Of a stretch of 64,000 bases of DNA, positions 1 to 64,000 are shown one piece after another (positions within the stretch are counted from its first letter, which is position 1; each line of letters opens with the position of its first letter). The DNA is taken from assembly GCA_002049455.2 (NCBI GenBank), contig KV918895.1, positions 1-64,000 of the forward strand, read 5' to 3'. The translations under genes were made by a program, and so were the position numbers. The notes below the pieces were generated by a model. The model ran no database searches. It saw only the letters and a program-made list of their open reading frames with translations, and was not told the origin of the DNA. Source of the stretch: Porphyra umbilicalis. Taxonomy: Eukaryota > Rhodophyta > Bangiophyceae > Bangiales > Bangiaceae.

Positions 1-180
1 ACGCTCCATCATGTGCAAACACCGTAGGTATGAAGTGCAGCCGGATTCGAAGGCCACTCCCGCTTCCCGCCACATCATGGCCCCGATGACCATCGGACAT
101 CGGGTGCCCTCGAACGATCGCTCTTTTTCGCCCGTTTCTCGTTCGGATAGCATCCACCGGACGAATCGACATTCGTCAGC

Positions 181-246
181 GTAAAGGAAACGGAGCATGC
201 AGCATTCACACGAATCGATGTGAAAGCTGACCTGTGAAACCAAGCG
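181..246 (+). repeat. Left terminal inverted repeat of the 19.9-kb element
   Basis: It begins GTAAAGGAAACGG and contains two TGTGAAA words and a TTCACA word forming a sub-terminal palindrome. It pairs with the right end at 20056-20121 and closely resembles the left end of the nested element at 15334, including a CCAATCA box just inside. Confidence 0.8.
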
Positions 247-481
247 GACCAATCAAACCACAGAACGATCGTCGCCAAGACACGGCCCAGCTGGGCCGGC
301 ACGCGTCCTCGAGACCGTGCCCGGCGATCACGCGTCCACCCAGCAGTGGACCGATTCTAGACGGACACCGGATACAGGACGCCAGATACTATCTGCACAG
401 GCCGGACCGACTAACAGGGGCACGCTAAAGACCACAGGAGAGGACAAAATCTATGAGTCAACGCCGACCATGCAAGGTTCC

Positions 482-1031
482 CAAAAATGTCGGGCCGCGG
501 CCTGCGGCCAGATATGCAGCGGTCGGGCCCGCAGGTGGCCACACCCCCGTGTCCGCACCCTCTGGGGCGAGTCGATCTCGGCCGGCCCGCATACGCTCGG
601 AGGGGTCATCCACGCAGCGCTGGGTGGTCCGACAATTGGCTGCGGCCGGGCTGGAGGGTGGCCACACCCCCGTGCACGCACCCTCTGAGTCGGGTCGATC
701 TCGCCTGGCCCGCGCGCGCTCGGGGGGGTCCTACAAGCAGAGTCAGGTGGTCCGACGATTTGCGGCGGCCGGGCCCGCGGGTGGCCACACCCCCGTGCAC
801 GCACCCTCTGGGGCGGGTCGATCTTCGCTGGCCCGCGCGCGTTTGGGGGGGTCCTGCACGCAGGGCTGGGTGGTCCGACAATTTTTCTCGGCCGGGCTCG
901 CGGGTGGCCACACCACCGTGCACGCACCCTCTGGGGCGGGTCGATATCGGCCGGCGCGCACGCGGTCGGTGGGGTGCTCCACGTGGCGCTGGATGGTATG
1001 ACAATTTGTCACGGCCGGGCCCGCCAGTGGT
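482..1031 (+). repeat. Tandem repeat with an exact 123-bp period, about 4.5 copies
   Basis: The word GGTGGCC starts at 534, 657, 780 and 903, and a mutated version at 1026, so the spacing is exactly 123 bp each time. Because 123 is 41 codons, every frame that is open in one unit stays open through all of them, which produces several overlapping Pro/Arg-rich open frames on both strands. I do not consider these genes. The array lies near the left end of the 19.9-kb element, upstream of the transposase region. Confidence 0.85.
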
Positions 1032-1566
1032 CAATTGCCGCTTGCAGTCTGTTTGGTGGTCCTCTAAGTCGTCCTTCAAATTGTGTTTCAATCAGATTGT
1101 CGAACTGTACCATTGCTGTTTTTGTTTTGGAAGCCCCCGGGGTGCCGCACCCACGGCGTCGCTGACGGCACTCACGCCGCCGCCCGCGCCGTCGTCCACC
1201 CAGCCGCCCGCGCCCTCGTCCACCCAGCCGCCCGCGCCGTCGCCCACGCCGCCGCCCGCTTTGCCGCCCGCCGCATCGACGGCGACGCGGTTGGCATCCA
1301 CCGCGGTTCCGGCACTGCCCGTGGTGGCGATGGTCGCCCTCGCTGCTACTCCCCCATCTATTTGACGCTCTCCGTGGTGCTTGCCACCCCCTCGGTGGGA
1401 GGCGCCGCCGGTTTGGCTCGCGCCCCTCGGCACCCGCGCCCGCGGCCGCGGCGCGCACCTGGTCTGCTCCCGTCTGGTGCCGCCTTCGTTGGGGGATGGT
1501 TACCCCTGCGTCATCGGCCTTTGCTTTTGTCCTCCGCCTGTTGTTGCTCCCTGCGGTCGGCTGGGA

Positions 1567-4500
1567 ATGGCTGTGTTGTCGCGGCCTGTGCGGTTCCCGT
1601 ATGGTGGTTCTACGGGGGATGTCCGCGTTGTCGCCGATGAACTGGACTTGCGTCCTGTGGAGCAGCCGCTTTGCGTGCCTGTCCGTGGAGAGGGATCCGG
1701 TGCCCGTGGTCGGTCCTTGGGTGGTGGTTTGAGTGACAGGGTGGCTGTCTCGGCGCGCGTCGCTGGTTTTGTCCGCTCGGAGCCGGCTGTCATACCTCTT
1801 CGTCGAGCTGCCCCCCGTCCGCCTGTCGTGGATGCTGGTGCAGGACGTGCGCTCTCTGTGGACCCGTTTGACGGCAGCGACAATGGAGGCGGCGATCAAG
1901 AAGGGCACCTGGCTGAGCAGCGCAACCGCGTTCCGGTCGCTAAGCGGGCTACCACACTCGAGCAGCAAATGGTGGATGCGCTCATCCCCGGCCTGCGAGC
2001 TGCCATTAGACTGCCGTCCTCCTCCGCCTTCGGCAAGGACGCGGCGCGCGTCACCGCCACTATCATTGGTGACGCGGCGTCGCGGTCACGTGCGTTTGTG
2101 CTCCGGTATGGAGCGCTCCGGGACTCGACCGTTGAGCTCTGGATCTCTTCCCGTGGCGGCCTGCTCTGTTTGTGCTTCGTTGGGACGCAAGACGCGTTGT
2201 CGCTGTCGACATCAAGTCGTAGCATGGACTGCATGCACACGAGGATCTTGATCTGTGTAATGGCTGCTGGTGACGTGCCCGCTGCCGCGCTCCGCGCCCG
2301 CATGGCGCTGCGTGCGGATGCCGCAGACTTTGCGGTGGCTCGCGTCGTCGGCTCCACGCTCACCATGTACGTCGTGTGGCGCAAGGTGTTCTCCGCTGTC
2401 GTGTTTACCACCAAGCAAGCTGCATGCATTGCGCCAGGATGCCGCTCTTTTGCACGCCGCTGTGGTCACGTACGTGTCGCCCGTCAAGCTCGAGAATGCC
2501 TGGAGCCTGAAAAGGGTGGCGTCGGCATGGACATGAACGCCCCGGTGGTTGTAAAGGTCTAGCGGGACAAGTCGTCTCGGCCGCGATGTGTGACCAACGA
2601 GGAGGAGGACATTGGTTTGGAGAAGGTGGCATCCGACACCCAGCAAGGCGATGGGGATGCTGCCGAGGCGGGGATGAGCCATCGGCGCAGGCGTAACCTG
2701 TTGGCGTGCAGCGGAGAGATTGGGGACGGCGAGGCGTGGAACCGGACGGCGGACTGGAAGTCGTCCTTCCATGATATGCTCCGCGTCGGCGACGATGCGG
2801 CCGAGAATGCGGCGGCAATGGGGGTCTTGTACGCCGCGGCGCTACGTCGCGGCTTGGTCCGAGATACGTCGGAGGGGCTCGTTGAGTCGCTTTGCGGGAG
2901 CTCTGCACACCGACGAGGTGACCAAGGGACGACCTTTGAGCCGGCGATCCTGTACACACATCACCCGACTGCTTCCATTTTGAGTGTATGTTCCTCGGTG
3001 TCGATTGGATGGCGCCACACTGCGTGCTACTCATTGCCTTCTCCGCTTTCTCGTTTGCATACTACTTGAGCCCCTTCCGATGCACCGCCTTTCTCGTTGC
3101 ACGTTTGTCTTTGCCTGGTTTCTTCCTCTGCGGGTGATCAGTTTGTGCAGATTCGAGTCGGACGATGGACGTGCCCACAAGAGTCGGGCGGAGTCGCTGT
3201 GGTGTATGACGGTGTCGACGACGGCCTTTTCTCCTTCCGGCATCGGAACAGGATGAAGCAGTGGATTGTGTTCACCCGAGGGCTGGCCGACAAGCTGCTG
3301 TCCTTCGTCGTGTTCGGGCGCAGCACGTACATCGCCGCCACGCGCCACCTGGCGGCGGTTGTGTCGAGCTTTCATCTCCGTAGGCAAGACGTGGTCAAGC
3401 TCGGAACGGCAGGGGCACGGTCATTTACCATCCCACAAGAGACGGCGCGGTGCCCGATCTGCGGGCCCAATCCGAAGTTCATCGTGATCGACGCCCAGGT
3501 GCTTGGGTGCACGGACCCGGACGACACTCACCCCTTCCGTCCCGGGGAGGACTGCCCTGTCTTGCCCATCGACGCCTCGTTGCTGTGCGTCGTCAAGGAG
3601 GCCGCGCTAAGAGGCGCCATTGACAAGGTACTCAGCGGCGCGAAGGAACTGACGGCCAAACAGATCGAGATGCTGAGGTCGTGGGCTCAACCGCGGGCGC
3701 GACGGCGTCTGCCAACTGTCGAGGCGGCTGCCGCCTACGTGTTTTTCAACTTCTTCCCCATTGGCGGCATCGCGCCACCCTCGTCGGTGGGCGATCCAGC
3801 AGCCAAGAAGACGGTTGTCATCAACGACGGAGCGGCTTCCGCCGATGTCAAGGTCGTGGGGCCTCCCACTATTGCTGCACAAGCAGGGGACGCGTCCGAT
3901 GTGAATGCCCCTGGGAAGCGCGTCGGCCTGCAAGCTGCTTTGCGGATGGACGAGAAGGGCAACCTCGTGCTCGGTGGGCCGGGCAAACCGGCGACCGCCC
4001 CGCTGGACACCTGGCGAGACCGTGTTAGTGTTTGCGCTCCCAACTTCAACGTGTAGCCGCGCGATGACGACCGGTCATGGCTCACCGCGGTCCCATTTCT
4101 CAAGGCCGTGCTGTCCGAGTCTGTGACCGGCATGTTCCAGGGTCATGACGAGCGTGCAGTCAAGCTGCTTGCCGACGCGCTCAAAGTCCAAGGCCGCGAT
4201 GCGTGGCGCGAGGTCAATAAGGCCGTCGACGGCGTCGGGTTTGTGGCTAGCTTCCTCGGCTCGTTTTGGGACGAGATTGACGCAGACCCGACCTTCCGTG
4301 TCGCCGTTGGCACGGTCCTGCGGCACGTCGTTGACGTCGAGGAGTGGACGGACGAGGAGTTCAAGAGGGTGGCGGGCTCGGAGGTGGTCAAGGAGCGTGG
4401 GTGGAAGAACGACGAATACTGCGCGCGCTGGGGCGCGACGCCGACGCCGGCCGACTTTGCGGCATGGAGGCGGCAGCAGCCCGCGTACAATGTGGCGGAC

Positions 4501-5646
4501 ATTGACGACCCGCTCATCAGCTACGAGTTTTTTGCGGGGCTGATGCGAGTGCGACCCGCATTGCGGGACTCGGTGGCGGCATTGCGCCGCAGCCAGTACC
4601 ACGGCAATAAGCGGCACGCGGCGGATTTGGAAGGGGTGGGCGACGCGTGCAACAAGGCGTTTTCTGTGACGGCCGGTCTGACGCAAGGGGTGTTTAACGT
4701 GGTGTGTCCCCACGTTGTCACGCTGGGCTTCCGCTGGTTGTTCAAGGCGGAGAGTGTGGGTGAGGCGCCCTCCATCGTCCTTGAGCGGTTTCCTCGCCTG
4801 CCCGAGGTGATATTCTACGACGTGGCCTGTAAGATAGACAAGAATGCGCTGCGACGCGTGCGCACCATCATGCGCGGCCACGGCGTGCGCTGCATCCTTG
4901 ACCGGGCCCACGCCATCACGCACTCGTGCTCCCCCGTCTACATGCCGTACCAGAGCCTGGGCAACACGGCTGGCGTCGCGACTCAAGCCGCGGAGGTCTT
5001 CCACTCTGTCTCTGTGGGCAACCGCACCAGCCTGGCGTACATAACGCCAAAGACCTACATGACCCATCGGATGATCCAGGTGGCCCACACCAACCTCCGC
5101 AAGCTGGCACGTCACCACTCTAAGAACCTGAAGGGCGAGATGGACCACGTGCGCCTCAACTTCTTCTTCCACAGCCGCGTGTCGCGTCGTTGCGAGCGGG
5201 GTGACACGTGCAAGTGCGGGGGGGCTGTTTCGCGCGGCAAGCTGGCGATGGCACGCATGGTGTTGTGGCCCTCGGCTGTCCAAGGCCGCGACGGTCACAG
5301 GTCGCTCGGCGGTGTTCAGCTTGTGGCACACGGCGGTGGAAAAGACGACGTCGGGTCCATCCACTGGGCGGCTGTGGCGATTGGGTTGGAAGGTGACCCT
5401 CCCTTACCGTCGGGCAGTGGTGTGGCGTCGGAGAATGGCTCGGTACCTGGCACGCGCTTGCCGTCGCAGGTGGCATCAACTGCCTCCTCGTCTTCCACCT
5501 CTTGCGACGTATTCTGCCCTGCTGATAACGCGGACGCGGGCCGTCGCAGTGGCGTCATCGTCGATGATAGCTGCTCCGACGAAGCAATGCCCAGTCCTCA
5601 AGCGCTCGCCGAGGCTGCCGTGGAGGTGGATGGGCTGTTCCAGTAG
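1567..5646 (+). pseudogene. KDZ-like (Kyakuja-Dileera-Zisupton) transposase with SWIM-type zinc fingers, broken by nonsense codons
   Basis: One reading frame stays open except for a TAG at 2560, a TGA at 3067 (inside a candidate intron) and a TAG at 4054, and ends with a TAG at 5644. In order it shows a SWIM-like C-x-C...C-x-H cluster (about 2167-2238) and a second Cys/His cluster (CIAPGC...RRCGH, about 2430-2475). Next come a CPICGPNPKF...GCTDPD cluster (about 3450-3520) and the transposase-like core, GVFNVVCPHVVTLGF through FYDVACKIDK to DRAHAITHSC (about 4690-4930). This domain order and the YDxAC and xDRxH blocks match the KDZ/HMGXB3-like group; the family call rests on memory of those motifs. 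The first in-frame ATG is at 1567, but the true start is unknown and a proline-rich stretch continues upstream. The same frame runs on into the Ulp1 domain. Confidence 0.68.
2986..3141 (+). other. Candidate spliceosomal intron in the KDZ-like gene
   Basis: A GTATGT donor at 2986 and an acceptor CAG ending at 3141 (or at 3150), after a pyrimidine-rich stretch around 3110-3130, bound a segment of 156 nt (or 165 nt). Both lengths are multiples of three, so splicing would keep the frame and remove the TGA at 3067. The translation of the segment looks unlike the conserved blocks on either side. This is inference from splice-like signals only. Confidence 0.35.
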
Positions 5647-6462
5647 AAGGCTGGCCTTCTTTTTGGCGACGGCCTGGCGGCTTTGCCTTTATCCCCCGAG
5701 CAAGCGTCTTTCCTGGTGGAGCTGGTTGACGAACGTGCCGGTGATCTTGCAGTGAAGCCGGTGAACAAGGCGGGCATCAACCTAACCGTCGCCGACTACG
5801 ACATCCTCTCTGGCAACCACTGGCTCAACGACGAGATAATGAACTCGTGCGGCGGCATGATGAACGACAGGGACGACAAGCAGCAGCTCCGGCGCGGGGA
5901 GGAAAGGCCGTTGACGAGTGCATCGATGCCAGCGACGCGTACGAGCCGTCCACGACGCACACGCGTCATGAGCACTCATTTTTACGATGTGCTAAACCGC
6001 CCAGTGTGGGGGTACGACTTTCTCGGTGTCTCGAGGTGGGGCTGCAAGGCGGGCATAAACTGGGACAAGGTGGATGCGGTGGTGGTCCCGATCAACGAGC
6101 GGCGGTCGCATTGAATGTTGGTTGTGATGGACGTGGAGGCGCGGAGGTTTGTGTATCGCGACTCTTTTCTGGGGGGGGATAGCTGTGGGGCGGTCTCCAT
6201 TGTGCGGAGATGGGTGCATGACGACGTGGTGCACCAGCTCGGAGCGCCCGCTGCCGAGCGCCTCAACGTTGCCAGTTGGCCGGTGATGGAGGCGGCTGTG
6301 CCTCGGCAGAATGACTCGTGCAGTTGCGGCCTGTTCGCTATGATGGCTGCCAACTCGTTTGCAATGCGTTCTCCGCTTGCCTTTTCACAAGAGGACATGC
6401 CGGCCATTCGGCAGCGCCTTTCTGTTGATCTTTTGTTGGACCGCATTGAGTGGACGATGTAG
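5647..6462 (+). pseudogene. Ulp1-like (C48) cysteine protease domain, continuing the KDZ frame, with a stop after the catalytic His
   Basis: This segment is in the same frame as the KDZ-like protein and separated from it only by the TAG at 5644, so the two were probably one fused protein. The Ulp1/SENP signature is clear: GNHWLNDEIMN near 5810-5845, the catalytic His (codon 6109), Asp in YRDSF (about 6160) and Cys in QNDSCSCGLF (about 6305-6335). In this family the His is normally followed by Trp; here the next codon is TGA (6112-6114), one base from TGG, and the frame continues intact to TAG at 6460. All three catalytic residues survive. In the family the enzyme removes SUMO-like modifiers; such domains are common in large eukaryotic DNA transposons. 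Confidence 0.82.
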
Positions 6463-6660
6463 GAGGCCGTCGTAGCCGCAAGGTCTTTGGCATAAACGTT
6501 ACGCTTGTTTTCTTTTTTAGTGATGACCCACACCCTGAGGCGAGCAGACAGCACCGCGCGAATGTGCCATAGTGCCGAGCAGGTAAACTAAAGAGACAAA
6601 AAGAACAGCGCACGGCGCCGGAAGAACTGATGGCGCTGATGGCGCTGATAGCAAACAGCA

Positions 6661-6759
6661 GCACCAGCCCCCAGAGAGTGACGCGGTTCGACCAACGGCA
6701 GCAGTCAGCAGCACCAGCCCCCAGAGAGTGACTCGGTTCGACCAACGGCAGCAGTCAGC
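6661..6759 (+). repeat. 50-bp tandem duplication, two copies
   Basis: GCACCAGCCCCCAGAGAGTG starts at 6661 and again at 6711, and the copies differ at a single site (ACGCGG versus ACTCGG). It lies just downstream of the Ulp1 stop codon in otherwise anonymous sequence. Confidence 0.8.
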
Positions 6760-8540
6760 GTCAGAGAGACAAACAAACAAAAACTGGAACGAGCAACAAG
6801 CACGAAGCAACCACAGGGAGGTTATTGGAACCACTCCAAACGCGTGACGGGGCGGTTGTCGCACGAGCAACGCCCGTCACAGCCAGTGCGGCCAGCGCAT
6901 CAAATGGAGACACTGCGACTGGTGTATGCCTGGTCAGCCGCCTCCGACGCCTGGCAATGGTGTCATCCGGCTGGGAGCCGGGCGCGCCGCCACCGCTGTC
7001 CGCGCCCTTGGGGGCGACGCCAGCACATGCGGCAGCGGGGTGGGCGGAAACGAGACGGGCGCCCAAATGCAGGTTGCACTTCAGCACGGCGCGTTGGGCG
7101 GCGGCCGTCAGCGGCACGTAGTTCGCAGGTGCCCACACGGGGCGGCCAGAGTGCGCAGTGCAAACGGTATGATGCGTTCCAGTCAGACCACCTGCCTTCC
7201 CGAAACGGGGACCCTTCGGGAGGGCTCTGGCATTCAGTGCACGACACCGTGACCGCTACATGGCGGCGGAGGTCGGGTGTCCGCAATAAAGGTGGCTCAA
7301 CGCGTCAGCGTTGGTCATCCTGTCAGAGTTGGTGGCTGGACCAGAAATGCTGTCCGAACGAGAGGGTGGCTCCTGACTGCTCCAGGACTCGGGGCGAATG
7401 CGTGACGGTAGGACATTCCATGGATATCATCTCTCTCTGGAGCATCAGCGCGAACACACGCGTCGCTAATGATGCATTGCAGCCAGACATCAGGCACCGA
7501 AAGGCATGGTGCCTGAGAAGAGACTGCTCATGCGGGCACATACTTGCATAGCAAGCGTTTCTCAGAGTACCTTCGCACGGTGCACTGCAGTACAAAAAGG
7601 ACCTGATCTGCTTGCGCCGCAAGATGCCACAGAAGCTCCCACTGTCTCACCCGGCGACTCATAGCGTACACGTCCATTCGCTGGTGGATGGCTGCGTTTA
7701 AACCGTGGTTTGGGGGGCACTGTAGCAGGCAGGACCATCGCCCTTGCAGTTTGGGAGCTATCGCACTGGTCAATTGCCACCGTGCGCTGTACACGGTGGA
7801 CCAATAACTACGGTGTTATCCTGTTTGCACACGACACTGGTCGAAATATGATCAGCTGATGTGAGTGGAAGTAGCTCCCATGGTCGGAGCGAGCACTCAA
7901 TTATGATCTTTGCCGGCGCTTGCTGGGGCTGTCCAACACCCCCCGCAGGCACCTCTGACAGGACGCCGCAGGCAGCCCGCCTTTTTCCATCCTTGTTGAA
8001 CGCGCTTGCTTGGGCGCCACCTGTGCGCCCTACCCGGGCCCATGGGAGGGAGCGTCCAGCGATGGAGGCACTACCAGGGGGGGGATTCGCGCCCTGCACC
8101 CGTTCATGCGCGCCCAGCTCCGCCCCGTCTGATTTTTCTGCTGAGAAGATTGCGCTGGGCGTCGTTGTTGGCGCCTCTTCGCGCCCCGGCGGTGACTCCC
8201 TCTTCCGGTGCGCGTTGACGGTCTTCCCGCTTGTCGACGAGGTTTATCCCGCAGGCGGTCGCCGCCCCAACGTGGTTTTCTGTCCTTTGGTTGTATCACC
8301 ATCGTCGCCTGCTTTATCAAACTGTAGTGTCGATCTGCGTCTGCGTGGGTCGAGTCGCCCGCGTCTGGCGGACAGCCCCACCTCCCCTGCTTGCCCCCCC
8401 CCACTCCAACCTGCCACCTTCCCCCCGCTGTCATTTACCTGCCTCCCCCACCGGCCACATCTCTGCCGTGCCCCCCCATCCTCTGTGTGTGGTTGGCGTG
8501 GTGCCGATTGGGCGCGTACTCGTCGCGCCGGACTAGCATT
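6760..8540. other. No gene recognised between the Ulp1 and helicase genes
   Basis: Open frames here (for example 6844-7551 on the plus strand) lack recognisable motifs and look accidental. The last 400 bp before the helicase ATG at 8541 are C-rich and pyrimidine-rich on the plus strand, which would suit a 5' untranslated region or promoter, but I see no specific signal. Confidence 0.4.
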
Positions 8541-11500
8541 ATGGCGGCGATGCCTCCCCCGGCCCGGCGTTATGTTGCCCTCGCTACGGGTGTTGGACTG
8601 TGATGCTCGTCGCCGGCTCCACTGGCGGTTCGCGGATGGATGATGGCCGGTGACCCTTATGGTACCCCACATGGTACATTTGCAAGACGAGGTCAAGCTG
8701 CACACATTCGTGTTGGGTGATCTTGGGGCGTTACTTTTGGCATGTTTTGGATTTGATCTTCGCTTTGCTCTAGTGGCTTTTGATTTGGTGAGTGATTCGA
8801 TTTGGTGCGAGGGCGTGGGCGTCGGTGTGGGCGCGAGAGGGGGGAGCACTTGGGCCGGTGGGGACTATTTGAGAGGTGCTCTCGGTTGGGAGAGGCGGGC
8901 GAACCTTAGGACAGCCAACAAAGCACGTTCGCACACACACACACAAGCTCAAGCCACTCAACCACTTCACCGTGGTCCCCCAACCCCTATCCCCACTGCG
9001 TTTCAACAACGGGAGCGCATTGTGTCTTCCACGACGTGGTGGGCGATGATGTGCTCAACATCTTGAGCGAGTACCTTCACCGCCTGCCGTCGCACGACGT
9101 GCTCGTGGCTGGGGTGTTTGTGTCTGATGTGGACGCCATGTGCTGGGTGACCAACCCCCTGTCGCATGAGGTGATTGAGAACTGCTGTGCATCCACGCCG
9201 GCAAGCGGAGCGGACGGCGAACAACTCAGCCGCTGGTATGGAATGGTCAACAAGTTGTCATCCGCAGCCTTCGACGTTGGCAGGGGCGGGATGGGCTGCG
9301 CCTTGTCTGCAGTGGCGACCGCTGGAGCAGAGCTCTCCGTCGTGCGGCGCTTCGCGTCTCTGGCCATGACGGTCGATTGGTTGGCGGCCTCGGAGGCCCG
9401 CGACATCCTGACCGTCATGTCAACAGCTGGTGGTGCTCCGGCGACCGGTACTTTGGACGGCGAGCCGCCGTTGGGTGCGACCTGTGGCCGTGACCGGCCT
9501 GCCACAGTGGAGGCATCGAGGCCGGCTCTGGGGACGCATGGCTGTGCCTCGTTGACGACCGCCACGGATTGCCGTCTGACCTTTGGGCAGGGCGGTCGTG
9601 CCGCACTGCCGCGCGTGGCGCCTGTCGGGCGCGCTGCTTGTGGGGCGCCGGCGTCCGGGCTGCCTCCGTCGGGTGGTCCCGGTGCCGGTGGTGGCGCACG
9701 CGTCCCGTCGGCTGATCCTTCATTGGGGCAAGGTGGCGGTGAAGGTGATTGTGTCGTCAAGGTCAAAGTCGAGCCGGCAGCCAAGGTCGGTTCTAGTGCC
9801 GCCCCGTGGCCGGAGGCGACCGTCAAGGCGGGGACTCCGCGCGTTGGCGACAAGCGCAAACTGGACAACACGGAAGGCCCGCCCGAAGCGCTCAACCCCC
9901 TCCAGTCCTGGTTGGACAAGGCTGAGTCGACCTTCTCGCGGAGCGCCATCCACAAGATGATGGAGGAGACCCGAGTCTACTACGACCGCGTGTTCCTGGA
10001 GCAGGCGCTGAAGAAGCAGTACGCCGTCGCTGGCATCTCCACTGGGCATGTGACCAGGAAGGCGAAGTCCCCACCCGGGTGCGTGCGTGTGAAGGGTGAC
10101 GTCATCACCAAGCGTGTGGCTGGGCCGGTCTCGGTTCAAGTCACTCACAAGACTGGCAAGCTCGTGGCCTCGTGCATCGCCGCCTGCTCATCCACTGCCT
10201 TCGTGAGGCCGGTGCCCGCCTCGACCACTGTTACAACGGCAACGGGCCATGACAGCCCACGCGCCGTATATTTGGGCGACACTCTCAAGTCCCTGGGCTC
10301 GTCGGCTGGGGCCGCTGCTCAGTCGAAACAAGGGCTGGTTGGCGCTGCGCTCGTCCCGGCGCCGCTCAAGCCGATTGGTGATGGTCCTCGCCATCGGCGT
10401 CCGATCGCACTTGGGCGTATGAGCTCTATGGCGGCTGCTGGGACCTGGGATCCCCTCTTCCTCGAGATGTCCGCAAAGCCGTGCAATACGTTTGTGTCTG
10501 GCGGCCCCGGGGTGGGCAAGACGACGTTCCTGCGCCAGCTCCACACGGTGCTACGTGCCAGCGTGACGGGGGAGGGGGCGGTGATCGTGTGTGCTCTAAC
10601 GGGCAGCGCCGCCCACACGGCCGGATGCCAGACTTACCACTCCTTCTTTGGCTTCGGCCACGGCTACAAGCCGGTGTGTGCGGTCGCCGAAGAAGAAGCT
10701 GAGCGCTTGCTGCGGCAGCGCAAGTATGCACCCATCGCACGCCGGCTGGCCCGGGTGGAGGTCCTTCTCCTCGATGAGATTTGGATGGTTTCAGCGGACT
10801 TTTTGGACGTTATGGTGGCTCTGCTGCGCCAGTCACGGTCGCTCTCCGCCGCCGCCTGCGTGCTTTACGTCTTTGGCGACTTCCTGCAGCTGCGACCTCC
10901 CAAAGGCGTCCTCGCCTTCAAGGCGTCCTGCTGGGATCGTTTGTTTCGGGGTAAGGTCTTGAAGCTCACGCGGGTACACCGCCAGAACGAGCCCTCGTTT
11001 ATCGAGGCCATCCATGACGCGCGGTACGGCGTGTGCTCGGACGGGGTGATGGAACTCGTCCAGGCGAGGTCGGTTTCGGTCCTGGACCAAGTCGATGCAT
11101 CTGTTCTTCATGATTTACCTCGGCACAAGGACGTTGCGGCTCACAACCTCAAGTTCCTCAACCAGCTGTGCCCCCGCGACCGGCCGCTCCCTTTTGCTAC
11201 TGTGGACAGCGTCCAGCTCGACCGAGACGTGGACGGTGAGCCGGCTGATCCCGAGGACGCCCAGCGCCGCCTCCTCGCCGTGTCGGGCGCTGCTCTTGCG
11301 GCCGCTTTGGTCGATTGCGTCGCGTCGGTGCTGGTCGAGCATTGCCTGGGCGCCCGCGTGATGAACATCTCGAACGCCAAGGCGGTGCTCGGGCTCTTTC
11401 ATGGCAGTGTCGGTACCGTCACCAAGTACACACGGGACGGCATCCCGGTGGTGCGGTTCCTCGGCGTCAGCGTGCCCAAGGACGTGCGCATGTACCAGTT

Positions 11501-11834
11501 GGGCATCCACGACGCGGGTGACGCCTGGGTAGAGGTCGAGTGCCCGCCGGTGGAGTTTGAGGCCAAGGTGCTTTCCGCCAAGGGCTTTGTTGCGGTGCGC
11601 ACGCAGGTGCCGTTTGTCCTCGGATGGGCAATCACCATCCATCGGTCGCAGGGGTTGACGTTGTCTGAGGCAGCGGTGGACCTGGCCATGTCTTTTGAGG
11701 CGGGGATGGTACTCGCGGCGCTCAGCCGCGTCGACCAGTCGAATCGGCTGTTCATCAAGTCGTTCCAGCCGGCTCGACTCTTTGCGGACGAGGAAGTGGT
11801 GTGCAGGTATCTGCACGACTGGCAGAGGGTGTAG
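8541..11834 (+). CDS. PIF1-like DNA helicase (superfamily 1B), split near its start by a solo LTR
   Basis: Motif I GGPGVGKTT (about 10500), motif II LLLDEIW (about 10770), motif III VFGDFLQLRPP (about 10870-10900), the VHRQ block (about 10975), GWAITIHRSQGLTL (about 11626-11665) and ALSRV (about 11725) give a full PIF1-type helicase core. A long low-complexity N-terminal half (about 9250-10440) holds no domain I know. The frame after the LTR has no ATG at its beginning. If the LTR and one copy of its target duplication are set aside, the frame joins exactly to ATG 8541, so that is taken as the original start, with the insertion in codon 17. Stop TAG at 11832. PIF1 enzymes unwind DNA 5'-3' and occur in Helitrons and other large elements; no Rep/HUH nuclease is seen here. 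Confidence 0.85.
8591..9008 (+). mobile_element. Solo copia LTR (418 bp) inside the helicase gene
   Basis: It starts TGTTGGACTGTGATG and ends CACTGCGTTTCAACA, the same ends as the LTRs at 48545-48962 and 51314-51731, and has the same 418-bp length. The 5-bp target ACGGG flanks it on both sides (8586-8590 and 9009-9013). No internal element sequence remains, so it is a solo LTR left by recombination between two LTRs. The LTR plus one target copy is 423 bp, but stops inside it (TGA at 8601) close the helicase frame. Confidence 0.93.
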
Positions 11835-12027
11835 TGGGCGCGCTGGTAATGTATCGTAGCCTTGATTGTATATTTTACGCAGGGAGTGCATCACTATCGT
11901 GCTGGTCATGGCATCCAACACAACTAGACGCCCCCGCACCTGAGCCCAGACGAGCAGAGTATGAGAAATGACAGACAATGTCACGGGAATGTTTAATGTA
12001 TACACTATGGAGGAAAACAGCGGCTTT

Positions 12028-14262
12028 CTATTTCTGACATCGGTCGGGTGGGCGATGCAACTCGGCGTCAACTGGAGCTGGAGGAAAAAACACAGCAGGA
12101 CGAAGCGACGCGTCCTGCGCGCTCGTTGTGCGGTGTGGTGGAGCTCCAGATCCTTCAGCAGCGTGCTCCCATGGATGCGAAGATGTGGAAGGATAAGGGG
12201 AAAGGGATGGCAGCCGGGGCGATGGCGACGGACAAGGTCCATGACAGGAATCATTGGAGAATGTTCCTGGAGCGGGCACGTGGTTCAAGTGGCGTGAAGG
12301 CGTGGACCATTGGGCGCCCCTGTCGTCAGGCGAAGACATGCGCGCCCGCTTGGCAGGACGCTGGGTGATCTTGGGAGATCCATCCAGCGAGTGGCCCACG
12401 CCATCACCTCCATACACAGAGGCGCCCGATCCGACCACGTTCCCAAAGATACCTGATGGAGCAGGAGGTCCAGACGCCAGTACAGAGGCACTTGCAGCCG
12501 GCGGCGGCCATGGTAGGGACCACCGTGCGTCAGGCGCACCCGATGAGATGAGGCCAGGACCCACAGATGCACCGGGTACAGCCGTCGCGACACCGTTGGT
12601 GAAGAAAACAGGGGGTCGACCAGGCGTCAGCGCCCCGCCGTTAGCATGCGCCTTGCCACCTTTGGGCCCCTGGGAGACCTCGTTGCCATCCGCGATTCGC
12701 GCCAGTCGCCGGGCGCTAAGGCGCGCCGCCCTGTTGTCCTTGGTCTGCTCCAGCCACGTCTCCTTGCGCGCAACCTCGACCGCAGTGTACTGCTCCTCCT
12801 TAGGCATAGCGCCCGCAGAGAAGGAAGCGACTGCATCCGCCTTTGTTGACGCGGCGACCGCACCCGCCTTCGCTGGCGCAGGGACAGATCCATTGCCTCG
12901 TGTAGACGTTGGGCGACCTGAGGGGGCCGCGGCGAGCGGGGCAAGTCCCTTCGAGTGGAAGGCTTGGCAGAAGGCAGCGGCCAGCGGGTTGCTCTTGACA
13001 TGCTCCCCGCGGCCGACGACCACCAGCTCATTCAGAGCGGTGACATAGTCCTCATCCTTGGTGGCCACGAGCATCATTATAGCAATCGCCATGGGCAGCC
13101 GCGGCTTGTCCTTCGGTGCGATCCTCTCCACCACCTCCATTGCCGACAGCGCTTGCTTGTTAAAGTACCGCGAGTTGGGGACGTTCGACTCCTGCAGCAG
13201 CTTGTTGACGGCGGACATGTGCACCTGGTAGCACCACCGGGTTGACTGGACCTCCCGGCCGAAGAAGCGCGTGCCGGAAGTGGTCCCAGCCGGCGGGGCA
13301 GCCAGCGAGCCGCCCGGCGCCTCCCAGATAGCCCACCAATTGGGAAGAATGGGCGACAGCCGGGTCCACGGCGGCCCGTCCCCATTTGCAGTCGATGCCG
13401 ACGTGCGATTGTTGACAAAGAGCACAAGGCTGTCCGTCAAAAGCTGCCGACACACGTCTGTGGCATCGTCGCGGCCGTCGAGGAGGGCCACCAAATCCTT
13501 GGCCACGGTGAGCGCGGAAACCGAGGGCTTGAGCGACGGCTGCCGCTCGAAGACGTTGGAGAGCGCGTATTCGCGGCCGCTGTCCCCGTTGTCACCGGCA
13601 TCATCGGCATCATCGGCACCACGGTCATCTTGGGTGGGCGGATCCGCACCAGCGCCGAAGGTAGCCGCGCCTCGGGCACCGGCATCACCGTCTCCGCCAC
13701 CAGCCTGCAGTAGCGGATCGCCGGGAGGCGTGCCGCCTTTGACGGCAACCGCTGGGCCGCTCGAATTCCCGATGGCGGCGCCCGCGACTGAGTCATCGCG
13801 ATCGCCCACGCCATTCAGGGGAAAAAGAGACCCAGCGTCTACCCGCCCATGACCGTTGGCTGTCCCGCCCGTCGAGCGGTCTACCTCCCGGAGCAGCTGT
13901 GCGTTGGCGAGGCTGATGGCATTCATCTCGAGATGTCGGTACGCGACGGACAGCCCGACGTTGACCATGCGTTGCGCGTGTCGGTTCTCGTCGTGGAAGA
14001 AACCGAGTCGGTCGCGCACCCGTATCCAAAGATGTTCAGGGGCCTCGCGCGGGTTGGGCGAGGAAGACAGTCGGCTGACCGCGGCGTGGACAGCCGAGCA
14101 GTAGCCCTCGAGTTGCGTGTCCAGCTTCATCGCGGCGTCGCGAAAGGTCCGCAGCAGCCCGGCCAAGAACACCCGCTGCTGCAGGTCGGGGATACCCAAG
14201 TCCGCAAAGAACTGCACATAGTCACGATCTTCCGGGGGGACGGTCCGCTTGGTAGCCGCCAT
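12028..14262 (-). CDS. Unrecognised 744-residue protein of the 19.9-kb element
   Basis: The frame is intact from ATG (14260-14262, MAATKRTVPPEDRDY) to TAG (12028-12030). The first 130 residues look helical. An acidic Asp/Gly-rich linker follows, then a compact region containing PNWWAIWE, FFGREVQSTRWCYQVHMSAVNKLL and PRLPMAIAIMMLVATKDEDY. The tail is long and rich in Pro, Ser and Ala, with a basic RPAKRARM nuclear-localisation-like patch. I do not recognise a family. It is convergent with the PIF1 helicase gene (193 bp between stops) and is the only fully intact frame of the element. The N-terminal FHDEN...VAYRHLEMN...ANAQLL pattern faintly resembles proteins at 53609-54499 and 54852-56862, which could mean a shared family; this is weak. 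An upstream in-frame ATG exists at 14328. Confidence 0.6.
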   Translation of the reverse strand: MAATKRTVPPEDRDYVQFFADLGIPDLQQRVFLAGLLRTFRDAAMKLDTQLEGYCSAVHAAVSRLSSSPNPREAPEHLWIRVRDRLGFFHDENRHAQRMVNVGLSVAYRHLEMNAISLANAQLLREVDRSTGGTANGHGRVDAGSLFPLNGVGDRDDSVAGAAIGNSSGPAVAVKGGTPPGDPLLQAGGGDGDAGARGAATFGAGADPPTQDDRGADDADDAGDNGDSGREYALSNVFERQPSLKPSVSALTVAKDLVALLDGRDDATDVCRQLLTDSLVLFVNNRTSASTANGDGPPWTRLSPILPNWWAIWEAPGGSLAAPPAGTTSGTRFFGREVQSTRWCYQVHMSAVNKLLQESNVPNSRYFNKQALSAMEVVERIAPKDKPRLPMAIAIMMLVATKDEDYVTALNELVVVGRGEHVKSNPLAAAFCQAFHSKGLAPLAAAPSGRPTSTRGNGSVPAPAKAGAVAASTKADAVASFSAGAMPKEEQYTAVEVARKETWLEQTKDNRAARLSARRLARIADGNEVSQGPKGGKAHANGGALTPGRPPVFFTNGVATAVPGASVGPGLISSGAPDARWSLPWPPPAASASVLASGPPAPSGIFGNVVGSGASVYGGDGVGHSLDGSPKITQRPAKRARMSSPDDRGAQWSTPSRHLNHVPAPGTFSNDSCHGPCPSPSPRLPSLSPYPSTSSHPWEHAAEGSGAPPHRTTSAQDASLRPAVFFPPAPVDAELHRPPDRCQK

Positions 14263-15333
14263 TGCCCAACCCTGTGTGGCCAGAGTGAAATCCAGAACAG
14301 CAACGATGATCCCAGAAGAGACAAGCACATGAGTAAAAAAAGTATAGCAACAGGTGCGAGGGCGTCAATGTACTGCTCCAGTAATGATATTTGGTGCCGC
14401 ATGAGCATCGGTGCTCGTCGGACACCACACAAAACGAAGCAACGAACCAGCAAAGAAGAACAGCAAGCCATTCATGTGGAAGTGACAGGGGCAACGCGCA
14501 CAGTGGGGACTACGACAGAAAAAGCCAAACGTACCTCAAAAGACCGTCCTCGTCAAAAACGCAATGAAGTTCAGGCAGAGGGAGTTGAGGGCGGCGTCAC
14601 GGCACTGGGTGGGAGAAACCGCACACGGCTCCACAGTAGGAGGTGCGGGACGCCAAAAAGCAGCGCCACGGCGGGGGGTGCGGGACAACGCGCAGCCAGG
14701 GCACGGCGGGGGGCGGTGAGACACCGAAAGGCAACGCCACTGAAAGGGGCGGTCCGCGTGAGGGTGGTCGTGTGGCGTGGTGGATGGTGAGCGGCGGGAG
14801 CAAGACGGGCGGCACCACGAGGGTCGACCGCGACCCGCGCGAGGAGCTGCTCGAGGTGCCTCACTAGGTGTCGAGCGGGGGGGGGGGCGCCTGCGGTACC
14901 GTGCAGGCAGGTGCCGGGTGCGCGCCCCGCATGCGCCGCCCCCCCCCCGCCCGCGCGCGGGACCGGCAGGCGAGATCGATTGGGCCCGCAGAGGGCCCGG
15001 ACGGGTCCCAAAAGGGGGCCGGACGGGCCCCAAAAGGCCGCAGATCGCACCTGTGAAGGGGACCCAATCGGGGCAGAAGGCGGACCTGTCGTTGCGGGTG
15101 GCGGATCTACGGTCCACCAACCTGTCCTTCCTGATGGTCTCGACACCAGCCCCGATATTGGATGTGGACCAGAGTAACATCCCGAGAGAGGCGGAAAATA
15201 TCCGGCTGCTGTCTCGAGATCAGGCCCGTTCGCAGACCACTGTCGCAGGCCGTGCATGCATGCACCCGGCAACGTCATTGGCTGGGGTGTGCATGCCCCG
15301 TGCATGCGCGGCCAACATACGCGGACGGACCGC
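14263..15333. other. No gene seen; GC-rich spacer upstream of the 744-residue gene
   Basis: This contains the presumed 5' region of the minus-strand gene, then GC-rich sequence with G and C runs near 14875-14890 and 14940-14950. Open frames on both strands overlap one another and show only Arg/Pro/Gly bias, so I do not call any. Confidence 0.4.
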
Positions 15334-15814
15334 GTGAAGGAAACGGACGCTGCAGCTTTCACATCATATTCGCGTGAACTTGCTGTGTGAAAGCAAACCG
15401 GCCAATCAGATCACTGCCTGCCGAGCTCGAGCGCTGAGCTGCCGACCTGACCGGCCCGCCTGCACGACCCTTGAGAGGGTGTACAGAACCGGATACGTGC
15501 CAGCCATGAACAGGGCCGCCAGACATCAGCGACGAGGAAAGGCCCGAGCGGGGCCACAGACACCAAAGCCTGTCCTGATCAGTCGTCGTGTCTGGGGCCG
15601 ACAACACATGTCAGCGCCCTGGAGCACCCAAAAAAGGGGCTCCCAGATCGACAGCAAAATGAGATACCGTTGTGTCTGCGGCCCTCAGCAGCCCTGTCTG
15701 GCGAGATACAGGCCTCCAGGACCCCTGGGCGCCCCCACAGTGGCGAGATAGTATCAGCACATGCGGTCAACAAAGCGACCAGGGAACCACCTACGGACTG
15801 GCGCCTGTTTCATT

Positions 15815-16170
15815 GGCCAGGATGACACCTTCGTTTCCGCCACCTGGCCAATCAGCAGGCTGAAATGTCTGTGCGAGCTTTGTGGCCCCTTTGGGGCACC
15901 CCCTGCACGGTACCTCTGGCGGGGGGGGGCGCTGGCGAATCTCGAGGGCCGTGCACGGGGTCGCTGGGGGCCCCTGGTGCGCCGGTAGAAATTTCATGCG
16001 GCCAGGATGCCGCCTTCGTTTTCGCCACCTGGCCAATCAGCAGGCTGAAATGTTTGTGCGCGCTTTGTGGCCCCTTTGGGGCACCCCCTGCACGGTACCT
16101 CTGGCGGGGGTGGGCGCTGGCGAATCTCGGGGGCCGTGCACGGGGTTGCTGGGGGCCCCTGGCGCGCCGG
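15815..16170 (+). repeat. 185-bp tandem duplication
   Basis: GGCCAGGATG begins at 15815 and 16000, and the two copies stay similar through TGCGCCGG and GCGCGCCGG at their ends. Each copy carries a CCAATCA box and a G-rich tract. It is part of the nested element. Confidence 0.8.
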
Positions 16171-16821
16171 GATTACAGTGCTGCCAAGCGTCATCCGCAA
16201 CTGTACGCAAATCAACGGACAGATCCACCGACGAAACAGAAACACGTTCCGCTTGCTGTCGTAAAAATATTTTGATACATCAAATCGGGCTCGACTTTTT
16301 CTTCTCTCAGAGAATACTTGAATCCGTCCACTTCGTTCCAAGATCAGGCGATTCCGAGGTTTCCAAGTGCCGACTGGGTCTGACACGGTGGACGACCTGC
16401 CCCGCGCGTCGCATCAGGCAGCAAGCACCGGAACGCCGCCCGTTTTAGCAACTTATCAAAAATCTGTTAATTCACTCTCATTGCCTTGTTCGGCTGAAAT
16501 TGCAGGACAATCTAAAGTCTGTTCCATGGACGGGGCGCAGTGCCTACTGGAAGATATTTTTAAGCCTCTGGAAGGGCCCTGGACAGGCTCACTGATGTGT
16601 AATATGCTTGTGTGGATCGAAAATGATTCACAAGGGGTCCATATCATTTTTTCGATCACCTGTGTCTGATCCAGATGGGTCAGGGTTACGGGTTTGTGGG
16701 CCAGGGTTTTACCCCTGTGCGTAGGTCAATGCCGGCGATGCAGGCTCCTCAGCAGCCGATTCCAGGCCCTACGGAAGGGCATGCTCCTCATTCCTGTTTG
16801 CTTCCCACCTCTGACCGAGGT

Positions 16822-16897
16822 GGCGTCCTGCTGGCGACTGGTCCTCTTGCTAGCAACTGCAGTGGCTGGCAAGAGGACCAGTCGCCAGCAGGACGCC
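16822..16897. repeat. Perfect 29-bp hairpin with an 18-bp loop
   Basis: Arm 16822-16850 (GGCGTCCTGCTGGCGACTGG...) is the exact reverse complement of 16869-16897. A second, shorter hairpin (TGGAGCCAG with CTGGCTCCA) follows at about 16900-16932. Perfect arms imply recent origin or selection for structure. It lies in the nested non-autonomous element. Confidence 0.88.
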
Positions 16898-18740
16898 ATG
16901 GTGGAGCCAGCTGCTGCTGGCTCCACCAGCCGGCAACAGCCTCGCAGCCGCACTGGTCTGTCACCAGTGGCCACGTTCTTACCCATCCAGCCCCGCTGTC
17001 GGAGCTAACTCAGCAGCTGCCCGACTGACGCTGAATTCGTTTCGGTTGCTGCGCACAGTCCCGTAGCCGGCCCCACCGACCGCTGCCCTGGCCGCACCCG
17101 CAGCCCCAAGCATACAGAAGAACAGAAACAGTACCTTGGCTGTTTACGTAAGAGCGGACCTCCAGCAAACGGCAGCAGACACGCATGGTCAGAAAGACTG
17201 GAAGAGAGAGAAAGCGAAAGTAGGTTCTGGTTACACAGCGATGATGCCCACGAGCCGCACTCCAGTCACCCACGCCTTTTACCCATACCAGCTCATGTCT
17301 CCCCAGTACACAGTGGGGGCGTCGGTGGGCGATTATCGGGGAGCACGTCACTCGGCAATCCACGAACATACTCACTGTCCCCCATCCGAGAGATAGACTG
17401 GTCAAGCAGCCAGCGTGGTGCTGGGCCGTGAGCGGTCACAGGATTCTGGGAGACCCAGCCACGTCGGGATAGTCCCTCGTTGAGGAGCAGTCGGTCACCT
17501 GCGGAATGGTATCTGCTGATGGCTCCCAGTAGAACCCAAACGCCATCTGCCTGGTCACCTGTCGCCTCGGTTTCCACAGTGGGGTCCCACGGTCGACCGC
17601 GATACGCGCATGGCCCCACCAGCAGCAGAGCTGGAAGAGATGGAAAGAGCGCCGCACGCTGAATTGGCCTGCCACCAGTGGCCGAGCTCCCACCCGTCCC
17701 GCCTCCCTGTCGGGGGTGACCCAGAAGCCGCCCGACTGTTGCTGTTTCGTTTATACTGTCTGCGCATAGAATCGGCGTGCGCCCCGGCGGTCGCTGTGCC
17801 GGCCTCACCCAGAGTGGCATGCAAGCTGTCCACCTGCCGCCTGAGCATTGGCGCCTGAAGGGGTACATGTAGCAGCACACTCGGTACACCAGCCCGCTGT
17901 ACTGAAGTGTCTTCGTTGTTTGCGTACGAGCGGACCGCACTCATGCTTCAGTGGACAAGTAGGGTCAGACAGAATGGAGCTGAGAGAGAGCAAAAGAAGG
18001 TATTGACTACGATGTGATCGTGCAGGCGCGCCACTCTCCAGTCACCCACACTGCAGCCACCCACGCCCGCTACCCGCGCTAGCTTGTGCCTCCCCTAGTC
18101 CTCTGCAGCTACATCGGCCAACGAAGAAACAGGGAGGCGGGCGCAGGCGTCGGCCGCGGTCAAGCTGTCCACATATAGAGCAACACCAATACGCTGCCGG
18201 AGGACTGGCTTGTCAGGTTGGGCAAAGCATAGCGGTGCTCCAAGCCGGGTGCACGGGAACCGCACGTACGGGTGCCCGATGCCGGTCCGCCCGAAGGAGA
18301 CGCACGCCTGGTAAAAGCGGCGCCATGGTGGCGGGCGCGACGACGATGGCGTCAACCGCGACGGCATCAGCGTCCACGCGCACATCGTGGCGGCGGATTC
18401 GGTACGGCGGCGGGGGGACCGATCCGTCGGGTCCTGTGTCACCGTGCTGTCCTCGACGACAGTGGGGACCGATTCGCCACCCCGATCCGGAGATCTTTGT
18501 GGTCGGGCCCCAGTTCTGGGTGGCCCCAATCGGTCCTGATTGCTGGCACCGATGTCGAGGATGCGCCCGAAGTTGATGGAATCTCACTGTTGATTTCGTC
18601 AATCGACGAGCGCATCCGGCCCCCCCCGAGGCTCGCGGAGCGCGCGCGGAGCGCGCGCGCCCCCCCCCCCCCCCCCGCGTTTTCACATCGCATATTCACG
18701 CGAATGTCATGTGAAAGCTGCACGGCGCATTTCCTACCTC

Positions 18741-20055
18741 ACGGACCGCGTATGTTCGATGGACCGTGCACGGTGCATTCTGCCTCCCATTCGTTGTGCT
18801 GGGAGCGAAATCCTAGTAGTTTGTTGTGTAGGGCAATAAGTTTTCTATCTTTGGATTGTCGTCACTCCGGAGCGGGGCGTGTGGCAGCGCGACCAGTGGG
18901 GTCGGGACGCAACCGCCAGCACAACAGGATCCGTACCGATCCCCAGACTTGCGCGCGCTCTTGCTCTGCGCGCACGCTGCCCCGCCGGCCTGTACCCGCC
19001 CCCCCCTTTCCCCCATTGCCCCCCATTCACCTCACACCACCCACACGCCCCCGGTTGGATCTGGCTTTTGAGGATGGCATCCCGCGTTACGGTGGAGGAT
19101 CTGCGCTCTCTCCTGAGCAGCCGCGGTCTCCCAACGCGCGGTAATGCATCGCGGCGGCGGCGTTGGTAGCAAACGCCGCCGTCACTGTTTGCCACGCGGG
19201 TGGCAACATGGTGCGGCGCAAATGGGTGGACGACCTGAAGGATGTGGAAGGGACCAGGGTATGTGGCCACGTCTCTCAGCCAGTGCCCATGTGCTGTCGG
19301 CGACGAGGGCACACCATAACATACTTGGTGTTCCAAATTGAAAAATTACTTTCCGCAGCTGCACGCTGCGCATAGTTCTTTCGCAGATTGGTGCATGCAT
19401 GGACGCAGCTGCACAGCTTCTGCGAACGGGCCTCAGAGCATCTCCACAAATGGAGCCAACCGTCCAACCCAACGGCCACGTGTGCACAACGTGTGGTGCT
19501 GTCACTGGCTCTCCAAACGCCGAGCTAAAACTAAGCAGATCACGTCTCAAGCTTGGGCTCGTCTCGACGTCTCTGGCGGTGGGCCTCTTTTGTGGCACGC
19601 CAGTATTCCCACAGATGCACTACAGAGAATCTCCATGACTGCCAGATCGTCTCGCAACTGTCTGCAAGCCACGGGTCACGCTTTCCATTGGCTTTCGTGG
19701 TTCGAACAGGGAACCAGGGGTTGGCCAAACGACTCGGGGCGTCTCCAAACAGGCCTGTTTGGAGTGGCGCTGCCGTTCAAGCTCCAAAAGAAGGGCGATC
19801 CCGCGAGGCCACCACGAGATGCATAAACTGATTAGAAAATGTGAACCGGTCTATTTATGGGCCGTCACAGCCCCGTCACACCCTAATTTTGGAGCGGATC
19901 CCAGCCACCAGTGCTCCAACCGTCCAAACGGCCAAACTGTGCCACGTTTGGCTGTTTGGACGGTTGGAGCCATTGGTGGAGACGCTCTCAGACGGGGCGC
20001 TTCGCGCGAAGCGCGCGGCGTCCCCCCCCCCCCCCCCCCCCCGCGCTGAGCGTGG
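18741..20055. other. Right flank of the 19.9-kb element, no gene recognised
   Basis: Short open frames here show no motif. A pyrimidine- and C-rich stretch at about 19000-19060 and a C run at 20020-20042 are the only visible features. Confidence 0.4.
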
Positions 20056-20121
20056 TGTAGCTTTCACAAGTCAGCTTTCACACATATTCGTGTGAAACCT
20101 GCGAACGGCAATTCCTATCTC
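20056..20121 (-). repeat. Right terminal inverted repeat of the 19.9-kb element
   Basis: It ends ATTCCTATCTC, followed by the duplicated target TTCGTCAGC. Read on the minus strand it shares the GCAGNNTTCACACGAAT block and the TGTGAAAGCTGAC block with the left end at 181. The nested element's right end (18690-18740) has the same TTCCTACCTC finish. Confidence 0.8.
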
Positions 20122-22121
20122 TTCGTCAGCCTTAGCGTTCGGCAGTCGTCCGGTGAGACGCGCGGCCGAACGAAAGGCCTTTCGTCCGGACAAACGTTGG
20201 CACCCAAAACACAGCTCGGCATCCTCCTGACAGTACTTCTTCCGGTGCTACAATTTCTCAATTGATGATGACGACTAAGACTGGTAAGCTAAGGACACCG
20301 GTCCTCTGCCTGTCCACCTTCCCCCTCCCCGCCGTCCCCCTCCCCGCCGTCCCCCTCCCCGCCGTCCCCCTCCCCGCCGTCCCCCTCCCCGCCGTCCCCC
20401 TTTCCGCCGTCCCCCTCCCCGCCGTCCCCCTCCCCGCCGTCCCCCTCCCCGCCGTCCCCTTTCCCCGTCGTCCCCCTCCCGGCCGTCCCCCTCCCCGCCG
20501 TTTCCCACCCCACCTTGCTCCTCCCTCCCCACGCCTCACCTCTCCACTCTTTTCTGCACCTGCCCCTTCTTGCTCACGTCCAGACCTAGTCCCTTCCGGC
20601 CTCCCGTCCCTCGCCCACCGCTGCCCCCCCCCCCACCGACGCCGCTGTCCTCCTCCACGTTCACCGCTGTCGACGTCCGCTCCCCCGCGTCGTTAAACTG
20701 GCGCCTCCACAGTAGCCTGCATCTCTTGTCCGCTGCTGCCGCCCCAGATGCAGGAAGGCTCTTTCGGCAGCATGGCAACCAGAGTGCGTGAGTGTCGACC
20801 AGGGGAAGATGGCGGACATGGAAGAGTCAGCCAAGGCAAGGACTGCCCTGTCAGTAAGATGTGTCGGTTGCTCTCGTAGAGCTCGCCCCTCTCCTGCAGC
20901 TTCCACTCCAGACCGGCACACCTCTCCTTGCCCCGGCAAGACCGTACGACAGGCACGGTTGGGTGCCCATGTTTGAGAAATCAAACACCTAACGTCTTCA
21001 TCAATACAATAGTTTGTCTGCGGTCGATTGCAGGACGCTCTCATGATGCTCCAGGAGCGCCTTCTCATTCGGACTTGGGGTTGCACCAGCACTCGAGGCT
21101 TGACTTGTCTCATACACTTGGTACAGTCTCTCTCCATTCTTGTCGCTTCCGTTCTTGTCCAGGGGGGGATAGCAACGAACGCGGTCGACCGGCCTCTACG
21201 GTACAATCAACTGCGATCGTGGCTCCCGATCATCGTCTTCTGCACGAAATATATGGGCTACTTTCTAGTCGTACGATCGCCATAGAGGGTGGACAGCATT
21301 GGAGAAAGACTGTATCCTTGCCGCCAGAGGGACTCTGATTGGCCATGTTTGTTTTTGTCAAGATCTGGGACTGTCATGAAAATCGACTGCGAGCCGGGCT
21401 GGCTGTGTGTATGCCTCTCACAGAGGCCTGGACACGCACCTCTCTGACAGGTCACTGTGGGCGGATTGTCATTCCAGGCACGTACGTGCAATACCCTGGC
21501 CTTCAGGGCGGTGGCGCGCTCGGCGACGCAGAGATACCGGGAAAGCCGGCCGGCTCCATGGCGGCGAGCACGCACGGGGGCACGTGCAGCCACGTTGCCG
21601 TGGCGGGGGGGGCGTGGGGCGGGGAAAGGGGTGCCGCCGCCGCCGCCGCGGCGGCGGCGGCCCGCCGGCGTCGTGCAACGCCTACGGGCGGGGCCGTCAC
21701 CCCGCCGCGCAGCGCACCTGCGCGCGGCCGACAAGGCGCACGGGCGGGCGGATGGGATCGACCTCCGCGCCACGGGGCGCCTCTAACCGTGCCGTGAGAT
21801 GGCGTTTGAAACCGCCGACGTGCCGCCGCAACAGAAGCCGGCGCGTAGGCACGATCACCCGCGGGTCATCGCGGGCGCGTCGAACCCCGGAAGTCGCTGC
21901 ACGCGGTCGCCGCGCGCAACTCGGGGCGGTGGGGGGGGGCAGGGGGACAGGCGCCGTCTGGGCCCTGTGACCCTTGTGGCAGGACAGTCCTTCTCAGCCG
22001 CGTAACTCTATTCGCTTTTAGCGTCATCGCGACCCTTCCAATGCTGACACGCCCTCAGATCCCTGAGGACACGAATGCAGACTGCCGCCTCTGAAACGGA
22101 GATCAAGTCCCGTTATCTAAG
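20122..22121. other. Sequence between the two large elements; no convincing gene
   Basis: It holds a 15-bp minisatellite, GC-rich simple stretches (about 21600-21700) and palindromic words such as AAAGGCCTTT near 20177. The plus-strand frame at 20262-20696 starts with three ATGs but is built mainly on the minisatellite, so it is not called as a gene. Confidence 0.35.
20320..20505 (+). repeat. 15-bp minisatellite, about 12 units
   Basis: The unit CCGTCCCCCTCCCCG repeats with an exact 15-bp period, degenerating at the right end. In one frame it reads as repeated Pro-Leu-Pro-Ala-Val. Confidence 0.9.
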
Positions 22122-22174
22122 TATATGTGTGCATCACTACACTTTGAGAGCACCCTGTCCTAAAGGCCAGGGAA
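22122..22174 (+). repeat. Left arm of a 53-bp inverted repeat flanking the DDX11-like gene
   Basis: This block (TATATGTGTGCATCACTACA... to ...AAAGGCCAGGGAA) recurs in reverse complement at 26608-26660 with one mismatch. Its outer end is a TA dinucleotide on both sides, which would suit a TA-targeting element, but no longer target duplication is visible. Confidence 0.85.
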
Positions 22175-22600
22175 CTCTGTCGGACGAAAACCGGGGAACA
22201 TCCGGCGTTCGTTCGCCGGACGAACACTCGAACCAAAGCCGAACGACTTCGTGCCGTTCGGGTTCGTCCTGTGCCGTTTGGGTTTCGTCAGGCGGTACCG
22301 GGTTTCCGACGATCGCCGCCGCGCGGCGCTCTGGCTGTCAAACCCCCCGCCGCTCGCCGTGGCAGCCCCGCCTGGCTTGGTGTGGCACGCGCGCTCTCGC
22401 CACTCGCCGCTTCTCCCTCCCCACCGCGGGGATACCTGCGGTCATCCGCTCCCCCTCCCGACCCGTCGCTGCCGCGCCCCCCCCCCCCACCCCCCTCCGC
22501 CTCGCCCTCCCACCGCACCCGCCATTGCGGGCGTGCCCCCCACTCCTCACCCCCCCACCTCCCCCCTCCCCCCCTCCCCCCTTCCCCCCCCGCACAAGCC

Positions 22601-23428
22601 ATGCCCCCCCCCCCCCAACCCGCACCCTCTCCGCAAGCCGTCCCCCCCCCCGACACCCGCGATGCCGCCTTCTTCCGCTTCCCCCGCCCGACCGCCTACG
22701 CCGGGCAGCTCGCCCTCATGCGTGCGCTCTACGACGCTGCCGACGCGGGCGCGGTCGGCCTCTTTGAGTCCCCCACGGGCACGGGCAAGAGTCTCGCGGT
22801 GATTTGCGGGCTCGCCCGGTGGCTCGTCGACCACCGCGACGAGCCGCCGCCGCACCCGCCCGCCGCGGGGGGGGCCGCCGCCACCGCCACCGCCACCGCC
22901 ACCGCCACCGCCACCGCCACCGCCACCGCCACCGCCGCCGCCGCCGCCGTCGCCGCCGCCCCCGCCGCGGCGGCGGCGGCGGCGGTGGGGGGGGGGAGGG
23001 GAGCGCCGCCGCCCCCCCGCCCGCCTGGGCGGCGCCGCCCCCAAACGGCGGCGCCGACGCCGCCGCGTGGCGGACGGCGTCTGCGAGGGGCGGCACGAGG
23101 CGGGGCGACGATCCGCCGTGGGTGACGGCCGCTCCGGCGCGGGGGGCGGCGGCTGCTGCAGACAGGGCGGCGGCCGCGTCGCCAGCCGGCGGCGGTGACG
23201 GCGGCGGCGGTGGCGGGGGGGACCCCGACTGGGTGAGTGACCACGCCGCCGCCGTGGCGGGGCGCGCGCGCGACGCGGCCGCCGCGTCGAGGCGGCGGCG
23301 GCGGTCGCGGCGGGCGGCGGTCGCGGCGGCGGCGGCCGCCGCCGCTGCCGCCGCTGCCACCGACGCTGCTGCCGACGGCGGGGCGACGCCGGGGGGGGCC
23401 CTCAAACGCCGGCGGCTGGCCGGCGGCA

Positions 23429-23459
<31 letters not shown>

Positions 23460-26435
23460 TATCGCACGCCGCGCCGCGCGCCGCGCGGCGGCCGACGCGG
23501 CCATTGCGCGGGCGGCCGGCGGGCGGGCGCGCGCGGCCGCCGCCGCCGCCGCCGCCGCTGACACTGACGACGCCGCGCACCTGCTCGACGAGTATGACAG
23601 CGCGGACGGGGGGGGGGGCGGCGCCGCGTGGGCGGCCCCCACCTCCTCCTCCTCGTCGTCAGAGGGGGAGGCGGGGGGGGGGGCATCCCCCGTGGCGGCG
23701 GGAGAGGGGGGGGTGGGGGTCCGCCCGCCGCTGGGGGAGGGGGGGGGGGGCGGCCCGCCGCCGCCGCCGCCCCCGCGGCCGGCCGACGCGCCCCCGCGCG
23801 TCTTTTATTGCACGCGCACGCACTCGCAGATGGCCCAATTTTTGGCCGAAGTGCGCACGACGGTGTATGGGGGGGGGGGGGCGGCGGCGGCAGCGGCTGC
23901 GCCTGTGAGGGGGGGACCCCGCCGACTGGGCGCTGGCGGTCGTCCCCCTCGGCGCTCGCCCGCACCTGTGCGTCAATGACGCGGTGCGCGGCGGCGGCGC
24001 GTCCGTCGCCACCATCAATGAGCGGTGCGACGCGCTGCGCCGCCGCCGCCCGCCCGGCGGTGCCGCCGCCGCCGCCGCCGCTGGCGCCGCCGCGGCGGCC
24101 GGCGGCGGCGGGGGCGGCGGCAAGCGGCGCCGCGGGGGCGCCCCCCTTCCCCCCCCCGGCTGCGCGTACTTGGCCCCCGCGGCGGTGCGGGCGGTGCGCG
24201 CGACCGCCCTCACATCCGTCCTCGACGTGGAGGAGCTGGCCACGGCCGGCACCGCCCTCGGCGGTTGCGCCTATTACGGCGCGCGCGGCGCGGCGACGGC
24301 ACGGCGCGGGGGGGCGGACATGATCACCCTCCCCTACGCGGCGCTCTTTCACGGGCCGACGCGTGCGGGGTTGGGGATTGCCCTCGGCCCCGGCGACGTG
24401 GTCGTCGTCGACGAGGCGCACAACCTGGGGGGGGCCGTCACCGCCGCCTCGGCGGCGGCGCTGACCGTGCCGCATGCGGTGGCGGCGGCGGCGTCGCTGC
24501 GCGCGTATGCGGAACGCTACGGAGACCGCCTCGCGCCGCGCGCCGCGTATTATTTGGCGCAGGTGGGGGCACTCGTCGACGGGTGGGCGGGGCTGGCGAC
24601 GCGCCGGTCGCGCCGGGGTGGTGCCGCCGACGCCGAGGGGGGGGGGGGGGGGGGGGGCGCGGGCGCCCACCCGGGCTTTGACGCAACCGTCTACCACCCG
24701 GCGGCGTTTGCGGCGGCGGCGCGCGTCGACAATGTCAATGTGTACAAGGTGGCCGCGTGGGCGGCCGCCACGGGGCTGAGCCGCAAGCTGCGGGGGTTCG
24801 TCGAAATGTCGGGGGGGGGGGGGAAGGGGCGTGGTGGACGCGGGGGGGGGCAGGGGGGGCACGCGGGGGGGCGGAGCGCCGCTGGCCTGGCGCTGCCCGG
24901 CGGGGCGGCAGCGGCACGGCCGCCGCGGCCCACGCGGCAGCCGCGGCGGCGGCGGCGGCGGCGGCGGCGGCCGCCGCCGCCTCCGCCGCCACGGCCTCGT
25001 CGGTCGCCGCCCTCACCGCCCTCGACCGCCTCCTCGGGTGCCTCGCGAGCGGCGCGCCCGCCGGGCGGGTGGTGGTGTACCCCCCCCGGCCGACCCCTTC
25101 GCCCCCCGGCGTGGCCTACCCGCACCCCGACGGGACAGTCAAGTACTTTCTCGTGTCGCCGGCGGCGGGCGTCGCCGCCGTTGCCGACCGCGTGCGGGCG
25201 GTGCTGCTCGTCGGGGGCACGCTCAGCCCGCGGCGCGCGCTCCTCCGCACCCTCTTTCCGGCGCTGGCCGACGGCGACGGCGCCGCCGCCGCCGCCACCG
25301 CCGACGGCGCGGCGGTGGGGGGCGCGGGGGCGGCGGGCCGACCGCCCCCCCCCCCCCTCCCCGCCGCCCCGTCGTTGAGTTTGCGGCGCGCCACGTCATC
25401 CCGCGGACGCACGTGACGGTGCTGGCGGCGCCCGCGGGCCCTGGCGGCACGCCGTTGGCAACCACCTACGCCGCCCGCGGGCGGGCGGCGCCCGTCGACG
25501 CGCTTGCCGTGGCGGCGGCGGAGCTGGCGGCGGCCACCCCCGGCGGCACCGTCTTATTTTGGCCGTCCAAGGCCGCCGAAGCGGCCGCGTGGGCGCGGTG
25601 GGAAGCGACGGGCGCGGCGGCCCGCCTCTGCGCCGCCGCCGTCGTTGTGCGCGAGGCCGAGGGGGGGGGGTTGGACCGTTACTTAGACGCTGCCGCGGCG
25701 GCAGAGGCGGCGGCGGCGGACCGCAGGGGGGGGGGGGGGGGGGGCGTGGCACCGCCGGGCACGCCCGTGAGCGACGCGTCGCGGCCGCCGTCGCCGCCGT
25801 CGCCGGCGGCGGCGGCGGTGGGCGCACCCCGCTCGGGCGTGCCGCCGCCGCCGCTTGCCCCGCCGTCGGGCGTGCCGCCGCCGCCGCTTGCCCCGCCGTC
25901 GGGCGTGCCGCCGCCGCCGCTTGCCGGTCGCTCGGGCGTGGCGCCACCCCCCCTCGCCGACCGGTCGGCGAGCGTGCCGCCGGCGCCACGCGCGCACCTT
26001 GCCCTCCCCCCCCCCCTCCCCCCCGCCGCGGCGCGCTGCTGTCAGCCATCCTCTCGGGGCGCCTCTCGGAAGGGATCAACTTTGCCGACGGCGCCGCCCG
26101 CACCGTTGCCATTGTCGGGCTGCCCTACCCCAACGCCCGCCACCCCGAAGCGGCCGCCGCGGCTGCGGCGGCGGCGCCCGCCGCCGCCGCCGCCGCCGCC
26201 GAAGACGCGGCGGTGACGGCGGTGAATCAGGCGGTCGGGCGCGCGGTGCGCCACGCGGGCGACTGGGCGGCGGTGGTGCTGCTGGACGAGCGGTGGGGGG
26301 GGGGGGGTCCCCCTGCCTCCGCCGCAAACTGCCCCCGTGGGTTGCCGACGCGTGGGTGGGGGGGGTGGGGGGGTGCCGGGCGGGTGGGGGGGGGTCACCG
26401 CCGCCCTGACCGCGTTTTTTGACGCCCGCCTCGGG
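22601..26435 (+). CDS. DDX11: DDX11/CHL1-like iron-sulfur DNA helicase, frame changing at G/C runs
   Basis: ATG 22601 is followed by the Q-motif-like [18 protein letters not shown] and Walker [16 protein letters not shown] (about 22675-22810). Next come DPDWVSDH (about 23220) and motif Ia [13 protein letters not shown] (about 23803-23845). The four cluster cysteines follow, in HLCVND (about 23970), NERCDA (about 24025), GCAYL (about 24160) and GGCAYYG (about 24265). After them lie DEAHN (about 24410), DNVNVYKV (about 24730), [10 protein letters not shown] (about 25200), HVIPRTHV (about 25395), [11 protein letters not shown] (about 26060) and QAVGRAVRH (about 26230). This order and wording is characteristic of DDX11/ChlR1, a helicase for sister-chromatid cohesion. 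Large Ala/Gly/Pro insertions separate the motifs. At least five frame changes are needed, all in or near G/C homopolymers, so sequence error or slippage is as likely as pseudogenisation. A 33-bp repeat (about 25840-25940) codes [11 protein letters not shown] copies. Confidence 0.82.
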
Positions 26436-26511
26436 GGGGGGCGTGAGGGCCCTTGACCCCCCGCCCCCCTAGGGGGGGGGGGGTCCCCGCCGTTGGTGGG
26501 TGCCCGTACGG

Positions 26512-26555
26512 GAGATAGGAAAAGCCGGAAATTGCTTTCACACTCACATCGTCTG
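26512..26555 (+). repeat. Orphan transposon end similar to the 19.9-kb element terminus
   Basis: GAGATAGGAAAAGCCGG...GCTTTCACAC resembles the outward-in sequence of the right end at 20121 (GAGATAGGAATTGCCG...GTTTCACAC). I found no matching partner or 9-bp duplication (flank CCCGTACGG) elsewhere in the window. Confidence 0.45.
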
Positions 26556-26607
26556 TGAGGCGGTTTCTTAGAGCACACCCAACAACGTCTCCCCCAAGAT
26601 CTGAAAT

Positions 26608-26660
26608 TCCCTGGCCTTTAGGACAGCGTGCTCTCAAAGTGTAGTGATGCACACATATAT
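26608..26660 (-). repeat. Right arm of the 53-bp inverted repeat flanking the DDX11-like gene
   Basis: Reverse complement of 22122-22174 with one mismatch. The arms enclose 4.5 kb containing only the helicase gene and its G/C-rich flanks. Confidence 0.85.
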
Positions 26661-26710
26661 TGTGCTTCTCACAAAAACTGGAACGGCAATATCCGCTTCA
26701 GCATCATCGC

Positions 26711-26746
26711 TATGGCACTTCTCCCGAAAATGACCCCACCTCTGTG
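26711..26746 (-). repeat. Dispersed repeat, also at 57570-57606
   Basis: On the minus strand it reads CACAGAGGTGGGGTCATTTT followed by CGGGAGAAGTGCCATA, matching 57570-57606 with one mismatch. The far copy is one arm of a long hairpin; here only one arm is present. Confidence 0.7.
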
Positions 26747-27619
26747 AGCAAATGTTTCCCACCCTCCCCCCAGGGGGCCCTGAGGCGACATGGGTTTCTG
26801 CCGGCGACAGCGTCTCCAAACGTTTCCTGACAGTGCCGCCCCATCGCGAGGTCACTTGCCAGGACGTGCCCGCGCTCTCAGGACGCGGAGGCCGCGCAAT
26901 CGTCGAATGCGACCCGGGCGGTGGCCCACCACCCTAATGGGGTCGACCGAACCCCCAAACTTGATTTCCATTGGCGGCCCCGCCGGGAATTTGAGCAAAC
27001 GTGCAGACAAACGCTTCGCACTGCAGCCAGTCCGGTCCTTCCAGATTGAATTCTATTTTGAGAAGGGGCCGTCACGAAGCAACGGGGAGGGGGTCCCGAT
27101 TCAATGCGGATTTCGGCGGCAGCGCAAGCGCCAATCTGGGGTAATCTGGGCGAACGTGCCGGCAAACGTTCCCCCAGTGCGGGTCCAGAGCCACATGCAA
27201 ACAGTAACTCAAGCGTGCAAACTAGTATACACACCGGCAATCGCGGTCGCTTGAATCGATCTGGACGTCCTAGACAGGCAAACAGACTGCAGTCTCTGTC
27301 ACGCCTGGATTGTGCGGCCTGCAAGCAGCCTGCAAGCAGCGTGCGTTTTGTCGCGCCGACCAATGGCCTGCGGCCGTCATCTCAGATCTGCACGGGGCCA
27401 GTTCGTCTGGCGGCAGGGCCGTGCAAGGAGCTCACGGCGTCAGACCTGCCAACGACGCCAAGTCTTCAGCGGGACTTGGCGGCGCACAGCACTGTTGTAG
27501 GCGACGTCGTCTTCTTCCGCGGGCGCCGGCCGGCCACGAGCCCCCAGTGCCCCTCGCGCTCCTCGTGCTCCGCGGGTGGCGGCGGTTCGTCGGCGGCCGG
27601 TCGGTAGTGCTGGCGCTCT
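26747..27619. other. No gene recognised
   Basis: Anonymous sequence with short open frames only and no conserved motif. Confidence 0.35.
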
Positions 27620-29520
27620 CGTGGCCGGCTCTGCGGCGATTGGGCGGCGGTTGCGTCGTGCTTCCACTGGCGGCGGAGGTGGGGCGGTTGGTCGTTCCCG
27701 TGAGTGGCGGAATACACTCCTGCGGCTCGTGCGGCTCGTTCGGCGGTGCGGCGGCCGGTGGCTGTCTTCGCGACTGGTGGACTGTGTACCTGGTGTGCGC
27801 GGTCGTGCTTCACTCACCGCGTGGCCGCACGTCGTGGGCGCCCTCGTGCACCAGCGTGCGACTGTGCGGCACGTTGTGCATGTGGTGCACGTGCTCCAGC
27901 GGGCGGGGGTGCCTCTGGGTGGTGCTCGTGCTCTTGCTCGTCGTGCCTCAGTGGGCGTCGTGTGCGTTCCCGTGCACCAGCGGACGGCGGCCCGGCACGG
28001 TGCGCAAGAGCTCCTGCAGGCGGCGGTGCCTCGGTTGGTGCTCGTGCTCTTGTTAGAGCTCTGGCGGGCGGTGGTGCGGCACGGTGTGCACGTGCTCGAG
28101 CGTCTGCGGGCGGTGGTGCCTCGGGTGGTCCTCGTGCTCTTGCTCGTGCTGCAGTCGGCGGCGGTACGGCGGCTGGTCGTTTCTGCGAGTAGTGGTTTGC
28201 AGCTCGTACGTACGGAGGTTCGGCCGCTGGTGGTCGTACCCGTTACTGGTGGACTGTGTATTGTGTACCTGGTGTGCGCGGTCGTCCTGTTACTGCGTGA
28301 CCGCAAGTCTTGTGTGTGCTCGGGTGTCGTCCCAGTGACTGGTGGACTGTGTACCTGTTGTGTGTGGTCGAGCTCCGCGCACTCTGTGACCGCACGTCGT
28401 GCAAGTGCTCGGGCTCAGGTCGCGGCAGTGCTCCAGTGGCCGCTGCGGCTCGTGCTCGTGCCCGTGCTCGTGCTCCAGCGGGGTGCGGTGCGGAAGCTGG
28501 TCGTCTCAGTGAGTAGTGGACTGCGGCTCGTGCGGCGGTGCGGCGGCTGGCTGGTGAACATTTCCGTGACCTGTGCATTGTGGACGTGGCGTGCGTGGTC
28601 GTGCCCCGTTCGCCGTGTCACCCCCGTCGTGCAAGTGCTCGAGCTCCAGCGGGCGGCGGGGATACAGTGTGCACTGCGGCTCGTGCTCGTGCTCGTGCTC
28701 CAGTGGGCGGCGGTGCGGCAGCGGTTCGTGGTCCTGAAACGGGCATCCTCTGCGGTGCTCCTGGTGTGCGTTTTCGTCCCGTTGCCGTCCCCGTGTGTTC
28801 GCACCCCGTTCACGTGCTCGCTCACAGAGAGCAGCGGTGCCCCGTCTGGGGCCCGTGCTACTGCTCGTCGTCGTCCCGGTGACTGGTGGACTGTGTACCT
28901 GCTGTGCGCGGCTCGTGCTCGCGCCCGTGCTCGTGCTCCAGCGCGTGCCTTCCAACCGGGTGGTGCTCTTCCTCGTGCTCCCGTGCACCATTGTGTCGCA
29001 ATTGTGGGGGTACTCCTGCTCTCCGCACCGCAGGCCACACTTGGTGCCTGTAGCCGTGACCTGTGGGCAACGGTGCCCCTGCCGGTCTTGCCCCAGTCCG
29101 CGGCGCGGGGTGCCTGGTCTGGACGCTTTCCTGGGTTCTTGGGGTGTGGTTCACCGTCTGTTGCCCAGGCTCGTGCTCCCGCGGGCGACGGCGCCCGGCC
29201 GGCACTTGTCTTGCGGGCGACGGCGCCGTGCGGCACTTGTTTTGCGGGCGACGGCGCCCGGCCGGCAGGAGTACTCGCGTTCCTGTCGACGTAGGGCTGC
29301 AGCTGGTGTTCGTGTGTGTGCCCGCTGCGGTTGGCGGCCCTCGTATTCATTCCTCGGGCTTCCTTCAAGGCCAAGGGCGCGGTTGTTCGGCGAATCGCGG
29401 CGGCGTCGTGACACGGGGCGGCAGTCCTTCGTGGCCGCGGTCGCTGGGCGTTGTGTGGTGTTCCTTCGCGGCCGCGGTCGCTGGGCGTGGTGCGGTGGTC
29501 TGTGCGGACTTGCAGGGACG
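27620..29520 (+). repeat. Degenerate interspersed-repeat field
   Basis: ACTGGTGGACTGTGTA recurs near 27773, 28246, 28337 and 28877, with CGTGCTCGTGCTCCAG-type words between. A unit of about 31 bp (GCGGGCGACGGCGCC) repeats at 29181, 29213 and 29244, and another of about 38 bp at 29425 and 29463. The long open frame over this field (27576-29294) is Val/Leu/Arg-rich and reflects the repeats, so it is not called a gene. Confidence 0.6.
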
Positions 29521-29522
29521 CC

Positions 29523-30563
29523 ATGTTTCCAGCTAACGTGCGTCTCTGCGCAATCAGCATGGTTGCCCACGGTGTGCCGCGCAAGGTCGTTCAGAGGATC
29601 GTTGGTGTAAAACAATCCGCTCTCAAGAGGTGGTGTCGCTACCATCGCCATAACAGGACTGTCTGGCGCAACCCCGAGCGCCGTAACCTGCATGGAGACT
29701 CGTGCTGGTTGGACCAGCGCCTCATGAACGCGCTGCTCATGGTTGTGCGGGAGCGGCCCGAGGCTTTGCTCCGTGAGCACTCTAAGCTGCTGCAGCGCAT
29801 CCGGGACCACCCTAGCGGCCTCTGGGTGAACATGTGCTGCTCGGAGGCGACCGTGGACCGTCACCTCCGTCGCATGGGGTTCACCAGAAAGCGCGTGCTG
29901 CGGCTCTTCCAGGAGGCGAACGCCGTGGCACGTCGTGCCCACGCCCGCCTGCGGCGGCGCATGGGACCTATGCCGATCGTCTCTATGGACGAAACGCACA
30001 CGGACGGTGGGGACGTCTACCGAAAATATGGACGAGGTCTGCGCCTTAACCGTGTGAGGCGGTGGGACCGGGACCCGCGGTCGATCCCGAGGACCAGCAC
30101 GACGATGGCGGTGGGCAGTGACGGTAGCATCCTCGGCCACATGTCCGCCGTGTGCAGCGATGGCGGAAGCGGTTTGACTGCAGCGGACTGGCGACTGTTC
30201 CTGCAGAACCTGATACCGCGACTCGGCGTCTACCGGCCTGGACGCCCATGGCACCAGCAGCCCCCAAACTGTGTGCTGCTCTTTGACAACGCGTCCATTC
30301 ACGATGCTGCTGGCGACGCGTTCCTGACCGCCAACGGCATCCCCTTCCTGCACCTCCCGCCCTATAGCCCCGACCTGCAGCCGGTGGAAGGTGTATTTAA
30401 CGACCTCAAGGTCATCATCCGCAACTTGATCTACGGTCAGCCGTGGTTACTGGACGAGCCGCATTTGCTGCAGGCGATGGCCGCAATGTTCATCACCCGT
30501 CGCCAAGTAATTGGCCAATTCGATCGGGTCGAGCGGACTGTGACCGCTCTGATTGCGGAATAA
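29523..30563 (+). CDS. IS630/Tc1/mariner-type DDE transposase (346 aa)
   Basis: ATG 29523 begins MFPANVRLCAISMV, followed by a helix-turn-helix-like DNA-binding region (residues about 5-45) and a second basic helical region (about 105-145). The catalytic triad is visible as D156 (IVSMDETH), D255 (LLFDNASIH) and E289 (PPYSPDLQPVEGVF), with 33 residues between the last two, typical of the DDE_3 superfamily. The frame is intact to TAA at 30561. I found no inverted repeats of its own upstream. A TA-flanked non-autonomous element begins 19 bp past the stop codon. The protein would cut and paste DNA at TA targets; activity is not known. Confidence 0.9.
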   Translation: MFPANVRLCAISMVAHGVPRKVVQRIVGVKQSALKRWCRYHRHNRTVWRNPERRNLHGDSCWLDQRLMNALLMVVRERPEALLREHSKLLQRIRDHPSGLWVNMCCSEATVDRHLRRMGFTRKRVLRLFQEANAVARRAHARLRRRMGPMPIVSMDETHTDGGDVYRKYGRGLRLNRVRRWDRDPRSIPRTSTTMAVGSDGSILGHMSAVCSDGGSGLTAADWRLFLQNLIPRLGVYRPGRPWHQQPPNCVLLFDNASIHDAAGDAFLTANGIPFLHLPPYSPDLQPVEGVFNDLKVIIRNLIYGQPWLLDEPHLLQAMAAMFITRRQVIGQFDRVERTVTALIAE

Positions 30564-30582
30564 AAAGGACGATCGAGGTTGC

Positions 30583-32041
30583 TATTGCAGACCGCCCAAT
30601 TTTGGCCGATCCGAACAGGAACACAAGCACAAGGGGGACGAGAACAAGAGTGCGAAGTACGGACTGACAGCCGTGAAGGACCAAATCACAGTACATCTCA
30701 GGCTCTATTTTTGGAAACATCTGAGTGAGAATAGAGCTGTCAGAGAATTGATGAACGGGGGGCTGCCCTGGCTCCCCTTCTACGGGTGATTTGGTCCAAA
30801 CATGACTCAAAAACATCTGAAGGTCGCACAAGGTGCACCGCACTATTGTCGCAGTGCACGTCTCTCAGGCCATTCTGCCTAGATCTGGCCTGTCTTGCAG
30901 AACTTCGGGGCCCCGGAGCCCGCATCTGATGCGGATCCGAGGCGGAACGCCCGAGAAACGACGAGAAACGACGAGAAACGAAGGGAAACGACGGGACTGC
31001 GAGGAGGCCCGAATGACCTGGGTCGGGCCGCAGCACACGCCGACTGTCGGAAGGGGACCCTCTTTACAGCTCCACACCTGCTGATTGGCTGGGACGCAAG
31101 ATCCTTGCACATTTCATTCGGTCGCTGATTGGCTGTCCGTTGCTGCTCGCGCGTTGTCGTCTTCGTCTTCGCCGCGCTGCTGTCCCCCCCCCCAAGTGGC
31201 GCAACAGTTGGGATCATTGCTCACGCCCCGGCAAAAGAGGGGGAAAGACTACCCACGTAGCGGGAGAGTGACCAAAGAGGGAAGAAAAAGACGGCGCGTC
31301 TGCCTGTGTTGTTTCTGAGTGCGATCCAGTGCATGCGCAGATTTGACTCTTCACGCCCTCCCACCCCCACCGCCGCTGTCCACGCCGCTCGCCAGAACCC
31401 CCCACTGAGCGTGAACCAGAATGCCTCATGTTTCCCAGACGCGCCTACATGGACGGCGGACACAAGCAAGGGAGGGGGGGGGGCACATGGACGACTCAAG
31501 CAGAGAGTACAGGCTGATGACACATCATGTTCACCACCGATGTCGCGCGCTACAGGGAAGGGGCCAAAATTTACAACAAAAGCACACAGAGACAAGCAAC
31601 ACAGCATCAACGATCGCGCCTGCCGCCATGCAAGGAGCACCCGTGCGCCCCCCCCCCCCCTCCCCGCCCCCCCCCGAAAAGAGAAGCGGACCCCCTGGAG
31701 TGTGCGCGAACGACGCATACCTCCGTGAGACACCCTGTCCCAGCAAAAGTGCGACAGCTGCCCGCGATCGGCGGAGCGACGGGGGCGCCGGCGATAGTGA
31801 CGGGCGGGGGCAAGCGGGGGGGGGGGTGGGGGGGTGCGGCGCAGCTGTCGGCACGACGGCGGCCGGGTCCCCGACCGCCGGCTCTTGTACCGGCTCCAGA
31901 TTCAATTTAATTTACTCGCCGACTTGCTGTGAAACATGCCTGGATAAATGCGATATAAGTGCGGAGTTATCAAAAATGTTTGAAAACACATGAGTGCTTG
32001 TGTTCTTGTTCGGATCGGCCAAAATTGGGCGGTCTGCAATA
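30583..32041. mobile_element. Non-autonomous TIR element with TA ends, 1.46 kb
   Basis: Arms 30583-30630 and 31994-32041 are 48 bp long, inverted, and differ at one base. They begin TA then TTGCAGACCGCCCAATTTT, consistent with a TA target duplication and Tc1/mariner-like ends. The interior has no transposase. It contains a smaller inverted pair GGACCAAATCA/TGATTTGGTCC (30678-30688 and about 30787-30797, perhaps a nested miniature element), an 11-bp repeat GAGAAACGAC (about 30951-30990), and G runs near 31480 and 31820. Confidence 0.85.
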
Positions 32042-33041
32042 CTTCTGTCAGCTTGTCGACCAAGGGCAGGTGCCATGAAAAGGAGTCGCAGAGCACGGGC
32101 GCCAGAAACGTTCGGAGGGAGTTGCGCGCCTCGTGCGCGGGTCCGTGATGGTGTATCTGTCGTTGTCGCGCGCCACAAGACGCACGCACTGTGGACGTCG
32201 GCGAACAGTTTTGTCCATGTTCTTTGACGTGCGTCTCCCGTGCAGTCAGGGGTGCTGCTCATTGAATCGTGCGCGCCCAAGGAAGGTGTCGTGGCGTCGG
32301 TCGCGTGCTGTTGTCTTCGGCGCCTTCGATTGTGCCGAGGCATCGCGCCAGAGTCAAGCCAATACTCTCCCCTCTTCTGCAAGGCAAGGTGGACAATTGC
32401 AATGAAAAGCCTGAGGGTGCGCTACATCGACTTACGGATCGGTTGTCAGTGCAAACGGCGGACATGAGTGGACACTGTGGCTGTGAATTCGTGTTGCCTC
32501 GGGCGAAGAACGTGGACAACGATCTGTCCGACCTGGAAAAGCCGCTTCAGCGGCGCTCGGGTGGCCATTTTGGGAGATTCGGTCCCAGAGAGAACCATGC
32601 GCCGCATCGTGATCGACGAACACCACCACCAGTTGTCGTTGCTGTCGGCCGCGGCACCCACACCGTCGTCGTCGTCGTCATCCGCCACCGGCACGCCATC
32701 TGGTGGCTACGGTTGGCCGTCACGTCGCGCGACTTCGATTGACCGTGCGCCAGGCGTCACTCCGTCGTCTCGGTGGTTGTGTCGGTGGCGGTGCGTGGAT
32801 TGGTATGTAGTCGTGGCGTGTGCACGGTGCTGACCCGCGCTGATCGTCATTGTGAAAGGGGGGCACGTCGTGCACGGTGGATCTCGATGCGGCACGTGTT
32901 ATGCGGCTGGCGTGCGTTTCAGCGGACCACGTCTATTGGTGTAGACGTCGCCACCGCTATTGTGCTTCTGACGATTCTTGGTGCTGCTCTATGCTCGGTG
33001 ATTTGGCTCCGTTGTAGCAGTCGTGTCGCGCAATAGCGCCA
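32042..33041. other. No gene recognised
   Basis: Only short open frames without motifs; some TCG/CGT simple sequence near 32660-32690. Confidence 0.35.
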
Positions 33042-33383
33042 CGATGCGGCTACTGTGGCTCCGATGATGGTCCCCAAGGCGTCCACTCGTTCCGAGTGTG
33101 CCGCAAGCGCGACTTTGTTTGCCGCTACACTCTTCCAGATGACAATTTGTTTTTCTTGCGAGGTGTGTGTCGCAACTCAGAGCACAGCGACATCAAGTGT
33201 TCTGCTTGTCATGAGGACGGCCACAGCTTCAACTCACAAGTGCCCCGCATCGGTAGGTGGCAGTTCGGGGCAAGCGGCGAGCTGAGACCGGCGATTCGCC
33301 AGAGGAAGTTGGCAGATGATGACTTTGCATGTCGTTACCGCATTGTGTTGCCGGGGGACGGTCCTGCTGGCGCCGCTGCCTAG
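33042..33383 (+). pseudogene. Fragment with an unnamed Cys/His cluster domain
   Basis: The frame reads CGYCG, then a His, VCRKRDFVCRYTL, FFLRGVC and KCSAC. The pattern C-x2-C...H...C-x6-C-x-Y-x-L...FF...G...C...C-x2-C also occurs at the start of the minus-strand gene at 54852-56862, with the same C-x6-C-x-Y-x-L spacing. A metal-binding domain is likely from the cysteines. The frame is closed by a stop a few codons upstream and no other part of the family follows, so this appears to be a remnant. A similar ADDDFACRYRIVLPGDG stretch near the end hints at an internal duplication. Confidence 0.5.
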
Positions 33384-36300
33384 CTTGTCGACAACACGAA
33401 TAAACGGCCGCTTCTTGCACTTTGTTCCCTGTGTTCGAACCGCGCTTTTCGTGCTGGAGCCGCCCAGCAAGCAAGGAAGAAAAACTACCACGACAGCCGA
33501 GTGAGGAGGCGTAGCACGGGGCTGGCGAAGGAGCCGCGTCACGCGTAGCACCCCCGCGGCTGCTTGTCGTCGAGCACCAGCAGCCGAGTTGTCCAGTCCG
33601 GGTACTCAATAAGGAGCAGCAGCAGAATGGCAGCGCGTCCCCGTCGTGGGTGAGCGGCAGCTCCAGCATCCGGCAAGCACTCCCCTGGACGTCGGGCAAT
33701 AGACCAGCAGAAGAACCTCCGCAATGCCTGAAGCAGAGCAGCAGTAGCCCATGAACAGCACTCGCGCCGGCGCAGGGTATCCGGCCTCCGCAGCCGACAG
33801 GAAGCACGCCCGCGCTGTGGAATTAGAGGACCACCAGCTGAAGAGCGCCCCATCCCAGTAGCTCGACATTGACCACCTGCAGCAGATGGGAAGCACGCCG
33901 GTGCCACGCGTTGAGCAGGAGCAGCCGACTGGCTGCACCCTGGTGCCTCACGTCGAGTCAATTCTGCCGCAGCGCGTGGAGGAGCAGCCGCCGACGAGCA
34001 GCACACTCCCGCTCGTCGACGTCGCAGGAGCGAGCAGGAGCAGCCGACTGGCTGCACCCTGGTGCCTCACGTCGAGTCAACCCTGCCGCAGCACGTGGAG
34101 GAGCAGCCGCCGACGAGAAGCACATTCCCGCTCGTAGACGTCGAGCACAGCCGGCACGTATTTTCATTACCAGCGCACGAGCAGCAATGCACCGCTGCCG
34201 CACGTCAAGCAGAAGCTGTCGACGAGCAGCGACGCCCCGTTTCACGAGCAGCGACGCCCCGTTTCCGCCGTCGAGCACCGTCAGCCTGACAGCACCTCGA
34301 CCGCGTCTGTTGCATAACGGAATCCACTGTTGCTGGTCGGCTGGCCTGACACCGAGCAGTACAAGCTGACCAGCGTCACTGCCCCGCTGTTGCCCGTCGC
34401 CCACCGCTCGACGAGCATAGGTCGTGCGTTGGGCGTGTCGCCGTGCATGCTCGACGGAAGGAAGTACTTCATATACGGTCTTCTTCTGGGGAAGCCGCAG
34501 CATGGCTTTTTTTAAGATGGTAACGAGAGAAAGAAAAGACGGTGCGCAAGTCCACACAACCGTCCACACAACCGTCTCCCCACTGTGTGCAGCCTCACAG
34601 TTCCAAAAGCGCTGCACACCCAGACGACTACCTCGTCGGTCACTCAGAGGGCCTCGGAGGTGCTGCTGCCGTCCAACAGCTGTCCGACCAAAAGGGCGCG
34701 CCATTGCGCGCGGCGTTGGGTCCTCCTCAAATCCCTCTTCCATTCGGTGAACGACATATTGAGGTACTTGCTCGACATGAACACGACGTCGTCGCTCGGT
34801 TTTCCGGTGTGAGCAGGTTGAGCTAGGCGTCAGCGACGGAAAGATGTACGGCTGACTCCGAGCACGACGGTCACAGCAGCTTCGCGCCCACCGACGTCTG
34901 TCAACATACGTGCGGCATGCCGCTTGTACTCAGCGTGCATCATCTGCCGTTGCCGCCCAGGACCTCCGACGTCCTGCATCACGGAAATTCGAGGATCAAA
35001 GCAAAGAGAGGAGCAGAAAACACCCATCGACAGGCACACAGGAACAGCAGCGATGCATCCATTGGGTCACAGCGGTGTCGTCAGCAACTGACTCAGGCAG
35101 GTGCACGACTGCTCATGATGCCCACTGTTCTGGCCATGGCGGCCCCAGGTCCATCGTGGAAAGGAGATCATGAATGGATGCTCCAATGTACTCAAGTGAG
35201 CAACGACGGCCCGGGCGACGACAATGGGGGCGGGCGGCGCGACCGAAGCAGAAGGTCGTCGTCGCGGGTGGCAGTCACTCAGCAGGCAAGGAGACCAACG
35301 CGGGCGCGGCCCGACGGCTAAAGAAGGGACAGCGGAGGTGGTGACGATGGTGGGGACGGCGGGGACGTTCTGCGCGGGGACGACGACGGCGGCGGTGAGG
35401 GTGACGGTGACGTCGACGGTGACAGCGTCAGTCGGCCGGTCAGTAGTCGAACAATGGGGATCTCGATATGCACCAATGAGAACCCGCGCTGGCGCCAATG
35501 GCCGTGTGTGTGGACGTGGTTCGTCCCCGGGCATGCCTCATTCGGAGCCGAGATCAATGTAGCCCCCCTGCAAATTGTCCTCGTACGACCGCAGCGATGA
35601 TGTGCCCGACCGAATCGATGGGAAAAGGACGATGACCAGCGGTATGCCCGTGGTTTCGGCGGCGTGCATTGACGAAGTCGTACCAGTCTCGAACAAGTCC
35701 GTCGCCGTCGGAATGAAGCGGGAACAGAAAATTACATGATCAGGAATGATTCGACTTGGGCGTGAAATCACTGTGAACACGGTGTGCTGGGCTGCAGCTG
35801 CGCTGTTGGCGATCATTGGTGATGGAAGCCTGCACTCGTTTTGCAGCGATTGCCCGCACCACAGTGAATTAAAAAGAGGACGTGACGGCATTGTTACACT
35901 TCGATGTGTACGTTACGGCTTTGACTGAATGGCAGAGGCCGTCCAGATGCATCCGTCGGTTCAGTAGAGGAAGGGATCGCCAATTGCCATGATTGTGCGC
36001 TGCCTGTCCGGAAGACGAGGTGACCAGCGTGGTCATTGCGACGTTGTGCTTCACGCCGTGACGTGCAGGCAGCGGTCGTCTTGCACAGATCGAATGGATG
36101 ATGGGCGACTAACCGGTGCATTCGTCTGTCGATCGAGAACAATTCCAGACCATGGGAAGAAATACATGTCTAATTCGTAAACAAATAGTAAGGACATGCA
36201 TGTGTAGTTCGTCAAAGTGCTTGGACCGTCGTCTGCGTGTTGTGGGCGGCATGCTTTTGCATCGTGTTCTGCACCTGTCACTGTGGAGGTGCAGCACGGG

Positions 36301-37237
36301 GAAAAACACAAGGGGTATGCTGCTTCGCAGGTGGATGGTCTGTGAGGCCGGGGGGCTCTGGCGGTCACCATGTCGGCAGCGTCTTCGCGGTGGCAGGAAA
36401 GACGCCCGTCTTCAGTGCTGCTCTGTGAGAATGCCCTCTACCGCTCCCGGATGCAGCCGTTGCCGGCGGAACGGAGCACAGTCCAAAGGGCTTGGCGGGC
36501 ATCCGAACAGCTGCCGAGTCGTGAGTGCATAGGGTGCGCTGGTCATCTTTAGCACAGAATCCATTCAGCAGTGTTCGGATGCAGAGGTGTTGCGGACACG
36601 GCGGCCACGTGCGGCAGGTGTGAACAAGTGCCGTGCGTCTTCTTCAAAGAAATGGAAGAATCGCAGTCTGATCCGCAGATCAGAGGCTGACATCAGCGCA
36701 TCAGGATCACTTCCTCGTCTGCCGGTGATATTGCATGAAGATATTTCATGTAATTGTACTTGTCGAGTATGAAGGTCGATCGATGCCGCCAAGACATGGA
36801 CGTTCCGGCTCTTGCTCCGTTGATTCGTGTCTGTGATGGCGCCACGACAAGGAGCGGCTGTTGTCGCCCATTCCAGCACTCCCCGTTCTCGTCGCCCGAC
36901 GTCCTCGTCGCCCCGCAACCTGCAGGTGACAGCTGGAGCGGTGTGCGCAGAGCCTCGTTCTGCTGCGGTCGCGCAGTCGCTACTGTGCTGCCGTCTGTGA
37001 CGGTCGCAGCTGCTCGAGCCCTTGTGGCTATTGTCCCCCATCCCCCCTTTCCCTCATCCCCACTTCCCCACTCCCCTGCACGACGCGGGTGAATCCTCTC
37101 CGTGCTGTCGTCGCGTGCTGACGCCGGCATTGGGGACAGGTGTCGCCACGCAGACCAATCGCCTACAAGTCGTCGTGGTTGCTCCTTGTGCCTTCTCGCC
37201 TCCGTCTCCGCTGTTGGCGTCCCCGTTCTCCGTCGCC
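33384..37237. other. No gene recognised; anonymous repeat-containing sequence
   Basis: Apart from the 119-bp duplication at 33917-34154 I see only short overlapping frames and some simple GGTGAC-type sequence (about 35390-35430). The last 350 bp before the ATG at 37238 are pyrimidine-rich and may be a leader or promoter. Confidence 0.35.
33917..34154 (+). repeat. 119-bp tandem duplication, two copies
   Basis: AGGAGCAGCCGACTGGCTGC starts at 33917 and at 34036, and similarity continues through the following CACGTCGAGTCAA and GTGGAGGAGCAGCCGCC words. Confidence 0.85.
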
Positions 37238-38098
37238 ATGGCGGCACCTGCCCAACCACCGCCGCCGCCACCGCCACCCCCGGGGCCCGGCCGCTCTCCC
37301 TGTCCCCCCTCGGAGCCCGTGGAGCTGTGGTGGTCGGGTCCCGACCAGAAGGGCGTGTACACGTGCCATCGGTGCTCCATGGACGTTTCTGGCAACAAGA
37401 ATTGGGAGCAATACCTGGCCGGCCGGCCGCACCTCAAGCGTTGCGCTGTGCTTGCTGGGGGACCTCCGCCTGCCGCTAGCGGCACCGACGGCCGCTGGGT
37501 CTGCCCGCTGTGCAACACTAAGTGCGGCACGCCGCTCATGCTGCTGTCGCACGACGAGGGCTCCACCCATATGAAGAATCTAGGGCACCACTTCCAGCGG
37601 CAGCAGTTCGACGCCATTGACAAAGTGGCACCGCGGCTGCGTGCCGCTCGTGTGGTGGCGCACGAGCAGCGCCAGGACGTCAGTCGTTTTGCAGCGGCCA
37701 TTGAAGAAGCGGTGCAGGCGGGTCGGCGTCCCGGAGAGCCCGACGAGGAGCTCCAAGCCCGAGTGGCGCGCCGTACGACTGGTGGCGGCTCGACCAACGG
37801 GGGCCGTGCCGCGGTCTGCAGCGGCCGCGGGCCGTCCGGTGAAGCTGGGAATAGTCGAGGCAACCGGAGCTGGGGTGACCACCTGCAGACCAGGCGCCGC
37901 CTTTCAACAGGCGCCTGCGGGAAGCCGGGCGGTGCGGCCTACCCCCGTAGCGGCAGCAGGTGGTGCGACGACGACGGCAAAGCCCGTAGCGGCTACGGAG
38001 GCGACAGTGGTGGGCCGTCCGGCGGTGGCGGTCACGGGCGACGCGGCGGGAAGGACGACTGCCACGCCGGCAGTGGTTACTGTAGTACCACAATCTAG
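37238..38098 (+). CDS. Two-zinc-finger protein, U1/matrin-like fingers (286 aa)
   Basis: ATG 37238 follows a pyrimidine-rich leader and is in a good context (GCCATGG). A proline-rich start is followed by two C2H2-like fingers: YTCHRC...YLAGRPHLKRC (about residues 45-75) and VCPLC...LLSHDEGSTHM (about 88-115). Their spacing and the W-x2-YL-x-G-x2-H form recall U1/JAZ-type fingers that bind RNA or double-stranded nucleic acid. The last 120 residues are Gly/Arg/Ser-rich. No partner is obvious; the next plus-strand frame starts 650 bp downstream. It could be a host gene or the gag-like part of an element. Stop TAG at 38096. Confidence 0.55.
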   Translation: MAAPAQPPPPPPPPPGPGRSPCPPSEPVELWWSGPDQKGVYTCHRCSMDVSGNKNWEQYLAGRPHLKRCAVLAGGPPPAASGTDGRWVCPLCNTKCGTPLMLLSHDEGSTHMKNLGHHFQRQQFDAIDKVAPRLRAARVVAHEQRQDVSRFAAAIEEAVQAGRRPGEPDEELQARVARRTTGGGSTNGGRAAVCSGRGPSGEAGNSRGNRSWGDHLQTRRRLSTGACGKPGGAAYPRSGSRWCDDDGKARSGYGGDSGGPSGGGGHGRRGGKDDCHAGSGYCSTTI

Positions 38099-38744
38099 GG
38101 GGTTATCTCAGAATGAGGGAAGAAACGGCCGTCTTAGCCGCTCGCGCGACACCCGCTATGGGACTCGAGGTCCGGGAAGTCGGGCCGATCGAAACGCCAA
38201 GACATCAAGACACGGTTTACTTGCCGGCGACGACAGTGCCTCCCACCGTCGTCGCCCTTCGTCCTAAAAGGGCGGAAACCGTCGCCCGGGCCCAATTTCC
38301 CCAAATGGGAATTGACCCGGGCCGTCACCAACCAATGCAGATAATTCCCTCCATACATGTCCAGGCCCCCGAGGCGATCATTACAGACGAGGTGAAGAAA
38401 CCGTCCCGCGCGCAACGCGCTGCACCCGCCGCGTGGCGCCCGGTCGGCCGTCGCCTGCCGCGCCGTCTCGGGCGCGCCAGCGCCCTCTCGGGCGCGTCAA
38501 TCCGGCCTCCCGCAGGGCCCGCGTGCCGGGCGCGACGGATCGGTTACGCTGCCTCAGGTGGCCCGAGCCGGGCAGCGGGACCGCCCCCTCGCCCCGCCAT
38601 CCCGCGTCGCCCACCCGTCGGCCACCACCGCCGCTGGCGTCGCCACCTCCCGTCGGGGACCGCGTCCCCCGCCGTCGCCGACGTCCCCGCGGTGGCCCCC
38701 TGGCGCATGGGGTGCCCCGTAGTACTACTTCCCCTTCGGCTGAG

Positions 38745-41306
38745 ATGGAGCCGTCCCCGGCGACGCCCCCCGCCAGCCCTGTCGGGGCTCCGTCCCCCGC
38801 GCCCCTGGCGTGCCCGCCCACGGCGGCCGCCGCTCCGGGGCTGGCGCCGGCGGCCGTCGCGCCGCCCGCGTCGGTACCGCCCGGGCGCCGCCCAACCGTC
38901 CCCGTTCGTCCGTCGGTGCCGCCGAGTATGCGGCTCCCGTACGACCCGAACGGCCGGGAGTGGCGGAAGCCGTCCCGCCCAGCGGGCGCCGCCGCCGCGA
39001 CCAGCGCCGGGGCCGAGTCCGCGGCTTGCCCGGCGGCCTCCCCCAGCGGGGGTCCCGCGGTCGTGCCGGAGGAGCGCCCGCCGTTGTTGGGGCAGTCGGC
39101 CCCCGCGCTCCCGCCACGCCCGGCGCCGCCCGCCGTCCGAGCGTGGCTCGCCCCGCTGGGGCCGGCCGTGGCCTCGGCCGACTGGCCGCTCGTCAACGAC
39201 GTCTTCCTCCCGGCTCATCCCCACGACGCAGGCGAGGCAGCCGCCATGTGGCGGGCCTTCAAGGAGTTCGCCAAGGTGGCGGGTTACGGTACCCGGCCGG
39301 CGGCCGAGCGCGACTTCGCTTCCTTCGTCCGCTCCGTCGGGGACAGCGCGGCGTGGCTGCGCTGCATATTGCGGTGCAACCCGGGGCGGGTGCTCTTGGT
39401 CCCGCATCCAGCGGCCGAGCTCCCGTTCGTCACCGGCGAAGAGGAGTACGCCTACCTCGAGGACTGGCACGCACGCCTTCGCCACCGCCCTGCGGTCCCG
39501 TTCGGTCACTCCTTGGCGCTTTCCAACTTCGGGGGCGTGGGCCCCCTGATCGCTTTGGCGTCGGTGGGCCTCGCGACCGCCCCGGCGGACTTGGCGTTGG
39601 AGGCCGCGCGCCGCGCGCGCGGCGAGCTCGTAAGCGCCAGACGGGCGGGGCACGGGGCCATCTTCCTGTACGTCCGTTCCGGCATCGCCTTGACGCCGGC
39701 GCGTGCTCCCTTGCCGCCGGCAATGGCCACGCTGTGTGCGACGCCGCGGCTGCTGACGTACGAGTACCCGCCCTTTGTCCACCAGCAGCAGTCGCTGCTC
39801 CAGGCGTTCCCCTGCCACCCCATCCAGGGCACGGCCTACGTCATGCTGTTGGCCGCCATCGTGTCGGGGTTGCTGCGCGCGTACCGCGAGACGCACCGCG
39901 TCTTCGAGCCGTCGCCGTGATACTACGACTTGACGCGGAAGTTCAAGGTCGACGACCTCGCGCCGGGCGACAGCGGTGCCGCCGACGCCTTGGAGGAGTA
40001 CGACGCCATCGTGAGGGCGGTGCCCTGGGCGGCCGTCCATGACCTACTGCCCTACCGCCACGATACCACCCGTCAAGCCCCCAGCACCCTGCTGCCCCAC
40101 CAAGTGGGTACCATGGCGGACGGCCGGCGCCACTACGTCCGCGTCGTGAGCGTCTTGCGGTCGCCGCAGGCCCCGTTGGGGGTCATGCTCGCGGAGCCGC
40201 GGCTTGCGGACGTCGCCCCGCGGGCGTTGCCCGAGACGACGGAGCCATGGGCGATACCGGCCGGCTTCACCTCGCCCGACCCGGACGCCGTCCCTTCGTC
40301 GACGGAGGAGGCGGCCGCGTCGGCCGCGTACCGTGCGCGGAAGCGGCGCCACGCCGACATGGCGCGCGGCGGCCCGGCTCTACCTGTGCCCCACCGCCCG
40401 GGTCCCCGGGACCCCGAGGGGGATGAGAAGGAGGCCAGCGCCGGCGACCCCGGAGGTCCCGACGCCTACTCCCGCGGCTTCTCCGCGTCGACCCTTGCCG
40501 GCAGCGCCGAGTGGGGCCCGCGCGCGGCGGTCCGCGAGGACAGAGCCGGCACGGCTCACGACGAGCGCTGAGACGCGACGTGGCGCGGCGACCACGCCGA
40601 CACTCCCGGTGACCGGACCGGGCGCGGGTGGGCGTCCGAGTCGGGCGGCGGCGCCGCTGCCCCCCGTCGCGACCGCGAGGAACGCTGGGAGGGCGGCCCC
40701 GGCCGCCGTGCCGACGTGCGGGACGACCGCGTGTGGTCGGCGGCCGGTCCGTGTGATGGCCGCGGCTATATGGCCGCCGGCCGTGACGAGCCCGCATGGC
40801 CCTCCGAAGGCGGCCAGGGCCGCGATGGCGGCGCTAGCGGCGGGTGCTACGGGCGGTCCGAGTACCGCCACGCCGGAGAAGCCGCGGCGCCCGCCGGTCC
40901 GCGCCCCGCGCGCTGGAATGCCGTCCCCGCCAACGACGGTCCCGCCATGGCGCCGATGGAGCTTGGGGTTGCCGGCCCCGTCGTGACCCCCGTTCCGGGG
41001 CAACCGGACGTCGCCTACGATTGGTGGTTGTCCGCGTCTTGGACGCCCCCTACCCCGGTGACGGCCACGGAGTGGCGGGAATCGCTGACGTCCCGGCAGG
41101 TTGTCGCCTTGTTCGGGTACGACCCTTCCATCAACTGGTCCGAGGTGGGGCCCTGCGAGATCACCGCCGCGATGGTCGAGTACGCCCGCGTCGGGCTCGC
41201 CGCCGACGTCCCCCCCTGCCTGGAGTCCCCGCGGACGCGGGCGAAGCGGTTTCACGCCGCCCTGCGGCGCGTCCTACGCAACGCGGGCCGCCCCGTTCAC
41301 GTATGA
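38745..41306 (+). pseudogene. Unrecognised long gene with two in-frame TGA stops
   Basis: From ATG 38745 one frame stays open to TGA at 41304 except for TGA codons at 39918 and 40569, about 850 codons in all. The first part is proline/alanine-rich. A more compact region follows (about 39170-39915; WRAFKEFAKVAGYGTRPAAERDF, AWLRCILRCNPGRVLLV), and a third part contains YDWWLSASW and VVALFGYDPSINWSEVGP (about 41020-41150). The middle is Arg/Gly/Asp-rich. I recognise no family. Both stops are one C-to-T change from CGA. An AATAAA-like word lies at about 41394. It is convergent with the gypsy remnant. Confidence 0.5.
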
Positions 41307-41572
41307 GAGTATCGTCTTCACGACTGAGGGCATCGCCCTGGCCCCGTGGGTGTGGCGCTCAGTCCGACGGCGTTAGGTCGTCGACCGCCGTAGAATAAAG
41401 CCCGAACGCTTGCTCTTAGTACCACTTAGCGTCCGCAGCCCGTTGTGGCCCCGCCACGCCTTGGCCGCTGGTACGCAGTCCCCCTCCCCCCACGACGGCC
41501 CCAAGGCACCAAAACCCAGAAAACCCCACCCCCCCCCCCCGCCGCGCCCGGCCACCGCGCCGACCCAAGGGG

Positions 41573-44014
41573 TCAGGCACGGATGGCCGGGGGCGGCGCG
41601 GCGGCGCCGCCCGAGGCGGCGCCGCCGTCGGGAGCCGCGTCTTGCGGGACCGCCGGCGGCGGGTCGGCGGACGTGTGGGGCAGCCCCAAGCGCGCGGCGC
41701 GGCGCAGGTAGACGCGCAGCGTCTCGTGCGGGGCGTCCGCGGCGTCCATCCAGGTGGGCTGCGGGTATTCGGTCCAGTAGATTTGGACCCGGAGGGTGCC
41801 GTCGGGCAGCGTCGCGTGGTCCGCGATGCGGTCCACGGCATACCGCTGGCCGTCGGCCTCCGCCCAGTGGAAGGAGCGCGCTGCCCGCAACGCGGGGTGT
41901 TGGGCAACTGACTCGGCGGCCGTGCTCAAGGCGCGGACGACGTGCGCGACGTTCTCACGGCGGTGCTCCCCGTCCACGTCCACGAGGACCGTCGGGCCGT
42001 CCGTTGAGACCACGCGATACGGTCCGCGGGCGACGTGTGTCAACTTGCCACCGGCACCCTCCTCTTTGGCGTGGTCGCGAGGCCACGCGCAGCCCCCCAC
42101 GGTGAGCGTCTCCGCGCGCAGCGCCAGGCGCTTGTCGTGGTCGCGCTTGTGGCGCCCCTTCGTCGCCTTGAGCGTTGCCCGCATCTGCGGATGAGCTGCA
42201 CGAGGCGGGTCAGGAGGGCGGCTTGGGCCCGCATCTAGGCGGCAGTGCCGCGTTGCGCCGTGATGGGGTTTGCCCCGGACTTGGGGATGTCCTTGAATGC
42301 CCAGCTGGATAACCCCATGGGGTTGACCAGTTCCAGCTGGGCAACCCCGGTGCTACGGTAGGGGCGGCTGTTTTACGCCAGCGTCAGGGCCCCGAGGAGT
42401 TGGTCCCAGGACCGCGAATGCTCCGCCACGTAGTGGTTGAGGATCGTATGCATCGTGCGGTTGAACCGCTCCGTCTGCCCGATCGTCTGCGGGTGTGACG
42501 GCGACGTCACCTTAGGCTCGATGGAGAGCAGGTTGCAAATCTGGCCCCAGAAGTGCCCGGTGAACTGGGGTCCCCCGTCCGAGAGTAGCCGGTCCGGCGG
42601 ACCATAAGCGCCCACCCAGTAGTCCAGGACGACCGAGGCGAAGTCCACCGCCGACGTACCGTCCATCGGGATGGCGCGCACCAGCTTGGTGAACCGATCG
42701 GTGATCACCAGAATGAACCGGTGGCCGGCGGCCGTCCGCTCGAGGGTCCGTAGAGGTCCACAGCAATGTCATGGAAGAACACGGTGGCGGGGAACAGAGT
42801 GAGGGGCGAGCGCCGCGCCAGAGGGCGCACGGGCTGCCGGGCACAGCTGTCGCATTTCCTCACATAGGAGACGACGTCGGCCGCCATCCCCACCCAGTAG
42901 TAGTACCGCCGCATCGCCGCATACATGCGGGACTCCCCAAGGTGCCCGGCGAGGGTCGCGTCGTGCTCCAGGTGGAGGACCTGCTCCTGCAAGGAGGTCG
43001 GGACCACTACCTGGTGGGCGCCATCGGGCGCCGCGCGTCGCCGGAGGACCCCATCGGGGGCCTCGAAGAACGGGATGCGCCGCCCGTCGTTTAGGGCCTT
43101 CACGATCTCCTTGCAGTATCCGTCGCCGGCTTGGGCCAAGAGCACCGCGTCGCGGTTAATGCCACGGACCGTAGGGCCGCCAACGTAGTTGGCGGCGTCG
43201 AGCCCCCGGACCGTTTTGGCGCGCACGGCAAAGACGGGGACCGCGTCGTCGAACGCGGTCTCGTCGCTGGCCCCGGACTCCAGGCGGGAGATGTTGTCGG
43301 CCATGTGGTGCGTCATCCCCGGCTTGTAGGCGACGTCGAGCTCCAACTCGCTTAGGCGAAGGCGCCAGCGCGCCAGGCTGGGATTCCCCGAGCCCTCGAT
43401 GTTGAGGATCCACCGCAGGCAGTCGTGGTCCGTGCGCACGAGGAAACGGTCACCCTCGAGGTAGGGGCGGAGCTTCAGCGACGCCCAGAAGACCGCCAGG
43501 CACTCCTTCTCTGTGACCCCGTAGGCGAGCTCGTTCGTTGCCAGCCGCTGGCTGATAAACGCGACCGGCTGGAGCTTCCCATTGTCTTGCTCTTGCAGCA
43601 AAGCGGCTCCCACTTACGTCCCGCAGGCGTCAACGTCGAGGACGTACTTCCGCCTGCGCCGCGGGAGTGCGAGGACCGGCGGGGTCGTGAGGGCGTCCTT
43701 GAGCCGTTCGAACGCCTGCTGCTGCAATGGCGTGGCGGGGGGCACTAGGACAGGGGCCGTGGACCCCATGAGGTCCGTCAATGGCGCCGCCATCCGTGTG
43801 AAGTTCGGCACGATCCGACGGAAGACGCTGCACATGCCCACGAAGCTCTGTAATTGCGTGCGGGTCGTGGGAAAGTGCGCCTCGCGCAGGGCGCGCGTGT
43901 GCGCGTCCATCACGCCGAGCCGGCCCGGCTTGATTTCGTGCCCGAGGTATTCCACGGTCTTACGAAAGAACTGGCACTGAGGCAGGCAGAGTGTCACTCC
44001 CGCGTCGCGAAGCA
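41573..44014 (-). pseudogene. Ty3/gypsy polyprotein remnant: RT end, RNase H, integrase, chromodomain-like tail
   Basis: Reading leftward from 44014: the reverse-transcriptase end (CQFFRKTVEYLGHEI), RNase H (DVDACG, VTEKECLAVFWASLK, VRTDHDCLRWIL), and the integrase zinc finger (HLEHD, then CDSCARQ). The integrase core (VITDRF, LLSDGGPQF, QTIGQTERFNRT) follows. A C-terminal module with RYAVDRIADH...VQIYWTEYPQPTWMDA resembles a chromodomain. A TAA at 43611-43613 sits between CGT and VGAALLQ. There is a one-base shift near 42740, a stop at 42373 and another shift near 42185. The reverse-transcriptase start is missing because a copia element was inserted at 44014/44015. Clearly inactive. Confidence 0.86.
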
Positions 44015-44172
44015 TGTTGAAGCGCAGTGGGGATAGGGGATGGGGGACCACGGTGAAGCGGTTGAGTGGCTTGAGCTTGTGTGTATGTGCGCGAACGTGC
44101 TTTGTTGGTTTCTTGAATTTTACTTTTTTCAGCAGCAGGGCTTACAGCGGCGTTGAGCATGACGGTCCAACA
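44015..44172 (-). mobile_element. 158-bp LTR of a second copia family
   Basis: On the minus strand it starts TGTTGGACCGTCATGCTC and ends CTGCGCTTCAACA. A purine tract (CAAGCAAGGGGGCG) ends directly before it at 44173, as expected of a 3' LTR downstream of the RNase H region at 44211. Its last 90 bp resemble the end of the 418-bp LTRs; its first 70 bp resemble 63543-63612. It interrupts the gypsy reverse transcriptase. Confidence 0.8.
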
Positions 44173-44210
44173 CGCCCCCTTGCTTGACGCCGCCTGACAA
44201 CTGACCGCCC

Positions 44211-45557
44211 TTAGAGTACTTGTCGAGAAGTAAGTCCGCTTAGAATCTTGACGTCCCAAATCCGATGCCGCCCGTCTTGGCTGCCTTCGAGGAGCAATGT
44301 ACTTACATCCGGATGTACTGACGGCGCGTTCTTGAAGTCAACACAGCCCCATCGTCTTGTCTGCTTGTCGTGCTTGACCTTGGCGAGCTTTTTCGTCATC
44401 GGGTCTGCCGCCATCTTGTTCGTTGGGCAGTGCTCGAGAATGACTTTGTCCGACGTGTTCGCATCCCGCACAAAGTGGTAGCGAAAGTCGATTTGCTTGG
44501 TGCGCTTGTGCTTGACGGAATTTTTGGCGAAGTCGATGCAGCCGCTGTTGTCGACCTTGATGTTAACCGGCTCAAACAAGCTATCCGACTGCGTCACGAG
44601 CATGGTGACGCGTTGGATGAGCTTGTCGAGCCAAACAGCTTCCTTGCTGGCCTCGCAAAGAGCCATGTACTCCGCCTCCATGTTAGATAGCGCCACCGTC
44701 TTCTGCAACTTCGAAGCCCAGCTGACAGCCGCCCCGCCAAAGATGAACATGAAGCCCGTCGTAGACCGCCGCATCTCGTAGTCACCTGCCCAGTCGGCAT
44801 CGCTGAAGCCTTGGAGGATGCCCGACGCGGACTTGTTGTAGACCAGGCCCTTGTCGACAGACCCCTTGACATATCGGAGGACGCGCTTCACAGCCGCCCA
44901 GTGCTCCTTCCCGTAGCCCGACACGAAACCGCTTAGCTTGCCGACCACAAAGGCGAGATCAGGACGCGTCCCGACCATCAGGTACATCAGGCTTCCGGCA
45001 GCCTCGCGATAAGGAAGAGACTGGTCGCTCTTTTCCGACTTAGCCAGCTGCAGCCCGACCTCCAACGGAGTCGCGATCGGGTTGCACTTAGCCATACAGA
45101 ACTTCTCGAGCACTTGTGCCGCGTACTTGCCCTGCGACAGCTTGAGGGTGCCTAACGTCTTGTCAAGGCTGATCTCTAACACGAGGATGACCTTGGCCTC
45201 GCCCAGGTCCTTCATCTCAAAGCGCTTGCGAAGCGCCTTCTTGATTTTGTTAATCGCCTCCATGCTTGACCCGACCAGAAGAAGATCGTCGACGTACACC
45301 AGGACGATGATGATCTCACCGTCATCCATCTGGAGGTAGGGGCAGGCATCGGGGTAGATGTTGTCGAACCCTTGCGACTTAAGAAAGGCGTCGAGCTTGG
45401 CGTACCACATCTTTGGGGCTTGCTTAAGCCGATACAGCGTTTGGAGAAGACGGCACACCTTGTCCGGATACGTGGGACCGACGTATCCCTCCGGCTGCTC
45501 CATATAGACCTTCTCGTCAAATTCGCCGTTCAAAAAGACCGTCTTGACCTCCATCTG
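44211..45557 (-). pseudogene. Diverged copia reverse transcriptase and RNase H (5' part lost)
   Basis: It starts in mid-protein at HQMEVKTVFLNGEF, has the YVDDLLLV active site, and a copia-type RNase H (FSDADWAGD, EAEYMALCEASKEAVW, VDNSGCIDFAKN). The frame has no stop until 44211. It is roughly three-quarters identical to the plus-strand copia reverse transcriptase, so it belongs to a different copy or subfamily, the one with the 158-bp LTR. Its upstream gag, protease and integrase are cut off where the plus-strand copia begins at about 45558. Confidence 0.88.
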
Positions 45558-45558
45558 A

Positions 45559-48509
45559 TGACTGTCGTGCTCAATGTCATCGTTCACGGCAAGACGCGCA
45601 AGATCAAGTTGAAGAAAGTGCTCCATGTTCCTACCATGGGCTTCAACCTCGTGTCGGTCGGCATGATGGAGGAGCGTGGGCCGGAAGTGTCATTCCAGGG
45701 CGGTAAGACGATCATCAAGATTAGCGACAAGGTCGCTGCGTGCGGCACGCGGAGGAGTGGGCTCAACCACCTGGACATGGCCCCACTGTTGGTTATCGCT
45801 GCGGTGGCCTCCCTTCGGCTTTGGCATGAGCGCCTTGGGCGCGTCAACGTGGCTGGCGTTAAGCGAATGATCAAAAACAAGGACATCAATGGACTCAAGT
45901 GCTCTTCCATGGCGGTCAAGGAAGTCTGCGAGCCGTGCGTGTGTGGGAAGGCGACTATGACGCCTATGCCTAGTGCAGGAGGAGGTCGAGTGACCAAGCG
46001 CCTGCAGCTCGTGCCCTCGGACCTGGGCGGGCCAATGTCGGAGCCGTCGCGTTGCGGTGCGCTCTACTTTGGCACCTTCACTGACCACTTCTCCCGCTGG
46101 ACAGACGTGGTCTTCCTGCAGAAAAAGAGCGATCTGCTCTCTGAGTACAAGAAGTGGCTGACGAAGGCCCAGCTGCACACGGGAACCAAACTCAAGATCC
46201 AACGATCCGATAATGGCGGCGAGTACGTGTCGAATGCATTCAAGGCTCTTCACGATGAGAACGGCACGACGCACCAGACCACTGTGCCCGACACGCCGCA
46301 GCAGAACGTGGTTGCTGAGCGGCTCAACCGAGTTTTCGTGGAGATGGCCCGCACCATGATGCGACACAAGGACGGCGATCAAGATCTTTGGGCGGATGCC
46401 ATCAAGACGGCGGTGTACATCAAGAACCACGTCACCAGCCGGGCGCTTCCCGTCGGCAAGACGCCTTTCGAGCTGTGGACCGGGAATAAGCCCAACGTAA
46501 GCCACATGCGGGTGTTTAGGTCGACATGCTGGGTCATGCTGCACAAGAGTCACATCGACGGCAAGTTTGGCGACAAGGCGGCGAAGGGCGTCTTCTTAGG
46601 CTATCCCGACGGCAGCAAGGCGTACAAGGTCATCCTCGACGACGGCAAGGTCGTCAAGGCACGAAGCGTCGTGTTCGCCGAGACGAACGTAAGCGAGGTC
46701 GCAGAAGTTTCGGAGGAGCTTCCCGAAGTCAAAGTTGTCGATGTCGAGACGGGCTTGCGTTCTGCAAGCGACGGCGAAGACGTAGATGCTGACAATGACG
46801 ACAAGGACGACAAGCAAGACGAAGGATCTGACAAGTCCGCGGACGACAATCAAGGTTGTGGCGGCTCTCAAGACACGCTGCGTCGGAGCGGCCGAGCGCG
46901 GCGACCCCCTGTCGAGTACTGGCGCCCGGTGAGCCTGGTTGCTCACGAGACGCCCACGACGTACGTGCAAGGCGTTCAAGGGCAGGAATCGGCTAAGTGG
47001 CAGATTGCCATGGACAAGAAGATGGAGGCCATCCGCAAGAACAAGACTTGGCGCTTGACGGATCGCCCGGCCAGTCGACGCGTGTTGAAGGGCAAGTGGA
47101 TTTACAGGGTCAAGAACGAAGTTGAAAAAAACGAGAACAACACGACGCGTCACAAGGCGCGCCTGTGCTTCATGCGGAACCGGCAGATCAAGGGGCTCGA
47201 CTTCAACGAGACGTTCGCGCCGGTGGCCAAGTTCACCACCATCCGATGCATCCTGGCGATGACGGCGGCGAACGGGTGGGAGCTACATCAGATGGACGTC
47301 AAGACGGCATTTCTCAATGGCGACCTTGACGAGGAGGTCTACATGGAGCAGCCAGACGGCTATGTCGATCCGACGTATCCTGACAAAGTGTGTCGTCTCC
47401 TCCAAGCGCTGTATGGGCTGAAGCAAGCTCCCAAGATGTGGTACGCCAAGCTCGACGACTTCCTCAAGTCGCAGAAGTTTGACAACATTGACCCGGATGC
47501 ATGCCTCTATCTCCTCATGGATGACGGCGAAATCATCATCGTCCTGGTGTACGTCGACGATTTACTGTTGGTGGCATCAAGCCTGGGGGCGATCTACAAG
47601 ATTAAGGACGCTCTGCAAAAGCGTTTTGAGATGAGGGACCTGGGCGAGGCGAAGGTCATCCTCGGGATAGAGATTAGACGTGACAAGGCGTTGGGCACCC
47701 TCAAGCTGTCGCAGGGCAAGTACGCGGCGCAAGTGCTGGAGAAGTTCGGGATGGCGGAGTGCAACCCGATCGGAACGCCGCTGGAGGTGGGCCTGCAGCT
47801 TGTCAAGGCCGACGAGAGCGACGACGCGCTGCCCTACCGCGAAGCCGTCGGCAGTCTAATGTACCTGATGGTCGGGACACGTCCTGACCTCGCCTTCGCC
47901 ATCTGGAAGCTGAGTCGTTTTGTCTCGTGCTACGGCAAGGAGCATTGGGCGGCGATTAAGCGCGTTCTACGGTACGTCAAGGGGTCGATGGACAAGGGGC
48001 TGGTCTTCGACAAGAACTCTTCCTGTGTTCTACAAGGCTTTAGCGATGCCGACTGTGCGGGTGACCACGAGACGCGACGTTCTACGACGGGCTACACCTT
48101 CATCTTTGGCCGAGCAGCCGTCAGCTGGGGTTCTAAGTTGCAGAAGACGGTGGCGCTGTCGACGATGGAAGCCGAGTACATGGCTCTATGTGAGGCCAGC
48201 AAGGAAGCTGTTTGGCAAAACAAGCTCGTACAAAGCGTTGAAACTCAAGGGCTGCGGACAGCGATCTGGGGCGGGCCGATCAACATCAAGGTCGACAACA
48301 GCGGGTGCAATGACTTCTCCAAGAACCCCGTCGAGCACAAGCGCATCAATCACATCGACATTCGATACCACTTCGTGCGCGAGGCCATCACGACGGGCAA
48401 GGTGACACTGGAGCATTGTGCAACGGACGACATGGTGGCGGACCCGATGACGAAGAAGCTCGGCAAGACCAAGCACGACAAGCATGTCGAGGCCATGGGG
48501 CTTTGCTGA
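45559..48509 (+). pseudogene. 5'-truncated Ty1/copia polyprotein with open protease-end to RNase H
   Basis: It begins within the protease-to-integrase linker (VVLNVIVHGKTRKIKL). It continues through the pre-integrase zinc finger (LWHERLG, then CEPCVCGK), integrase D, D, E (SDLGGPM, RSDNGGEYV, AERLNRVF), reverse transcriptase (LHQMDVKTAFLNG, YVDDLLLV) and RNase H (FSDADCAGD, EAEYMALCEASKEA). There are no stops until TGA at 48507. Gag and the 5' LTR are missing, so it is defective despite an open frame. A purine tract (about 48529-48544) and its 3' LTR follow. The first roughly 890 bp are about 97% identical, in inverted orientation, to 48963-49848. Confidence 0.9.
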
Positions 48510-48544
48510 AAAACAGAACCGCCGCGGCAACAAGCAAGGAGAAG

Positions 48545-48962
48545 TGCTGGACTGTGATGCTCGTCGCCGGATCCACTGGCGGTTCGCGGTTGGACGATGG
48601 TCGGTGACCCTTATGGTACCCCACATGGTACATTTGCAGGACGTGGTCAAGTTGCACACATTCGTGTGCGGTGATCTTGGGGCGTTACTTTTGGCATGTT
48701 TTGGATTTGATCTTCGCTTTGCTCTAGTGGCTTTTGATTTGGTGAGTGATTCGATTTGGTGCGAGGGCGTGGGCGTCGGTGTGGGCGCGAGAGGGGGGAG
48801 CACTTGGGCCGGTGGGGACTATTTGAGAGGTGCTCTCGGTTGGGAGAGGCGGGCGAACCTCAGGACAACCAACAAAGCACGTTCGCACACACACACACAA
48901 GCTCAAGCCACTCAACCACTTCACCGTGGTCCCCCAACCCCTATCCCCACTGCGATTCAACA
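48545..48962 (+). mobile_element. 3' LTR (418 bp) of the plus-strand copia
   Basis: It starts TGCTGGACTGTGATGC, one base off the usual TGTTGG, and ends ATTCAACA. Length is the same as at 8591 and 51314. A CA microsatellite sits near its end. It abuts the truncated integrase of the minus-strand copia at 48963 exactly. Confidence 0.92.
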
Positions 48963-51152
48963 GCTGGTGACGCGGTTCTTGATGTAGACCGCCGTCTTGA
49001 TGGCATCCGCCCAAAGATCTTGATCGACGTCCTTGTGTTGCATCATGGTGCGAGCCATCTCCACGAGAACTCGGTTGAGCCGCTCAGCAACCACGTTCTG
49101 CTGCGGCGTGTCGGGCATTGTGGTCTGGTGCGTCGTGCCGTTCTCATCGTGAAGAGCCTTGAATGCATTCGACACGTACTTGCCGCCATTATCGGAGCGT
49201 AGGATCTTGATTTTGGTTCCCGTGTGCAGCTGGGCCTTCGTCAGCCACTTCTTGTACTCAGAGAGCAGATCGCTCTTCTTCTGCAGGAAGACCACGTCTG
49301 TCCAGCGGGAGATGTCGTCAGTGAAGGTGCCAAAGTAGAGCGCACCGCAACGCGACGGCTCCGACATTGGCCCGCCCAGGTCCGAGGGCACGAGCTGCAG
49401 GCGCTTGGTCACTCGACCTCCTCCTGCACTAGGCATAGGCGTCATAGTCGCCTTCCCACACACGCACGGCTCGCAGACTTCCTTGACCGCCATGGAAGAG
49501 CACTTGAGTCCATTGATGTCCTTGTTTTTGATCATTCGCTTAACGCCAGCCACGTTGACGCGCCCAAGGCGCTCATGCCAAAGCTGAAGGGAGGCCACCG
49601 CAGCAATAACCAACAGTGGGGCCATGTCCAGGTGGTTGAGCCCGTTCTTACGAGTGCGGCACGCAGCGACCTTGTCGCTAATCTTGATGATCGTCTTACC
49701 ACCCTTGAATGACACTTCCGCCCCACGCTCCTCCATCATGCCGACCGACACGAGGTTGAAGCCCATGGTAGGAACATGGAGCACTTTCTTCAACTTGATC
49801 TTGCGCGTCTTGCCGTGAACGATAACATTGAGCACGACAGTTCCGACGCCCGCCGTGGCTACGGACCCTTTGTCACCCATCGTGACGCTCCGTCCCGTGG
49901 TCGTATGGTAGTCGTCGAAGCACCCGCGCATCCAGCACATTTGTGCAGACGCCGCAGAGTCCACAATCCACGACTTGGAGATGTCATCGGTGTCAGCTGC
50001 ATTGCCCACCAGACAGATGGCGTCGTCGCTGTCGCTACCATCGTCAGCCGCAATCGCGGCCACCTTGTACTGTCTCTGCTTCTTGGCCTTGAGCTCTGGG
50101 CAATCGTGAGAGATATGCCCTAACTTATGGCAGTGGTAACACTCGATCTTGGAGAGGTCACCACGGCGGCCTTGACCTCGAAAGTTGGCGCCGACGAGTG
50201 CCATGTCGCCAATGCGCTTCGTCGACGGTGACTTGTCCGCCAGCCACCGCTCCTCCTGAAGCAAGCGGCTCTTGACAAAGTCGAGGCTCAGCTCGTCCTC
50301 GCCCTTGGCGTCGAGAGCCACCAGCAAATTCTCGTACTTGGACGTCAGCCCGTTCAGGACGCTCATGGCAACGTCCATCTCCGTAAGCTCGCCGCCCATG
50401 GCCTTGAGGTTCTCGCCGAGGTTGCGCACGCGGTTGATATAGCCCAGCATGTGTTGGGATTCGAAAATTGTACCACTGAGCTACAGCCACAATACCGGTG
50501 TGAATGGTCCTGAGGAGTTCAAACTTATAGTCCAACACTCCTCCTAACTTCACAGGACCTCAAGCCGCCAGGTCTCACTCATGAAGCCAATCCCCAGGCT
50601 CCTGCAATTTCAAGTCGCCCTCAGGTGAGATTTGAACCTGCGACCTCCTGCAGAGCCAACCAGCTTTAGCTGGAATTTTCTGAGCCCATAACCTGTTGGG
50701 ATTCGAAAATTGTACCACTCAGCTACTGCCACAATACCGGTGTGAATGGTCCTGAGAAGTTCAAACTTATAGTCCAACAGCATGCCCTCGCCGACGGTCA
50801 TTTCGACGGTGTAGACCTCGCGTCGCGCCTTCATCTTGTTCATCAAACTCTTGCGCTGGAAGACACCTTGCAGCGTCGACCACATTTCTGCCGTCGTCTT
50901 GCAGCCTGACACATGCTCGAGCTGCTCAGATCCAAGGGTGAGCCCGATGATGGCGCTCGCCTTCGTGTCTCGACGCTTCCACACCGCCAACTCGCGGGTC
51001 TCCGCGTCCGTCGGCTGGCCGTCTTTGTCAAGCATTTCGTCCAGGTCGCGCAGCGCAAGGACCATCTTAATGCGCTGACGCCATTCGTTGAAGTTCGTCT
51101 CCGTCAAATTGTCGATCTTGATGCCGCCCATGCCGGCAGCGCCACCGTCCAT
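48963..51152 (-). pseudogene. 3'-truncated copia gag-pol (gag, zinc knuckle, protease, integrase start)
   Basis: From ATG 51150-51152 the gag (IKIDNLTETNFNEWRQRIK, UBN2-like) runs to VGEGML, where a 328-bp TRIM-like element interrupts it. It resumes with GYINRVRNLGENLK and continues through a CCHC knuckle (CYHCHKLGHISHDC), a protease motif with DSA (VDSAASAQMCW) and the pre-integrase and integrase regions. It stops at VYIKNRVTS, where the LTR of the plus-strand copia begins. Gag and pol are in one frame. Reverse transcriptase and RNase H of this copy are absent. Confidence 0.88.
50452..50779 (-). mobile_element. TRIM-like miniature LTR element, 328 bp with 86-bp LTRs
   Basis: Two 86-bp direct repeats, 50452-50537 and 50694-50779, differ at three sites, run TGTTGG...CAACA on the minus strand, and enclose 156 bp with no coding capacity. 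The 5-bp target GCATG flanks the whole (50447-50451 and 50780-50784). Next to the 5' LTR is GGTTATGGGCTCAG (50693 to 50680, minus), a half-tRNA-type primer site. The LTRs carry an A-box-like TAGCTCAGTGG or TAGCTGAGTGG, and the interior a B-box-like GGTTCAAATCT (50638 to 50628). It sits inside the copia gag. Confidence 0.88.
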
Positions 51153-51296
51153 GTTGTCGTCTTGTTGTAGCGCCCGACCTTGCCGAGCCGTTCGCCTAGA
51201 CCGTCGCGTCCTTGAACCACCTTGACCTCGTCTTCTTCGCACTTGCCGCGACCGTCGCGACCCCAGCTGGCACTCCTTGCTCTTGTCACAGCCCCG

Positions 51297-51313
51297 GCTC
51301 TGGGCCCATAACC
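51297..51313 (-). promoter_or_regulatory. Primer-binding site complementary to the anticodon region of initiator tRNA-Met
   Basis: GGTTATGGGCCCAGAGC follows the 5' LTR directly. It is complementary to CTGGGCCCATAACC, the conserved anticodon stem-loop of eukaryotic initiator tRNA-Met, rather than to a tRNA 3' end. Drosophila copia and yeast Ty5 are known to use such half-tRNA primers. Confidence 0.8.
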
Positions 51314-51731
51314 TGTTGAAACGCAGTGGGGATAGGGGTTGGGGGACCACGGTGAAGTGGTTGAGTGGCTTGAGCTTGTGTGTGTGTGTGCGAACGTGCT
51401 TTGTTGGTTGTCCTGAGGTTCGCCCGCCTCTCCCAACCGAGAGCACCTCTCAAATAGTCCCCACCGGCCCAAGTGCTCCCCCCTCTCGCGCCCACACCGA
51501 CGCCCACGCCCTCGCACCAAATCGAATCACTCACCAAATCAAAAGCCACTAGAGCAAAGCGAAGATCAAATCCAAAACATGCCAAAAGTAACGCCCCAAG
51601 ATCACCGCACACGAATGTGTGCAACTTGACCACGTCTTGCAAATGTACCATGTGGGGTACCATAAGGGTCACCGACCATCGTCCAACCGCGAACCGCCAG
51701 TGGAGTCGGCGACGAGCATCACAGTCCAACA
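51314..51731 (-). mobile_element. 5' LTR (418 bp) of the minus-strand copia
   Basis: On the minus strand it runs TGTTGGACTGTGATG... to ...GCGTTTCAACA. It interrupts an open frame at 51732, which then reads a short tail of LTR-coded residues. Right flank is CACAC; no matching left copy can be seen because the element's other end is lost. Confidence 0.92.
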
Positions 51732-53276
51732 CACACATGGTCCGCTGTGCATGCACGGCCGGTAGTCCGCAACCTTGTCGGTGGCCGCTGCATCCTGCAA
51801 GCTGCTCATGACCGCGTCGCCGGGTGATAAAACGACACCGACATGAGCAGATGTCCCGCTCTCTAGGGCAGGAGCCAGGGTACATCGAGGCGCCTTTGCC
51901 CCCTCCGCCTCTTTCGCGACGGCCCCTTCGACAGGGGCAGCTGCCGGCGGCCACCCAAACGAGTCGAGGTACATCGCAACCCCGCGGCACGTCCTGCCTG
52001 GAACGAAGCACGCGAGACGGCACGTGTCATGTCTGCCGACCAGCTCCTCTGCCGCACGTAACAGTGCAACTTGTTCCGCCGTCCACTGGCTTTCCGCTGG
52101 CGCTCCAAGACCACACTGGAAAACGGAGGGATGAGCACGCACGTCGTGACACCAATCGACATAAGTGCCGCCGGCAACCGAGAGCGCTTTGTGCTGCACA
52201 CCGGCGCGACGGTTGCGTGCAGCAGCAGCACTTGACCCGCTGGTCGTATCGTCACCGAGCGCCGCCGCGGCCGCGGCCGCTGCAGGTCCTGCACCGGGGA
52301 TGAATAGACGACGGACGGTGCCCAGTACGTCGGGCGCGGGCAAAGGCTCACCAGCTGCCACGTGAGTACGAATCCGGTCGCGGTCGACCGATAGGTGCCG
52401 AGGTGCACTCAACGGTGGGGCGTGAAGCACCAGCCCTTGTCGAGCCCCATGCGCTCGACAGGCATAGCGGAGGCAAAGCCTGCACAGCAGCCTGGAGAAC
52501 GTGTTCCGGCCCAAGATAGAACAGTCGAGCACTACAGCCCCATCAGCGGCCGTGGGTGTCTCTGCATGCGCCGCAACCCCCCCACCGGATGAAGTTGCAC
52601 AAACACTTGACGGCGACGATCTAGATGCAGAGTTGAAGCCCACACGGGACATGCGCTCGTCGTCTGCTGTGTCGCAGGCACTCTGCAGATATTCTCTGAC
52701 GGCCGGTACATCACCGATACGAGACGCGGCGGGCGCAAGCTCCACAGCAGCTGACACCTTCTCTGCCACCAGCCACGCTCGACTGCGAGCAGGAAGTCCT
52801 GCTGCGGCGACGTCATGGCCCGCCTCAAGACCGGCAGCAAATGCAGCAGCCGGCACCGCTAGGCCATCCCTGGCCTCCTGCCATCGAGCCGGCGGAGAAC
52901 GAGCTGCTGCATCAACGTCGCCTCCCACCATGATCGTTGCCAGGCGCTGCCCCCCCGTAAGCTCTTCCAGCGCAGCGGACCGTGCGGCAGCGGCACGACG
53001 ACCGCGTCGAGCCGCGTCCACGTCACGCATGCGGCGCTGCACAAGCCCCAGTAGACGCCGCACCGCCGCCTCGCTCCGCTGCAGATTCATAGCTAGGGCC
53101 TGCACCACCGACGGTCCCGAACCAAAATCCTTGATGACGGCCCCCACCGCCCGCCGTTCCGCGGCGCGCCGGGTACGCGCGCCCATGGAGTAGAAGTCCT
53201 TGGGGCGGTTGTCGTCGTCCGACTCGGACGCGTCGCTGCCGTCGCTGTCCACCAGCTGCCACCTATTCTTTAACAC
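51732..53276 (-). pseudogene. Unrecognised gene, C-terminus cut off by the copia LTR
   Basis: A stop-free minus-strand frame of about 515 codons. It starts acidic (SDGSDASESDDD), then is Arg/Ala-rich and helical, with CSILGRNTFSRLLCRLCLRYACRAH near the middle and YVDWCHDVRAHPSVFQCG later. The first ATG in frame is at 53183-53185; before it the frame may be joined by splicing or a shift to the frame at 53263-53709. I recognise no family. At 51731 the frame runs into the LTR and ends within it, so the native end is lost. Confidence 0.45.
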
Positions 53277-54499
53277 AATTCAGCGCGAGAGAGCACGCGG
53301 CACCGCAGCATCTCCCAAGTACGGCACAAAGCGCACGTCCTTGTGCGGCTCGACACGAAGAAAGCAGCGACGCAACGGTGCATACGCCTTCATTGTCGAG
53401 GGAGGCGTGAACGCGCGCAGGGGGACAAAGGGAGCAGCTGCCGCATGAGCGGCAGCCCAAACTCGCTCTCTCGGTCAGAAGCCGGGAGAGATCCGGTCCC
53501 ACCAGAAGCATCACCCGCACGAAGCACCTTGCGCGGTGGGCCACGGTCAAAACGCCGCCCTCGAAGCACACTTCCGTGTCCGGCAGCAGCCGCACCTGCC
53601 GCGTCCTTTTAGCCGGTGGAGGGGCGCTGCACCGCCGTGCTCCGGCCTCGCACACTGCTGATGCGCCGAGAGCTGCGGCGGCAGCCATGGTCACGACAGA
53701 CACTCCCACTCCCGCTGCTACTGCTGCCGCCGCCCTTTAGACCGTGGTGGAGACGCCAACTGGAGTCGCCCCCGCTTGTGGTGCCGACGTAACCGTCTTC
53801 TTCGCTGCTGCTGCTGCCCCTCCTGCCGTGTCCTCCGCCGTTGTCAATCCCGCCGTCGTCGCTGCACCAGCTTTCTTCGCTGCTCCCGTCGTCGCAGCCA
53901 CCGTCCTCGTCGCTCCTGCCGGGCGTCCCGCCGCCCGTTCCTCTAGCGGAGCCAGCGTGCACAATACCAACGCCAACACCATCCCCGGCGCTGCGGCCTA
54001 CACAACCGCTGCTACTGGCACCTACTACCAAACCAGCTCCACCGGCTCCACGTCCCCAGCCGCCGCCGATGTCCCCGCTCGCTCCGAGACGGATGACAGC
54101 ACCAAACGCTTCCACAGGTGGCAGTTCAACGCCACAGGTTCCAATTAAGGTCGCGGCCACATGCCGTTGCCGGTTCACAGCGGCTCGGTTGGCCACCACT
54201 GCAACATGCACAGCAGCACTGCGCCGCTGTTTCGCATCTTCCATTGCTCTGTGGAATACAAGAGTGACTGTGGGTAGCAGCTGCGAGCCCTTCCGCATAC
54301 ACTCGCCAGCGTCGTCGCCAGCGTCGTCCCCCGAGTCCGCCGAGGAGCTGGCCGCCGCGAACCACTCCCAGACAAAGTCATCTTCAAGCCCCACCATCCC
54401 CCGCGCCCGCCTCGGGGGCGTCATGACCGGCAGAACCACAGAAATAGCATCACGAGCACGCGAGGACGCAAAGGTAACGGCGGCCGCACCAGGTCCCAC
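53263..54499 (-). pseudogene. Unrecognised minus-strand frames upstream of the truncated gene
   Basis: Two overlapping frames, 53609-54499 and 53263-53709, probably belong to one broken or spliced gene together with 51732-53276. The first contains FVWEWFAAA, LVFHRAMEDAKQRRSAAVHVAVVANRAAVN (helical) and a long Ser/Gly/Asp-rich tail. The second has a Cys-rich stretch (RSCGSCSLCPPARVH). No ATG starts the first frame at its upstream edge. Function unknown. Confidence 0.35.
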
Positions 54500-54851
54500 C
54501 CACCTACCAGCCCCTGCTGCGCCACAGCCACACCTGCGACGTTATAGCCGCGACGGAAACACACACAAACACAGCGACGGCTGACGGTGCGGAATCACCG
54601 CCAAGAATCTGCGTGTTCCTCGGAAATGCCGGTCCTTGCACGGCCAAGATGAGATCCTGATCGGGCCCACTGAGAAAAACATAAGATTAAAAATCGGTAA
54701 CGCATTCCCAATTTTTGCAGCTGCAACTATTTCTTCACAAACAGGTCACCGCCGCGGTCTAATTTCATGCGCTCTCGGAACAGAAAGAGGGGAGACACCA
54801 AGTCGCACAATGTGTATGGAACAGCTCATGGTATCGCGGGGTGCACTGCTG

Positions 54852-56862
54852 CTAAAAGTCGTCCCCCCCCCCATCATCTTTTTCACCGTCGTCATCCTCT
54901 CCGTCGCTGTCGCTCACGACCACTTTCCGCGTTGTTGCATGACCCGCACCTCTGCCCATAGAGTAACGCTCCGCGACAGCGCCACCCCCCGCACCACGCC
55001 CCGCCCCCCGCCTTGAGTCACCTTCCAACCCACGACCTGCACCACGATCCGTGCCGCAGCCGCCTGAGCGCTCCAGCTGCGCTATGTTCGACTGCTCATC
55101 GTCGACGTCCTCCTCCCACAGACCGGTGCCCTCTACCCCTGCTGACCCAGCAGTGGCGGCGGCAGAGATGCGGCGCTGGTCCCGTACAAAGGTCTCCATC
55201 CACAGGGCCAGCATGACCAGGAGAATCAAGTTGTCAAAATTGACGCGTGTGCAGCACAGGCGCTCGGCAAATTCTGCCGCCGACACTGCACCGCAGGTTA
55301 TCGACGCGCCAAAGAGGAAGTTCCCCTCTGCCGCGGAAATCAACTGCGACTCCAGCTCCAGGTAGAGCGCTTGCGGACTGCGACCAACACCCTGTTTCAG
55401 GGCAACTAGGGCGAGCTCCCGCGCCGAGAGCTGGCTGACGTACGCGCTCTCAAACACATGGTGAGCCAGGAACTGATCCCGACGCCCGGGAGGCCACATG
55501 AGATCCTTCGCAGGCGCAGATGCCTTCCTGGTACACTGCCAGCCGCCGCTGCGCCTGCTCCACCGCCACGATCCGGGCTGCCGGTCCAACGCGTCGACCC
55601 CGAACCCGACGAAGTCATCTCCATGAGAGACTGCGCGTGCCGGTCCGCTTCAGCTGCACTCCGCGTCTGCTGTTGTCGCATGAGGTCCACCACAGCCGGG
55701 AAGACGTTTTCTACACCTGCGGAGCCGCCACCACGAGAGGAGGACGACCCGGCTGTAGCTGCACCACGCGCGGCTCCCCGTCCATCGCGGCCGCGGCCTC
55801 GGCCGCGCCCACGCGCGTCGATACCACCACCACCAGTGGCGCCGGGTGATGAGCCCCCACCAACGGCGGAGGGGGCAGCTCCAGCGACACCAGCAATGGC
55901 GGCGGCGACAGCTGAAGCGGCTGAAGCGGCACCCGCGGCAGCGGCAGCTGCGGTCGCCCCGAGCACATGCGCAGCCCCGTCCGTTGAGCTCGAGCCACCG
56001 CGCCCGTCTCGACGACCACGAACGGCCCGACCAGCAGGTGGGGCTGTGCCATGCCGAATGGTTCCTCCAGAAACCAGCGAAGAGGGCGGCATACCACCCG
56101 GAGCGGCTGCGGCTGCGGCGCCGTCGGCACGACCGACACCCACAGCGCCACCAGACGCAGCGCGACCGGCGGCGACTGCCGCCAGAGCCCCGCCGGCGGC
56201 GACAGCGGCACGCGCAACGGTTCCACCTTCAGCGAGCAGCGACGCTTCCACCGCAGTGTTCGAGCAGTTCTGCAACGCCGTCGACGGCCGGTCGAATTGG
56301 CCGCGGTTGGCCGGTGCCATTGACGCAGCAGCCGTGCCGCTCGCCTCCATGAGGTTGGCTGAAGCAGATGACGACACGTGTAGCCCGGACTGGAGGAGAT
56401 TTTCGGCAATGGCGGCCGCGGTGCCGGCCAGCCGGTTCTTCTCCGCGTGGTGCCGATAGGCCTTGCCAACGACGTCAGCATTGAGTTCTGCAGCGTGGTG
56501 GTCATCCAGCGTCCTGCACATGTTGTCCGACGCACGCTCCACGAAACCCGCCTTCTTGACGCGGATGGGGTCTTCTGCGTTGTTCCGGGCGTACAGCTCG
56601 TCAGTAATACGCAGCGTGTGCGGCATATGTCCAATGAACGGCACGTGGGACACGTCAGCTCGCGTACGCAACCCTTGTCCAGGCACGACACGGTGCCCCC
56701 CGGTTTGAAGAACTTGCTAGTCGGCGACAGCTGGTACGTGCACGGCATGGAGCGCATTGTGCACGTGCGCTGCGAGTGGTTGCCCTTGATGTTGTTGCCG
56801 TCAGCGTATTTCCCGAGGTCAAACCCACACAATAGGCAAACCCTGACAGGAGCAAGGAGCAA
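54852..56862 (-). pseudogene. Copy A of an unnamed protein family: Cys/His cluster, MEASG region, helical C-terminal domain
   Basis: Reading leftward: a Cys/His cluster (VCLLCG...GNHSQRTCTMRSMPCTYQL...FFKPGG...CLDKGC...CPTC, about 56850-56660), like that at 33042-33383. Then comes a helical stretch with NLMEASGTAAAS (about 56360), a low-complexity Ala/Gly/Arg middle, and a C-terminal domain with LISAAEGNFLFGASITCGAVSAAEFAERL (about 55340-55250). Two one-base frame changes (near 56690 and 55540) break it. The MEASG and C-terminal parts align with the plus-strand gene at 58422-60092. Family not recognised; the shared parts suggest a multi-copy gene, possibly element-borne. Confidence 0.55.
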
Positions 56863-58421
56863 CAGAAGACTCCGTCGTCCCGTCCTGCAACATGCGACGC
56901 CAGCCAGCCGGTAGAGTCACAGCAGCTCCCGGGCGCCGGTGGGGGAGCGCGACCGCAGTCGCCCGCCACCGCCGGTCAAAGTCGAATGCCGACCGGTACG
57001 GCCACAGCCTCAGACCGCCGCCGGTGGTGGAGGGGCACGACCACGGCCACCCGCCGCTGCCGGCGGAGCGCCGCCGCAGGCGCAAAGCCGGTGGAACAGC
57101 AAAGGGAGTCGTTGCGCCACCGCCGGGGGAAAAGGAAGTCCGCCGTTGGAACAGCGTGGCATGACGCACTCGCCGCGCGTCGTGGAGCGACTGGACAGCC
57201 ACGAGCGCCGGCCACCTTGCGCAAAAAGACACGCCACAACGGGAGCCTGCCGGGCGGCACGGCGGGAGGGGGAGGAGGGGAGCGCGAGAGACGCGCGGGG
57301 ACCACGGTCCAGCGGGACAGCAGCGACGACGACGACGACACGCATCGGACACGATCTCCTGCCACTGTCCTCCAACACGGCGTCCTGCCGTAGATTGCGG
57401 ACCGGTGGCAGAGGAGGCGCTTCCGTGCATGGCTGCGGGCAGCATGAGTCAATCGCGCGACAAGGTCGCTGGGGCTCGAGTTTTCTATCCGGGCACAGAA
57501 CCTCCGCCTCCTATTGGCCATTCCCTGCCTTACAGAACGTTTGCACACGTTTGTCCCCCTCCACAGCCTGCACAGAGGTGGGGTCATTTTTGGGAGAAGT
57601 GCCATAAGATATGGCACTTCGCCCAAAAATGGACCCTCTCCGTCGGCGGTGCTCGTTTGATCCCCTCCTGGAGGCCCGTCAGGGGCGGAACGCTTTGTCA
57701 AGCTTGCGCGTTTGCTTACAGAATCTTGCGATCGCGCAACAAAATGCCAGGACATGCTGGTCAGCTCGCGAGAGGGTGGCGACGACCCTCGGAATGCGCT
57801 CCGACGGGTGGCCCAGCGCCTTAGGTGGGTGGACCGATTCCGATTTAGGCCCTAGTGGGACTCATCCCATTGGAAACGTGCGCCTTTTCGTGCAGCTGTG
57901 ACCAGCGCAGTGCGGATTGGACCTTAACCCCGTTCATTAGGCGGCTCCCAGAGACCCCTTCCTCGCAGGTGGCCAGATTTCGTGAAAATTCGAAGCTCCC
58001 AAGCGGCGCGCCGCTGGCCCTCTGAGGGGAAACGTGCTCCACTTCGTGTTCCGGCCGGTTGGGTGCAAATGGTGAACGACGTGTGCAAAGCTTAGAAAAG
58101 GAGGTCTACATGGCCGCCACGAATGTCGCAGCTGCCGCGGCGCTCCTTTGTGATCCTCCGTGCTTGGAAACGCTTTGATCTGATTGGTCCTTAGCTCGTG
58201 TAGAACCTTGCAGATGTCAGAGGGGCGCAAAGCTTGGCCACAAATCCGCGAGTCACACGACGGCAGTTCCCGACCCCACGGCAGCTGTTTAGGCGCGGCG
58301 ACGGACGCTTTTGCATGTCGCTCATCACCCCACTCGGCAGGCCGCCCTCTGACACACCACCTCAGCGCAGCCCCCTCAATCGGGAACTATCACGCGGCGG
58401 CGCGGAGCGCCGCCGCTGACC
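56863..58421. other. No gene recognised between the two family copies
   Basis: Frames on both strands (56863-57450) are Arg/Pro/Ala-rich and overlap one another. The only clear feature is the hairpin repeat at 57570-57636. The copies on either side are transcribed divergently if intact. Confidence 0.4.
57570..57636. repeat. Long hairpin, dispersed-repeat copy
   Basis: 57581-57606 and 57610-57636 are inverted repeats with one mismatch and one gap around a 3-nt loop (AGTGCCATA aga TATGGCACTT at the centre). The left part, 57570-57606, recurs inverted at 26711-26746. Confidence 0.8.
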
Positions 58422-60092
58422 ATGTCCGATTTTGCCTCCAATTGGCTGCAGGAGAGCGACGTGGCTGAGTGGGTGCGGGTGCAACGCGCGGCATGATGGC
58501 AGGAGTGGCGCGAGGCGCAGGAGCTCGCCGCGTTTGCGGCGCGGCTCGCCGCCAACGTGCACGAGGTTGAATGGGACGTCCTCGAGGCGGCCGATGTCAT
58601 GGAGGCGAGCGGTGTCGCCGCCGCCACGAATGGGGTCGAAAACCGCGCACATTTTGAGGCGATGGTCGCCTTCGCGAACGAGCCGGGCCAGACGGCCGTT
58701 GGGGCGGCGATGGTGGCAGCAACCGGCGGTGCTGCCGCAGTTGTACGGGCGGGGGGGGGGCGAGCCGGGCGCGGAGGCCGCGGCGCGGCTGCAGGGCGGG
58801 CGCGAATCGGGCGGGGTGGCGTCGGTGCGGCGGCGGCGCCTGGGAGCGGACGCGGTCAAGGCGCTGCCGCAGGCGGGTCTACGGTGGCTGTCGGGCAGCG
58901 CGGTGGCGCTGCGGCGGCCAATTCTCCCCCAATTTCGCCGGTGAAAGGGAACGAGTAGGTGGATTTGGAGGCAGTCGCCGCGCGGCGTTCCGCTGAACCT
59001 GCGTGGGACCGCCGCGTGCGTGGTCGCGGTGATGTCCGCGGTGGTCGAGTGGGCCGCGGCGGTCGCCGTGCAGCAGCGACTGTGTCAACACAGTCTGAGC
59101 GCACGCGGGGAGGCGCTGCGGCGGGGTGCTCGGCGGTCAGCAGCGACGGCGGTGGCGGCTCGTCCGCGCTTCCTGCGGGAGGCACACGCGGTCGTCCTTT
59201 GAAGGAGATGGAAGCTCGCTCCGCCGCACAGATGCAGCGGCAGCACACTGGTCTTATGCACACTAACGCGATGCGGGCTGGCGATGGCGTGTCGCGGTTG
59301 CTTGCTACGGGCTCCGGGTCGACGGACGTGGTCCACGTTGGGGCGGCGGCCGCGGCGCGCGTTGGCGCCGACTAGAACACGCCTGCTGTCCCTCCTCCCC
59401 CTATTCACTCTACGCCCCTTCATTCTCGGTGGAAGGCGGGGGAACGTCGCAAGTATGAAGAGGTAGCAACGTTTAAGTGCCCCGCCATCAGCGCGCTGTC
59501 GCCGGAGGACCTCGCACGGAAGGTATTCCGCGGCGCGCTGGGGGTGCAGGCGGCTGTTTTTCCTGCGATGGAGGAAGAGTTCATCCAAGCCGCGACGGAG
59601 AACTTCCTGATTGGCATGAACATCACATGCGGCGTCGTGTCGCCTGCCGACGTGGCGGAGCAGTTGGTCTCTCGGCGGACGACGGTTTCCAACACCAACC
59701 TCCTCTCTCTCATTAGTTGTTGGGTCAAGAAGTATATTGACTCGAACGTTGCGGCTTCGCAGGTGCTCGGCGTGTCTCTTGGGGGGCATCGCACGTGGGA
59801 CAACGAGCTTGCGACCGCCACGGGGGCCGGGGCGGGAAGGCGGGGCTCGACGAGGAGCCGCCAGGACGGTGCTGGTGGCGGCGATGGTGATGTGCAAGAG
59901 GTTGAGGAAGAGGGACCGGGGGGGTCAGATGGGAGTGACGTCGACGACCAGGGGGAGAAGGAGGGGGGGGGGGGACTGAGTGACAGTGGTGGGGCGTGGA
60001 AGTTCGCGACTGCAGGGGCGCGCCTGGCGCGCGCGATGGGATGGACAGTTGCGGTGTGCGTTTGCTGTGGGGCTCGAATACTCCGTTATTGA
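58422..60092 (+). pseudogene. Copy B of the unnamed family, one frame with three in-frame stops
   Basis: From ATG 58422 (MSDFASNWLQESDVAEW) a single frame runs 556 codons to TGA at 60090, interrupted only by TGA at 58494, TAG at 58956 and TAG at 59373. ADVMEASGVAAAT (about 58595) and FIQAATENFLIGMNITCGVVSPADVAEQL (about 59580-59670) align with copy A at 54852-56862. The middle is Gly/Arg/Ala-rich and the C-terminal 100 residues are Gly/Asp-rich and acidic. It lacks the N-terminal Cys/His cluster of copy A. No frameshift is needed, so decay has been by base substitution only. Confidence 0.6.
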
Positions 60093-60559
60093 CTCTGTCT
60101 CTGTGTTCAGCAGTGTCGTCGAGAAGCCGTGTCGGCGTCAAAAGAGGCGTCACATCTGCCGCCACCTGCCGCACCCCCGTCTCGTGTTTGCCCCCCCCAA
60201 GGCCGACCATGTCCGCCCGCACGGGCACCTCACACATAACGACAGCATCTACAGTGCGCCAACGACTCGGCGTCCGCGTCCCGCACCACCGCCGCGCTGT
60301 TACCCTCACCCCTTCTGACGGGGGCGTCACCGGCGGCTAGTTGCGTCTGCTGACGCCGACATCGACCGACACGGGCACGCCCGCCGACAGCGACACACGC
60401 GCCGACATGGCCCGACAAGGGCACGCCGGCCGACGAGGGCACGGGCGCTGCCGACGTCGACCGATTTGGGCACGCGCGGCAACGACGCTGGCGCCGCCTC
60501 TCAAACCCCCACCCATCCGTTCCTTCCACGTTGGTCGACCGTTCGCAGCAACGAGGCCA
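60093..60559. other. Flank of the satellite array, no gene
   Basis: GC-rich sequence. From about 60350 it has CGCCGACA-type words reminiscent of the satellite but without regular spacing. Confidence 0.4.
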
Positions 60560-63542
60560 CGTCGCACAGGTCGACGGCGGCCGCGGCGATGGCGTCGGCG
60601 GCGGTCAAATGCCTCTGCAGCCGCCGACGTCGACAGACGTGGGCGGGCGCGCGTCAGACGCAGCCGCCGCGCCCCCCGTTTTCGCCCAACCGCTTCCCCC
60701 AGCCCGGTTGATCATCGCCTTACTTGCGGCGTTGTCTTCAATCTACGGCGTCCGCGGCGATGGCGTCGGCGGCGGTCAGTTGCCTCTGCCGCCGCCGACG
60801 TCGACAGACGCGGGCGGGCACGTGACAGACGAAGCCGCCGCGTCCACCATCCCCGCCCACCCGCTTCCCCCACCCCGGTTGCCCATCGCGGCACGTGCGG
60901 CGTTGTCTTATACACCACGGCAACCGCGGCGATGGCGTCGGCGGCTGTCAGTTGCCTCTGCAGCCGCCGACGTCGACAACCGTGGGCGGGCGCGCGACAG
61001 ACGCAGCTGCGGCGCCCTCCATCCCCGGCTACCCGCTCCTCCCACCCCGGTTGACCATCGCGGCACATGCGGCGTTGTCTTAAATCGACGGCGGCCGCGG
61101 CGATGGGGTCGGCGGCGGTCAGTTGCCTCTGCCGCCGCCGACGTCGACAAACGTGGGCGGGCGCGCGACAGACGCAGCTGCGGCGCCCTCCTTCCCCGGC
61201 TACCCGCTCCTCCCATCCCGGTTGACCATCGCGGCACATGCGGCGTTGTCTTAAATCGACGGCGGCCGCGGCGATGGCGTCGGCGGCGGTCAGTTGCCTC
61301 TGCCGCCGCCGACGTCGACAAACGTGGGCGGGCACATGACGGACGAAACCGCCGCGTCCCGCATGCACGCGCACCGGCTCCTCCCACCCCGGTTGGCCAT
61401 CGCGGCACATGCGGCGTTGTCTTAGATCGACGGCGGCCGCGGCGATGGCGTCGGCGGCGGTCAGTTGCCTCTGCCGCCGCCGACGTCGACAAACGCGGGC
61501 CGGCTCGCGACGGACGCAGCCGCCGCGTCCCCCAACCACGCCCACTCGCTCTCCCATCCCCGCCCACCTCCCCCGCCCACCCCGGTTGACCATCGCGGCA
61601 CGTGCGGCGTTGTCTTATACGCGACGGCGACCGCGGCGATGGCTTCGGCGGCGGTCAGTTCCCTCTGCCGCCGCCGACGTGGACAGACATGAACGGGCTC
61701 GCGACGGACGCAGCCGCCTGGTCCCCCATCCACGCCCACTCGCTCCCCCATCCCCGCCCACTCGCTCCTTCTACCCAGCTTGAACATCGCCGCATTTGCG
61801 GCGTTGTCTTATACGCGACGGCGACCGCGGCGATGGCGTCGGCGGCGGTCAGTTGCCTCTGCCGCCGCTGACGTCGACAGACATGAGTGGGTTCGCGATG
61901 GCCGCAGCCGCTGCGTCCCCCATCCACGCCCACTCGCTGCCCCATCCCCGCCCACCCGCTTCCCCCTCCCCGGTTGACCATTGCGGCATGTGCGGCGCTG
62001 TCTTTCACGCGACGGCGACCGCGGCGATGGCGTCGGCGGCGGTCAGTTGCCTCTGCAGCCGTCGACGTCTACAGATGTGGCCGGGCGCGGGACAGACGCA
62101 GCCACCCCGCTTCTTGTCCCCGCCCACCCGCTCCCCCTTCCCCGGTTGAACATCGCCGCATTTGCGGCGTTGTCTTAAATCGACGGCGGCCGCGGAGATG
62201 GCGTCGGCGGCGGTCAGTTGCCTCTGCCGCCGACGACGTCGACAGACGTGGGCGGGCTCACGACAGACGCAGCCGCCGCGCCCCCCATACCCGTCCACCC
62301 GCTCCTCCCACCCCGGTTGACCATCGCGGCACGTGCGGCGTTGTCTTAAATCGACGGCGTCCGCGGCGACGGCGTCGGCGGCGGTCAGTTGCCTCTGCAG
62401 CCGCCGACGTCGACAGACGTGGGCGGGCGCGCGACAGACGCAGCCGCCGCGCCCCCCGTCCCCGCCCACCCGCTCCTTCTACCCCGGTTGATCATTGCGG
62501 CACGTGCGGCGCTGTCTTTTACGCGACGGCGAGCGCGGCGATGGCGTCGGCGGCGGTCACTTGCCTCTGCCGCCGCCGACGTCGAAAGACATGAACGGGC
62601 TCGCGACGGACGCAGCCGCCGCGTCCTCCATCCACGCCCACTCGCTGCCCCATCCCCGCCAACCCGCTTCCCCCTCCCCGGTTGACCATCGCGGCCCGTG
62701 CCGCGCTGTCTTTTACGCGACGGCGACCGCGGCGATGGCGTCGGCGGCGGTCAGTTGCCTCTGCCGCCGCCGACGTCGACAAACGCGGGCGGGCACATGG
62801 CGGACAAAACCGCCGGGCCCCCCATCCCCGCCTACCCGCGCCTCCCACCCCGGTTGATCATCGCGGCACGTGCCGCGTTGTCTTTTACGCGACGGCGACC
62901 GCGGCGATGGCGTCGGCGGCGGTCAGTTGCCTCTGCCGCCGCCGACGTCGAAAGACATGAACGGGCTCGCGACGGACGCAGCCGCCGCGTCCCCCATCCA
63001 CGCCCACTCGCTCCCCCATCCCCGCCCACCCGCTTCCCCCACCCCGGTTGACCATCGCGGCTTGTGTGGCGTTGTCTTATACGCGACGGCGACCGCGGCG
63101 ATGGCGTCGGCGGCGGTCAGTTGCCTCTGCCGCCGCCGACGTCGACAGACGTGGGCGGCCGCGCGACAGACGCAGCCACCGCGCTTCCTGTCCCCGCTCA
63201 TCCGCTTTCCCCACCCCGGTTGACCATCGCGGCACGTGCGGCGTTGTCTTATACGCGACGGCGACCGCGGCGACGGCGTCGGCGGCGGTCAGTTGCCTCT
63301 GCAGCCGCCGACGTCGACAGACGTGGGCGGGCGCGCGACAGACGCAGCCGCCGCGCCCCCCGTCCCCGCCCACCCGCTCCCCCCACCACGGTTGACCATC
63401 GCCGCATTTGCGGCGTTGTCTTAAATCGACGGCGGCCGCGGCGATGGCGTCGGCGGCGGTCAGCTGCCTCTGCCGCCGCCGACGTCGACAAACGCGGGCG
63501 GGCACGTGACGGACATATCCGCCGCGTTCCTCATCACCGCCC
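60560..63542 (+). repeat. Satellite array of 171/172-bp and 194-bp units, about 17 copies
   Basis: The anchor GCGGCGATG (or a one-base variant) starts at 60583, 60754, 60926, 61097, 61268, 61439, 61633, 61827, 62021, 62192, 62363, 62535, 62729, 62901, 63095, 63267 and 63438. Spacings are therefore 171, 172, 171, 171, 171, 194, 194, 194, 171, 171, 172, 194, 172, 194, 172 and 171. The longer units carry extra pyrimidine-rich sequence around CACTCGCTCCCCCATCC. Because 171 is 57 codons, long Arg/Pro/Ala frames appear on both strands; they are not genes. The array is cut at its right end by an LTR-like sequence. Confidence 0.93.
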
Positions 63543-64000
63543 TGTTGGAACGTCATGCTCAACGCCGCCGCTGTAAGCCATGCTGCTGTAAAAAGCAAAA
63601 TTCAAGAAACCAGGTATTGACAGGGTTCGAACCCCCGACTCCCGGACGCGACCCGAAGGTCATGCCTAATGAGAGTGGGTGCCTACTTCCCACTAGGCTA
63701 CCCATGTGACTTCCTCGCTGTTTGTTGACCGCTGGTGCATTCGACATTCGTACCCGTGCGATTTTGAGTGAAACTTTTGCGATTTCACATTTTTTGTTCT
63801 TGCGCTTCTGATGATTTGATTTGCGTGGGCTTTGCTTTGATCCCTGATGCTTTGATTTGGTGAGCGTTTTGATTGAGAGTGTGGGCGGGCGCGTGCGCGG
63901 GCGAGCTGCCTGGGCTGCGTGGTGGGCTTGAGTGCTCCGACTTGGACTCCTTGAGGAGTGCCCTTGATGGGAAGAGGGGCGCTTTGCAGAGATAACCAAC
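63543..64000 (+). mobile_element. LTR-like sequence at the window edge (incomplete)
   Basis: It starts TGTTGGAACGTCATGCTC and its first 70 bp match the start of the 158-bp LTR at 44172 (minus). Further right, GCTTTGATTTGGTGAG and the following GTGGGCGG-rich stretch resemble the middle of the 418-bp LTRs. No end is visible within the window, so it may be a longer LTR or a mosaic. Confidence 0.5.
63615..63707 (-). other. tRNA-like sequence with A and B boxes
   Basis: On the minus strand TAGCCTAGTGG (63700 to 63690) fits the polymerase III A box and GGTTCGAACCC (63633 to 63623) the B box, 67 nt apart. A D-arm-like GCCTA/TAGGC pair and a T-arm-like stem can be drawn, but the acceptor ends do not pair and no good anticodon arm forms. 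It may be a decayed tRNA or a SINE head inside the LTR-like sequence. Confidence 0.3.

Follow-up and report, generated by a model that had tools for sequence, protein, structure and literature searches.

A giant KDZ-like transposon unit of Porphyra umbilicalis with a PIF1-like helicase gene and an orphan gene in a conserved array

Why some DNA transposons of eukaryotes grow to 15-30 kb, and what role their extra genes play, is the wider question behind a locus of the red alga Porphyra umbilicalis. A red-algal host is also indicated as probable by phycobilisome genes, which are located on a plastid-like contig. The window, the whole stretch of DNA that was analysed, comprises 64,000 nucleotides (contig KV918895.1, positions 1 to 64,000). 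In it, an initial annotation made from the letters alone had proposed a 20-kb DNA transposon with a KDZ transposase, an Ulp1 protease, a PIF1 helicase and an orphan gene.

Boundaries, empty sites and nested insertions

The region 180-20121 of the window is a real transposon unit flanked by an 8-bp target-site duplication, TTCGTCAG, at 172..179 and 20122..20129, the latter copy delimited by flank comparison and empty sites. Comparison of the ends and of copies elsewhere placed the left terminal inverted repeat (CGTAAAGGAAACGG..., plus strand) at 180..250 and the right one (GAGATAGGAATTGCCG... on the minus strand) at 20051..20121. Positions 199-239 and 20062-20102 are inverted repeats that are 85% complementary over 41 nt. 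The local alignment of the 70-nt ends scored 29, which was reached by 0 of 5000 shuffles (maximum 16). When real 70-nt pieces of the region were paired at random, the scores of 2000 such pairs had a 99th percentile of 13 and a maximum of 32, the latter perhaps owing to real inverted repeats in the region. Close to the left end, a tandem array of 4.1 copies of a 123-bp unit (515..1024, plus strand) was detected with TRF and is a candidate transposase-binding region.

The ends of gene-bearing copies elsewhere read (C/T)(G/A)T(G/A)AAG... and GAG(A/T)TAGGAA... and are accompanied by 8-bp duplications. Therefore, the first base of the element is 180 and not 181 as annotated initially, whereas the annotated right end at 20121 was correct. 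The 9-bp duplication described at the same time consists of the 8 bp and the terminal C of the element, which is matched by chance in the right flank. An empty site had been suggested as a check, and a comparison of the joined flanks with the same genome gave 41 matches, 39 of which crossed the joint unbroken; the other two were the window's own flanks. The proposal of a transposon-like unit with inverted-repeat ends is thus borne out by ends, duplications, copies and empty sites.

Its size had to be revised: the transposon's own sequence amounts to ∼15.2 kb, and 4.8 kb near the right end are later insertions. Since 15220-19990 consists of nested insertions, not everything between the ends belongs to one element, contrary to what had been supposed. 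A non-autonomous 3.4-kb element of the same transposon group, with its own terminal repeats (15333..18740, plus strand; end and copy comparison), is flanked by the 8-bp duplication ACGGACCG at 15325..15332 and 18741..18748 (flank comparison) and gave no KDZ, PIF1 or orphan match. It splits a second-layer insertion of another dispersed repeat (15220..19437, in the parts 15220-15332 and 18741-19437), the right limit of which was taken from one copy. A MITE-like repeat of 558 bp, whose inverted ends measure 36 bp (19433..19990), was recognised from its inverted-repeat pair and its copies, of which at least 41 others are near full length at 96-99%.

Genes of the element and their array in the genome

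The transposase gene (1552..6450, plus strand), which encodes a KDZ core and a C-terminal Ulp1 protease, is a pseudogene. By tblastn it was aligned to the divergent copy C541 (1063-16513), the gene set of which is open except for one stop in a presumed intron of the transposase, with 46% identity over 1701 columns. In-frame stops of the window's gene are found at 2560, 4054, 5644 and 6112, and another one at 3067 in a presumed intron. The Pfam match to KDZ (PF18758; 4681..4929, plus strand; E 1.2e-5) reached 25.6 bits, with a cut-off of 26.6. In 6/6 proteins scanned, the match to this family was significant but below the curated cut-off of 26.6 (E 1.2e-5 to 5.8e-4, 20.1-25.6 bits), and precomputed database annotation assigns it to 6 of 78 relatives. 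The decayed Ulp1-like (Peptidase_C48) domain, which is fused to the transposase, was traced at 5776..6450 (plus strand) through alignment to the PF02902-recognised domain of C541; Pfam gave no Ulp1 match in the window's own frames, and in two other copies it recognised the domain clearly (PF02902, E 2.5e-23 and 3.9e-26). The Ulp1 assignment of the initial annotation holds by alignment and the KDZ assignment is probable, with a score just below the cut-off, but the frame is interrupted.

The helicase frame (8910..11834, plus strand) is open over 974 codons and was identified as PIF1-like, of superfamily SF1B, by Pfam, a PDB search and a motif check. It matched PF05970 with an E-value of 5.4e-11, which confirms the proposed identity, and contains Walker A GGPGVGKT, Walker B LLLDE, GDFLQL, TIHRSQGLT and ALSR. 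The best PDB match was a chain named PIF1 (6hph, E 2e-29); Helraiser was matched at 9e-6.

The orphan gene (12028..14262, minus strand) was delimited from its ORF and the alignment of relatives. As described before, it is intact (744 codons from ATG, 744 aa) and no family was matched in Pfam, NCBIfam or PDB. A profile of 21 sequences also gave no match in PDB. Protein searches, in which 7990 and 7991 candidates were scored, recovered 10 proteins with the single sequence and 8, none of them new, with the 21-sequence profile. One protein, P0003, is an apparent chimeric gene model (amino-oxidase and orphan) and was excluded from alignments. The N-terminal and middle parts are conserved, and a KRAR motif lies close to the C-terminus. 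AlphaFold2 on 10 sequences gave a model that was too poor (mean pLDDT 37.5, pTM 0.20); a basic helix is predicted in this low-confidence model.

At 34 of the 44 PIF1 places in the genome, KDZ-Ulp1 lies upstream on the same strand, followed by PIF1 and then by the orphan in opposite orientation, and 10 places fall outside this pattern. For these counts, 17/61 PIF1 rows and 30/84 orphan rows were removed as further pieces of copies already counted; 3/82 KDZ rows were removed in one tally and none in the array tally, where rows are matches and not copies. A PIF1 match was present within 20 kb of 40 of the 44 KDZ matches with at least 44% identity, while there are 0.04 KDZ matches within the same distance of a random point. 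In the 10 kb downstream of C28, a KDZ copy with 30% identity, the best PIF1 or orphan match had an E-value of 0.24, which is chance level.

Paired copies, the other check that had been suggested, were found with same-type ends, the same gene set and the 8-bp duplication. Both ends and the duplication could be read in 10 of the 12 gene-bearing copies examined, window included (nine at 8/8, one at 7/8); in the other two, C223 and C164, the left ends lie outside the sequence examined. Here the end pair with the best-matching flanks was picked among motif candidates, with one right-end motif per piece. Like-ended pairs, 14 of which were paired by eye from 44 pattern sites with the nested one added, had duplications in 15/15 cases (11 at 8/8, 4 at 7/8). 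This set does not include the window's outer left end and 13 others of the 44 sites; those of C145 and C162 were used among the gene-bearing copies. Over all 25 end pairs, 20 matched at 8/8 and 5 at 7/8. The initial annotation had named, as evidence against one unit, copies with these termini lacking the genes while the genes have different boundaries. Different boundaries were not seen where ends were read; gene-free copies with like ends do exist, as the 3.4-kb family. Like ends 15.3 kb apart in C341 were first taken for a full element. Of the 10 kb examined there, part belongs to the 3.4-kb family, at 99% over 1676 bp, and neither KDZ nor PIF1 nor the orphan was matched at E 1e-3; C341 was therefore read as a split copy.

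In five pairs of the orphan, dN/dS was about 0.25-0.31, and in one pair of PIF1 it was about 0.40. These ratios are rough, since dS was 1.0-2.3, near or beyond saturation, and a second method failed in 4/6 pairs. Judged from them, purifying selection seems to act on both helicase and orphan.

Helpers of transposition or captured genes

The helicase and the orphan are kept together in many related copies, which suggests that both aid movement. We consider it highly probable that the locus is a giant cut-and-paste transposon of KDZ-like type, which was later hit by other transposons and in the lineage of which a PIF1 helicase and a partner protein were retained as aids to transposition. The two genes could instead be passengers, captured from the host or another element and of no help in movement. 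Many giant transposon families of Ectocarpus, with KDZ among the giant superfamilies, are indeed reported to carry accessory genes, the function of which is mostly unknown (PMC12477816), and neither gene was found near any of the 27 KDZ matches with less than 36% identity. Because of the latter, KDZ elements as a whole would not need the helpers, unless these have diverged there beyond detection. However, passengers are expected to be lost or swapped, whereas here order and strands persist at 34/44 PIF1 places across diverged gene-bearing copies (about 31-61% identity to the window's orphan, about 42-68% to its PIF1), and frames are mostly open with dN/dS of 0.25-0.40 in the computed pairs. 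Capture without function is therefore judged unlikely.

Far less likely is that a KDZ transposon adjoins a second element, Helitron-like or of another kind, from which PIF1 and the orphan came. Helicases are typical of Helitrons (PMC12730594), nested elements do occur at 15220-19990, a KDZ match within 20 kb is lacking at 3/44 PIF1 places and 11/54 orphan places have neither neighbour. Yet the set is enclosed by one end pair in 10 copies, no Rep/HUH (Helitron_like_N) match was obtained in the seven frames scanned, and the helicase is closer to PDB chains named PIF1 than to Helraiser. Large size, a helicase and a protease-like (Ulp1/C48) domain are also reminiscent of a provirus or an element of viral origin, either Polinton-like or derived from a giant virus, with the KDZ transposase as integrase. 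Against this origin, which we regard as the least credible, Ulp1 is fused to the transposase, and no polymerase, capsid or packaging gene was present among the ten window frames scanned, which are part of its frames. Moreover, no relatives of orphan or transposase were confirmed in viral contigs by a pattern-based, insensitive search, in which records near the genome may be missing.

For the favoured transposon with helpers, we infer the following steps. The KDZ-Ulp1 transposase would bind the ends, probably aided by the left subterminal array, excise the element and join it to staggered target DNA, which would give rise to the 8-bp duplications. The PIF1-like helicase most likely unwinds the cut ends or strips obstacles when the element is excised or replicated or the gap is repaired; as the duplication is an ordinary 8 bp, the product shows no trace of such a step. 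The orphan is probably a helical, partly basic nuclear protein, the most likely role of which is to bind DNA or to link transposase and helicase, and Ulp1 probably strips SUMO from the transposase or from host silencing proteins. The window copy would be mobile, if at all, through transposase from other copies.

More tentatively, and with less than even confidence, one KDZ clade may possess a three-protein machine of KDZ-Ulp1, a dedicated PIF1 and a dedicated partner, so that transposition of ∼15 kb depends on the helicase and is perhaps coupled to replication or donor-gap repair. If true, this would be a eukaryotic DDE-type counterpart of the multi-protein bacterial transposons. One extra gene with a clear enzymatic identity and a novel partner, in an order and orientation kept that often, make a helper role testable. 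Natural tests are at hand in the genome itself: 3.4-kb relatives that have matching ends but no genes, divergent copies that bear the genes in open frames, and KDZ lineages where the pair was not seen.

Comparison with known systems

A C-terminal Ulp1 domain is known from Zisupton-type transposases. The RepHel helicase of Helitrons is PIF1-like, and Helitrons are not known to have inverted ends or duplications; the AcademH helicase belongs to another superfamily. Helicases are described in Helitrons (PMC12730594, PMC6431247) and in AcademH, a DNA transposon lineage (PMC10045372). In contrast to Helitrons, the red-algal element has inverted ends and 8-bp duplications, and no HUH/Rep match was obtained with Pfam in PIF1 and six other frames. 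AcademH is part of the Academ superfamily with 9- or 10-bp duplications, whereas those of the red-algal element are 8 bp. It also differs from Kyakuja, two Laccaria families of which have 7-bp duplications and no inverted ends (PMC12730594).

Giant KDZ elements with accessory genes, as well as helicases in Academ transposons, are already known, and the novelty claimed initially was overstated to this extent. Giant KDZ elements reach 30.3 kb in Ectocarpus and 31.7 kb in Chlamydomonas, and in the giant families of Ectocarpus, accessory genes and nested insertions are present and the transposase is often a pseudogene, so that these elements are presumed to be mobilised in trans (PMC12477816). Giant size is thus common to these elements and the one described here; the Ectocarpus accessory genes are mostly of unknown function, and no helicase is named in the accessible part of that source. 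In the partly accessible literature searched, no account of a PIF1 helicase in a KDZ element was recognised, nor was the conserved set of helicase and orphan found.

Duplications of 8 bp are reported for Zisupton and one Dileera family (PMC12730594) and for the 11-kb KDZ1 of Cryptococcus (PMC12810828), and KDZ transposases of up to 1400 residues for Pristionchus (PMC9297572). With the KDZ superfamily of fish, fungi and algae (Zisupton/Dileera), the red-algal element shares inverted ends, 8-bp duplications and a transposase of >1000 residues; a KDZ core is suggested by PF18758, with a Pfam score just below the cut-off. From the 8-bp duplications and inverted ends, it is best read as a giant KDZ-like DNA transposon of Zisupton/Dileera type, to which a separate PIF1-like helicase and an orphan are added in a fixed array.

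Ends, target site and nested insertions

The terminal inverted repeats of the giant KDZ-like transposon at window positions 180-20121 show 85% complementarity over 41 nt. Local alignment of the two ends gave a score of 29, whereas the best of 5000 shuffles scored 16. On either side the element is bordered by the 8-bp target-site duplication TTCGTCAG (172-179 and 20122-20129). The initial annotation had described nine duplicated bases; the duplication itself stands, but comparison with other copies showed that the ninth base is the element's terminal C.

For the empty-site search, the two flanks were fused, retaining a single duplication copy, and the resulting sequence was run against the genome (83.8 Mb in 665 contigs). 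Since 40 of the 78 candidates were scored, the counts are lower bounds: at least 41 matches were obtained, of which two are the window's own flanks and at least 39 cross the joint unbroken at 83-94% identity. Two of the unbroken matches are adjacent on contig C6, giving about 38 listed places. The anticipated empty site could thus be identified, and because the joined flanks match unbroken elsewhere, it is concluded that the outer element inserted into one member of a dispersed repeat, the remaining listed members being empty sites. This insertion target (window 93-179 and 20130-20290) has about 38 other listed copies, 83-94% identical. In the same genome, 10 of 11 phycobilisome family matches fell on the single contig C665, which looks like a plastid; a red alga is therefore the most likely host. 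Within the window, positions 22001-26000 have a G+C content of 78-82%, far higher than most of the remainder.

The interval 172-20130 had been proposed as one 20-kb element. This holds for the outer unit but not for its entire content, as nested insertions leave about 15.2 kb. One of them is a 3.4-kb non-autonomous element (15333-18740) with ends like those of the outer element and flanked by a separate 8-bp duplication, ACGGACCG. Its entire first 1.47 kb is matched at 96-98% in six other places and piecewise in others, and judged from its sequences the family is young. The terminal pattern of this type occurs at 44 sites, versus one for the reversed pattern. When 14 like-ended pairs fetched from the 44 sites were tested together with the nested one, all 15 carried an 8-bp duplication (11 matching at 8/8 and four at 7/8 positions). 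Besides the window, members of this family lie on contigs C5, C15, C25, C32, C89, C90, C223, C407 and C420; their like ends are mostly 3.4-4.2 kb apart (6.1 kb on C420). The same ends enclose KDZ, PIF1 and orphan matches at C42:264149-283674, the latter two interrupted by stops; this locus is likely a relative of the family's autonomous parent. Longer matching pieces of C42 are 81-86% identical to the nested element.

The nested element itself lies in a second, different dispersed repeat (15220-15332 and 18741-19437), identified by 17 joined-flank matches: 12 cross the joint, two are the window's own and three are partial. The right limit of this repeat rests on one copy, on C17. Its copies are up to 99% identical. 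It is followed by a MITE-like repeat of 558 bp with 36-bp inverted ends (19433-19990), for which at least 41 other near-full-length copies of 96-99% identity were observed.

Conservation of ends and gene array

Twelve gene-bearing copies were examined, namely the window, the divergent copy on C541 (1063-16513) and ten with fetched end regions. The right terminus was present in all of them. Both ends and an 8-bp duplication were found in 10, window included (nine matching 8/8 and C99 7/8), which confirmed the expectation of similarly bounded copies elsewhere; the fetched pieces of C223 and C164 did not reach the left end. The nine end-defined copies besides the window are 14.4-16.5 kb long. Tandemly repeated units of 123-187 bp lie some 0.3-0.5 kb inward of the left end in seven copies for which that end is known: the window (515-1024), C162, C99, C145, C34, C129 and C356. 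An array was also read in the fetched piece of C164; none was seen in the pieces read of C541, C136 and C56, and the one read at C223 could be that of a neighbour. Such arrays are possible transposase-binding regions.

The positions of PIF1, KDZ and orphan matches were entered and compared genome-wide. At 34 of 44 PIF1 places, PIF1 is preceded on its own strand by KDZ and followed by the orphan in opposite orientation. The ten off-pattern places comprise C442 at a contig end; C24, C342 and C172, with the orphan in place and KDZ upstream on the opposite strand; C230, lacking the orphan and with KDZ downstream on the opposite strand; C450 and C10, with KDZ only; C42:100721, with the orphan only; and C36:170967 and C145:121611, with neither. 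In C24, C172 and C342 KDZ identity is 38-43%, with the transposase strand flipped and the PIF1-orphan order kept, and their sequences suggest a more diverged lineage. Neither neighbour was found at 11 of 54 orphan places.

Among KDZ matches reaching 44% identity or more, 40 of 44 have PIF1 at a distance of up to 20 kb, and 40 of 44 have the orphan at up to 25 kb. For matches of 36-43% these numbers are 6/11 and 4/11, and below 36% both are 0/27; because detection falls with identity, the last class may hide diverged PIF1 or orphan genes. A distant KDZ group (27 matches at 28-32%, including C28, C419, C187 and C222) has open frames of up to 1665 codons and some copies with near-identical scores, and was possibly active recently; no PIF1 or orphan match was seen near it.

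Rough NG86 estimates of dN/dS were 0.25-0.31 for five orphan pairs and 0.40 for one PIF1 pair; all ratios are below 1, at dS of 1.0-2.3. Since order and strand are conserved in copies differing at about half of their residues, and the gene set lies inside one end pair where ends could be read, the sequences point to PIF1 and the orphan being helpers rather than passengers. PIF1 might then act in unwinding of the ends, gap repair or replication, the orphan in DNA binding or bridging, and Ulp1 would remove SUMO.

Encoded proteins

The transposase reaches 1565 residues in one frame (database protein P0064). Its KDZ core matches PF18758 below the curated Pfam cut-off, and its C-terminal Ulp1 protease matches PF02902 (E 9.1e-23 in P0064, 3.9e-26 in copy C162). 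A CxC...CxH pattern resembling a SWIM zinc finger was noted by eye in the N-terminal part; Pfam did not detect this pattern. The window gene has four in-frame stops outside the presumed intron, and that of C541 is open except for one stop inside it. The window copy is probably immobile unaided, although a transposase acting in trans could use its ends.

The window PIF1 frame retains all five helicase motifs searched for. Among PDB entries, chains named PIF1 rank first (6hph, from human, E 2e-29), and the Helitron Helraiser matches much more weakly (9e-6).

For the 744-residue orphan (12028-14262, minus strand), 10 proteins were found among 7991 scored candidates drawn from a database of 5.8 billion; in none of them is a functional name attached to the orphan part. 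The alignment has a conserved N-terminal block in which HxAxSR, PxHxW, GFF and D are among the invariant positions. Its middle part, containing tryptophans, is likewise conserved, and there is a basic stretch; a KRAR-like motif occurs in some members only.

Comparison with known transposons

In the literature searched, no KDZ element was found to carry a PIF1 helicase, and the terms KDZ, Zisupton and PIF1 were absent from the searched text of a giant-transposon review (PMC6431247). Judged from the papers covered by this search, the KDZ, PIF1 and orphan gene set is provisionally regarded as new. AcademH is a helicase-encoding lineage of a different superfamily (PMC10045372). Duplications of 8 bp are described for Zisupton and one Dileera family, and of 7 bp, without inverted ends, for two Kyakuja families (PMC12730594); the 11-kb KDZ1 of Cryptococcus also has 8-bp duplications (PMC12810828). 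Reports of Zisupton cover fish, fungi, algae and nematodes (PMC9297572, PMC8226300). Giant transposons of Ectocarpus, including KDZ elements of up to 30.3 kb, bring along accessory genes and contain nested insertions as well as broken transposases, and in Chlamydomonas a 31.7-kb KDZ element has moved (PMC12477816).
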